From assembly GCA_947650365.1 (NCBI GenBank), contig OX393555.1, forward strand, positions 9,974,840 through 10,038,839: DNA of 64,000 bases, written 5' to 3'. The stretch is from Chamaelirium japonicum (Eukaryota; Streptophyta; Magnoliopsida; Liliales; Melanthiaceae). Positions 1 through 64,000 of this stretch are shown piece by piece (position 1 is the stretch's first letter; every line of letters begins with the position of its first letter). The position numbers and the translations under genes are program-made. Below the pieces are notes generated by a model. The model saw only the letters and a list, made by a program, of their open reading frames with translations, had not been told where the DNA came from and searched no databases.

Positions 1-1375
<1,375 letters not shown>

Positions 1376-1654
1376 GCCACAAATTTGGGGACAAAGTTGT
1401 TCTGTGACCACAAAATGGGACATGATTTTTTTCTCAAACTTCTCGGGACGAATTTGAGGCATGTAATTTTCTCTTTAAAAAATAAAGAACTAAAGAAGCT
1501 CTTCCGTTGGGATTCTCGGTAAAGATAGATGTCTGAGAGCATTTTTTGTCTATGAAGATGTCTTGCAAAGGGATTTGCTGCACTTAGCTTACGACTCAAT
1601 CTAATGGTTTTTCTAATGGACAGCGTGGCAGCGCATGATTGGGCCATAAGCAAG

Positions 1655-1990
1655 TGCAGGAAATCAATGGGTAAAAAAAAGCTGAATGTTCAATATTGGA
1701 ATTTTTTTTAATGGCATCATTAGGCTGTAAGCAAATCAATGGGTGAAAAAAAATGGAATGATCATCAAAAATGGATTTTTTTTACATGGAAGTTTTTTTT
1801 AATGACACCATTGGGCTGTAAGTGAGTGCATCAAATCAATAGGTTAAAAAAAATGCTCTCCAGACGGCTTGGGTTCATTCGAGAATGGAAATTTTTTCAA
1901 ATCAATGGGTAAAAAAAATGCTATCTGGACGGCTCGGTTTTAGCCAAGAATGGAACTTAAGGTTTTTTCTAAATAGAAGTTTTTTTAATA
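1655..1990. repeat. Diverged tandem repeats, AT-rich
   Basis: The phrase AAATCAATGGGTAAAAAAA recurs with changes near 1660, 1734, 1826 and 1898. Related phrases such as GGGCTGTAAG and CTGGACGGCT lie between the copies. This is an old local tandem repeat with no coding signal. Confidence 0.6.
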
Positions 1991-2094
1991 GTTAAGGGGA
2001 CTAAAGATGAGATCGTGCAACAGACGATGAAGATTTATGGCGAGATAATATGATCCTATTTCGATGCATGGGATTCATCATTGGTCATTTTTGT

Positions 2095-2235
2095 CTAATC
2101 AGCTTATTCGTTTTTTTTAGTCAGTTTGTTGTTCTATTTTGTCCTAGTAAGCTTGTAGATTGGCGTGCCATGTTATATAGACTAGTGCATGCTCGTGTCT
2201 GTCGGCACTGTAGCAGGCCGCCTTCGACGGCAACA
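2095..2235. repeat. Dispersed repeat, copy 1
   Basis: It carries the string GTGCCATGTTATATAGACTA followed by GTGCATG, a TGTCGGCACTG(C/T)AGC motif, and an upstream TAGTCAG/TTTTGTCCTAGT block. The same set recurs at 2766-2900, and its upstream part at 22365-22440. This is probably one end of an unclassified transposable element. The TSD and the other end were not found. Confidence 0.5.
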
Positions 2236-2765
2236 CACTTGAACATCTTCGGCAACAAAACACTTTCGACGACAACACCGACATTCATAGGGACACTCAT
2301 TTTCTCGCCTGTGCCAATTGGCATGCACGAAGTGGGAGCTTTCGGTGCGACCAACTCTCCCTCCCCTATAATCGATCAATTACATCAGCGGCAACACATA
2401 TGTCGGCACTGCAGCGGGCCGCCTTCGGCAACAAAACACTTTCAATGACAACTATATTTCTACGCCCGTGCCAATTAGCACAAAGTGGGCTCCTTCGGCG
2501 TGACCAACTCCCCCTCCCCCAATAATCGATCAATCATAGCTATATCTATTCGAACGGATTCCTCGAGATCGATCCGATGATTTGGAGCGGCTGAAATTTC
2601 AACAGGCGGGTTTTATAGCCGTTGATGCGAACAATGATCACGGGATGAACGATCAGGTTTAGTGCAGTTTAAATGGGTCGGGATTTGACACCAATGGGAC
2701 GGAGTTGGTTGACGAGGAAATAGAGATCGTGCGTTGATTTTTGAACGAATGGTTAGATCTATTCG

Positions 2766-2905
2766 GTTCATTTTTGTCTAGTCAGCTTGTCTTAGTTAGC
2801 TCTCATTTTGTCTAGTCAGCACAAAACCGACGTGCCATGTTATATAGACTAGTGCATGCCCGTGCCTGTCGACACTGCAGCGGGCCAACTTCGGCGACAA
2901 TACAT
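2766..2905. repeat. Dispersed repeat, copy 2
   Basis: Second copy of the repeat at 2095-2235, in the same direction, with the same CATGTTATATAGACTAGTGC core and the following GCAGCGGGCC motif. Phrases such as ACACTTTCGACGACAACACC also recur in the GC-richer sequence between and after the two copies (2240-3060). Confidence 0.5.
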
Positions 2906-3127
2906 CTGTCAGCAATGCAGCGGGCAGCCTTCGGCAGCAAGACACCCCCCGGGCATCACAACCTCCATTCCCACCCCCACCGTCGTATGTGACGACAACA
3001 CACCTGACCGCCTTTGGCAATAAAACACTTTCAGCGTCAACGCCGACCCCGCCCGATGGACCGAAAATCCCGACACCACCAACAGCGGTCATTGTTGTGA
3101 CATTTGCTGCCACTTCGATATCTATCC

Positions 3128-4399
3128 TGTTGGAATTGGATCCGCTAATCAGAGTCGCAGCGGAAGCAAAAGAAATATCCAAAGATCATACGGTGTATGT
3201 TTCATTACAATTTCCCTATAAAACAATCTACATGCAAATCTACGATCTTAGCATATGTGCGGACACCCTAGAGGCATACTACGATCTACGGAAGACATGA
3301 ATGCATCTAGTTAGGTGTTTAGAATCATCATACCTTTTTGGACCTATGATCCGAAGATGACGGAACGATGAAGAACCGCACTTGAATCGCAAGGGAAACT
3401 GTCAGATAGCACCTTGTCCTTTGCGAATTGAAGAATCCTCAAAATCCCGTCTCTGAGTGCAGGGATTACGAGCCGACGGAGGAATCCATTGCGAAGACGA
3501 TGACGAGCCACGAGATTTTCTTCTCCTCTTTCTCCTTTCTTTCTTCTCCTTCCTTCCTCTTCCTTCTCCCTTCTTCTTCCTCTCTTTTCCTTGGCCAAAA
3601 CCACAAAGGAGGAGGCTAGTAGGGGGTTCGGATTTTCTGGAGGAGAGGAACCATTAGGCCGGCCCCTCCCTCTCCCTATTCCTTTATAGGGTCGGTCTCC
3701 CATGGCTCCAAGAAGGCTTGGGCCGGCCCCTAGGTGGATAGGGATAAGGGGGGGCGGTTTTTAGGGATTCCGGGTGTCTATCGTGAAGCCCGGACGAAAA
3801 CGCCCTTCACGAAAAGCAAAAAACTGAAAGAGAGACTGAGTGAGGTGCGCTACTCGGAATCGAATTCCGTCAGCGCCTATGAGCTCCTGGAATTATTCCG
3901 CTCAATCTAAGATCCATATTCAATGTGTTTTGAGCCATATTTCAGTATTTACCAAAATACCCCTACGGCCCGTAACACATGTGAATTAGGTTCTTAGGTT
4001 CCGGGCTTGCGCTCCATCGCGCTACTTCACATCCAACGTATCCAACTAGGTCGGGGAACAATTCCTATACGCAACGATAGGGTGGAACCTTCAGGGTTCG
4101 GGATCTCTAGCTCCAACCGGATCCCTGATTAACTGTTCCGGTGACACACCGAAAGTTCCGTTAATCAGCCCTAATCCGATTAACCCGTGTAGCCACCCAG
4201 AGTGCGACGCGAGTTGAACTCTAGTGATCCTAAACTTATGTTACTCCCTCGTAACCCTGTTCTCTATTATACTCCGATAATCCTTAATCCCTCCTATTAC
4301 TGGTGCCATGATACAACTCGGGCGGTGGGGAGCACCGTCAGATCCCGATCGATCATCTGACTATGAATTGATGACTTGTCATCTATAACACTACACACC
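3128..4399 (-). repeat. Outer copia 3' LTR, first part
   Basis: Matches the first ~1.27 kb of the family LTR as read on the plus strand, starting TGTTGGAATTGGATCC. It stops where the inner element begins, and the rest of the same LTR resumes at 14227. The last five bases, ACACC, are the left copy of the inner element's target duplication. Confidence 0.92.
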
Positions 4400-6351
4400 T
4401 GTTGGAATTGGATCCGCTAATCAGAGTCGCAGCGGAAGCAAAAGAAAGATCCGAAGATCATACGGTGTATGTTTCATTACAATTAATTATACAAAACAAT
4501 CTACATGCAAATCTATGATCTTAGCATATGTGCGGACACCCTAGAGGCATACTACGATCTACGGAAGACATAAATGCATCTAGTTAGGTGTTTAGATTCA
4601 TCATACCTTATGGATCTATGATCCGGAGATGACAGAACAATGAAGAACCGCACTTGAATCGCAAGGAAAACTGTCGGATAGCACCTTGTCCTTTGCGAAT
4701 TGAAGAATCCTCGAAATCCCGTCTCTGAGTGCAAGGATTACTAGCCGACGGAGGAATCCATTGCGAAGACGATGACGAGCCGCGAGATTTTCTTCTCCTC
4801 TTTCTCCTTTCTTCCTTCTCCTTCCTTCCTCTTCTTTCTCCCTTCTTCTTCCTCTCTTTTCCTTGGCCAAAACCACAAAGGAGGAGGACTAGGGGGTTTC
4901 GGAATTTCTGGAGGAGAGGAACCATAGGCCGGCCCCTCCCTCTCCCTATTCCTATATAGGGCCGGTCTCCCAAAGCCTCAAGGAAGCTTGGGCCGGCCCC
5001 TAGATGGATAGGGATAAGGGGGGGCGGTTTTTAAAGATTCCGGGTGTCTATCGTGAAGCCCGGACGAAAACGCCCTTCACGAAAAGCGAAAAACTGAAAG
5101 AGAGACTGAGTGAGGTGCGCTACTCGGAATCGAATTTTGTCAGCGCCTGTGAGCTCCTGAAATTATTCCGCTCATTCTAAGATCCATATTCAATGTGTTC
5201 TGAGCCATATTTCAGTATTTACCAAAATACCCCTACGACCCGTAACACATGTGAATTAGGTTCTTAGGCTCCGGGCTTGCGATCCATCGCGCTACTTCAC
5301 ATCCAACGTATCCAACTAGGTCGGGGAACAATTCCTATACGCAACGACAGGGTGGAACCTTCAGGGTTCGGGATCCCTAGCTCCAACCGGATCCCTGATT
5401 AACTATTCCGGTGACACACCGAAAGTTCCGTTAATCAGCCCTAATCCGATTAACCCGCGTAGCCACCCAGAGTGCGACGCGAGTTGAACTCTAGTGATCC
5501 TAAACTTATATTACTCCCTTGTAACCCTGTTCTCTACTATACTTCGATAATCCTTAGTCCCTTCTATTACTGGTGCCATGATACGAGTCGGGCGGTGGGC
5601 AGCACCGTCAGATCCCGATCGATCATCTGACTAGGGTTTGATGACTTGTCATCTATAACACCACACACCTTCCGGTGCTATGCCTAGTATCCGGAACATC
5701 GTCAGTCATACTGACAACCACCAGACCTGGGTTAACTGTGTGGACAGATTGACTCATCAAAATGCACCCATCCAACACTGGACGTCGGATAACCTGTAGG
5801 GATTACATGTCACTCAAGCGCCGGCCGGGTAACCCAACGTACCGTGGTATTGGACTATGGAAGGTCCACACACGTTGGCACATCAAAGCACCACTCAACT
5901 GGTTGGCCCAGTGTACATGGTCCCTCAGGATTAAGGACGGATAATCTATAGTAGTAAGATGGTTTCTGTACCAGTATTTGAATCACTGAACTGTGCACCG
6001 TCTTGGTTCCTGTTCAACACGATCATCGTGCTTGGTCAGGTGAATGGGAATCCCACGTTCCCGTGGTGGAGACTTCACCACATCCTCTACCTACTAACAG
6101 CTTGTTCTCGGTGAAGCGACCGGTATCACCTAGGCTGTGAACTAGTTCTAGGTCTGCACAGAACTGGTCCACTGGGTCTCCCAAGCATGGATCCTCCATG
6201 CGCCTCAGTGGCCTACTGTGTTCCCTAGGGTCCTTTTATTATATGAGTATTATCATATACCAGAGTAGTATTCTAATTAAAGCAATAACCAAAGTCATCT
6301 TTATTAATGTTAATACAGAAATTCCACGCTAAGGACACACGAGCTACAACA
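4400..6351 (-). repeat. Inner copia 3' LTR
   Basis: 1952 bp, TG...CA on the minus strand. It contains a pyrimidine-rich tract near 4785-4860 (purine-rich on the element's sense strand), a TATATA box at 4953-4958 in sense orientation and no coding region. The same LTR occurs at 12277-14226, 17960-19915 and, split, in the outer 3' LTR. Confidence 0.95.
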
Positions 6352-6362
6352 ATCTCCCACTT
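6352..6362 (-). promoter_or_regulatory. Polypurine tract of inner copia
   Basis: Minus-strand AAGTGGGAGA lies directly beside the 3' LTR, the standard plus-strand primer position of copia elements. The outer copy has the same tract just after 14913. Confidence 0.8.
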
Positions 6363-6365
6363 GGC

Positions 6366-9300
6366 CTAGCGGGGAACAACAGTCTTAACTCCCATGACAT
6401 CCACGTGCTTCTCAAAAGCCTTGGTCGGTAACGCCTTTGTGAAAGGGTTCGCCCTGTTATCTGCAGACGCCACCTGAGTCACTGCAACCTCCCCTCGCTT
6501 CTGCAAGTCCCGGATAATGTAGTATTTCCGCTCGATATGCTTGCTCTTCTGGTGATATCTTGGCTCCTTGGATTGTGCTACCGCTCCACTATTGTCGCAG
6601 TAAAGGACAATAGGATCTTGAGCTCCCGGTACGCATCCTAAGTCCGTGAGGAACTTCTTGAGCCACACCGCCTCCTTAGCTGCTTCGCACGCCACAACAT
6701 ACTCAGCCTCTGTCGTCGAATCCGCAATGCATCCCTGCTTCACGCTCCTCCAACTGACAGCTCCTCCTCCTAATGAAAACACAAACCCTGACGTCGATCT
6801 CCTGGATTCCGGATCTGATGCAAAGTCAGAATCCGTATATCCAATCGGCATCAGTTCCTATGAAGAGTAAACTAACTCATAATCTCTCGTCCTAAGGAGA
6901 TACTTGAGTATACTTTTCACAGCAGTCCAGTGCCCTGGACCCGGATTTGACTGATACCTGCCCATCATGCCTACTGCATAGCATATATCTGGTCTCGTGC
7001 ACTGCATAGCATACATCAGACTCCCTACAGCCGAAGCATAAGGTATCTTCTGTATCTCTGCCCTCTCCTCAGGAGTCTTAGGACTCTGATCCTTGGACAA
7101 TTTCATTCCATGTCTGAATGGAACCAATCCCTTCTTGGAGTTGTGCATACTAAATCTGACCAAGATAGTATCTATGTAGGCTGACTGTGACAGCGAGAGA
7201 GTCTTGTTCTGGCGATCTCGAGTTACCTTGATCCCCAGAACATAACTCGCTTCACCCAGGTCTTTCATATCAAATTGAGAGGATAACCACACCTTCACTG
7301 TAGACAACGTTCCAACATCGTTTTCGATGAGCAGGATATCGTCTACGTAAAGCACTAGAAAAACTACTGCAGTCTTATCGCTCCTTTTATAAACACATGG
7401 TTCATTCACGTTCTGCTCAAATCCATAAGACTGGATAGCCTGATCAAAACGCATGTTCCAACTTCTGGATTCTTGCTTCAGTCCATAAATGGACCTTTGC
7501 AACTTGCACACCAGACTTTTCTGACCTTTTACGACAAAGCCTGGAGGCTGAGACATATAGATGTCTTCTTCCAAATCCTCGTTGAGGAATGCGGTCTTGA
7601 CGTCCATTTGCCAGATCTCCCAATCATAATGGGCTGCAATGGACAAGAGGATCCAGATAAACTTAAGCATAGCTACTAGCGAAAAGGTTTCGTCATAGTC
7701 GATCCCTTCTCGCTGGGTATAACCCTTAGCGACTAGTCTAGCTTTGTAAGTCTCAACGGTACCATCCGGACCTCTTTTTCTTTTGTACACCCACTTACAC
7801 CCAACAGGTTTAATGTTGTGAGGTGGTGTTACAAGTGTCCAGACCGAGGTTTGGAACATCGATGTCAGTTCTGCCTCCATGGCTTCCTGCCATTCTGCAT
7901 GGTCAGAGGATACCATCGCTTCGTCATAGTTCAGGGGATCATCCTCCTGAAACTCTGGATCTACCATAAAGGCTTCTCTAATGTATCTATCAGGAGCACT
8001 TGTGATCCTCCCACTACGACGAGCCTGCGGTGGTTCCATAGGAGTCGATTCTATAGTATCGTTAATCTTAGTGGTATCGGCTCCCACTATGTTTTCTATC
8101 TGCGTACTCCCATTAGTACCAAGCAATTCTTCAAGAACTACTTTACTGGTGGGCTTATGGTCTATTAAATAATCCTGCTCCAGGAATACGGCGTTCGTCG
8201 AGACGACAACCTTTCTATCCTCAGGATCATAAAATAAACCACTTTTTGGCCCTTTTAGATACCCAACGAACAAACATACCTTAGTTTTTGACTCCATCTT
8301 ATCTCGCTTGTCCTTCCGCACATGTGCTGGACAACCCCAAATCCTAAAGTGCTATAGACTTGACTTTCACTTCAACCACAGCTCCCAAGGAGTTAGGGGT
8401 ACTGACTTTGATGGAACAAAGTTCAAAGTGTATGTTGCCGTCTCTATGGCATATCCCCAAAAACTAGGTGGCAATATTGCATAACTCATCATAGTCCGAA
8501 CCATGTCTAACAAAGTTCGGTTTCTCCTCTCAGATACACCGTTTTGTTATGGTGTCCCTGGTGCAGTCAACTGGGATACGATCCCATGCTCACACAGGTA
8601 CCCAATAAATTCATCCGATAGGTATTCACCTCCTCGATCCGAGCAAAGAGACTTGATACTTTTACCCGTCTGCTTTTCTGCTTCAGCTCTGAACTCCTTG
8701 AACTTATCAAAGGATTCAAACTTCCACCACATTAGGTATATGTATCCAAACCTCGAGTGATCATCCGTGAAGGTGATGAAATACTCGAAGCCTCCTATAG
8801 CACGGACACTTATGGGCCCACATACATCAGTGTGTACCAACTCTAATACCTCCTTAGATCTGCTACCTTTGGCTCGGAAAGATCTTTTAGTCATCTTGCC
8901 TTCCAGGCAAGACTCACACGTCGGTAGGCTTTCTGAAACATCTGGACTTAAAAGTCCTACCTTAACCAACCTGTGAATCATGTCTGAGGCTATGTGTCCA
9001 AGCCTTAGATGCCAAAGGAGTGTTGGATTATCTGAGAGATTTTTCCTTTTAGATGAATTAATCACACAAGCTTCAGTTATGTTATCCTGCTTATGATTGG
9101 AGTTAATTACATAGAGACCATTATGTATCTTTCCCTTACAAACAAAGGAACCATTCAATTTAATTGACACACCAGAAGCATCAAATAAAACTGAAAAACC
9201 TTCATTATTCAATAAGGAAACAGAAATTAAATTTCGTCTCAAGGACGGTACATAAAGTATGTCTCTAAGTAATAAACTTCTTCCATCAAGGAACTGCAAG

Positions 9301-10334
9301 ACGATATCTCCAACTGCTTCAGCCTCTGTCACGGCCTCAGTTCCCATGCTTAGGATTATCTCCCCATCACCCAGTTTTCTTGTCTCCTTGAACCCCTGCA
9401 AATTATTGCAAGCATGGTTAGTGGAACCAGAATCCACAATCCATGAAACTGGAGAACAACTGGATGTTACAAGGGATTCCACTATGTGGATTTGAGATAT
9501 ACATGTCTCAGCCTTCTTGGGAGCCGCGCGGCAGTCGCCCTTCCAGTGCCCCTTCTTGTCACATCGAAAATATTTTCCTTTGGGCTTCGCCGGACCATTC
9601 TGCTTAGGAACCTGCAACTGGACCTGACCTATCTTCACGGGCTTCTTAGACTTTCTTTTCTGAAACTTGTCTTTGGCTTTCAGAGAAGAATTCCGCTCCA
9701 TGTTCAGGGATTGGGCTCCTGCCTTCATCCCGTCCTCTGCCGCCTGGAGCGCCGCTAGGAGCTCTGCGTTAGACATCTCCAACCGGTTAAGGTTGAAGTT
9801 GGTAACGAAGCCCTCAAATGCTCCTGACAGAGACGCGAGAAAAATATCGGTCTGGATCTCTGCATCCAAGATGACATCAAAGGAACCAAGCTCGTTCATA
9901 TAGCCAAACAATTTCAGCATATGATCCTGAACTAAAGTCCCCTCTGCCATTTTCGTGGACACCAATTTCTTGATGGTCAGGTAACGAGTTACCCGACTAC
10001 GACCCTCGAACATTTCCTTTAGGTAGAGCATCATGTCTGAAGCAAAGGCCATGTCTTCGACTTGCTTCTGAAGGACGGTCTACAAGGATGCCACTATGTA
10101 GCACTTGCACATCTCATCAGCATCTAGCCAGTCTTTCCATTCCTTTAACTGAGCCTCAGTTGCACTTGGTCCCGGCATGGCCGGTTGAGGGGCACTAAGG
10201 GCAATTGTGTGTTTGCCAACCCTTAGGATGAGCATCAGGTTACGCTTCCAGTCCTCGTAGTTTGGTCCCGTAAGTTTGTTATCATTAAGTATGGAGGCAA
10301 GGGGGTCGAGCTTGGTCATTATTTCTGTAAACAA
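6366..10334 (-). pseudogene. copia gag-pol region of inner copy (fossil)
   Basis: On the minus strand the gag N-terminus (near 10.3 kb) has KLTGPNYEDWKRNL. It is followed by a CCHC zinc knuckle (CDKKGHWKGDC, ~9.55 kb), the protease motif WIVDSGSTNHA (~9.4 kb), the GAG-pre-integrase and integrase core (~9.1-8.4 kb), reverse transcriptase with YVDD (~7.9-7.0 kb) and RNase H (~6.9-6.4 kb). Together these encode capsid, proteolysis, integration and cDNA synthesis of a Ty1/copia element. The region is broken in a few places and should not be read as one working protein. A second, shorter remnant of the same region lies in the outer copy. Confidence 0.92.
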
Positions 10335-12262
10335 TGGTTCAAAGCAAAATTAGGGTTTACTACAATCTATTTCATGGAATTTAGAAATAGATAATGTATA
10401 CTACAGCCGCTATGTCTTTACAACCTCAAGTGGAGACATCTAGGAATCTAAATTCCCTGGGCTCGAGCACTGAGACTATCGGCCTTGAATTGGAGACAGC
10501 ATCTCGGTGAGAGCATGCAACCGCTTCTGCCAATGGGGCTTTTACGGCCCAGTCTTCATCAGAATTACCCATGGAAAACTGAAAGACCTCCCAGTCTCCT
10601 TTTGGCCAGCTTTATGTGACCCGCGTGCACAGCAACAGTGGCTTCATACAAACTTTCGGATGCTTCCCACAAATCTAGGTGGTGTCAGTTGGGGGGTTCA
10701 TAGGCTCCCACAGTGCAGGAAAAAATCGTCACCCACTGCCACCGGCATCCTCCATGTCTCGAAGGAAACCACTAGGCGAACCAGCATGGAAGGAAACACA
10801 GCTCTCACCCGGTGGGAATATCGAACTGCGTACCTCCCACCCAGACCCTTAGCCGGTTGATTGTGGAGGCCAGGGGATCCCCTTTGGAGGGAACCTCTTA
10901 TACATCCCTTCTTTATGAGATTTTATGCATATCTAGAAAGGTCACGACCTCCTAGACTTAGACCCTGGTCTACCGTGCTCCCACTAGGATTACAAACCCT
11001 CCCGTAAAGCATTAGTATCCTCGAAAAATATCATAGTCCCTACCTTGAATACTCAGCTTTCGCCTTTCTTACAAGAATCACATTACATAGATTCCAAGGA
11101 TCCCGATACTTCACTAGTTTGCCCATAATCCTAAGATCTGGAGCCTAGCCTAAGGTCAACGTGAAAAGGGCTCCCACTACGATGACACCTCATTCACAAT
11201 TTGATGCCTGATGTCATAGTAGACCTCATTTCATTATAGGTTTCGATGCTGGCCAAATAGGGACATCCGACAACCTCTGTCGGACCTCAACCTAATGGTG
11301 GCATAACCAAATCTTGATGAGTTCATACTACCATCAAACGTCATCTAGAAACGGGTATCACACAGTGAAATCCTAACCTAACTTGGTCGCTAGGACCACA
11401 TAGGAAAAGGGCATCCCACTAGGGTTATCATACTTCTTATGGAGACATTAGTTAATTATCTCTAAACAAATCTAACACTGCGTCTATCTCGGTGCACAGT
11501 ACTTGGCTACCTGAACTACCACAAGGGCGGCTACCATCTTTCCTTTTAGCTAGCCACCAGATTTGCACGTGTTAGAACCATATAGAGACACCGATGAAAC
11601 CATAAGCTTAGTACTAATCCTAAGCCTGATCTAGAGACAAACTCACAAGCAAGATAATAAAATTATCATCGGGGTTCTCTAAACAATAAGTAAAGAGAAT
11701 CAACAGAAAAACATCCAAACTGAATCAAGTCCAGGGTCCGACCCCTGAACCTGAATAGCACAGCCAAGATATCATGCTCTTCCGTTCTGCACAATCTCTG
11801 ACGACGATCCCCATCATCGCCAACGTGCACGCTTTCGCCGGGTCTTTGCACGCCATGGTACCGCTTGCCCGATCCGTGAATGGAGCATCATCTCCTTCTT
11901 TCTGTGACCGAAAAACTAACACGCTCCGAGCAAGTACTCGTTCGTGTACAATTTCGCTAGAAAGAAAAAAGAAACAATCCTAGAAAATTGGCCAGGGAAC
12001 TGAGGATGGTCAACCCCCACCCTCGCCCATCTAGAGCCTTAAAATCCACAAGCACAATAATAATCAATGCAAAATTTAAATCCGGGGTCCGACCCCCGGA
12101 TGCATGCAATCACATATTTCTATTCAGTGCGGCACCTGCAAAAAGACGATACATAGCACAATCCATATGCATAATCTACGCCGAACCCCGACGAAAACAT
12201 ATGCCATCATATATTCACATGATGTTTTCACGAATTCATGCATGAAACATACACCAAAGCGT
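10335..12262 (-). other. Long untranslated leader of inner copia
   Basis: About 1.9 kb between the primer site and gag, without a convincing coding region on either strand. The same leader is present in the outer copy, where a hAT-like element interrupts it. A long leader is compatible with packaging or translation-control functions, but no specific structure was identified. Confidence 0.7.
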
Positions 12263-12274
12263 GCTCTGATACCA
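12263..12274 (-). promoter_or_regulatory. Met-tRNA primer binding site, inner copia
   Basis: Minus-strand TGGTATCAGAGC, complementary to the 3' end of plant initiator methionine tRNA, two bases from the 5' LTR. It fixes the element's direction. Confidence 0.93.
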
Positions 12275-12276
12275 AT

Positions 12277-14226
12277 TGTTGGAATTGGATCCGCTAATCA
12301 GAGTCGCAGCGGAAGCAAAAGAAAGATCCGAAGATCATATGGTGTATGTTCCATTACAATTAATTCTATAAAACAATCTACATGCAAATCTATGATCTTA
12401 GCATATGTGCGGACACCCTAGAGGCATACTACGATCTACGGAAGTCATGAATGCATCTAGTTAGATGTTTAGATTCATCATACCTTATGGATCTATGATC
12501 CGGAGATGACGGAACTATGAAGAACCGCACTTGAATCGCAAGGGAAACTGTTTGATAGCACCTTGTCCTTTGTGAATTGAAGAATCCTCGAAATCCCGTC
12601 TCTGAGTGCATGGATTACGAGCCAACGGAGGAATCCGTTACGAAGACGATGACGAGCCGCGAGATTTTCTTCTCCTTTTTCTCCTTTCTTCCTTCTCCTT
12701 CCTTCTCCCTTCTTCTTCCTCTCTTTTCCTTGGCCGAAACCACAAAGGAGGAGGACTAGGGGGTTTCGGATTTTCTGGATGAGAGGAACCATAGGCCGGC
12801 CCCTCCCTCTCCCTATTCCTATATAGGGCCGGTCTCCCAAAGCCTCAAGGAAGCTTGAGCCGGCCCCTAGATGGATAGGGATAAGGGGGGGCAGTTTTTA
12901 GGGATTCCGGGTGTCTATCGTGAAGCCCGGACGAAAACGCCCTTCACGAAAAGTGGAAAACTGAAAGAGAGATCGACTGAGTGAGGTGCGCTACTCGGAA
13001 TCGAATTCCGTCAGCGCCTGTGAGCTCCTAAAATTATTCTGCTCATTCTAAGATCCATATTCAATGTGTTCTGAACTATATTTTAGTATTTACCAAAATA
13101 CCCCTACAGCCCGTAACATATGTGAATTAGGTTCTTAGGCTCCGGGCTTGCGCTCCATCGCGCTACTTCACATCCAACGTATCCGACTAGGTCGGGGAAC
13201 AATTCCTATGCGCAACGACAGGGTGGAACCTTCAGGGTTCGGGATCCCTAGCTCCAACTGGATCCCTGATTAACTGTTCTGGTGACACACCGAAAGTTCC
13301 GTTAATCAGCCCTAATTCGATTAACCCGCGTAGCCACCCAGAGTGCGACGCGAGTTGAACTCTAGTACGTGATCCTAAACTTATGTTACTCCCTCGTAAC
13401 CCTGTTCTCTACTATACTCCGATAATCCTTAGTCCCTCCTATTACAGGTGCCATGATACGACTCGGGCGGTGGGGAGCACCGTCAGATCCCGATCAATCA
13501 TCTGACTAGGGTTTGATGACTTGTCATCTATAACACCACACACCTTCCGGTGCTATGCCTAGCATCCGGAACATCGTCAGTCATACTGACAACCACCAGG
13601 CCTGGGTTAACTGTGTGGACAGATTGACTCATCAAAACGCACCCATCCAACATTGGACGTCGGATAACCTGTAGGGATTACATGTCACTCAAGCACCGGC
13701 CGGGTAATCCAACGTACCGTGGTATTGGACTATGGAAGGTCCGCACATGTTGGCACATCAAAGCACCACTCAACTAGTTGGCCTAGTGTACATGGTCCCT
13801 TAGGATTAAGGACGGATTATCTATAGTAGTAAGACGGTTTCTGCACCAGTGTCTGAATCATTGAACTGTGCACCATCTTGGTTCCTATTCAACACGATCA
13901 TCGTGCTTGGTCAGGTGAATGGGAATCCCACATTCCCATGGTGGAGACTTTACCACATCCTCTACCTGCCAACAGTTTGTTCTCGGTGAAGCGACCGGCA
14001 TCACCTAAGCTTTGAACTAGTTCTAGGTCTATACAGAACTGGTCCACTGGGTCTCCCAAGCATGGATCCTCCATGCGCCTCAGTGGCCTACTATGTTCCC
14101 TAGGGTCCTTTTATTATATGAGTATTATTATATACCAGAGTAGTATTTTAATTAAAGCAATAACCAAAGTCATCTTTATTAATGTTAATACAGAAATTCC
14201 ACGCTAAGGACACACGAGCTACAACA
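12277..14226 (-). repeat. Inner copia 5' LTR
   Basis: 1950 bp partner of 4400-6351. Its right edge is followed by ACACC and then by the remainder of the outer LTR, which proves the nested insertion. Confidence 0.95.
12820..12825 (-). promoter_or_regulatory. Possible TATA box in 5' LTR
   Basis: TATATA within CCTATATAGG, in the element's sense direction, also present in the other 3' and 5' LTRs or as a close variant. This is the plausible core promoter of the element, inferred from motif and position only. Confidence 0.4.
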
Positions 14227-14913
14227 ACACCTTTCGGTGCTATGCCTAGCATCCGGAACATCATCAATCATACTGACAACCACCAGGCCTGGGTTAACTG
14301 TGTGGACAGATTGACTCATCAAAACGCACCCATCCAACACTGGACGTTGGATAACCTGTAGGGATTACATGTCACTCAAGCGTCAGCCGGGTAACCCAAC
14401 ATACCGTGGTATTGGACTATGGAAGGTCCGCACACGTTGGCACATCAAAGCACCACACAACTGGTTGGCCTATTGTACATGGTCCCTCAGGGTTAAGGAC
14501 AGATTATCTATAGTAGTAAAACGGTTTATGCATCAGTGTCTGAATCACTGAACTGTGCACCGTCTTGGTTCCTGTTCAACACGATCATCGTGCTTGGTCA
14601 GGTGAATGGAAATCCCACGTTCCCGTGGTGGAGACTTCACCACATCCTTTACCTGCCAACAGCTTGTTCTCGGTGAAGCGACCAACATCACCTAAGCTGT
14701 GAACTAGTTCTAGGTCTACACAGAACTGATCCACTGAGTCTCCCAAGCATGGATCCTCCATGCGCCTCAGTGGCCTACTGTGTTCCCTAGGGTCTTTTTA
14801 TTATATGAGTATTATCATATACCAGAGTAGTATTCTAATTAAAGCAATAACCAAAGTCATCTTTATTAATGTTAATATAGAAATTCCACGCTAAGGACAC
14901 ACGAGCTACAACA
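14227..14913 (-). repeat. Outer copia 3' LTR, second part
   Basis: Starts with the right ACACC duplication and then continues the LTR exactly where 4399 left off (CTTTCGGTGCTATGCC in place of CTTCCGGTGCTATGCC). It ends CTACAACA beside a polypurine tract. Confidence 0.92.
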
Positions 14914-16217
14914 ATCTCCCACTTGGCCTAGCGGGGAACAATAGTCTTAACTCCCATAGCATCCACGTGCTTCTCAAAAGCCTTGGTCGGTAACGCCTTT
15001 GTGAAAGGGTCCGCTATGTTATTTGCAGACGCCACCTGAGTCGCTGCAACCTCCCCTCGCTTCTGCAAGTCCCGGATAATGTAGTATTTTCGCTCGATAT
15101 GCTTGCTCTTCTTGTGATATCTTGGCTCCTTGGATTGTGCTACCGCTCCACTATTATCGTAATAAAGGATAATAGGATCTTGAGCTCCCGGTACGCATCC
15201 TAAGTCCGTGAGGAACTTCTTGAGCCACACCGCCTCCTTAGCTGCTTCGCACGCCGCAACGTACTCAGCCTCTGTCGTCGAATCCGCGATGCATCCCTGC
15301 TTCACGCTCCTCCAACTGACAGCTCCTCCTCCTAATGAAAACACAAACCCTGACGTCGATCTTCTGGATTCCGGATCTGACGCAAAGTCAAAATCCGTAT
15401 ATCCAATCGACATTAGTTCCTGTGTAGAGTAAACTAACTCATAATCACTTGTCCTACGGAGATACTTGAGTATACTTTTCACAGTAGTCCAGTGCCCTGG
15501 ACTCGGATTTGACTGATACCTGCCCATCATTCCTATTGCATAGCATATATCTGGTCTCGTGCACTGCATAGCATACATCAGACTCCCTACAGCCGAAGCA
15601 TAAGGTATCTTCTGCATTTCTGCCCTCTCCTCAGGAGTCTTAGGACCCTGATCCTTGGACAATTTCATTCCATGTCTGAATGGAACCAGTCCCTTCTTGG
15701 AGTTGTGCATACTGAATCTGACCAAGATAGTATCTATGTAGGCTGACTGTGATAGCGAGAGAGTCTTGTTCTGGCGATATCGAGTTACCTTGATCCCTAG
15801 AACATAACTCGCTTTACCCAGGTCTTTCATGTCAAATTGAGATGATAACCACACCTTCACTGTAGAGAACGTTCTAACATAGTTTCCAATGAGCGGGATA
15901 TCGTCTACGTAAAGCATTAGAAAAATTACTGCAGTTTTATCGCTAGAACCACGTGGGGAAAGCGCATCCCACTAGGGTTATCATACTTCTTATGGAGACA
16001 TTAGTTAATTATCTCTAAACAAATCTAACACTGCGTCTATCCAGTGCACAGTACTTGGCTACCTGAACTACCACAAGGGCGGTTACCACCTTTTCTTTTA
16101 GCTAGCCACCGGATTCACACGTGTTAGAACCATATAGAGACACCGATGAAACCATAAGCTTAGTACTAACCCTAAGCCTGATCTAGAGACAAACTCACAA
16201 GCAAGATAATAAAATTA

Positions 16218-17337
16218 GGGAAATTTTATTCATACCCCAAAAATCTGTAATTAGCCCCCGTATCCCTAGCGTTTCTCAATAACTTACTCAACAATCCTTT
16301 AATACCAACAATGCCCTTTTTTTTATACCCCAAATCCCAAATTCCCTGCTCAGCGTCTTTTGTACCCCAACCCAACCCAATGTTCGTTTAAACTTAGCCC
16401 ACGCCCAACCCCTCGGGTTGTGCGGGGTGGGTTCGGGTTAACCCGCCCAAAGTCGAGTTGGGTTTGGGTTGGCCCGCCCAAGTTGCAGCTAGGGGTGGCA
16501 ATGAGTCGTGTCGTGTCGGGTTCGTGCCGTATCTAGTTTCGTGTCGTGTCCAAAACCCCTAGACCCGGACCCGACCCGTTTAACTAATCGTGTCTAGATC
16601 CTAAACCCGTACCCGACTCGCTAATAAACAGGTAGACACGATAAGACCCGATAAGACCCGTTTACCACCCGGATCTATTCAGTTGACCCGATTCGACCCA
16701 ATCCAACTTGACCCGACCTGACCCGAAAGACCCATTGGTTTTATATATTATAGTATCGGATTGCTGGTAGACCCGACCCGACATGACCTATTGAATACGA
16801 AATGGGTCTTCCTGGGTCTACCATGTCCAGACCCTAAACCCGGACCCGACCCGTTTAATAAACGGGTCTATCGTGTCGACCCGTTTACGACCCGAACCCG
16901 TTTAGCCTTGACCCAGACCCGCTAACTTCGTGTCAGGTCCTGTCGGGTCGAGGAGAAATGATTCGGGTTGGGCTCGGATTAGCCCGCCCAAATTTGGGTT
17001 GGGTTCGGGTTGGACTCGGGTTGGGTTCAGGTTGGCCCGCCCAAGTTGCAGCTCTATTTGTGCCTTCAAGTATCAGCCAACTGCATGGGGTTTATTTAAG
17101 AGTGGGGTGTATTCAAGAGTGCATATAATTGGGGTATATTTAAGGGGGTATGTGTTTGATTGGGGTATAATCAAGTTGGGGCGGGCCATTTAACTGGGGT
17201 GTATTGAAGGTGGGGTGTAAGGGGGAAGGGTATTTTTGGGATAGGAACGGGGTATGAAAAAATAAAAATGGGGTGTATTCAAGTTTGTTGGAAATGGGGG
17301 CTAATTACAGATTTATGGGGTATGAATAATATTTCCC
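16218..17337. mobile_element. hAT-like non-autonomous DNA transposon, 1120 bp
   Basis: Both ends carry an inverted repeat of about 42 bases (16218-16259 against 17296-17337), starting GGGAAAT and containing ATTCATACCCC and CTGTAATTAGCCCCC, with only a few differences. The 8-bp duplication TAAAATTA flanks it (16210-16217 and 17338-17345). The homologous empty site exists in the inner copia near 11658-11665, so the boundaries are certain. No transposase was seen. The body is rich in ACCCGACCC-type repeats near 16430-17040. The TSD length suits hAT, and the family name is an inference. Confidence 0.88.
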
Positions 17338-17945
17338 TAAAATTATCATCGGGGTTCTCTAAACAATAAGTAAAGAGAATCAACAGAAAAACATCCAAAC
17401 TAAATCAAGTCCAGGGTTCGACCCCTGAACCTGAATAGCACAGCCAGGATATCCTGCTCTTCCATTCTGCATGATCTCTGACGACGATCCCCATCATCGC
17501 CAACGTGCACACTTTCGCTGGGTCTTTGCACGCCATGGTACCGCTTGCCCGAACCGTGGATGAAGCATCATCTCCTTCTTCCTGTGACCGAAAAACTAAC
17601 ATGCTCCGAGCAAGTGCTCATTCGTGTATAATTTCGTTAGAAAGAAAAGAAACCAATCCTAGAAACATGGCCAGGGAACCGAGGATGGTCAACCCCCACC
17701 CTCGCCCATCTAAAGCCTTAAAATCCACAGACAATAATAATCAATGCAAAAATTAAATACGGGGTCCGACCCCCGGATGCATGCAATCACAGATTACTAT
17801 TCAGCGCGGCACCTGCAAAAAGACGATACATAGCACAATCCATATACATGATCTACGCCGAACCCTGACGAAAACATATGCCATATGCATCATATATTCA
17901 CATGATGTTTTCACGAATTCATGCATGAAACACACACCAAAGCAT

Positions 17946-17957
17946 GCTCTGATACCA
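17946..17957 (-). promoter_or_regulatory. Met-tRNA primer binding site, outer copia
   Basis: Minus-strand TGGTATCAGAGC beside the 5' LTR starting at 17960, identical to the site in the inner copy. Confidence 0.9.
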
Positions 17958-17959
17958 AT

Positions 17960-19915
17960 TGTTGGAATTGAATCCGCTAATCAGAGTCGCAGCGGAAGCA
18001 AAAGAAAGATCCGAAGATCATACGGTGTATGTTTCATTACAATTTCGCTATAAAACAATCTACATGCAAATCGATGATCTTAGCATATGTGCGGACACCC
18101 TAGAGGCATACTACGATCTACGGAAGACATGCATGCATCTAGTTAGATATTTAGATTCATCATACCTTATGGATCTATGATTCGGAGATGACGGAACGAT
18201 GAAGAACCACACTTGAATCGCAAGGGAACCTGTCGGATAGCACCTTGTCCTTTGCGAATTGAAGAATCCTCGAAATCCCGTCTCTGAGTGCAAGGATTTC
18301 GAGCCGACGGAGGAATCCGTTGCGAAGATGATGGTGAGCCGCAAGATCTCCTCCTCCTCTCTCTCTCTTCTTCCTTCTCCTTCCTTCCTCTTCCTTCTCC
18401 CTTCTTCTTCCTCTCTTTTCCTTGGCCGAAACCACAAAGGAGGAGGCTAGTAGGGGGTCCGGATTTTTGGAGGAGAGGGGAAAGCCCATAGGGCCGGCCT
18501 CTCCCTATCCCTATTCCTTTATAGGGCCGGTCTCCCATGGCTCCAAGGAAGCTAGGTTCGGCCCCTAGTAGATAGGGATGAGGGGGGGGTCGGATTTTAG
18601 GTATTTCCGATGTCTATCGTGAAGCCTGGACGAAAACGCCCTTCACGAAAAGCGGAAAACCGAAAGAGAGACTGAGTGAGGTGCGCTACTCGGAATCGAG
18701 TTTCGTCAGCGCCTATGAGCTCCTGGAATTATTCCGCTCATTCTAAGATCCATATTCAATATGTTCTGAGCCATATTTCAGTATTTACCAAAATACCCCT
18801 ATGGCCTGTAATATAAGTGAATTAGGTTCTTTGGCTCCGGGCTTGCGCTCCATCACGCTACTTCGCATCCAACGTATCAAACTAGGTCGGGGAACAATTC
18901 CTATACACAACGACAGGGTGGAACCTTCAGGGTTCGGGATCTCTAGCTCAAACCGGATCCCTGATTAACTGTTCCGGTGACACACCGAAAGTTCCGTTAA
19001 TCAGCCCTAATCCGATTAACCCGCGTAGCCACCCAGAGTGCGACGCGAGTTGAACTCTAGTGATCCTAAACTTATGTTACTCCCTTGTAACCCTGTTCTC
19101 TACTATACTCCGATAATCCTCAGTCCCTCCTATTACTGGTGCCATGATACGACTCGGGCGGTAGGAAGCACCGTCAGATCCCGATCGATCATCTGACTAG
19201 GGCTTGATGACTTGTCATCTATAACACCACACACCTTCCGGTGCTATGCCTAGCATCCGGAACATCATCAGTCATACTGACAACCACCAGGCCTGGGTTA
19301 ACTGTGTGGACAGATTAACTCATCAAAACGCACCCATCCAACACTGGATGTCAGATAACCTATAGGGATTACATGTCACTCAAGCACCAACCGGGTAACC
19401 CAACGTACCGTGGTATTGGACTATGGAAGGTCTGCACACGTTGGCACATCAAAGCACCATACAACTGGTTGGCCTAGTGAACATGGTCCCTTAGGGTTAA
19501 GGACGGATTATCTATAGTAGTAAGACGATTTATGCACCAGTGTCTGAATCACTGAACTGTGCACCATCTTGGTTCATGTTCAACACGATCATCGTGCTTG
19601 GTCAGGTGAATGGGAATCCCACGTTCCCGTGGTGGAGACTTCACCATATCCTCTACCTGCCAACAGCTTGTTCTCGGTGAAGCGACCAGCATCACCTAAG
19701 CTGTAAACTAGTTCTAGGTCTATACAGAACTGGTCCACTGGGTCTCCCAAGCATGGATCCTCCATGCGCCTCAGTGGCCTACTGTGTTCCCTAGGGTCCT
19801 TTTATTATATGAGTATTATCATATACCAGAGTAGTATTCTAATTAAAGCAATAACCAAAGTCATCTTTATTAATATTAATATAGAAATTCCACGCTAAGG
19901 ACACACGAGCTACAA
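17960..19915 (-). repeat. Outer copia 5' LTR
   Basis: About 1.95 kb, homologous along its whole length to 12277-14226. It ends GAGCTACAA and runs straight into a second, partial LTR copy. Confidence 0.9.
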
Positions 19916-20395
19916 TAGTTGGCACATCAAAGCACCACACAACTGGTTGGCCCAGTGTACATGGTCCCTCAGGGTTAAGGACAGATTATCTATAGTAGTA
20001 AGGCAGTTTATGCACCAGTGTCTAAATCACTGAACTGTGCACCGTCTTGGTTCCTGTTCAACACGATCATCGTGCTTGGTCAGGTAAATGGGAATCCCAT
20101 GTTTCCGTGGTGGAGACTTCACCACATCTTCTACCTGCCAACAGCTTGTTCTCGGTGAAGCGACCAGCATCACCTAAGTTGTGAACTAGTTCTAGGTCTA
20201 CACAGAACTGGTCCACTGGGTCTCCCAAGCATGGATCTTCCATGCACCTCAGTGGCCTACTGTGTTCCCTAGGGTCCTTTTATTATATGAGTATTATCAT
20301 ATACCAGAGTAGTATTCTAATTAAAGCAATAACCAAAGTCATCTTTATTAATGTTAATACAGAAATTCCACGCTAAGGACACACAAGCTACAACA
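19916..20395 (-). repeat. Extra partial LTR copy
   Basis: About 480 bases repeating the end of the same LTR (from GTTGGCACATCAAAGCACC to GCTACAACA), directly joined to the complete LTR. The probable right target duplication TATTC follows it, so it belongs to the outer element rather than to a separate insertion. This suggests unequal exchange or a strand-transfer accident. Confidence 0.85.
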
Positions 20396-20469
20396 TATTC
20401 ATCAACAGGCCCACATAACTTAGACATAAAAAGATAATTAAAAACCCAGTCTCTACAATCACAATTGGG

Positions 20470-20780
20470 CTCAGATCTAGAGCAGCAACACGGCGGAGGC
20501 GACGATGGCACCAAGCAGAGCGACCGATCCTCGGACGACAAATTAGGAGGGAACAGATGCGGAAGCGCTCTCCGGAGCAGGCGTTAGAGCGTATCCGTAA
20601 GGACCCGAGGCGTAGCTGTAAGGAGCGTAGGCCGGGGTTGAAGCATGATGGTGCTCGACCTCTGCTGAAGAAGGAGACGACGTCGCATGGGCGTAGGCCG
20701 GAGACGAAGCATGAGCCGAAGGCGGGGTTTTCTTTGGCGGTTGGGCGAGGGCCGGCCCGACCTCTCCTCTTGCTCAGATA
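20470..20780 (-). pseudogene. Possible arabinogalactan-protein-like gene remnant
   Basis: One minus-strand frame reads GPALAQPPKKTPPSAHASSP and then a stretch rich in Ala, Ser, Pro and Tyr (TPAYAPYSYASGPYGYALTP). After an in-frame stop it gives the hydrophobic tail GSVALLGAIVASAVLLL. Pro/Ala/Ser-rich body plus a hydrophobic C-terminal tail is the layout of classical arabinogalactan proteins, which are secreted, O-glycosylated and GPI-anchored. A start codon and complete signal peptide are missing, and the tail lies beyond the stop, so it is at best a pseudogene or a misread exon. A chance low-complexity frame remains possible. Confidence 0.35.
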
Positions 20781-21714
20781 TGGGATGTGAGAGGGAGGGA
20801 GAGGTTTGTGGTGGTGGTGGGGGGGGGGGGGAAGGGGTTACGTGCGGTGGTGGGGTTTTGTATTGGCTCATGGAAGCTGGAAAGGTTTGGTGGGATTATT
20901 ACGGGATGAAAGAAACACTCTCCGACATTTAATGTTGTCAAATAATCGGTGTTTAATGCGGTGAATTAATCGAGTGAGGCCAAATCCTTTGTGATTGGAA
21001 GGTGATCGTGCGGTCGGTTTCACGGGTTGAATTCGTTTCCTTTTATGGCGAAAGCTGAATTTGAACTGGTATAGTTGGCTCGTGTAGGTGCGAATTATTC
21101 AGCGTATAATAAGGCGAATTAAAACTGAGTTTGAATCTTCTTCAGTCAGTCGGCCCCGGTCGGTGGGCCCTAACCCCCATGCATGCACGACCCGCACTCG
21201 AGTTGGAACCATGCACGTGAATCCCTTGAGTCACTTTCCCCTCCATGCACGTCCTTCTCCCTTGCTTTCCTATTTCCTTTCTCTCTAAAACCCATTCAGA
21301 ACCGTCCAACCAAGTGACCCCACTGCCATGAATCCATGTAACCCATGCAAGCATGCAACTATTCGATATCTCTTTCTTTTCTCTACCCGGCTGCACCACC
21401 TGATCCTAGCCGTCCACAATTCCCTCAGGATCTTTTCAGATTTTGTCTCTCTAATCCCGTCACTCTTTCCTATCCGATCTCTCTCTCTACCCGATCTTAT
21501 CACATCCCTCTCTCTCTCTCTCCTCATGCGATTCTCTCTCTAACCGCTCGCGACTACCCATTAATTCTCTCCGTCTCTTTCTCTCTCTAAATCCCATGAT
21601 CCTAGCTCATGCACCACCCGATCACAGTCGTCCGCGGGATCCCTTCAGACTCCCCCATCGTGAGATCCCCCCTCCGAACGTCTTTCTCTCTCTTCCCTTA
21701 ATTCTCTCTCTTTT

Positions 21715-22203
21715 CCTTATCTCTCTATCTAAATCTCTCTCATAATCACTCCCACTCTCTAGAAACTGATCGCAGCCATCCGTTTCCTCTTTCCTTACCC
21801 GATCGAGACCCCAGGTCAAGCTGATCCATGTAACTAGCCCCGTGCGATCTCTTCCTTAAATCGTGTTTCTCTCTCTTAATTCCTCTTCCTCTGATAATCA
21901 CGGCCGTACCTCGTCCTACCCGATCGATCATCTCCTTTATCTCTCTCTTAATTATCATTCACTCCCTCTTGATTATCTTTCCATAACCTACCTGAGTCCT
22001 GATTCTTAATTCTCTATTTTCCTTATCTCTGTCTCTCTCTAAATCTCTCTCATAATCACTCCCTCTCTTTCTAGAAACTGATTGTAGCCATCCATTTCCT
22101 CTTTCCTTACCCGGCCGAGACCCCAGGTCGAGCCGATCCATGTAACCAGCCCCGCGCGATCTCTTCCTTAAATCCCGTTTCTCTCTCTTAACTCCTCTTC
22201 TTC
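21715..22203. repeat. Diverged direct duplication, period about 300 bp
   Basis: About 21715-21893 and 22018-22203 align along their length. Both carry CTAGAAACTGAT, CCTCTTTCCTTACCCG, GAGACCCCAGGTC and GCGATCTCTTCCTTAAATC. This is a simple local duplication in CT-rich DNA. Confidence 0.75.
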
Positions 22204-22288
22204 TTCCACGCATGCAGGGATCCCAGCTAGCCGACTCCATCCATTACACCCGGCTGACCCACCATATCTCATCTGATTCGGAAGAGAG

Positions 22289-22291
<3 letters not shown>

Positions 22292-22332
<41 letters not shown>
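22292..22332. repeat. (GA)n microsatellite
   Basis: About 20 GA units in the strand shown, at the end of the CT-rich region. Confidence 0.9.
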
Positions 22333-22339
<7 letters not shown>

Positions 22340-22364
22340 ATGAGAGAGAGTTTAGTCTAGTCAG

Positions 22365-22440
22365 CGTTTTTTTTTGTTTAGTCAACTTTTGGTTCCATTT
22401 TGTCCTAGTTAGCACAAAACCGCCGTGCCATGTTATATAG
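22365..22440. repeat. Dispersed repeat, copy 3 (partial)
   Basis: Shares TTTTGTCCTAGTTAGCACAAAACCG-type sequence and GTGCCATGTTATATAGA with the copies at 2095 and 2766, then diverges. The shared part ending at TATATAGA hints at an element boundary there. Confidence 0.5.
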
Positions 22441-23070
22441 ATTTCTTTCGTCTCCTCACTCAAAGGTGAGACCCATCTGTTGGCTTTATTAAATCCCTCT
22501 TCTCATGCCTGAACCGAGTAACCCCTATGGGTGGTCGACCAGTGGTAGGTAGTGGTAGCCTGGGCAACATTGGAGTTTCAAGCTAGTTTTCAATATGTGA
22601 TGGTCGATAAATGCTTAAGAAGAGCTCGTGTGGTCCGTAGGATCACATCATAACGGCTTTAAAACTAATGTGCAAAAAAAAAAAAAATCCTAATCTAAGA
22701 TGCATGGTTTGATTTTGCGTTTTATGTTGGATTAAAATGCAACTCAACACAGTCTCTAGTGGGTCTCATTACCGAAATACCCATTTCATGTAATCCCAGC
22801 ATTAGGCCTATTAATCGGTTTGGGTTGGGTCGGTCAAGTTCTACCCAAATCCAGCACGAACTCTAGGAGAAACTTCCCTGCTCAGGCTTGGCATGTAGTT
22901 TTGTCACCATGCCTAATCCTAACTTGGCCCATTTTTCTTTTTCGGCTTACATGACAAGTTCAGACCTAGCCAAATTAGAGCTATAGTAAAAAAATAAATA
23001 AATCATTCTCTATACACCTATAATTTGATTCTATTACTAACGAGTAATCCAACAATGTCAATGCAAAAAA

Positions 23071-23554
23071 GACTTTTTTTTCAAAATATTATTAAAAAAT
23101 AAAATATTTAATGAAACAGTAGCTAACCAAAACTATTTACCAACCTAGCGCTCTGACAGCCACATGGCATGTCAGTGCCGTAAAGCGAACACGAAGTTTT
23201 TTTTTTTATTTTAAATTGAACTCGATATTTGGAATACTGGGTTTAAATCCGGTATTACGGATACTGGGTTTACCCGAAATCCAGAGAAAAAATGATCGAA
23301 ATCCAAAGAAAAAACGGCTAAGTATGAAAATTTATACAACAGGCTTCAGTTAAACTCGGTATTCAGATTACTGGCTTTAAACTCGGTACTCTAAATGCCG
23401 GGTTCTATTTGAAATAAAAAAAAAAAAGCCTTCCCGTCCGCTTTACAGTGCTGACATGCCATGTGGCTGTTAGAGTGCTAGATTAGTAAATAGTTTTGGT
23501 CAGCAGCTGTTTCGGTAAATATTTTATTTTTTAATAATATTTTAAAAAAAGCCC
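23071..23554. mobile_element. Mutator-like MITE with long inverted repeats, 484 bp
   Basis: The left arm (23071-~23200) and right arm (~23420-23554) are inverted copies. Shared phrases include AAAATATTATTAAAAAATAA, CCAAAACTATTTAC and CCACATGGCATGTCAG. A perfect 10-bp direct repeat ATGCAAAAAA flanks it (23061-23070, 23555-23564), fitting the 9-10 bp duplication typical of Mutator-like elements. There is no coding capacity. It lies about 480 bp upstream of the AARE start codon and could affect that promoter, but nothing here shows that it does. Confidence 0.85.
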
Positions 23555-23691
23555 ATGCAAAAAAGTTGCATTCATAACAATTTTTTATTGTATTCGCACA
23601 CATTTAAGTATCTAAGCACGTGGCGGGATAGAGCAAACAATTCTTCGTTGTGTGGAATGCTCTCTTACGCTCACACCCCGCCCCCCCTCGA

Positions 23692-23766
23692 CACAGTCGT
23701 GATGCGCGCCGGGGTTGGGGGGCCCACCGACAGAGTCGTGATGCGCGCCGGGGTTGGGGCCCACCA
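23692..23766. repeat. Two tandem copies of a ~38-bp GC-rich unit
   Basis: CGTGATGCGCGCCGGGGTTG occurs twice with period about 38, between the MITE and the AARE start. It lies in the presumed AARE promoter. Confidence 0.8.
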
Positions 23767-24034
23767 ACTGCGGCGACCCTCCTGGAGGAGATCCGAACTC
23801 AAGCTCAACCCTTAGCGTCTGAAAATCACGGGCACCTACCGGCCCTGGGCCCCGCCACCACTTTGTTTTTAAATTGTGGATTGAGATTGTACGGGTCACC
23901 CCTGTGCCCCGCCACCACTTCCGATGCACTCACTGTTTACCCCTACAGGTGAAACAGTCTGTAACCCCCACTCCTCCATCCCTCACTACTGCAATCTCTG
24001 CTTGCTCCTAGAGCAAGCTGTGCAGCCAGCCGCC

Positions 24035-24144
24035 ATGGCGTCTCTGCTAATCGCAACTTCAATCTGCTGCGGTCCCCGGGAGACGTTCCCTCGGTCCAAA
24101 TCCTCACCGCGCTCCCCTCTGGTTAACTTCTTCTCGTCCTCCAA
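24035..24144 (+). CDS. AARE: AARE exon 1 (presumed), plastid-type leader
   Basis: The ATG lies in a strong context (GCCGCCATGG). The 36 full codons give [13 protein letters not shown]..., rich in Ser, Arg and Pro and poor in acidic residues, as in chloroplast transit peptides. GTAGGT follows as donor, leaving phase 2, which matches an acceptor at 36860-36861. Assignment to AARE rests on strand, phase, position and the known presence of leaders in some plant AAREs, not on direct similarity. It could instead be the first exon of another transcript. Confidence 0.6.
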
Positions 24145-27100
24145 GTAGGTCTCTCGGCCCCCTCTCTCTTCCATGCTCTGAGCCCCGAAGAGTTCTGCAA
24201 GTGCTAGAGGATGCCACCTTTTTAATGATTTTTTGGATTTTAATGTCTCTCCTTACTTGGTTCTTCATGGGTGACCTGCACAGTAGTTCTGGAACGAAAT
24301 TCATGTTGGATTTAGAGGACACCTTTTATGTACCTTCCTACAGTAGGAACCTTAACTCTGTTTCTAGGCTTGTAAAATTTGATTTTTCATTTTCTTTTCG
24401 AGACTCATCTGTATCTTTTTGTAAATATCTCTATGTGGTTGGTTCTGTTTCACTAGTAGATGGTTTGTATAAGCTTAAGCTTAAACTTATTTTATAATAA
24501 TCCTCATTAATCCAGTATGATAGTATGATTGACAATAAGCGTGGCATGTGCAACGAAAAATCATCCATCATTTGGCATCGGAGGTTGGGACACATTTTCC
24601 CAGAAAGAATCCAAAGATTGGTGAAAGAAGGGATTTTAGAACCTTTTGACTTCACTGATTTTGTGATATGTGTGGATTGTATAAAGGCAAAACAGACCAA
24701 TACCTCCAAGAAGGATGCGAAAAGAAGCAATGAGACACTAGAAATTGTGCACACGGATGTATGTTGACCATTATTTCCATGTTTAAGTGGAGAGAAATAT
24801 TTTGCCACTTTTATAGAAGACTACTCACGCTACATGTATTTTTACTTACTGAATGACAAGGCTGAGGTTGTTGGATATCCTCATGCCCTAAAACCCGGGT
24901 TATAAGGGGAGGTCTACAGAGGGTATATAAAGCGGGTGATGGGTGCCTCCCTCATCGATGTGGGACTATCTGTTAACACTTCCCCTTACGCGGAGCACGC
25001 GTGGTAAGGCACGATCGGGGGGAGCACCCGGAGTGGGAGTAGGAGCAGGAGACGGGCTAGCTCTGATACCATGTTAGATATCCTCACACCCCAAAACCCG
25101 AGTTATAAGGGGAGGTTCACAAAGGGTATATAAAGCGGGTGATGGGTGCCTCCCTCACCGATGTGGGACTATCCGTTAACAGAGGTATTCCAAGCCTTTA
25201 AAGATTACAAAATAGAAGTAGATAAACAATTTTTTTTTAAGAAATAAGTAGATAAACAATTAGGTATAGTGATAAGGTAGTCAGATCTGATAGGGGTGGT
25301 GAATATATGGACAGCTCACAGAAATAGGACAAAGAGAAGGGTCATTAGCGAGGTTTTTTAAAGATGAATGCATAGTACCTCAGTACATAATGCCAGGCAC
25401 ACCAAGTCAAAATGGTGTTGCTGAAAGAAGAAACTGGACGTTTAAGAAAATGGATTGGGCAATGCTTAATCACTCAACCCTTCCTTTACATTTGTGGGGA
25501 GAAGCTTTAAGGACAACGGTGCATGTACATAACAGAGTTCCTACTAAGGCTGTCACGCCCCAGAAATCTGAAGACCGATTCTTGGGGTGTGAGGTGAGAA
25601 AAGGAAAAGGGTTATGGGTTTGGTCACTTAACTATGCCAATCTAGGGTTCTCACAGGGCTTCTTCTACGCTCTCTAATACGAAAAACAAGGAGGAGGGAG
25701 AAACAAGAGGGGAATCTTTTAAATTTAATTTTTCGAAAAAAAACATTTTTATTAAAAAAGAAAGAAGAGAAATTATCAACAAGGAGAAGATATTATCTAG
25801 TCAAGCTCAACCTTCAAAAGTCATATCCTCTCAGTATGAGTGACCTGTCGGTGCTACTACATACTGACAGGAGTCTATCTGAGGGAGCACGAGGCTCAAG
25901 CCTCCTACGGCTAGCCAAGTGGTTTCACCTACTACCTAACACTCAGGTGCAACAGTCTAGGGTTCCTATCTACAAGGTTAATCAATTTAGTCAGTTATAT
26001 ATACTTATATTTTCATCATGATCTATCCTAGGCTTGGGGCCTTAAGGAGAGGCCTACCCAAAAGAATTCAGCTGGAACCATTGCAACTACAACCATAGAA
26101 CACTAACAACTAATGAAAACTCTTATTCCAATACAATTACCATGTCTGAAGAGAAAAGACTACAAGACGGACATACTAAACAGAAAGGTAAAGCTGCAAC
26201 TCCAACTCCGCCTCTGGACTCCTACTGCTACTCCTGAGCCTCCGAACCTGCAACTGAGCCTACTCGTGGGAAAGAGTAGCCCCCAATAGGAAATTGGGAG
26301 ATTAGCCAAATTAATGGCTAGTGACATCCTAATAGTCTTTAATAATATGAGACAACTAATCTTAATAAATTAAGATAAGATCTATCAGTTCTAGTAAAAT
26401 CCAAGTTTGCAGAATGATACCTAAACCTATCAGTAATCTATATTCGCATGCAATTCCTACTGTCACTAGGTTATCTAACATAAAGTCCATTCAATGTTCT
26501 ACAGCATTAAAGAACAAATTAAATAAGACGTTCAGATAAAGTCACGAAGTCATCATGTAAACAGTCACTCAATTCTAATTTCATATACAGATAAAACACA
26601 CACTATCAAAATGTGAACCCCGGATATTTTGTTCATCCTGCCCCCGGTCGGGCATTACTATAGGGCCTTTTATTTCGATGTAGAGGGCCAACTCTCTCGC
26701 CGTGCATCCACCAACACCATGCACTAGTCACCCAGATGATCATAAGGGGTTTCCCGTCTTTCACGGTGGAGCTCTACCGCCCAACTTGCTTTACTATGGG
26801 GACTTCAACTCCCCGGGATAGGGTTGCTAGGCCAATCCCTACTCGAGGGCACCTCCTATTGGCTTTACCACAACCCTTGCCCGTGACCCCTAACCTACTT
26901 AACTTCGGCTGTACGCGCAGGGTGGTTCACGACCCTTACGCGCACGGGGTCCCTACCCTCTAACCAGGTAGATTCACACATAACATCTTTCAACATATAC
27001 AATGAAGCTACAAAAAGTCTATTTAATGCTTATCAATTTCCAACAATTTACCCCTGGTCTCGTACTGCTCTCGCAACCGATGCAACATAATAAATCAATA

Positions 27101-30100
27101 AAGTAAAACACTCATCCCAGTGACCCGTGTGCTAGGGTTGCCATACTCCTCTCAGGAGGGTGGGTCCCGATAATTATTAGTTATTCAATTTAATGATTAA
27201 TTTAAGGGAATCCTAATTACGGTGTCCATACAATCAAAAGCAATCATTATCATTATTATTAATATTTTAAGCATGCGTCGCCGGACTCGCGACTCCGCAT
27301 ACAAGGCGGGGTCCACTTGACCACATGCGACGATGCCCGGCGGGGCCCGCATGCAGTGTCATGGACACCTACCCTTAGTCATTCTCATTTCCCACTATTA
27401 AAGACCACGCAAGGGTAGTAGATGTCACCTGGCTGTCGATTACACATGACTCCTGCTAGCTAGTTGCCTCTGATCCGCCTCCGCTGGATCACCACGATCA
27501 AGGTCTGATAATAAACACAGCTCCGCATCACACTCTATCGATTAAAACAAAAGAATCTACGATAAGGGTTCTATGCCAAGGATAGTCGGGCACCCTCGAT
27601 AGGGGACCAATTTTGAGTCGACAGTACGCAAATCTGTGCGACTGAAGAACTCAAACCTAAACAATACTAGGTCAAACAAGTAATTAGAAGCTAAACCTAC
27701 TCATTGAATCGGGCTCGAAGAACCCTGCTCGATGGTTTTGGTTTCGCTGGAATCCGACTTCGGTCGGACGGTTTCGGGTCAAACCACGTAGAACCGGTGA
27801 AACCGATCGCATGGTTGGTTCACTAGGGTAGAAGGGGTTCTAGGGTTATCTTCTAGGTTTAATAGGTGGGACTCAAAGTTCTGAGCACAATGCCGCTGGT
27901 TTCGTCCGAATCCGAGTTCGGACGATGAAACGGCGGTCAAACCACGGTACCGCGATAATATCGGGTCCAAGAATAAAACAGGGTATTAAACAATATAATT
28001 ACTATTCTAGACTATGACCAACAGGTAGTATTTCCCGAGCCGGTCGAAATGGCGCTGGTTTCGTCCAATTCCGAGTTCGGACGGAGAAATGGCAGTCGAA
28101 CCAAAATCGTCTGGTTCACGGGTCTCACCTGAACCAGACCGGTTCACTGTTTGGCTCGGGTCAAGTCTGCTGGTCGGGTCGGGTCTGCAGTGGTTAGGTC
28201 GGGTCGGGTTCAGGGCTAAACGGATCGGGTCTGGGGTTAATTAATAACCTGCGAAATTACTGAACTACCCCCCCCCCCCCCATCTCTTCTTCTCCACGAG
28301 ACCGAAACCAGCACGGCTGGTTCCTGCGCGTCGGCGGCCGGCGGGAGGGGCGGCCTGGAGCGCCGGCGAGCGCTCGGCCGGCCTCTCCCGCACCACCCCC
28401 ACGGAGGAGGTGCGGCGGGAGGCGGCCGGAGCGGCCGTCGGTGCCCGAAGCTCGGCCGGAGGGGGGCTCGCGCGGGGTCGATCTACGGCCGGTGGTGGTG
28501 CGCCGGGTCGCCGGGGAGGGGCTCGGTTGCGGCGGCAAGCACTGCCCGTGCGGGCCGCGGCATGGGAGGAGGAAGGGGTCGCGGAGGAGATGGGAGGAGG
28601 AGGGGCTGACCTGGGGGGTGTAGGTGCGCTCGCCGGTGCTCCGGCGAGGGGCGGTTCGGGGTGTTCCGATCCTCTCCCTCCATCTCTTCTTCGGCTCTCG
28701 CTCTCTCTCTCTGCATCCCGTTCTCTCTCTCTCTCTTTCTCTCTAACACGTTCTCTCTCTAGGTCGGTTAAAAAGGAGGGGTGGGGTGCGGTTTTGATGA
28801 TAAGGGCTGGAGGGATAGGGTCGGTTAAGGCTTGGGGGAGGGGATAAGGAACGAAAGGTATGTGTTTATCTGTCCAAATCTTACCCGATCCTTCTAATCC
28901 GAATTTCGGATTGTAAATCCCGGGGAGGCCAGTCGAGAGGGTCTAAACCCAGCTAAAGTTTTGGGAGAAAGGTCTTAGGCCTGATCGGGCTCGGTCCCGA
29001 GCCCTGAACCGGGCTCGGTTGGAATCCGGGTGCGATTCGTCCATCAACCGGGCTGAAAAGAATAATCACCCGTAACTATCAAACCGGAAGTCGGAATAGG
29101 GCCCGAGAGGATTCGTTGGAAAGGTCTCGTCAACGCGAACGCGTTAGAGCTTGGTACATAATTTTCTGACTTCTGGATCTCCCGAAAAGAAGGAAAGATT
29201 CCAAAACTCAAAATAGCAATAACTATTTACCCGGGTGTCGGATCGACCCAAACTCAAGCTCATTGGAAGGCTCTCTCAGAGCCTCATCTAACGTATCTTG
29301 TTTCGTTACGATCCGATCACCCGATCTCTTGTAAGAAACAAAACAGCTACAACTATCGAGCAATTATCGTTTTTCTAGGGTTTACCTGCCGGGCTGCCGA
29401 AACTGGCTGCGCATACACATGATCGTTGCACGGAACGCACCATCGTGACACGCTCGAAGTTACGGAAAATGTGAACGTAAAACATCTCATAGGTTTACGT
29501 TCTATTTATTGGGAAAAAGCCCAAAGAAAAAGTCTGGCTGCAAAAAGACGAAACTAGCCATGGAGGATTTCTATTATTCTCAAATCTAACACCACAGGTG
29601 TTACAAAGGCTGTGCAAAAAATTCCATATGAGTTATGGTCAAGTAGGAAACCATTATTGAATTATATGCACATCTGGGATTGTTCTATCGAAGCTAAGCT
29701 ATATGACCCGCATATAAAGGCTTTTGACCCTAAGACAACCAGTGGATATTTTATTGGTTACCCTGAGTGGTCGCAGGGTTATAAATTTTACTGCCCATCC
29801 CATTCACCAAAGATTGTGGAAACAGAAAAAGCTAGATATCTGGAAGATGACAATATCAGTGGGAGTGCATTACCTCAAGAAATTTATTTTGAGGAATTAC
29901 AGGATACAGACCCAAGACCTGTGATTGATTGCAGTATGGTTAATCCTATGTTCATCTTAGATGAAACCATTCAAAAGGAAGAACCACTTACTAATGAGCA
30001 ACCCTACGAGGAGCCACCACTTGTTGCCCAAATACCACGAAATTTGGATCAAGGGACAACTGTGTGGAGATCTACAAGAGTAATAAGATCGACTATTCCT

Positions 30101-33100
30101 CCAGATTACTTGGTGTATCTTCAAGAACCCGATGATGTCATTGAAGATTTAAATGATCTCATATCCTTTTCACAAGCCATGAAGAGTGAAAATGCTTCAC
30201 ATTGGTTTGATGCCATAAAAGAAGAGATAAGCTCTATGGCTAAAAATCATGTTTGGGATCTTGTCCCTTTACCGGAAAGAGTCAAACCAGTCAGATGCAA
30301 ATGGATATTTAAGGCTAAAAGAGACTCTAAAGATAAAGTGGAAAGATATAAGGCCAGATTAGTTGCAAAAGGTTTCACTCAAAGGGAGGGGAGGGTGTTG
30401 ACTATACGGATACCTTCTCTCCAGTTTCTTCGAAGGATTCTTTCAGGATAGTCATGGCCCTAATAGCTCATTATAACTTAGAGCTACACCAAATGGATGT
30501 GAAAAAGACTTTCTTGAATGGGAATCTTTAAGAAGAGGCGTACATGGTACAGTCTCAAGGGTTATCTACAGAGGACAAAAGCCATTTGGTATGCAAGCTA
30601 AGAAAATCCATTTATGGACTTAAACAGTCCTCCCACCAAAGGTACCTCAAATTTAATGAGGTAATTTTATCCTTTGGGTTTACAGAAAACATTGTTGATC
30701 AGTGCATATACCTAAAGGTGAGTGGGAATAAGTTCATAATTCTAGTTTTATATGTGGATGATATATTGCTTGCTAGTAATGACTTAGGTCTACTGCATGA
30801 GACAAAAAATTTCCTTTCCTCCCGCTTTGAGATGAAGGACACGGGTGAAGCCGCTTATGTTCTCGGTATAGAGATTCACCGAGACAAATCCAAGGGTACC
30901 CATGGTTTCTCTCAAAAGTCATATATCTTAAAGGTTCTTGAGAGATTTGGTATGCAAAATTGCTCTCCAGGAATAGCACCCATGGTTAAAGGGGATAAAC
31001 TTAATTCAGAGTAGTGTTCTAGGAATGAAATAGAGAGAAAGCAGATGATTAACATCCCATATGCTTCAGCTATTGGGAGCTTGCAGTATGCACAAATTTG
31101 AACTCGACCAGACATTGCTTATGTAGTTGGGGTGCTTGGTAGATACCAGAGTAACCCTGTCATTGAGCATTGGAAGGTTGCTAAGAAAGTCGTGTTATTT
31201 ATAAGGAACTGAAAACTACATGCTCACATATCGTACTTCTGACTACCTAGACGTGATTGACTACTCAGATGTAGACTTTGCTGGGTGCCCTGATAATAGG
31301 AAGTTCACTATAGGATTCATCTTCCTACTTGCTGGCGGGGCAATATCGTGGATAAGCATTAAGCAAAAGACAACTGCTTCCTCCACAATGGAAGCTGAGT
31401 TCATAGCCGTTCATGAAGCCTCCTCACAGGGTATTTGGATTAAGAACTTCATCACAGGTCTCAAGGTAGTGGACTCTATTGAGAGGCCACTAAGAATCTA
31501 TTGTGATAATGAAGTGCCATTTCCTTCTCCAACAACAACAAGAGCTCCATTTGATGCAGACATATGGATATCAAGCTCTATATTGTTAAGGAAAGGATGG
31601 AGAGACATCTAGTGTCTATAGATCACATTGGCACACATCAGATGTTAGCAGACCCCTTACTAAAGGGCTAGCACCAGGATTGTATTTTGTACATGTAAGG
31701 GGTATGGGTCTATCCAGTTCTTTTGTTGAGTAATACCTAAGAAGCACTGACACTGGTACGGGGACACGGGTACGACACGACATGGGTTCGCCGACACGGC
31801 AAATCCTAAAAAAGGAGGACACGGGTACGGCGGGGACACGGCAAAATAAATTTATATTTTATGTGTGTTTGCAATTCATATATATTTCAATAACCGAAAA
31901 AACCTCATAGAAAACAACTAAAATGAAAATTTAATGCATACTGAATCGCTATCGTTAGTTATATCCAGTCCGATCGGTGAATCACAGACAGCTCTAAATG
32001 GTATGGAAAATAATGGTTGTGCTTCAATTTTGACTTCAACCTATCTAAAACCTCAGAGGATAAGATAAGTTAAAGCCAAACCTGAATCGTAACCGTCCAT
32101 CATAACCATCCTGACAAGTGAATCACACTCGGGCCCAAATAGCATGCAAAAGAACGGCTGCGATTCAGTTTCTCTGAGGTTATAATCTCAAAGGATCAGA
32201 TAGGTTGAAGCCAAAACTGAATCACCATAGCTTATAACCCGACCCTATATCAAACAGTCCGTCAACCCGCAGTGTCCCAAGTGTCCGAGGAGTGTCCGAC
32301 CGTGTCCGGCTCCCGGAAGCACGTAGGACACGGCACATGCGTGTCCGGTGCGTGTCCGGCGAGTGTCTGACGAGTGTCGGTGTCCGACACGTGTCCGACA
32401 CGGGTACGGGAGGCCTGGAGAAGTGTCCATGCTTCCTAGAGTAATATGTATTTTGACCCTTTCAGTTATGCGATTACATTCAGTATGCATATATATGTAT
32501 GATGATGATTCTTTCTATTATGTTTTCCATATAATGTTTCATGGATAAAGTTTGAGTATAATGTCTATATTGACATAAAATTTGGACCAAGGAATAGGTA
32601 TGAGGTCAACCTATTCATAAAGAACAAAAGGCCACATAAAGTATCAATTATGAGTGTTCAATGATATTGTGGTACATAGAAGGTCGTACTAGATTATGAG
32701 GTATTTGCCGCCATGACTCATATCGTTGTTATCTCATAATGAGGCATAAAATTAACCTTTTGGTTAGAATAATTTTAAGTGGTAATGATTCTTCCTTCTT
32801 CATCAATCCAAAAAGTTTTGTTAAAACCTATTTTCATATATATATATATATATATTTACATGTATACAATTTTCTTTTTAAACTGTTATGGGTTGATGTG
32901 CAAGTTAGGTCAAGTGGGAGAAATATTGGGCTTTTGGCCCAACCTATTAATGTGACCCAACTAAGTCCCATTAGTGGGAACGGTTACTAGCAGTTAATCT
33001 AATTGACGGATGAAGGGGTGGCCATATCCCTAAAAAGGTGGGTTTCTCATCAATAAACCCACATCACTATTCTGATGGGAAGTACGTGCAATAGAAAATC

Positions 33101-36100
33101 GTTAGAGCTCTTGGTCCCTTCTCTCTGAGTGTTTTTCCTGTGAGATCCCATCCATCTCAAACACTAGAAGGAATAGAGGAAATCTAGTGGCCTTTTTCCC
33201 CGGGAAGATGACTACATCTCGGTCGGGTATCGCTATCGGCGTCGAGCAATCTCGGTCGGACATTGTCATCGTCGTCAATCAAAGGAGGAGTCTCCACTGC
33301 AAGTTTGCCATTTGATTCCCATGGCCTCTGGTATAAATTTCTTTTGAAATTCTAACATATCTTACATGTGTTTGTAGTAATGCCAAAGAGTTTTACTCCA
33401 AAAGGTAGTGATGAGTTAAGGTAATGACGAGACTGCTCAATGCTTGGACCACTTCAGATCATGTGGTTTCTCAATCTCATAGTGCTTTTGGCATTTCTTG
33501 TTTCTCACCATCTTGCGAGCTGCGACTGATAAATCAAAAGATCTGTTCAAAATAACATATTTATAGCTTGGAATTCCTCGGAAATTGGCATAACTTGACT
33601 TGATGACTCGTGTAATAAATTGATATACATAATGAATCAAACATTTAAGTCAATATACTTGCCGTTTGATTTGGTTGAGTGGACTTGACTTCGCCGAGTT
33701 TCGAATTGGCTAGACCAAACATTTAAACTACAGTCTTGGCTTGCATTAGGGTTTCCGGTGATAAAATTGATATGCATGTTACGGGAAAGAGGGAGGGTAT
33801 TCTCTTGTATTGATTATCTTTACACTAGCACTACCTCTCTTTACATAGGGAGAGAACACACACTATTACAATACCATTGCCCATATGGAACTAATAATAA
33901 GACTACATCTTATACCCCACTCAAACTGATATAGGGTATAAACTAACATCAGTTTACCTAACATGAAAAAAAAAAAACAAAAGAAAGAAAAATATATCCA
34001 ACATCCTACACCCCCCCTCAAACTCAAAGTAGGGATGAAAGCAAAAGTGCCAGACAAACCTGCAAGCTGTAAAAGGGTTTTCTCGACGCGCCAACCAGAT
34101 GGCAACACGTGTACAACGGGGCCACTAGGCTTGGCCTGACTTGAAGAGTCGAAGAACCGGACCGATCGGACCCGGTCCAACTCGGTCCAATCCGATCCAC
34201 GGGCTGTACCCCCACGCAGGTACATGCCCTGGAGAGAGATCGAGCTAGCCCTAGCCTCAGGGCGAGAACTAGGTTGGGGAAAGGGTCGAGCAGGTCGTGG
34301 ACCTAGCCCGACAGCCCGAACCCTCAAGAGACCCGACCTGGTCGGCAGCGGTGCGTCGCCCTCGAACGAGGAAAGATCAAGAGGTGCCTGAAACGGTCGG
34401 AAAGTTTATATAGCTGCCAGAAGATTCACCAGGCTAGAGGGCCTTGGCAGTATCTCACCTGTTATGATCGTGGGTCGCCCACGATCAGGGAAAGGACCAC
34501 GACTAACGGGATCATAGACAGAAAGAGGTGAAGGCGTCTGATCAGGAAAGATCCGCCTTAACCGCCCGAGATTCTCGGAGGATATTCCGCGAGCGTTTCA
34601 CATACATATGAGAAAACCTATGGAAGAACCTCGCCTCTTCATGGGAAGGTAAGCAATCTCTCGCTCCCGAACCCTAGACCACGCTTGCATTTGTTCCCTT
34701 CCCTGACTTGAGCATCTGAGGGGTCTTGGTTCGGAGGTGAGTCTTGGTCTTCTTGCAGGTACCACGAAAAGGAGGTGGAGGTGAGCCACTCCATCTAATG
34801 ATCGGGTGTGGCCAACAGGAAATCCCCCCCCCCCCCCCTCCACACACACACATACACAAGTTGTCCTGGAAGCCAATTGTCCTGCAAACAGGCCAACCAG
34901 GAAAAGACAAGGGTCGCTGAGGCCCGATGACAAACATGTGGAGCGATGTTGAAGGTAGTTGACAGTGGTAGAAGTCGAGCAGAGGAGACCGGGGTGAAGC
35001 CGAATGATGCAGTCGAAGGAGAAGCAGAGGAAAAACCGAAAAACGAAGCTGGAGGAGGATTAAGAAGAGAGCAAAGGGTACACACTCGTGCAAGGCAAGA
35101 GATTAAGAGCACAAAGAAGAGGCACACTGTGCAAAGCGCGAGAAAAGAGCGCATAGAAGAGGTACTATGCAAAGCGTGGGAACAGAGCGCAAAGAAGAGG
35201 TGCACACATGCAAAGCACGAGAAGGCACACTTGTGCTAGGTGCACACACTCGTGCAAGGCGCAAAAGGGAACACTAGTGCAAAGCGCGATAAAATAGTGC
35301 AATAAAGAAGCGACACACTCATGCAAGGCACCATACACTTGTGCAAGGGCAATAAGGCACAACGAGCCACGACAAAAGGTGGGTGTCAACACATTGTATC
35401 CAGAGTTGCAGAGAGGATCGCGACCAATCTCTTGATTGGGATCACAATCTCTCAAGGAAAAACAACATCGTACCTCTCACGGAAGGAGAACAAGCATCGC
35501 GATCGCGAATTAAATCGCGCATCAAAAGTCACGAACAAAAGATCACGGAGCAAAAGGGTACCACGCAGATCGCGATGTAGCGATCGTGATCGAGATTTCA
35601 TGAGCAATTGAAATCCTTGACTGAGAGGATCTCGAAGCCCAGGATCACATGGACTACAAGATCAGTTGATGGTGTTGGATTAATCTCCTAGTTGCGCACG
35701 ATCAATGAAGAAAAGAAATACCGAGATCACACAATTACACAATCCCGATAGTGCGGGGAGGAAGGGCCGTCGTGTCACCATATGAGAATGATCAAGATCG
35801 AGCGACACGTCTCTGGTTATCTGGTTCTCATATGGAGTCTCTGGAGTCGGCTAGAGCGAGCGGCACACATGAAGTCCTGCGTGAAACAGTCAAGTCAACA
35901 CACCTCTGCAAGAAGCAGTCTTACAAGACATGCGTCGCACACGGAGATTAGCTGATGCCGAGGGCGATCCCTGCCTCGATGTCGCCAGTGAACAAGGGAG
36001 GAGCCATTCGTGGCCCGCAAGTGGAAGCGTCGAATCACCCGCAAGAAAAGAGGAAGTTGAGGCCGATGCAACGTCACAGACGAACGGAAAAGGGAGACCA

Positions 36101-37120
36101 GAGAAGGAAAAAAGTTTTCTTTTATTATTCCCAGCCTCCTCGAGATCACCAGTGGCAACCAAGGAGCCAGAGATGAGAATTCCAAAACCCTAGGCAGAGC
36201 CCTACTAGGATACATGCCAAATTTGGTGCTGGGATTGTTGTGATACTTTATGCACTAGATTTAGTGCCGGGATACTTTCCTAGTTTTTATGAAGACCATC
36301 CCAGTAATTAAGGATTGGTTCTTACCTTTGCTGTATTAGATATACTGCACACAAACCTAAGAAAAAATAACACACAGAATTCTTCTCCATCATCTCTTCT
36401 CTATTAGAAAGAAATATAAAAAGCGTAGCAGAAAATATGTGAATGAAAGGGCAAGTTATTTTCGAGAGGCACTTGAAATCCTTCAATAAAAATGAAAGAC
36501 AACACTCAGCAGAAACCATCACCAAAGAAAAAAAAGAACCTTCCACATGCAGAAAGAGGCAAAATACTTAAATTCATTTCTAAAGCAAAACAATTCATGA
36601 ATTATCCAAAAAAATGGTAAAACCGTGTTTTCTTTGTTTTTAGAGTAAATCTGAACAAATAATCAAGTCATTTTATATCTAGGAGCAGTTTGTGGCTAGT
36701 TGGCCACCTTCCGACCCTTTAGTACAACAATCGAACTTGCGTGTAATTCTAATCTCTATTCTTTTACTTGTTGGTGCTTGTGAGTTGTGACATAATTTTG
36801 CAGTTCGAATGCAATTGATCTAGTTTCTCAGAGTGAGTATTTATTGATCTGTTATCCTTAGTGATTGTCAGAAGTTATCAACCTCGTCAGTTCTGCACGT
36901 GCCAAATGCTGTTTTCGCGAAGGAAATGCCATTATGCGTAGATGCAGTTACTGTCAACGAGTCTTCTTCTGAGGCTGACTTGCTTCAAGAATTCACTAAT
37001 ATCCCGAGCATTGATAAGGCATGGATTTTCAAGTCTGATAGTGGTATGGATATATGGGACTTCTAGCATCAACATTTTAAGAGATCTCAAATTCTCAATG
37101 CTCTTTCTTGCTCCATTAAT

Positions 37121-37202
<82 letters not shown>

Positions 37203-40200
37203 CCATTTAAAAGCTTTACTTATTCGTTATTCTCTATCATTTCCCATCTAATTCTGACAATTGTATATTTAGCTGCAGAAAATAGTTCCCGGGCAATATT
37301 TTCCATTGGTCAAATTAATTTGTTGGCAAATAAAAGGAGGACACTTGTGCTATCCTCTCATATTTCAAAAGAAACTAAAGATACTGTTAGTTTCCAATGG
37401 TCTCCCTTTCCTGTTGAGATGCTGAGCGCATCCGCAGTGGTTCCATCACCATCGGGTTCAAAGCTCCTTGTAGTTCGGAATACAGAAAATGAGTCCTCGA
37501 CACAGCTTGAAATATGGGGCCCCTCCCAGTTGGAAAGGGAAATACATATCCCCAAATCTGTTCATGGTTCATTATATACAGATAGATGGTAATTTGTCTA
37601 CATATCAACTTTGATGGCCGATTAATTTACTGTTCTGATATGACTATCTTATTTGTGATATGGAAGAATGTTATTACACCTATGACATAAAATTCATAAG
37701 TTTTTTCTAATTTTACTAATATTTTAGGTTTGAGGGGATTTCTTGGGATCATGAAGAAACTCTTATTGCCTATATTGCTGAAGAGCCGTCTCCATCTAAG
37801 CCAATATTTGATAGTTTAGGGTACAAAAAAGAAGGCTCTTCTGATAAGGAATGTGCTACCTGGAAAGGTCAAGGTGATTGGGAAGAGGATTGGGGTGAAA
37901 CCTATTCAGGCAAAAGGAAACCCTCACTCTTTGTAATCAATATTAATAGGTCTATTTGTACCTTTATGTATTTATTTAATTGCTGATTTTTATTTTTAAA
38001 AATGTAAGGAGGGCAGTGCCTTGAATTATCTCTTGGTTTATTTTTTAGTGGAGAAGTACACCCTGTTGAGGGCATTGCGAAATCCTTGAGTGTCGGGCAA
38101 GTTGTATGGGCTCCATCACCCTACAATAGCTGTCATAAGTACTTGGTTTTTGTTGGATGGTCATCAGAACATGGTTCACAACAAGTATCAAGAAAGCTTG
38201 GCATGAAAGTTTGCTATAATAGGCCATGTGCCTTGTATGCAATCAGAGCCCCTTGTCAAAAATCAAATGCTGATGAACTGGGATTCAGGTAGGCTTTATA
38301 TTTTCCATAAGAAACATGGGCTTGTACTAGATTTTTTTTGCTATTTTCCTTGCAAATCGCAGTTGATGTCTTGTGAGTTGAGTGATTGTATTTATCATCA
38401 TTTCTTGTTGCTAACTTACTTTCAGCACAAATGGAACTGAAGTTCCGGTATCTGCAGTCAATTTAACTTATGGAATGAGTAGTGCCTTCTTTCCTCGGTT
38501 CAGGTAATTTATATTGATTCTCACAGTTTGCTTGCTGAATGCTTTTCTGATACATGTATCTTCATGTTTCATTCTTCTGTTAGTTTACCTGATTTTTATC
38601 TTCAAGCAATCACTTATACCGGCATGGTGTGTTTCTCATTCATTTAAGGAAATTGCATGCTAATAGTTTCAGCTCTTCATGATTCTTTCTTTGTAACCAT
38701 ATATCCATTTGCGCACAAAGTGAAAAAATTGGTTCATAGATGCATTGACACCAGACAACTTAGTGTGTGTTTCATATAAATTATACTATTATGTTAATTT
38801 ATAACTGATGTTGATACCAGCATTGAGTGTTCCTCATTCATTTAAGGAAATTGCATGCTGGTAGTTTCATGTCATCATTCTTTCATTGTAACAGGGTGGG
38901 ATCACCCAAGTTGATCATACCCCAAAGGTAAGAATAAGCCTGTACAAGACTAAGGAGTATCTACAGTCTTTTTGGAAGACTAGAGTCCCCTTGAAGATTT
39001 GTATTTTCATGTGGTTAATGATAAAAAAGAAGTTGTTGACCAGAGTCAACCTTCTTCGACGTGGGAACAAAAACATTATGGACACATCTTGTGTTCTTTG
39101 TGGTCATGACAGGGAAGATATTAACCATCTTTTTATTCACTGCCCGTTCTCTAAAGGCCTTTGGGAGCAGATGAAGAGAGGGCTGAACATCCGAGGTACG
39201 CCTTGGTCAGTTTTCTCTATGTGGACGGTCTGGCGAGAGAAGCGAATCAAAAGATGGTTACGTAACAGCTAGGATTTTCTGGTCATGGTGGTGTGCTGGA
39301 GCATATGGTTAGAGAGAAACAACAGGATATTCCGTAAAAAGACAATGACCAGAGATATGGTTAAAGATTCCATCAAAAGGAGGTTGATCCAGTGGAAAAC
39401 TGTCTTGTAGGGCCAGAGACTTGGGCAATTAGATAACATCATCTGTAATCTCTGTTGATTTTTCCTTTTTGCTTTTATTGTCTTGGTTTTTGTCGGGCTG
39501 GGTCGCCTTGTAATTACCTTTTACTTAATGCACTGGTAGGGGTCTAGGCGGAACCCCCCCCCTCATTCACTGAGAGGGATTTCTCAAAAAAAAAAAACAG
39601 TCTAACACCCCCCCTCAAACTCAAGATTGATCATACACCATGAGATTGGTAAGAAGGTACCGAAACCGCTGAACGGTGTGTGTCTTCGTAAAAAAGTGTT
39701 CAATCTGCACTGTAGAATACACATACGGAAGCAGGAGTGTGCCCATCCATATAGCCATGCCACAAGAGAAGTGACAATCGAGCTCAATGTGCTTCGTGCA
39801 TTTATGGAACATTGGATTTCTTGTAATTTGAAAAGCACTCCGGTTGTCACAATAGAGTGGAGTCGACGAGCAGCTGAACACCCATATCACTGAGTAGAGG
39901 ACGTAGCCAAACAACCTCACACGCAGTCCATGACATAGCACGATACTCGGTCTCAGTGCTGGAAAGAGAAAATAGATCCTTCTTGCTCCGCCAGTTGATG
40001 AGCGAGTTGTCTAAGAAAATGCAGTATCCGGTGGTGGATCACTGATCGGTAGGATCTCCAGCGCAATCCACATCTGAAAAAGTACGTAGATCCAAAGAGG
40101 AAGAGTACGCCAACAACAAGAGCGAGTTAGTATACCCCGAAGATAGCGAAGAATCCTCAACAATGCAACATAGTGAACCGAGCATGTAGTACTGACAAAC

Positions 40201-43200
40201 TGACTAATAACTCGGACAATATGTGCAATATCTAAGCGAGTGATCGTTAGATAAATAAGAGCACTGACAAACTGCCTGTAACGAATGAGATTCGAGAGCA
40301 GCTCGTCATAAGTGTGACGGAGCTTCACATTATGCTCCATCAGTCTGTCGATGGTATGAGAGTCAATAAGACCGACACGATTCAGTACATGATAGGCATA
40401 CTTCTGCTGAGAGACTTAGTATCCCTGGGGAAAAAATCAACCTCAAGACCAAGGAAGTAGCAAAGTGGTCCAAGGTCTTTTATTTCAAACTGCTGCTGAA
40501 AGTGCTTCTTTAAAGAGTCAATCATGGCAGTGTCATCACCCGTGACAGAGGTTGAGTGCCGAGTGAATAGAGCATATTCTTAATGACAGACTCTCCGTGA
40601 AATCAGCCTAAAGTACCGTAGTCCGGATTCCGGAAGCCCTCAAACCAAGCACGTGGAGCTTGCTTGAGCCCATAGATAGCTTGGCGATGGCGATAGACCT
40701 GCTAAAGAGGAGACTGAAGACCAGGAGGCGACTGAATGTAGCCCTCCTCAAAGAGATCTCCATGAAGAGAGGCATTCTTCACGCCCATCTGGCACAACGG
40801 CCAATAATGAACTACAACAACGACGAGAAGAGTCCAGACATACGACATCTTTGCAAGGGGCAAAGGACTTTTTGTAGTCTATGTCGTAGTCCTAGGTAAA
40901 ACCTCGAGCAACGAGACGGGCCTTGTTTCGCTCAATAGACCCGTCAAAGGGGATCTTGACCTGGTAGACTCATTGATAACTGATGGGATCCTTACTTGAA
41001 GGAAGAGGAACAAGCTCCCAAGTGTTAGTTCGCTGAAGAGCCTGCAACTCCTCTGTCATGGCCTACTGTCAATGAGGAACCTGAACTGCCTCACGGTAAG
41101 TCTGTGACTCATGGATTAGGTGGATAACTACAAGAAAGGCCTGAAAACATGAAGAATAAGAGTTAGTACGAGAAAAACCATAGCGATCAGGCGATTGTCG
41201 CTCACGCTAAAGATAGTGTCGTAGAGAAGTAAGAGCAGAAGACCCATCGTCTAGGTAGGACGAAACTGGTAGCAAAGACGGTGAAACAGGTAAATCTGAA
41301 GGAGCAGCTGGTGCTGGTACGACAGGTGGAGCTGGAAGAGCAGCTGGTGCAAGCTGGTGACGTGTGTAGGTGTACGTGATTGGTGGGTGCGGTAGTCAAG
41401 TGTTGAAGTTAGAATAAGAGGAGCGCCCAGAGTGACTGGTGAGTCAAAATAGGGAGAAGGAATCGAGATCCCGGAAGAGGATACCGGCGATGTGGAAGAT
41501 TCGGAAGGGGGAAGAAAAGACATGTTTTGGCTTACTTCCATAGTTTGTGAGCACTAAGATGCATATGTAAAGTGGAATCCCACAATTGAAAGTTGGTGGT
41601 TCCAATGAGAATAACAACCTCCAACATGTCTTGGTCTGACTTATGAATATAGTCATAAGACTCATAACCTCAACAAAGTAAACATGGAATGATCGGCTCT
41701 GGAGCTCTTTACCTAATTTTACTGTGTTTCTAATGTTACTAACACCTAGTGCTTGGGACTTATTTTGACAAAGATTATGTAATGTGATAGTAAAAGGAGA
41801 CAGTAAAACGTTTTCTACTTCCCTTCAAACTTTGCCTAAATCTTGAAACGTATTGCTGCTTCTATTTTTCCTTGACCCTCATGTCACTATGGCTGCTCTT
41901 ATTGGACTACTCTATGCACTTTATTCTCATGAATCAATGTCCAAAAGTATGGCCTTGTCTCATATTGATGTTTTATTTAATTGTTGTTTAGTGCTTATTT
42001 ATATATGGGGAGCACATTATTGTATTTAGAAACTTGCTTATTGAGCGCTTAATTTAATCTTTTCTCTTTCTATTTACAATTATGTAAGTTCTATCATATA
42101 TATTAGTTTTACCAACTAAATCTCTTCTTTTTGTTTAGGCATGTGACGAACCTAGAGGGGAGAGAGAGACATCTAGGGTTTTGTGGAGAGAATAGGATGG
42201 ATCTCTCATTAGACCAATAGGCCAATATAAAGGCAAAATACATGTGAGTCATTTATACACTAAGTATGTGTATATACAAGATTACATCTCAACACCCCCC
42301 CCTCAAACTCAAGGTGGATCATGCACCAAGAGTTTGCCAATCAACGACCGAAACCGTGGCATAGGATGTGACTTCATGAAGAAGTCAGGTATCTGCTCTG
42401 CTGAGGAAACGAAGGGGAGTGAGATCATCTTGGCCTCATACTCCTGTCGAACAAAGTTATAGTCAATCTCGATATGCTTTGTTCTCTCATGAAAAACCGG
42501 ATTGCTAGCAATCTGAATAGCACTCTGGTTATCACAGTGAAGTGGAGTAGGCCAGAAGAAAGCAACACCAAGATCACTGAGGGGACTATCTCCTTGGTCG
42601 TGGAGACCATGGCCCTGTACTCTAACTTAGTGCTGGAAAAAGATCACTTTTTGCTTCTTGCTGCGCCAGGATATTAGAGAATCACCCAGAAACAAGCAGT
42701 AACCAGTGGTGGAGCGGCGAGTAGTCGGATCTCCAGCACAGTCTGCATCCGAGTAGACTCAAAGACTGAGAGAGAAAGACGACAAAAACAAGGAGCGAGT
42801 AACTGTCCCTCTAAGGTACCGAAGGATCCAAAAAAGAGCATCGTAGAGAACTGATCGTGGAGCTACAATAAACTGACTGACAATGCTGATAGCATGTGCA
42901 ATGTCAGGCCGAGTGATACAAAGGTAGACGAGCTATCCCATAATCTGCCTGTACCTAGTGGGATCTGAAAGAGGGACTCCATTTGTAGGACGTAGCTTCA
43001 AGTGACGCTCAAGAGGGGTGTCGACTGTGCGGGTATCTGAGAGGGTAGCATGACTAAGGATGTCTAATAGGTACTTCTGCTGAGAGAGCAGAATGCCACT
43101 TGCATTTTATGCAACCTCAAGGCCGAGAAAGTAGCGAAGAGTACCCAAGTCTATCTGAAACTGGCTCCTCAGGTGTTGTTGAAGACAAGCAATCGTAACA

Positions 43201-46200
43201 GAGTCATCCCCTGGATGATCATGTGATCCACGTACAATAGTAGAATTGCTCGGCCCTGCGGGGACGACCTCACAAACAGAGTGGTCCTGACTGCACTCTG
43301 AGTAACCAAGCTCCCTGACATAATAGCGAAACTACTCAAACCAGGCGTAAGGAGCCTATTTGAGCCTATAAATGGCCCGACGAAGACGACAAACGTGCTG
43401 AGGAGGAATGCAGAGTCTGGGAGGAGGATCCATGTAAACGGTTTTAGACAGGTCCCCGTGAAGAAAGTCATTCTTTACATCCATCTGAAGAAAGGGCCAG
43501 CGACGGACGGTTGCGACCGCCAGAAGAGCTCTAATGGTGGTCATTTGAGCCACTAGAGCAAAGGCCTCCTCATAGTCAACATTGTACTTCTGAGTAAAGT
43601 CACGGGCCACCACCCGAGCTATGTGCCGCTCAATGGAGCCATTAGGTCGGTGTTTGGCCTTATAGATCCACTTCCAACTGAGGGCAGTGGGATAACATCC
43701 CATTTCTGGGTTTGCTGAAAGGCCTGGAACTCTTCATCCATGGCCTGACGCCACTGTGGAAACTGAACTGCCTCAGAGTAGGACCGAGGCTCCCGATCTA
43801 CATGCACAGTGGAAAGAAAAGCAGTAAACTGAGGCGAGCAGCTACATACAGAGGCGAAGCCAAAGTGGTCAGAAGGCCCAGTGACGTGGCTAAAGTGAGC
43901 AGGCGGGTGGTGTCGCACTGGTGGTAGCAAGGCGGCCACGGATCCACAACCGGCGGTGACAGAGCAGGCACAATAGGTGGAGTACCAGGAGCAAACTCAA
44001 CAGCATGAGAAGCTAAATCCTCGAAGAAGGAAGAAGGAAACATAGACACAGGGGTAGTCCGACGAGAGTAAAACTGAGAAAAGGGAGAGAACCCGGGAAG
44101 GAGAGAGAGGCGCAGACGTAGAGTAGGAAGCCTTGGAGGAGTTCCTTGGAGAAGTTGGGGAAACAACCGGCAAAGGAGCCTGTGGTACAGGAGGAGCCGG
44201 TGATGAGAAAGGAGCCGGTGGAGCTGGGGGGGTCAGAGAAGCCGACAGTGGAGATGCAGGTGTCGAGGATAGAGGAGAAGAAACCTTGAGGAAGTTGAGA
44301 TCGTGAGCCTCGAAGAGTAGTAGGGCGTATCCTCGACGAAGGAGACATGGCGAGAGATACGCAAATGACGAGCAACAGGGTCATAGCAGCGATATCCCTT
44401 GTGCTCAGAACTGATCCCAAGAAGGATGCATTTAGCTGCCTGAGCAGACTGCTTGGTGCACTCATGGGGAGGAAGAACCACAAAGCAAGTGCACCCAAAC
44501 GTGCAAAGAGGGTTAGTCGGGAGTGGTCGAATAGATACGCTCGTGAGGAGACAAGTCATTCGGAAGAACCAACGAAGGAGTGATGTTAATGAGCTGGACT
44601 GAGGTCAGAAGTGCCTCAGCTTAGAAGCGCTGAGGGACATAACCGGAAAGGAGAGCATGAGTGGTCGCAAGAACATGGCGATGCTTGTGCTCAGCAATGC
44701 CATTCTGCTCATGGATGTGAGAACACGAGTGCTGAAAAATAGTCCCATAGGACTGAATAGGACTGCGCATAGTGGTAGATAAATACTCAAGGGCACAATC
44801 AGATCGAAAGATCTTGATGTGCCGACTAAACTGCGTATGAATCATGGAGGGGAAGTCATGGTAGGCTTGGAGGATATCCGAGCGATGACGGAGAAGGTAG
44901 ACCCACGTGTAGCGACTGTAATCATCCACAAAAGAGACATAATATAAATACCCATTCATAGAAGGGAGAGGAGAAGGTCCCCAGATATCAGAGTGAACAA
45001 GATAAAAAGGAGCAGAGATCTGAGAAGTACTAGATGAAAAATAAAGAGCTGCAGCTTTTGCGAGCTTGCAGCTTGTACATGTAGACAAAGACGAAAAAGG
45101 ACCACGACCTAGAGCTCTAAAGTGGAATAATATCTTAAGTCGTGGTTCTGATACATGACCCAGTCTCCAGTGCCACAGATCAGCATCAGGAGAAACAACA
45201 CCACAAAAACCAGAAGCGGATGAAGGCAAAGAGTGAAGAAATTCCATATGGTATAGTCATCCTGTCCTACGACCTGCTCGAATCGGTCGGCTAGTATGTA
45301 GATCCTGTAGCAAACAAGAAGAAGCAGTAAACGTCACAGAGGAACCAGAGTCACACAAAGCACTAACTGAAATAAGGTGCATGTGGAGGGTGAGAGCATG
45401 AAACACAGAGGGTAGGGACTAGGGAGAGGTGGCTAGCGGGAGCGGAGGCTGTAGTAATAGATTCAAACTGTGAAATGGCTAAGCAAGAACCATCCACAGT
45501 GTGAATCGGTGGCAGGTGCTTCGCAGGCTGGCATGCAGTGAGCAAAGAGGCATCCAGAGTCATATGGTGTGAGGCGCCCGAGTCCAGGATCCAAACAGAA
45601 GAACTACCAGGAGAGGCAGAGAATGCTGTGGTGCTGGAAGGTGCAGGAGGAGTGGCAGACTGCTGAGAAAGTCTAAGCTGAGCCAGTTCCTCACTGATGG
45701 ACTGTAGGTCTCTAGTTGAGAATGAAGAGGCAACATGTAACATCCGCCCCAAACACACAAGATATTGTCCGCTTTGCCTATGCCCGCACGAGGATTTCCT
45801 AGGGTGGTCACCCATCCTAGTACTACTCTCGCCCGAGCACGCTTAACTACGGAGTTCTTACGGAATTCGTAGCGGCGCACTGTTTTAAAACGCATCTTCT
45901 ATGTTTGGGAGGGGAAATTATATAAGTAGTTCAGGATCTCCTTCTCTCCAGGCGATGGGCTAACTCGTGGCCTTGTACACCTCACCTTACCTCATCCATC
46001 TGGCATCACAGCCTCAGGAGTCTTGGCTCTTGGCTATTGGATCTTGGTTGTTACAATCCACCCCCCTTAGGGGCTACATGTCTACGTATAGGATTAGACC
46101 CCCCCCATTGCGAGGAAAACCGGCTCTGATACCATTTTGTAACATCCACCCCAAACACACAAGATATTGTCCGCTTTGCCCGTGCCCGCACGAGGACTTC

Positions 46201-48381
46201 CCAGGGTGGTCACCATCCTAGTACTATTCTCGCCCGAGCACGCTTAACTACGGAGTTCTTACGAAATCCGTAGCAGCTCACGGTTTCAAAACATATCTTC
46301 TATGTTTGGGAGGGGAAATTATATAAGTTGCTCAGGATCTCCTTCTCTTCAGGTGATGTAGGGCTAACTCGTGGCCTTATACACCTCACCTCACCTCATC
46401 CATCTGGCATCATAGCTTCAGGAGTCTTGGCTCTTGGCTATTGGATCTTGGTCGTTACACAGCAGCTTCTGCAGTAGGAGTCGGTCGACCACATCCATGA
46501 CCTCGACCGCGATAGGAGCCAGAGTTGCGGCCTCTATCTCTGTATTAGGATGCTTCTCTAGATGAATGAGAGTAGCAGGTGTCCACAAAGTGGCTTGGTA
46601 GCTGATAGTGGCTGCAGAACGGTCTGCCGTGTGAGGCAGTAGTAGCAGCAAGAGAAGGAACAAATGCAGCTAGAGGACCTGAGGCTGGTGGTGGTGCAGC
46701 AGCGAGTACACCCTGAAAACTAGATATAAAAGGTGAGGCCCGGGAGGCTAGTGTACGCTGACGAGTCTCCTCAGCTACCAGCTCAGCGATTGCCTCATCA
46801 AAGGCGAGGAAGGCTGTCCCGGTGAAGAAGCTAACCCACCAAAGCACTAAACTCAAGCCGAAGGGCAGCGAAAAACTGGTAGAGATGGAGGCGCTCCCGG
46901 TAGAGCTGATACTTCAGAGCACGTGAAGGTCCCGCCAGTAGGACCATATCTGAAGTAAAACTGCTGAATAGTCAACTCGCCCTGCTGTGCCGACTGAGCT
47001 TGAGTGAGAAGCTGATACTCACGTGTGCTGCTTTTCTCAACAAAGCGAGCAATGAGGTGCCCCCGATCGGAGCAGAAGTGGCAAGGCCAACCATGTCCCG
47101 ACGAAGAGATCGATCCACGGATGCAATGAGGTAGGCCTTGATGCGCTGATCACGAAATCGCCATCGGCCATAATTTGCATCAGAAGCAGAAAGGACGGTG
47201 GAGCCATAAAGGTGCCTTGAAGATTGCGATTCCACCGTGGCTGACCATGCCGGCCAATCGGAAGCCTCATGAAGAAAGAAATCTATCACAAGAGGGAGAA
47301 AATTCCATGGAATTTCATAAGGAGTTACGAAAAGTGTCGTCGGCAGATTCGTCATCAATGAAGACAAAGACATGGATGACAAACTGCAGATCGTCGATTC
47401 AGATCAAATGAGATCCGATAGACTGATATCACGCAAGATTGTAGATCAAAGGCCGACTAGAGGCTGCCGGGTAGATCAGGAGCGAAGCCGAAGGCAAAGG
47501 CAGAGGCTGATGCGTGAGGGCTGCAGGCCGAGGCATGGAGTGCTGATGGCGCGAGGGAGACTCGGAGGACTGCAGGTCGAGCAGTCCGCGTCGAGGGAGA
47601 GATAAGGAAGGTGCAAGGGATGTTGCGCGATCGGGAAGGTAGGAGGGGTATCGTGAGGGCTGCACGCCGGAGTGGGATAGTGAGCGCGAGGGCTGTAGGC
47701 CGGAGGGAGATCGCGATTGGAAGGGATCGGGACTCGGGAGATTCACGCGATCGGGGATCACACACTCGAGAGATTCATGCAGATCGGACTCGGGAAATTC
47801 ACGCGATTTGGGATCGCGCGATCGAGAGATCCACAACGATAGGACGCGCAAAGGGGAGATAGGTTAGCGCGATCGGGTGGTCCGAGCTCTGATACCATGT
47901 GACGAACCTAGAGGGGAGAGAGAGACATCTACGGTTTTGTGGAGAGAATAGGATGGATCTCTCATTAGACCAATAGGCCAATATAAAGGCAAAATACATG
48001 TGAGTCCTCTATACACAAAGTATGTGTATATACAAGATTACATCTCAACAAGGCATATATGCACTATTTGATCTTGTATTATTTCGATGGCAACTTGACT
48101 GATTATTTATAAAGATTAGTTCTGTTATATATATAGACTTGCACAATTTCAAATATGCAGCTAGTGCCAGAACACCCTCTCTTGAGTCTAAAAATATTAT
48201 TGAAATCACTAAATTGGACTAGAACATTTTTTTTGTTTCCAGCCCAGATGGAAAGTTCCTTGTATTTCTATCTGCAAAAACTGCTGTGGATAGTGGAGCA
48301 CATTCGGTTACTAAATCACTTCATAGAATGGATTGGTTTGTTGACGGAAGACCTTGTCCAATGAGAAACATCACCGACGTG
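24035..48381 (+). CDS. AARE: Acylamino-acid-releasing enzyme, 5' part of gene (7 exons)
   Basis: Acylaminoacyl peptidase is a serine peptidase of the prolyl-oligopeptidase family (S9). It removes N-acylated residues from peptides and, in plants, helps clear oxidised or glycated proteins. Exons: 24035-24144, 36862-37043, 37273-37588, 37728-37949, 38049-38288, 38426-38503 and 48243-48381. They total 1287 bases (429 codons), open throughout, with GT-AG introns and matching phases. Recognised stretches: [64 protein letters not shown] and [19 protein letters not shown]. They fall in the N-terminal beta-propeller. The alpha/beta-hydrolase domain with the Ser-Asp-His triad is not in the window. Plant homologues have about 760-830 residues, so roughly half is seen. 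Introns 1, 6 and 7 are filled with transposons. Exons 2-7 are secure; the exon 1 join is inferred. Confidence 0.9.
24869..25181 (-). mobile_element. TRIM element, 313 bp (fossil)
   Basis: Two 110-bp terminal repeats (24869-24978 and 25072-25181) surround a ~93-bp centre. A Met-tRNA primer site on the minus strand (25060-25071) touches the right repeat. The target duplication GAGGT (24864-24868, 25182-25186) is perfect, and the flanks are continuous copia integrase sequence. It has no coding capacity. The size and layout are those of terminal-repeat retrotransposons in miniature. The repeats are closely similar, so it looks whole and is younger than its host element. Its LTR recurs in the array at 57005-57114. 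Confidence 0.93.
25551..29605. mobile_element. Solo-LTR-like block, 4055 bp, probably Ty3/gypsy (fossil)
   Basis: Begins TGTCACGCCCC and ends GGTGTTACA, flanked by a perfect AAGGC duplication (25546-25550, 29606-29610) inside copia integrase sequence that continues on both sides. No second terminal repeat, primer site or coding domain was found, so a very long solo LTR is the simplest reading. TGTCACGCCCC/TGTAACAC-type ends and multi-kilobase LTRs are known from plant gypsy chromoviruses; the family is an inference. The centre near 28260-28650 is very GC-rich, with CT repeats after it. Small reading frames there look compositional. Confidence 0.75.
31737..32439. mobile_element. hAT-like MITE, 703 bp
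   Basis: Imperfect ~18-bp inverted ends (CTAAGAAGCACTGACACT against CTAGGAAGCATGGACACT) and an 8-bp near-duplication AGTAATAC / AGTAATAT (31729-31736, 32440-32447). The subterminal regions are full of GGACACGGGTACGG and GTGTCCG(A)C motifs. It lies between the copia RNase H and 3' LTR and contains no transposase. The family call is based on TSD length only. Confidence 0.72.
32924..33356 (+). repeat. 3' LTR of the intron-1 copia
   Basis: Directly follows the polypurine tract CAAGTGGGAGAA (32910-32921). It starts TATTGGGC (expected TG) and ends TTCTAACA, about 433 bp. No partner exists in the window. Confidence 0.65.
33357..33774 (+). other. AARE intron 1 sequence, nothing recognised
   Basis: About 420 bp with no coding or repeat signal that I can identify. 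It presumably belongs to the host intron between two insertions. Confidence 0.4.
33775..36230 (-). mobile_element. Unclassified LTR-element remnant (fossil)
   Basis: 33777-34011 reads like an LTR on the minus strand (TGTTACGGG ... ATCCTACA on the plus strand). The polypurine-type run CCCCCCCTCAAACTCAAAG abuts it, as in the copia elements at 39604 and 42295. The following ~2.2 kb lacks recognisable domains. It includes a degenerate repeat of TGCAAAGCGCGA / CACTCGTGCAAGGC units (35090-35360) and GATCGCGA-rich sequence (35410-35600) resembling leader DNA. The second LTR was not found. Broken, low certainty. Confidence 0.4.
36231..36861 (+). other. End of AARE intron 1
   Basis: AT-rich intronic sequence leading to a pyrimidine-containing acceptor (TCTGTTATCCTTAG). 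No insertion is recognised here. Confidence 0.5.
36862..37043 (+). CDS. AARE: AARE exon 2
   Basis: Encodes ...[19 protein letters not shown] followed by [20 protein letters not shown], the conserved N-terminal helix region of plant AARE. The start at 36862 follows TTAG and keeps phase with exon 1. A second AG at 36870-36871 would give phase 0 and does not fit exon 1. An in-frame ATG at 36926 (KE-M-PLC) could start a cytosolic form lacking the leader. Donor GTATGG. Confidence 0.85.
37122..37201. repeat. (TA)n microsatellite in AARE intron 2
   Basis: About 40 TA units, uninterrupted, in the 229-bp intron between exons 2 and 3. It fills a third of the intron. Confidence 0.97.
37273..37588 (+). 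CDS. AARE: AARE exon 3
   Basis: Encodes [20 protein letters not shown], then [30 protein letters not shown] and [20 protein letters not shown], all typical of the first propeller blades of plant AARE. The acceptor TTTAG completes an Ala codon with exon 2, and the donor splits a Trp codon (TG|G). Confidence 0.93.
37728..37949 (+). CDS. AARE: AARE exon 4
   Basis: Encodes [20 protein letters not shown], then [19 protein letters not shown] and PSLFVININ. The WEEDWGE-YSGKR signature is highly characteristic of the family. Donor GTCTAT splits a Ser codon. Confidence 0.93.
38049..38288 (+). CDS. AARE: AARE exon 5
   Basis: Encodes [40 protein letters not shown] and [20 protein letters not shown]. 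It is open throughout, with acceptor TTTTTAG and donor GTAGGC. The intron before it is only 99 bp. Confidence 0.93.
38426..38503 (+). CDS. AARE: AARE exon 6
   Basis: A 78-bp exon encoding [20 protein letters not shown] and FFPRF. The acceptor is TTTCAG. The donor GTAATT opens the 9.7 kb intron 6 and splits a Ser codon that exon 7 completes. Confidence 0.9.
38504..38962 (+). other. Start of AARE intron 6 with a local duplication
   Basis: About 38620-38700 and 38813-38893 are similar (shared CTCATTCATTTAAGGAAATTGCATGCT, written here as 38645-38671 and 38837-38863, and a TTGTAAC ending). This is a simple intronic duplication older than the retrotransposon that follows the second copy. Confidence 0.7.
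38888..41530 (-). mobile_element. Ty1/copia remnant in AARE intron 6 (fossil)
   Basis: On the minus strand: RNase H (about 39.6-40.0 kb), the end of reverse transcriptase with [10 protein letters not shown] (~40.2 kb), more reverse transcriptase, and a linker (41.2-41.5 kb). The polypurine run near 39607-39620 is preceded by the LTR end (ACAGTCT...AACA), into which a LINE has inserted. The LTR start near 38888 is a guess. The gag half and the 5' LTR are absent. It is broken in many places. Confidence 0.75.
38970..39596 (+). mobile_element. 5'-truncated L1-type LINE, 627 bp
   Basis: Encodes the C-terminal zinc-binding domain found after plant LINE reverse transcriptases ([20 protein letters not shown], then C-x2-C ... 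[12 protein letters not shown]). It ends with TCTC plus an A-tail (39586-39597). The 7-bp repeat ACAGTCT at 38963-38969 and 39597-39603 is the likely target duplication and places the insertion in a copia LTR. It shares sequence with the longer LINE at 53520-56398. The frame is interrupted by a stop at about 39270. Confidence 0.85.
41531..42141 (+). other. AARE intron 6 sequence between insertions
   Basis: AT-rich, no recognised element or gene. It ends with AGGCA, the left target duplication of the next copia. Confidence 0.5.
42142..42294 (-). repeat. Left LTR (3') of the intron-6 copia
   Basis: 153 bp, TGTGACGAACC...CATCTCAACA on the plus strand, followed by CCCCCCCCTCAAACTCAAGG, the complement of the polypurine tract. 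Confidence 0.93.
45783..45862 (-). ncRNA. 5S-rRNA-like domain in Cassandra left LTR
   Basis: On the minus strand it follows plant 5S rRNA from GAACTCCGTAGTTAAGC to the region of CTCGTGC, including the C-box-like GGATGGGTGACC. It is part of a retroelement LTR, not a 5S gene. The 5' third of 5S rRNA is not matched. Confidence 0.85.
46188..46263 (-). ncRNA. 5S-rRNA-like domain in Cassandra right LTR
   Basis: Second copy of the domain, nearly the same as that at 45783-45862. Known Cassandra elements keep such domains with RNA polymerase III promoter boxes. Activity cannot be judged here. Confidence 0.85.
47886..47897 (-). promoter_or_regulatory. Met-tRNA primer binding site, intron-6 copia
   Basis: Minus-strand TGGTATCAGAGC directly against the 5' LTR. 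Confidence 0.92.
47898..48050 (-). repeat. Right LTR (5') of the intron-6 copia
   Basis: 153 bp, the partner of 42142-42294, differing at few sites. Confidence 0.93.
48243..48381 (+). CDS. AARE: AARE exon 7
   Basis: Encodes [20 protein letters not shown], then [20 protein letters not shown] and DV. The acceptor TTTGTTTCCAG completes the Ser codon of exon 6. The donor GTAAGC is a near-consensus site in phase 0. The exon lies only ~190 bp after one copia and ~290 bp before the next, yet is undamaged. The next expected exon (a region beginning near VNCPxDGCFPG in homologues) was not found before 64000. Confidence 0.92.
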
Positions 48382-48668
48382 GTAAGCTCTGCTTGACCTT
48401 ATTTACGAACCAGTTTAATTTTAATAAAGGTGGATCCTATTTACAAAGTTACGACTACTCAATATAAGAGTTTATTATATCTTCAATTTTTCACATGATT
48501 TACAGTTTGTCATATTGTGTGTGTGTGTGTGATGGTGGTGGTGGTGGTGGGGGGGAGTCATTATGATGCATATACCAACAAGAGTTTCATGGTAACCACA
48601 GTCCAAATTGTTGAGACTCACAGCACATGGATAGAGATTTGTTAGGATTCTAGATCTTGAGTATGGAG
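48382..48668 (+). other. Start of AARE intron 7 with compound microsatellite
   Basis: Contains (GT)n followed by (GGT)n and a G-run at 48518-48556. It ends with TGGAG, the left duplication of the next copia. Confidence 0.8.
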
Positions 48669-48808
48669 TGTTAATGTACATATAGATGGGTCGGGTTTAC
48701 TGTACAATCGGGTCGGATCGTATAGTGATACATGTACATATATTGGGCTTGAGTCCCTCAATGGAATCATTCTATTCATCTCCAAACCATAGCCGTCATC
48801 TCCTAACA
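48669..48808 (+). repeat. 5' LTR of the intron-7 copia
   Basis: TGTTAATGTACATATAG ... CTCCTAACA, 140 bp, followed directly by the Met-tRNA primer site (48809-48820). Confidence 0.93.
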
Positions 48809-48837
48809 TGGTATCAGAGCTCTAGGGTTCTCCCGCG

Positions 48838-49640
48838 CTGCGACGACGACGACGGTCCTCCTCCTCCGGCAGCACCTCCACGTCCGGCCTCCCTTCTCCA
48901 CCGGCTCACCCCGTCCGGCCTCCCTCCTTCACCGGCCCACCCCGTCCGGCCTCCCTCCTCCACCCGACAGCCGCCCGGCCCCCCCCTCCTCCACCGGCCC
49001 ACCCCGTCCGGCCTCCCTCCTCCACTCCTCCGTCGCCCGACAGCCCTCGGCCCCCCCTCCTCCACCGGCCCCCCTTCCGCCGCCCGACAGCCCCCCTACA
49101 GCCGCCCGACAGCCCCCTTCCGCCGCTCGACACCCTGTTCGCCCTCCCTCCTCCACCGGCCCCCCCTTCCGCCACCCGACCACCCCGCCGGCCCCCCTCC
49201 TCCACCCGCCCACCCCCCCGGCCCCCTCCTCCGCCCTACAGCCCCCCGCTGGCCCCCCCTTCTCCACCCGACCACCCTGCCGGCCCCCCCCTCCTCCACC
49301 CGCCCACCCCCCCCGGCCCCCTCCTCCGCCCTACAGCCCCCGCCGGCCCCCCCTCCTCCACCCGACAGCCCCCCGACCACCCTCCTCCACCCCCCCGACC
49401 CTCCTCCTCACCCGACAGGCCCCCCGCCCCCACCCGACCCCCCCCGATCCCCCTCCTTCACCCGATCGGCCCCCTCACCCCTTATCTTCGCCCACCTGCC
49501 CCCTCCCCTGCACCCCCGCCCCCTCCTGCACCCCCTGAAGCCCCATCGCCCCCCCTTCTCCTCTGTACCGAACTGCCCGTCTCCTCTGTACGGACTGCCT
49601 CAGACCTTCCTTGTGCCGGCTCGCCCCCGTACTTCAGGGA
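48838..49640 (+). repeat. C-rich low-complexity leader
   Basis: Repeats of CCCCCCTCCTCCACCCG, CCGGCC and CCGCCCGACAGCC form an irregular tandem array. The frame across it gives almost only Pro, Ser, Leu and Thr. A matching G-rich stretch (minus strand) lies in the leader of the related copy near 58780-59290, so this is a property of the family's leader. No coding function is supported. Confidence 0.75.
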
Positions 49641-49860
49641 TATGGCTTCCTACAGCATCTCTCGGCTCTCATACTGCCTGCACACCGTCGCTGATCGTCG
49701 AGTCCCTCCGTCTCCTCGTTTTGATGGTATTCTCGGGCCATGTCCCTCCACCAGATCACTCGACTGTGGACGTCGTCAGGGTCTCCTCCGCCATGATGGC
49801 GAGACTGCTGCTGCTGCTGATCTCCCTACTCCAGCACCGCCTGCCCCCACTCCTGCTCCG

Positions 49861-50094
49861 TCTCGGTCTTACTCCGACCGCCTCCAGCGCTTTAAAGAGT
49901 TACTGTTGCGATACCTCACCTCCACCAGCTCTTCGACAGATCACGGTCTCTCTGCCACTCCGGATACTTCTGCTCAGTCTCGGTTTTACTCCGACCGCCT
50001 CCAGCGCTTTGAGGAATTACTGCTTCGGTACCTCGCCTCCACCAGCTCTTCGCCAGCTCACAGTCTCTCTGCTACTCCGGGTACTACTGCTCCA
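49861..50094 (+). repeat. 117-bp tandem duplication upstream of protease
   Basis: 49861-49977 and 49978-50094 are close copies with period 117 (39 codons), each carrying ACTCCGACCGCCTCCAGCGC. They lie in the linker before the protease motif of the copia. Confidence 0.88.
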
Positions 50095-53000
50095 TGGATC
50101 TTCGACTCGGGTGCCTCCTGTCACCTCACCTTTGACTCCACTGTCCTCACTGACTGTTCTCCCACTACCACCCACCAGGAGGTTCGCACTGCGGATGGGA
50201 CTCTCGTCCCTATTCCGCAATGTTGATCCGTCACTACTACCTCTGACGCTTTTGGTCGCCTGACCCTACCCCATATCCATCATACCCCCCGTCTTAACAT
50301 TAATTTGATCTCTATCAGTTCTCTTTACGACTCTGGCCTGACTGTCACCTTCACCCCTTCTGTTTGTGTTGTGCAGGATTCGCGGACGGGTCAGAGGATT
50401 GGGCTGGGCCGTAGAGCAGGAGGACTTTACCAGCTGGACCATCTCCATGTGTCTTCCGTTCCTGTTGCGTCTGTCATGTCTGTTACCTCCGATGCCGACC
50501 TGTGGCACAGAAGGTTAGGTCATATATCGAGTGATCGACTCAAAAGCGTATTCCGTTCGGGCGCTTTGGGTCGAGCGTCCTTCTCCCCTCTCTCTGTTTG
50601 TACGGGTTGTAGACTAGCAAAACATCTAGCTCTTCCATTCTCTGCTAGTGCTTCCCAATCTGATGCTTTATTTGATTTAGTACATTCGGACATTTGTGGT
50701 CCTGCACCTGTTGCATCCATTTCGGGTTACATGTACTATGTGTGTTTTATCGATGACTACTCTAGGTGCACCTGGGTTTATCTTATGCGTCATCGGTCTG
50801 AAGTCCCTCACATCTTTAGGAGATTCACCACTATGATACACACTCAGTTTGGTCGGCGCATCAAGACCTTTCGGTCTGATTGTGCCAAGGAGTATCTCTC
50901 CTCTGAGATGCGTGAGATTCTTCAATCTCACGACACTCTTCACCAGCAGTCTTGTCCCCACACCCATGAGCAGAACGGCGTTGCCGAACGCAAGCATCGT
51001 CATGTCCTTGAGACCGCACGAGCCTTGCTTCTCTCTGCGTCTGTTCCTCACTCTTACTGGGCTGAAGCTGTCATGACGGCTGTCCACCTCATCAATATCA
51101 CTCCGTCATCTGCTCTGTCCGGTGCCACCCCATATGAGCGCGTCCACTCCAGCCCAGCTGACTACTCTCTACTTCGCACGTTTGGCTGCACGTGCTTCGT
51201 TCTTCTTCCTCCCCATGAGCACACCAAACTCTCTGCGAGATCTGTTCGGTGTGTTCACTTGGGGCTCAGTCGGGAGCACAAGGGGTATCATTGTTACGAT
51301 CCCTTGGCTCGCCGGATCCGTGTCTCCCGTCACGTTTCCTTTGTTGAGGATGTTCCGTACTTTTCCCCTGAGTATCGGGATATTTCCTTGCCTCCTGCGT
51401 CACCCTCCTCGCCTTCCTCACCTCTCCACATCCCCGTTCTACCCCCTTTTTCTGTTGCCCCACCCACGCCTACTCCACCTCCATCTTCCCTCGCCACCTC
51501 CACCACCACCACCACCCGTTACTCGTGTTTATGTTCGTCGGTCTGCAGCTCCTCCTCCAGAGTCGGTTCACACTGGTACTCCCTCGCCTGATGCTGCTGC
51601 CCCCTCCTCCCCGGTCGTGGATCCTGCTCCTGTTCGGCGCTACCCAGCGTGCGAACATCACCCTCCTGACAGATATAACTACTCTCCAGACAGGTTTGGC
51701 TACTCTGCCTTTCCCTCTGACACTCCTGACCCCTCTGGCTACTCTGCCAGTGCCTCCTATTCCCCATCTTTTCAGGCTTTTCTTACTGCTATACACACCC
51801 ATCGGGAGCCCCAGTCGTACCGTGAGGCAGCTTTACTTCCAGAGTGGCGGCAGGCCATGTCAGTTGAGCTTGAGGCTTTTCAGCGGACCCAGATATGGGA
51901 TTTGGTGCCTTGTCCCTCCGGGGTGGTGCCTATTAGCTGCAAGTGGATATTCAAGGTCAAGACTCGACTTGACGGATCCATTGAGCGGCACAAGGCTCGC
52001 CTCGTTGCTCGTGGCTTCTCCCAGGAGTATGGGATTGACTACGAGGAGACGTTTGCTCCAGTTGCTCGGATGACTACTGTGCGCACCCTCTTAGCTGTGG
52101 CAGCTGCTCGAGGGTGGCCTCTCCATCAGATGGATGTCACCAATGCGTTTCTCCACGGTGATCTCTCCGAGGAAGTCTACATGGCTCCTCCTCCGGGCAT
52201 TTCAGTTCCTCCAGGACACGTGTGTCGTTTGCGCCAAGCCATCTATGGGCTCAAGCAGGCCCCTCCTGCCTGGTTTGAGCGGTTTCGCAGTGCAGTTCTG
52301 GCCACCGGGTTTGTTGAGCGTCACTCCGACTATGCCTTGTTCACTCGCTCCTCCAGTCAGGGCATTGCAGTTCTTCTCCTCTATGTGGATGATATGATCA
52401 TCACTGGGGATGACAGTGCCACCATCGCCTCTCTCCAGCGGCACCTCCAGAGTCAGTTTGAGATGAAAGATCTGGGCTCTCTTCGCTACTTTTTGGGCCT
52501 TGAGATTGCTCGGTCAGCTCGTGGTTTGTTGGTCTCCCAACAGAATTACATCTCCGACATCCTTGCTGATGCTGCTCTTACTGACACACACACTGCTGAT
52601 ACACCCATGGAGCTCAATTTGAAGCTTCTCGCTACAGATGGTGAGCCGCTCCAGGATGTCTCCCGCTACCATAGGCTGGTTGGGATGCTCGTCTATCTCA
52701 CCATGACCCGGCCAGACATTGCCCATGCTGTTGGCATTGTCAGTCAGTTTGTTTAGGCTCCACGGTCAGTACACTATGCAGCTGTTCTTCGGATTATCCG
52801 CTACCTCCGGGGCACCATCACCCGTTCACTACTGTTTCCCTCCACCTCTCCGTTGGTGCTGCGTGCCTACTCCGATGCAGATTGGGCAGGAGATGCAGCC
52901 ACTCGTCGATCTACTACAGGATACTGTGTGTTTCTGGGTGATTCATTGATTTCGTGGCGCAGCAAGAAGCAGGAGTCTGTTGCTCGCTCCAGCACCGAAG

Positions 53001-53331
53001 GCTATGGCTTCCACCACCGCTGAGATTGTCTGGCTTCGCCGCCTTCTGCTCGACTTGGGAGTGGTGATATCCGGGCCCACCCCTCTCTTCTGTGACAACC
53101 GGAGTGCTATTCAGATTGCTAGCAACCCGGTCTTCCATGAGCGAACAAAACATATTGAAGTTGATTGTCATTATATTCGTCAGGCGTTTCTCGACCACAC
53201 CATCTCCCTGCCTTTCATTTCCTCATCGGAGCAGACTGCTGATTTTCTGACGAAGCCCCTGACGATTGCTCGCTTCCGGCATTTTCTAGGCAAACTCTCG
53301 GTTCATGATTCACCGTGAGTTTGAGGGGGAG

Positions 53332-53472
53332 TATTAATGTACATATAGATGGGTCGGGTTTACTGTACAATCGGGTCGGATCGTATAGTGATACATGTAC
53401 ATATATTGGGCTTGAGTCCCTCAATGGAATGCATTCTATTCCTCTCCAAACCCTAGCCGTCATCTCCTAACA
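53332..53472 (+). repeat. 3' LTR of the intron-7 copia
   Basis: 141 bp, nearly identical to 48669-48808, preceded by a polypurine tract and followed by TGGAG. Confidence 0.93.
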
Positions 53473-53519
53473 TGGAGCAACTTGTTCTAGACTCGGAGAC
53501 CCTTCAAGTGATAATTTAA

Positions 53520-56398
53520 TTGCAATCTTTATCTCCTAGAACTAGACCTCTTGAAGGTATTTTGAAAATAAATGCACGGATAGAGAAGATTCTTCTCTCT
53601 GCTATCGGCTCGTTGGAGGTTAAATCGGAGACCTCCATCCTCTCAGATGAGGAATCGACTACTTTGCACAAATCATGAGGGGACCTCCTTTCCATTCTGC
53701 AGAAGGAATAGATCCTGTGGAAACAACGCTCGAAGGACAAATGGGTCCAACTGGGGGACCGAAATACCTCCTACTTTCACAAGGTAGCCAACCAGAGGAA
53801 GAAACAAAGTTCTATAGGGAGCCTCGACGTAGGGGTTAGCGACTTGAAGGCACGGAGGCGATCATGCAAGGAGTCACAAACCATTTCAGAAGTTATTTTA
53901 GAGACCTACCGTCTTTCTCGTCGTCTCTGGACTGGGAGGATCTATCTCTTGGCAGATTACCATTAGATACGGGTCTAGACAGAGATTTCTCGGTAGAGGA
54001 GATCAAACGAGTTGTCTTCGATATGAAAGGTGATGGAGCTCCGGGACCTGATGGCTTTCCTATGGTTTTTTTCCAAGCCTTCTGGGACTGTCTATCCTTG
54101 GATGTTGTTAGATTTGTCAAGGATTTTTTTTTCCGGCGCTGCTTCTATTCAGAACCTGAACTATTCTATCTTGGTCCTCATCCCGATGCGTGCTGGTGCG
54201 GAAGATGTCACTGATTTCCGGCCTATCAGCCTCTCGAACTGTATCTACAAGATTATCACTAAGCTCCTTGCTAACAGACTATCCTCGCTCATGGATGAGA
54301 TCATTAGCAAATCCCAATCAGCCTTCATTAAAGGGCATCTAATCCTTGACAGTGTGGCTTCAGTTCAGGAGATCATCTTCCAGCTTAAAGAACAGAGAAC
54401 GGAAGGGCTGATTTTGAAGCTGGATTTCGAGAAGGCTTTTAATAGATTCCATTGGGATTTTATTCTCGCAACCCTTCAGGCTAAAGGCTTTCCCCCAAAG
54501 TGGCTACGTTGGGTCGTCAACTGCCTCTCTTCCTCCAAACTATCTTGCTTCATCAATGGAGAATTGGGTAGCCAATTCCTGGTGAAGAAAGGTTTAAAAC
54601 AGGGATGCCCTCTCTCTCCTTTCCTTTTTATTCTGGCAGTGGACGCTTTTGATGCAATCCTTAACCGAGCTAGCAATCGGAACCTTATTCTTGGTATCCG
54701 AGGTAACTCTTGGTGCATCTCGAATCTCCATTTTGCTGATGATATTTTTCTTTTCTGTGAAGCCAAGCTAGAACAGGTAACCGTGTTGAAGATAATATTA
54801 TATGCTCTGGAATTTTGCTCAGGCCTTCGAATTACCTTCAATAAGAGCTCTATCTTCTATGTGGGTTCTCAAGAGGACTTCGGCTCTAGGACTTCTTCAC
54901 TCCTGAATTACAAGTTGGACTCGCTTCCTATGCGGTACCTGGCCCTTCCCATCAGCAACAAGAACCTTTCTCGCACTGATTGGTCTAAAATGATTGAGAA
55001 AGTGGATCTTCGTCTCTCCAGCTGGAGGTGTAAGCATCTCTCTCTAGGAGGCCGCCTAACTCTAGTCAACTCGACCCTCTCGACTATTATGTCCTATTAT
55101 CTGGCTTTTTTCTTCATTCCTACTTGAGTGATTAAGAAGATTGATAGCATCCGCAACAATTTTCTTTGGAAAGGAGCAGATGGCTCTTTAGTATTATACC
55201 ATCTTGTTAAGTGGGGTGTGGCTTGTAAATCGAGAGAGCAAGGGAGCTTAGGAATTCTAAATCTGAAGGATTTTAATAAGGCGCTTTTAGGCAAATGGTG
55301 GTGGAGACTGCAGAATGATCAAGGAGACCGTTGGTCGAATATCATTAGAGATCGGTATTTTCGACGATTCTCCCCCCTACAAGCGAGGAGCCGCCGATTT
55401 GACAAGATCTCCATTTTGGAATGGTATTTGCAAAGTCGGGACTTCCTTCAGGTGTGGCACGAGGTTGACCCTAGGGGATGACTGACATATCAAGTTTTGG
55501 ACCGATCAATGGGTTGACGACATTAGTCTAGCAACTCTTTTCGCTGATCTTTATGACTTAGCTTGGGACCAGAATGCTTTGGTTCGGTCTCAGGTATCAG
55601 GGTCCCAAGGTAGCTTCTCTTGGGCTGTCAAATTCAGGAGGTCCATTACACCGGCATTGCAAGTTCAGCATAATGATCTTTACTAGATCTTATCTTCTTT
55701 CTCCCTTGGTCTTGGTAGAGATTCCTCTTCCTCTTCCTGGAAATGGGAAGCTTCCGGAGTCTTCTCGGTCAGATCGTTTTACCGCTTCTTCAATGCAGGA
55801 GGGATAATCTGCCTAATCGCTAAACATCTCTGGAATTCCCCATCCCCTCTCAAGACCAGAATCTTTATGTGGCTGGCGATTAGAGAGAAACTTCTCACCA
55901 GGGTCAATCTTCGGCAACATAATAATCCTAATATCCCGGACATCTCCTGTAGCTTGTGTCACTTGCATCGAGAAGATGTTGACCACTTATTCCTTTTTGC
56001 CCCTTCTCGAAGAAGCTGTGGCATATGTTGAAACACCGGTTCCAAGTTAACGGCCACCCGGGATCCATTCGCTCTCTGTGGACTCTGTGGAGATCGAAGC
56101 GCATCAAACGTATCTTGAAACCGGCGTGGGACCTGCTAGTTATTGGGCTTTGCTGTTGCATTTGGAGGGAGCGTAATTCTAGAGTTTTCTCTGGTAACGA
56201 ACTTCCTATAGAGGCTGTCTGGGCGAAATTTACGAGGATGATCCGTAGCTGGTCCACGGCTTTCTCTCTTAAGCATTCCAAGGAGCTTAACTCTTATTTG
56301 TAATATGTAACTTGCTCTTTCCTATTAATAATATAGCTTGGGGTATGGCTTAACCCCTTCCTCTCATTCTTGGAGAGGAATCCCTCAAAAAAAAAAAG
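53520..56398 (+). mobile_element. 5'-truncated L1-type LINE, about 2.9 kb
   Basis: ORF2 remains start with WKQRSKDKWVQLGDRNTSYF (~53720), then GDGAPGPDGFPMVFFQAFWD (~54030). The reverse transcriptase core follows: DFRPISLSNCIYKIITKLLA, SAFIKGHLILDS, LDFEKAFNRFHWDF, KKGLKQGCPLSPFLF and LHFADDIFLF (catalytic FADD near 54735). Then come the thumb and zinc-binding C-terminus with HREDVDHLF (~55970). The endonuclease is absent. The frame is broken: stops near 53670 and 53708, a shift at the T-run around 54120, a TGA at 55125 and further shifts after 55480. The A-tail is at 56387-56398. The left edge is uncertain because it abuts the copia's duplication. It is related to the LINE at 38970. Confidence 0.9.
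54180..55127 (+). pseudogene. LINE reverse transcriptase, longest open part
   Basis: The largest uninterrupted piece of the LINE ORF2, about 315 codons from MRAGAEDVTDFRPISLSNCI to FFFIPT. It covers the fingers and palm with the DFEKAF Asp motif and the FADD catalytic pair. The enzyme copies LINE RNA into nicked target DNA. Without the endonuclease and with the frame closed at 55125, it is not expected to function. Confidence 0.88.
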
Positions 56399-56755
56399 GT
56401 GAGTGATGAGAAGGAGAGGAATGACCACACCCATACGTTTGTTTCTTGATTCTTTTAAATATAGTAAAGCGATCACTATTAAGGAGGAAATGACATACCT
56501 GCATCCAATAGCGGCTAACCACCATTGCTAATACATATTGAGGTAAGTTCAAGTAAAGCTAATAAGCCAGACATGAGACCTGTACTAATATCAAATTTCT
56601 AACAAGCAAAAATATCAACATGAAATCGTCAACACTCACCCGCCATTATGGTGAATTAAATATATGACAATAACCACTTTCATTGACAATAACCACTTTC
56701 ATTCAACTATTTATCCCAATATCTTGTAAACATGTCCTCTTTGATCCTTCGACCT
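56399..56755 (+). other. Intron 7 or intergenic sequence, nothing recognised
   Basis: A short AT-rich stretch with a small direct repeat ACAATAACCACTTTCATT near 56667 and 56686. No gene signal. Confidence 0.45.
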
Positions 56756-56849
56756 TGTTAATGTATAGAGATGGGTTGGGTTATATGTACATGTATATAC
56801 ACACAACCCGACCCGACTGTACATATAACCCGACCCATCTCTATACATA
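56756..56849. repeat. Inverted repeat of LTR ends (hairpin)
   Basis: Two 30-base arms, 56761-56790 and about 56818-56847 (TGTATAGAGATGGGTTGGGT... and its complement), differ at one base and are separated by ~27 bases. Both arms are the outer end of the 140-bp copia LTR in opposite directions. Confidence 0.88.
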
Positions 56850-57004
56850 CCAATAGGATGGTGCTGGAGGGGCTGCCGGAGGGGGGAATCGGGTGTAGGA
56901 GGGGGCTGCCGGTGGGGGAGGAGCTGCCGGAAGGCCGAAGGAGGAGGAGGCAGGTGCCGAAGGAGTCGCCTTCACCGCGGAGAAACCCTAGAGCTCTGAT
57001 ACCA

Positions 57005-57114
57005 TGTTAGATACCCTCGCACCTCAAAACCCGGGTTGTAAAGGGAGGTCCACAACGGGTATATTAAGCGGGTAATGGGTGTCTCCCTTACCGATGTGAG
57101 ACTATCCGTTGACA
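57005..57114 (-). repeat. TRIM-type LTR inside the array
   Basis: 110 bp, TGTTAGATACCC...ATCCGTTGACA, the same length and family as the LTRs at 24869 and 25072. It is bordered on the left by a primer site that belongs to copia-type leader DNA. Confidence 0.88.
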
Positions 57115-57238
57115 CTCCCCCTCACGCGGAGCACGCGTGGCAAGGATCCTCCCACGCGGAGCATGCATGGCAAGGCACGATCGGCGGGGAGCACCCGGAG
57201 CGGGAGCAGGAGCAGGAGATGGGCTAGCTCTGATACCA

Positions 57239-57378
57239 TGTTAGGAGATGACGGCTAGGGTTTGGAGAGAATGGAATGCATCTCATTGAGGGACTGAAGC
57301 CCAATATATATGTACATGTATATACACACAACCCGACCCGACTGTACATATAACCCGACCCATCTTTATACATTAACA
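57239..57378 (-). repeat. Copia LTR, left member of the gag-bearing unit
   Basis: 140 bp, TGTTAGGAGATGACGGC...TACATTAACA on the plus strand, the inverse of the LTRs at 48669 and 53332. It is bordered by a TRIM-type primer region on its left. Confidence 0.9.
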
Positions 57379-57862
57379 GTCACAAAGTGAACTGATAGAA
57401 ATTAGATTAATGTTAAGAAGAGGAGCATGATGGACATGGGGTAGGGACAAGCAACCAATAGGTTTGGAAGTAGTAGAGATGGAGCCACACTACGGAATAG
57501 GTACGAGAGTCCCATCCACAGTGCAAACCTCCAGGTGGGGAAGACCAGGAGCACAATCTGTGAGCACAATGGAGTCACATGTGAGGTGACATGAATCGAA
57601 AATTCATGGGGCAGTAGTACCAGAGGTAGCAGACAAGCCGTGAGCAGTCGGGGAGCCGGCAGAGGCTAGGTGACAAAGAAGGAGCTCCTCAAGTTGCTGG
57701 AGACGGTCCGGCTTAATCTAATAAGGTGTAGTGGTAGCAGCGGAGGATGCCAATCTCTACAACATCAGCAGCAGTGCCACCAAAGTGGTGAAAGGAGGAC
57801 TGACCAAGTCCACTGCTCCGTCCACCTCGACCACCGCATCGATTATCACGAGAAGCAGAAGC

Positions 57863-58300
57863 TTAGCGTGATCCCCTCTCGTCCGGACCCCAACGGGGGT
57901 TGCGAGGAGGACGTGTGGGACATTTACGTTTCATGTGATCGGGCTCCTTGTAGTAATGACAGAATAAAGGCCCCTCGGAGAAGCTGGCTACCAGGGCGCT
58001 GTCAAGTCCAGAGGCAGGTAGAGAAGGATGAGTATCCTGAGTCTGAAGACGAGTCTCCTCATCGACCAAGGCTAGCAGAGCATCCTCTAGCCGAGGGAGA
58101 GGCTCACGGTGCAGGAACTGAGCAGCGATGAGAGCGAAGTCCGGTCGAAGCGCGGCCAGGAACTGATGGAGATGATCCTCCTCAAGGTAGTGCTGGAAAT
58201 TCCTGGAGCATGGGCAAGCACACCTCTCGGGGATCAGAGAATCCAGCTCATGCCAGTAAGCACTCATCAGACTGAAGAAGTCATGAATCGTACGCTCCCC
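57863..58300 (-). pseudogene. copia gag remnant (fossil)
   Basis: On the minus strand: a gag-like helical region (FLAALRPDFALIAAQFLHRE, LEDALLALVDEETR) followed by a zinc-knuckle-like CHYYKEPDHMKRKC. This is the capsid/RNA-binding part that is not recognised in the related element at 48669. Broken. Confidence 0.8.
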
Positions 58301-59338
58301 CTAACGAGCGGACTAAGAGTCACATATGAGTTGATGTCGGCGTGCACCGCCGCGCGGGAGAAACCGATCCCAGAGATACTCCCACATCACGCACGCTGTT
58401 GGAAGTCGGCCGATAGGTGTAAGGAGTGGGCGAGTAACGGAGTCAAGGAGATATGCCCGAATGACCTGGTCGTGTCGACGCCACGTAAGAGCGGCCTTGG
58501 CAGCAGCTGCAACAACAGACGACGCATTGCTAGCATCGGTGCCACTGGTGATCGAGGAGGATCCTGATGAGTCAGACGAAGGGGATCCTCACCAGTGATG
58601 TGATTCCAGAGAACGCGGCTAGAGAAGGCGGCCTCGACGGTGAGCGACTAGTCTGGCAGTCACTAGCCGAGGCCAACTGAAAGGTGACAGCTTTCAGCGG
58701 CGGAGAGATCGCAATGACGGAATGCACAAGAGAAGACGCCATGGAGGAGAGGAATCAACCGGATCAGGAAATTGGGGTCGAGGGCTTGTGTGGTGAGGGA
58801 GGACAGGTGGGGGGGATGGGTCGGGGTGAAGGAGAAGAGAGAGGTGTGGGACTGGATGAGGTCGGGGTGGGTCTTCGGGTGGTGGCTGATGGGGTCGGGG
58901 GGGAAGTAAAGAGATCGGGTGAAGGTGATCGAGTGAGAGGGGAGGCCGGGTGGAGTGGTGGTGGGATCGGGATGATGGAGGAGGCCAGGTTGGGTGACCG
59001 AGGTGATGGAGGAGGCTGGGTGGAGTGGGATCGGGGAGATATGGGAGGCCGAGTGGGGTGATAGTGGGATCAGGTGATGGAGGAGGAGCCGAGTGGAGTG
59101 GCAGGTGGAATCGGGTGATGGATGAGGTGCCGGGTGTGGTCAGGGTGGAGGAGGAGAAGGAGAGAGGGGCCGGGTGGGGTGGTGCCGGGTGGGAGAGGGG
59201 GGAGTCGGTTGATGGGGATCGGCCGAGGAGAGGGGGGAGCTGGTTGATGAGGGCCGGTGGTGGTCGAAGGAGGTATCGGTGTTCGTGAGGCAGCCTTCGT
59301 CGTCGTCGCCGCGGAGGAATCCTAGGGCTCTGATACCA

Positions 59339-59476
59339 TGATAGGAGATAACGGATAGGGTTTGGAGAGAATAAGGATGATCTTCATTGAGGGACTCAAG
59401 CCCAATATATATGCACATCAATACACAAGTAACCTTACCCGACTGTACATAAACCCGACCCGATATATACATGTCA
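59339..59476 (-). repeat. Copia LTR, right member of the gag-bearing unit
   Basis: About 138 bp, TGATAGGAGATAACGG...TACATGTCA, more diverged than its partner at 57239. The primer site is at 59327-59338. Confidence 0.85.
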
Positions 59477-61050
59477 GTAACAAACACATAATGAACACGA
59501 CTGCCTGTGAAGCAGTGTTTGAAGTTTGCTTATCTATATTTGACAATGTGACAGTTTCTTCTATGAGTGAATGTTTTGGAGGATTTAATCAGTGCTCAAT
59601 GATGGCCTACGCTTGCCGTCAACTGCATAAGTCTGATTTGCCCTTGTCTATCATTAAAGTCTTAGAGACCCTTTTTTGAACACCAATTGCTCCTAATTTT
59701 AATGTTATTATGATGACTACCAACAGTGGATCATCTCTTATTGTTATTAAATGAAGTGATAACCATTCGTGAAACATGGAATTCCATTTTTTACAGGGAG
59801 TAGATCACTTATAGACATATTGGAGCATGAACTGCAAATTTTTATTAGAGGCTAGCAAGTAACTTAGTGTAGTACTATCTCAATTTCTTTTGAAGTTGCA
59901 GAAAACATGGTAATAATGCTTACACAAAACAAAGGTGCCTTTCTTGGTAAAAATACCCTCCAGAGTGAAGAATCTGCTAGACAACATAGTGTAGCGAAAT
60001 AGGAGGAGAGCGACAAAAGAAGGGTAAGTATTTATCAGGAGAAGAACTAGGTCGTGAGGTATCTTCATGGCTCCATTTTTCAAACTAGACTAATTGTTCA
60101 TCAGGGGAAGAACTACGATACAGTCCTGTTTCGACATCAAATACATGTCTGCACTTCCACTATTGCAAGTAATTAACACCATCAATATTTTACATTTGTA
60201 TTATGTACTTTATTGACTTACTGACTCGTAAATTAGCCGAGAATCTTCATGAAGGGAGATTTTAGATCATTAAGCAAAATGTAACTGTTTTGTGGACTTT
60301 AGAGATCACTATGTGCACAAAACACTCAACAACCATTCATCTCTTGGTTGGTTCAGGCTGTATTGAGTGAACGACATTGTTGAGGGTGAAAGGAACAGCT
60401 AGTAAAAAGTAAAAAATACTCACAAAGATCACGTGAACTTTTTTTTGTATCTACTCTTCATGGTAGTTTTTAGCTTCTAAAAGGAAGAGAAGGGCTTCAA
60501 TGATGCCCTAGATATCATGGGTCCCAATGTGAAGTCCATGCACATACTAAGGTAAACAGACCATGAGACTATCAATCAGATTTTGGATAAATCTACACGA
60601 CACAAGAGAACAAGTTGAGATTACATATAAAAAAAGGATAGAAAGAAATCACACTCAAAATTTTGTAGGAATACATGGTTTATGGTTATATATTATTATA
60701 TTGTATTGTGCTTGTCATGCTTTAATGTATTTAGAGCCATCTTAGATACTTTGAGAACCATGTATCCTCTTCTTTCCCTCCACACTTGTTTGTGTTGTAC
60801 ACTTATTTTCCCTTTTGTTCCTCCTTTCTTGTTTTCTTTCCATTTTCTATTTCTTTTTTTTGTCTTTAATGTTGGATCTATTGACGATGTTGTTAGGGAC
60901 CTTGAACCCCCCCCCCCCCTAACACACACAAACACAAACTACGGGGGGTTTAAGCGACAACATGGTATTAGAATAAAGTTGAGGTAGATTCGTCCCCTCA
61001 CCTTGCTGCTCATTCTATTCCTCATCATTCATTTCCGCTTCTTTTGTTTT
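59477..61050 (+). other. About 1.6 kb with no recognised gene or element
   Basis: AT-rich sequence, possibly AARE intron 7. The frame ending near 59679 (CEAVFEVCLSIFDNVTVSSM...) is not a family I recognise and has no supporting context. A C-run lies at 60909-60920. Confidence 0.45.
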
Positions 61051-61205
61051 TGTCAAGAGATATTGTATTTAGTGTGTATGCTTTCATATCGCCCTTAGAG
61101 GCTCCTTTGTATTATCTACATATACCTGGCCTATTGGCCCAATGGAGATGCATTCTTTCTGCTCAACCCTTAGCCGTCTCTCTCTTTCCTCTAGGGTTCG
61201 TCGCA
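61051..61205 (+). repeat. 5' LTR of the right-edge copia
   Basis: 155 bp ending CGTCGCA directly before the primer site. The start TGTCAAGAG is placed by comparison with the 153-bp LTR at 47898-48050. The partner would lie beyond the window. Confidence 0.7.
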
Positions 61206-61217
61206 TGGTATCAGAGC
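61206..61217 (+). promoter_or_regulatory. Met-tRNA primer binding site, right-edge copia
   Basis: TGGTATCAGAGC immediately after the LTR, in plus orientation. Confidence 0.9.
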
Positions 61218-61286
61218 TAGACCCGCTTCAGGAGCTCCTCCCGATTATGCCCTTGCCATGCGTGTCCCGCATGAGGGGGGGGGGGG

Positions 61287-61400
61287 TGTTGAGATGGTCA
61301 TGCTTCACACGGGTTAGTCCCACATCGGTAATGGGAGCATGTGATGAGCAGCATATATAGCCGCCTTGGACCTCCCCTTACAAATCGGTTTTGTACGACA
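61287..61400 (+). repeat. TRIM-like LTR joined to a polypurine-like G-run
   Basis: 114 bp, TGTTGAGATGG...TGTACGACA, preceded by ATGAGGGGGGGGGGGG. The core AGTCCCACATCGGT and GACCTCCCCTTA matches the TRIM LTRs at 24869 and 57005 in reverse orientation. No target duplication was seen. Confidence 0.6.
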
Positions 61401-62158
61401 TTGACTATGAGTACGGCAGTACGTAGAGCCCTTTTGGCGTGTTTTGAGGAGACTTTTGCTCCGGTCGCTCAGATGACCACTGTTAGAGCTCTTTTTGTCT
61501 TTGCAGTAGTTCGTCGTTGGCCCCTTCTTCAGATGGATGTGAAGAATGCCTTTTTTTACTGTGACCTTGTAGACACACAAATTAGATCGCACCCGAGCCC
61601 GGCCCGTATGCGCAGGCCCGTTGAGCCCAACCCGACACAATGGGACCCACACCATATAATCGGGGCCCACCGGATTCGACCCGAGCCAAACAAGAGACCG
61701 GATGGGCCCATCCTCAAGTGGGGCCCACCCGGCCGGCCCCCCTTTATTTTAGAAAACCGTGCCCCCTACCCGCGGGTAGGGGGTGGCCGGCCAAGCAAGA
61801 AAGAAAAGAAAGAAAGAAAAGGAGGAAGAAAAGAAAGAAAGAAAAGGAAATAAAAGAAGAAGAAAAAGGAAAGAAAACCGCCATGTGCGGGGGGAGGTTG
61901 CGTAGACGTCTACACAAGCGTGGATCTACGTCGATCCCTCGATCCGACGAACATGAAACGAAACCGAGTCGCTATCGATTTAATGTGCAAGATTCAAATA
62001 AAAATTCAAAATGATTGGGTCATAACTACTCCGCCAGAAAAGGAAAATAAATGAAGGTTTATTTTCCCATAAATGAGGGAATAAATCTTGGGTAGTTATG
62101 GGAGAGATAATCAAGGGATTTAAATGAACCTTCCCATATCTCTCCCACTCCCTTCACC

Positions 62159-62166
62159 TATAAATA
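62159..62166 (+). promoter_or_regulatory. TATA box of the solo LTR
   Basis: TATAAATA in CACCTATAAATAGAGG, 1.26 kb upstream of the AATAAA signal. Confidence 0.6.
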
Positions 62167-62384
62167 GAGGGGGAGGGGGAAGGCTCAAAGGATTCGAAGT
62201 CAAAGACAGAAGCAAGGAAGCTCTGCAAAGGAGGAGACACGCCTTCAACGACCCAAGGCTTCACGAGGCTCGGGAAAGCCTATCCCTCTGGGACCAGCTT
62301 AGTCCATTGAAAGTCCTTATCAACGTAAAGACCCTTGCACAAGAAGATCAACCCTTTGACTCCGTGCACGAAGGAGAAAGCTCG

Positions 62385-62640
62385 GAGAAGAAGATCGAAG
62401 CGGCACCACCCCGTCGTCTTCATCAAGCCTTCGACTCCGATCAAGCCCAAAAGCCCGGATAAGAAGATCGAAGCGGCACCACCCCGTCGTCTTCATCAAG
62501 CTTTTGACTCCAATCAAGCCCAAAAGCTCGGAGAAGAAGATCGAAGCGGCACCACCCTGTCCCAACTCCGATCGAGCCCAAAAGCCCGGAGAAGAAGATC
62601 AAAGCAGCATCACCCCGTCGTCTTCAACATCATCCGCTCC
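62385..62640 (+). repeat. ~73-bp tandem repeat, four copies
   Basis: Units begin GAAGAAGATCGAAGCGGCAC near 62388, 62461 and 62534, and a shorter fourth near 62590. Each carries CACCCCGTCGTCTTCA or a variant. It lies within the transcribed part of the solo LTR. Confidence 0.9.
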
Positions 62641-63668
62641 ATTCACAAAGTAGAAAGCTTGGAGAAGGACACCCGAAGCGGCCGCTACATCCGTCGTCTT
62701 CCAAACAAAGTCTTCAACTTCGATCACGCCAAAGAAGCCCGGAGAAAAGGAAAAATCAAGCCGACGCTACAATCGTTGAGGAAGCCGGAAGAATAAAGAA
62801 GAAGGGAAGGCGCAACCATCACCGTTCGTGAAGAAGATCAAGCCAACGCCAAAGCAAAAGCCAACACAAGAAGCCGAAGCAAAAGCACCGGTAAAGCCTG
62901 CACCAAAGCAACGCAAGTGCCAAAGCCAAGCAACTACAACGGTCACGAGTAAAGTACCGCATGTTCTAACCGATACGACGCAAAGTCCGAAAGAACTAAA
63001 GCATCACAAGCCTCTACCCGTCTACGTCCAAAGCAAAGCAAAGCAAAAGCCAGAGCCGACGCCACAAGCACGATCAATGACGCGAAATGACGATCAAGGA
63101 CGCCGAGATCTAGCCAGAGCCGAGGGAGACGCGAAGACCGAGGAGCAAAGCCAAAAACTCTCTAGCTGAGAAAGCGCGAAGCACGGAAGGGACAAAAGCA
63201 ACGGCGACAAATCCTTAGCCTCTCAAGAAACCCTCACCCTATAAAGATCTCTGCCCTGGGAAACCCCTTCAGAGCTCTCGCACAAAGCAACGTGGAGACG
63301 CGGATCAAAGGAACCCTCCAGAGGATCTCTCCCACAATCTCCTGATCAAATATTCACCGCACCCGGCTCACCACCCTTGAGTTCCAGGGTTCCGGCTTCT
63401 GTAATCTTCGTGTGTTTGCAATAAAGACGACCCAAATCTTTTTCTGCGCATATAGACCTATCTGAGACTGTTTACATGGATCCTCCACCTGGTCTTCAGG
63501 TTCATCAACACGTGTGTCGTTTTTGTCAGGCAATTTACGGGCTCAAGTAGGCTCTTCGTGCCTGGTTTGAGTGTTTCCGTCGTGCTGTCCGAGAGCTTAA
63601 TTACTCAAAGTGCAGTCATGACCACTCTCACGGTCGTCCCCGCAGGGCGGGGCAATCCTATTATTATA

Positions 63669-63841
63669 AGAAATGCTACTCAGCCCGAAGGTTTTCCCGA
63701 TTTCGACAGCCCGATTGACATGGTAACATGCAACTGGTGGCTGAAACGAAATCGCTAGTGGGTTTCAGCCACCAGTTGCACGCTGCCACATTAATCGGGC
63801 TGAGCGAAATCGGGAAAACCTTCAAGCTGAATAGCATTGCT
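63669..63841. mobile_element. Foldback MITE, 173 bp
   Basis: Nearly the whole element is one inverted repeat: the left arm 63669-~63745 and right arm ~63765-63841 share AAGGTTTTCCCGATTTCG, CAGCCCGATT and GCAACTGGTGGCTGAAAC in opposite directions. The flanks CTATTATTATA and CTACTATTATA (63658-63668, 63842-63852) are a probable 9-11 bp duplication with one difference, suggesting a Mutator-like origin. It sits just before the catalytic YMDD codons of the copia reverse transcriptase. Confidence 0.87.
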
Positions 63842-64000
63842 CTACTATTATACATGGATGACATGATCATCACCGGGGATGACGCAACTGTGATTGCTTG
63901 TCTTCATCAGCACCTAAGGAGCCAGTTTCAGATGAAGGACCTGGGTATTCTTCGCTACTTTCTCGGACTTGAGGTAACATATAGTACAGATGGCATTCTT

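Follow-up and report, generated by a model that had tools for sequence, protein, structure and literature searches.

Organellar and cytosolic forms of the acylamino-acid-releasing enzyme (AARE) are documented for Arabidopsis and Physcomitrella (PMC9845386). In rice, 4,227 gene models with heterochromatic introns have been described, with a 5'-end bias and with many of them transcribed (PMC7145194), while 876 of 2184 Chloranthus orthologs exceed 20 kb, LTR elements having lengthened the introns (PMC8626473). The extremely large introns of Arabidopsis consist mainly of transposable elements (TEs), and some were confirmed as spliced by RT-PCR (PMC5575664); the expanded introns of grapevine are likewise mainly TEs (PMC3058033). 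A literature search on AARE combined with intron and retrotransposon returned nothing apparently relevant.

The window (the whole 64,000-bp stretch of DNA analysed here) was located by genome search at G000:C7:9974840-10038839 in the 1.52 Gb assembly. Judged from its sequence, it carries the 5' part of a complete plant AARE/APEH gene, encoding a serine peptidase of family S9 with predicted acylpeptide hydrolase activity. Exon junctions in the window were set by reading around each claimed exon, using phase and the GT-AG rule. All exons lie on the forward strand, with exon 1 predicted at 24035..24144. Splice borders and phase define exon 2 (36862..37043, in which 36926 is a candidate downstream start codon), exon 6 (38426..38503) and exon 7 (48243..48381), and are joined by APEH_N matches for exon 3 (37279..37588, 310 nt), exon 4 (37728..37949) and exon 5 (38049..38288). 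The original prediction of seven exons that stay open and in phase was borne out, as the joined exons (1281 nt) read through 427 codons and meet no stop, with GT-AG borders and compatible phases. The encoded protein matches Pfam APEH_N (PF19283) with E=3.7e-138 (residues 69-346, profile positions 3-273 of 274), in agreement with the AARE identity first proposed. A search of solved structures with this half of the protein returned one distinct PDB sequence at E<=0.001, chain 7px8_A, an acylamino-acid-releasing enzyme; no solved structure was matched by exon 2 alone using phmmer. Introns 1, 6 and 7, predicted at 12.7, 9.7 and at least 15.6 kb, measure 12,717, 9,739 and 16,937 bp. Introns 2-5 are short, as expected from the earlier range of 99-229 bp, but intron 2 is 235 bp rather than 229 bp, the latter value corresponding to an in-frame acceptor that lies 6 bp upstream. 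The 235-bp form is preferred because exon 3 is then 310 nt, as in the paralog on C3. One third of intron 2 is a perfect (AT)n microsatellite of 79 bp (37123-37201).

Exons 8-18 were found downstream on the same strand, the rest of the gene lying in C7:10038840-10078839. Exon 8 had no significant match when sought within the window, and begins 1319 bp beyond the last window base, at 65319 in window numbering. The full model has 18 exons and 838 codons over 75,474 bp (C7:9998874 to 10074347), of which approximately 73 kb is intron. All 17 introns are GT-AG, and there are no stops, frameshifts or splice-site losses. The joined protein matches both APEH_N (1.7e-137) and Peptidase_S9 (8.3e-38), the latter encoded outside the window by the same gene model, and residues 153-833 of the joined protein align to 7px8_A with a whole-protein E of 8.1e-93. 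The Ser (GSSHGG), Asp (GAKDRRVP) and His (FPDDGH) of the C7 protein lie opposite the Ser, Asp and His of 7px8_A, which we take to be the catalytic triad of AARE. The same three residues are aligned in an Arabidopsis AARE sequence.

A genome search with 317 residues from exons 2-5 gave 8 matches, 4 at the C7 locus and 4 on C3. The corresponding search with PF00326 gave 11, including one exon each at the C7 and C3 AARE genes; eight of the other nine were compared with AARE, 4 of them matching weakly and 4 not at all. The C3 gene lies on the minus strand within C3:85960000-86099999, with exons 2-18 intact (794 codons) and GT-AG borders at 16 of 16 introns. Exons 2-11 and 13-18 are equal in length between the copies, and exon 12 is 187 nt in C3 and 208 nt in C7. 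Of 794 aligned residues, the two proteins share 575. Nei-Gojobori estimates over the 794 codons were dS 0.635, dN 0.174 and omega 0.274 (0.302 for window exons 2-7 alone), bearing in mind that a pairwise omega averages both copies and is blind to the period since the youngest insertions. At the sequence level, exons 2-18 are thus under protein-level constraint, on average, since the C7/C3 split. With the Arabidopsis sequence as outgroup, C7 carries 65 unique changes and C3 47, a difference that is not significant (chi-square 2.89). The original prediction had envisaged that a second complete AARE might exist with the window copy silent. A second gene does exist, intact over exons 2-18, but the window copy gives no sign of silence, since its exons carry no lesions, the pairwise omega is 0.27 and it has not changed significantly faster than C3.

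The paralog allows intron lengths to be compared between copies. Introns 2-9 measure (C7/C3, in bp) 235/139, 139/209, 99/97, 137/147, 9739/4163, 16937/7401, 81/87 and 73/78, and introns 10-17 measure 108/125, 21446/4776, 482/11729, 101/113, 1356/754, 7989/2187, 1228/294 and 90/87. Among these 16 introns, seven exceed 250 bp in both copies and nine in neither (Fisher P=8.7e-5, using a cut-off picked after the lengths were known), and the lengths are correlated (Spearman 0.926, P=2.8e-7). The pattern is explained most simply if introns that were already the longer ones when the gene duplicated presented larger insertion targets. The matching lengths may also simply be inherited, and it is possible that selection holds nine of the introns short. 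A copia element near exon 8 in intron 7 may or may not be one insertion common to both copies; its flanks fail to align. Copia similarity within the same intron (55-75% between C7 and C3) is on par with that between different introns, and shared insertions are therefore not supported by it. The ends of the long introns are mostly no more alike than non-matching pairs, with the clearest exceptions in intron 12, at its start and its end, and in introns 1 and 14, at their ends.

Intron 1 (24145..36861, forward strand, 12717 bp) is mostly retroelement. Coding relics of a 5'-truncated copia element in sense orientation extend over 24312..31510, with stops, frame changes and nested insertions. A 4055-bp insertion lies inside this copia (25551..29605, ends TGTCACGCC/GGTGTTACA, AAGGC on both sides). 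Its first 600 bp gave 3151 first-look candidates in the genome; the 40 that were scored all match at 92% or more and include same-strand pairs, five of them spaced by 6.7-6.8 kb and one by 7.5 kb. Because pairs of its kin lie kilobases apart on the same strand, the insertion reads as the solo LTR of an abundant family. A presumably TRIM-like element at 24869..25181, likewise inserted into the sense copia, has two 110-bp terminal repeats (91%) and GAGGT on both sides, found by eye. Past the coding relics, an insertion at 31738..32443 (ends approximate) carries an 8-bp flanking repeat, GAGTAATA, also found by eye; we take it to be a non-autonomous member of a hAT-like family. The intron 1 copia matches contain 6 stops in approximately 2.5 kb, plus frame changes. 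At that rate about 3 stops would be expected in the 1281 nt of window exons, where 0 were found, although this clock is rough because copies may be broken prior to insertion. Upstream of the gene, a fold-back (MITE-like) element at 23076-23550 has arms that are 86% complementary and ends about 485 bp before the exon 1 start codon, and the region 3126-20395 contains repeated partial copies of one copia family, including tandemly duplicated stretches of 1.27 kb, 688 bp and 478 bp that share 94-95% identity.

Exon 7 is flanked by two copia elements, each retaining both LTRs. Copia A (42142..48050) lies in intron 6 (38504..48242, forward strand, 9739 bp), antisense to AARE on the minus strand, with LTRs identical at 149 of 153 positions and a target duplication of AGGCA. 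Copia B (48669..53472, forward strand, sense to AARE) starts 287 bp past exon 7, with LTRs identical at 137 of 140 aligned positions and a TGGAG duplication. Both encode integrase, reverse transcriptase and RNase H in copia order, and both 5-bp target duplications are perfect. Their coding frames are nevertheless broken by stops and frame changes, and no gag match was seen for either, the family searches on B covering frames other than its first long one. Exon 7 does sit between two copia insertions, as proposed, both elements having their paired LTRs. As LTR divergence is 2-3% and the dS between the paralogs is 0.64, copia A and B inserted well after the AARE duplication. On sequence comparison, both are young, post-duplication insertions, dated without a clock. 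Nested in copia A is a TRIM (45736..46459, minus strand) with 5S-rRNA-like sequence in each long terminal repeat, one scoring 41.8 bits against RF00001 and the other 36.6 bits, slightly short of the gathering threshold (38). A nested TRIM with 5S-like repeats fits Cassandra (PMC10853983). Intron 6 further contains a 5'-truncated LINE (38970..39592, forward strand) with zf-RVT, a poly-A tail and a flanking CAGTCT repeat seen by eye, and a degenerate antisense copia relic (39783..41194, minus strand) that is more decayed than copia A. Near the start of the intron, before the first recognised element, an approximately 82-bp stretch is duplicated at 84% (38616-38697 and 38814-38892). Intron 7, with a total length of 16937 bp, occupies 48382..64000 of the window (forward strand) and continues beyond it as far as 65318 (window numbering). 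Beyond copia B, it contains a LINE relic with RVT_1 and zf-RVT (54027..56019, forward strand), an older element with LTR-like ends (57227..59496, minus strand, 142 of 163 aligned positions identical) that is related to the copia B LTR, and further copia relics recognised by copia matches (61443..64000, forward strand). Summed from a hand annotation of the elements that could be named, coverage is at least approximately 62% in intron 1, 82% in intron 6 and, as far as the window reaches, 61% in intron 7. The three introns are thus retroelement-rich as predicted, but the stronger claim that they are almost wholly retroelements stands only in part.

The best overall explanation, which we regard as very probable, is a complete 18-exon AARE gene with constrained exons, whose retroelement-filled introns would be transcribed and spliced and whose exon 1 probably serves in targeting. 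RNA polymerase II would transcribe the whole 75.5-kb locus, and the spliceosome would take out the long introns as ordinary GT-AG introns, perhaps assisted by an intronic-heterochromatin pathway (OsIBM2 in rice). Exon 1 would most likely supply an organellar targeting peptide, and the exon 2 start codon could yield a cytosolic form. That exon 1 directs the protein to an organelle is a plausible prediction: its ATG lies in the context GCCGCCATGGCG, and its 36 codons are transit-peptide-like and end in a phase-2 donor that joins exon 2 in phase. The exon 1 DNA has one match in the genome, itself. Filters for start context, composition and a phase-2 donor pass only this start in 20000-36861 (16.9 kb). 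Identical filters pass 3 sites in a 41.4 kb C3 control (about 1 per 14 kb), none resembling exon 1, and the uniqueness of exon 1 is therefore approximately at chance level; its donor scores best of the four passing sites. Upstream of C3, tblastn gave no convincing exon 1 homolog (best E 0.12 over 81.4 kb, and 0.041 over a further 20 kb at 35% identity with a gap), nor did blastn over the 81.4 kb (best E 1.1). Start/donor candidates at 56253 and 78170 (first scan, 81.4 kb) and at 44026, 69193 and 49974 (second scan, 41.4 kb) were rejected as unlike exon 1. The C3 exon 1 may be further off, too diverged, or lost. In 36800-36861, exon 2 has two candidate acceptors 58 bp apart, and splicing to the upstream one would break the frame from exon 1; a similar pair occurs in C3. 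It is conceivable, if on balance unlikely, that exon 1 is not joined in frame, and that transcripts either splice to the TTTTGCAG site upstream, so that the exon begins at 36804, or start within intron 1, leaving only a cytosolic protein from the ATG at 36926. The upstream acceptor looks the stronger when judged by eye (C3 has a similar TTTGCAG site), the exon 1 frame runs into a stop when the letters are read from it, and both the failure of tblastn over 101 kb upstream of C3 and the pass rate of the filters on the two copies fit this alternative. Against it, the TTAG/ATAG acceptors give equal exon 2 length and phase 2 in both paralogs. Furthermore, the 21 exon 2 codons that precede the first Met of C7 show 22 differences from C3, 11 of them at third positions, which suggests that this stretch is translated; its translation in C7 would in turn require an upstream start. 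The two forms of AARE known from Arabidopsis and Physcomitrella (PMC9845386) also argue for a joined exon 1.

Silencing of the C7 copy is an improbable alternative to a working, spliced gene, and would mean that young copia A and B recently broke its expression and that the C3 copy does the work. The C3 gene, intact over exons 2-18, could carry the function alone, the LTR of the sense-oriented copia B could terminate transcripts early, and C7 has more unique changes than C3 (65 v 47), though not significantly so. With LTR differences of only 4/153 (A) and 3/140 (B), the insertions are perhaps too recent for the exons to have decayed. However, the 18-exon model has lost no frame or splice site, and its exons are intact although introns 1 and 6 hold other elements that are far more decayed. 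The retroelement surroundings would suggest that transposons captured these exons as gene fragments and moved them here, but this is extremely improbable: the reading is contradicted because the gene is complete, with 18 exons and its introns, exons 2-11 and 13-18 have the same lengths as in the paralog, and the search with exons 2-5 gave only two loci where dispersed copies would be expected. Repeat-rich regions are prone to misassembly, and the long introns could in part be an artefact of this kind. We consider this very unlikely, as 5-bp duplications flank copia A, copia B, the TRIM and the 4-kb insertion, no N occurs in the window or in the fetched stretches L009-L015 (L009-L012 being C7:10038840-10078839), and the C3 copy is long-introned at the same places. 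Beyond the complete, spliced gene that we prefer, a broader joint reading is improbable as a whole. It holds that C7 kept an organellar exon 1 and C3 lost it to become cytosolic, that intron 1 retroelements set the choice of start, and that introns grew in parallel. The intron 1 block, with its sense copia, would insulate or drive the organellar versus cytosolic start choice, and the same seven introns would have grown in both copies, with selection holding the other nine below 250 bp.

The locus presents a conserved gene with approximately 73 kb of introns that, in the part examined, are mostly insertions, some datable against a paralog. The presence of that paralog, with the same exon plan in the same genome, makes the gene its own control for which introns grow. 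If exon 1 is truly organellar, the gene would offer a natural test of a very long first intron against isoform choice, and a further testable possibility is that the copies divide the work, with C7 making an organelle-targeted protein and C3 a cytosolic one. Transposon-swollen plant introns are already well documented, and the AARE locus is a good example of this known pattern. AtAARE and Physcomitrella AARE (PMC9845386) resemble the C7 protein in combining APEH_N and Peptidase_S9 with an N-terminal extension, organelle-targeting in those plants and putatively so in C7, and share a many-exon frame (17 exons in PpAARE2 and similar in AtAARE, against 18 over 75.5 kb in C7). Unlike in AtAARE and PpAARE, the putative C7 targeting exon is set off by a 12.7-kb, mostly retroelement intron. 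Long TE-bearing introns are common to C7 AARE and the rice intronic-heterochromatin genes (PMC7145194). LTR-lengthened introns likewise link the C7 locus to the long genes of Chloranthus and magnoliids (PMC8626473), here at a single locus. Compared with the large introns of Arabidopsis and grapevine (PMC5575664, PMC3058033), C7 AARE has five introns of at least 7,989 bp in one gene.
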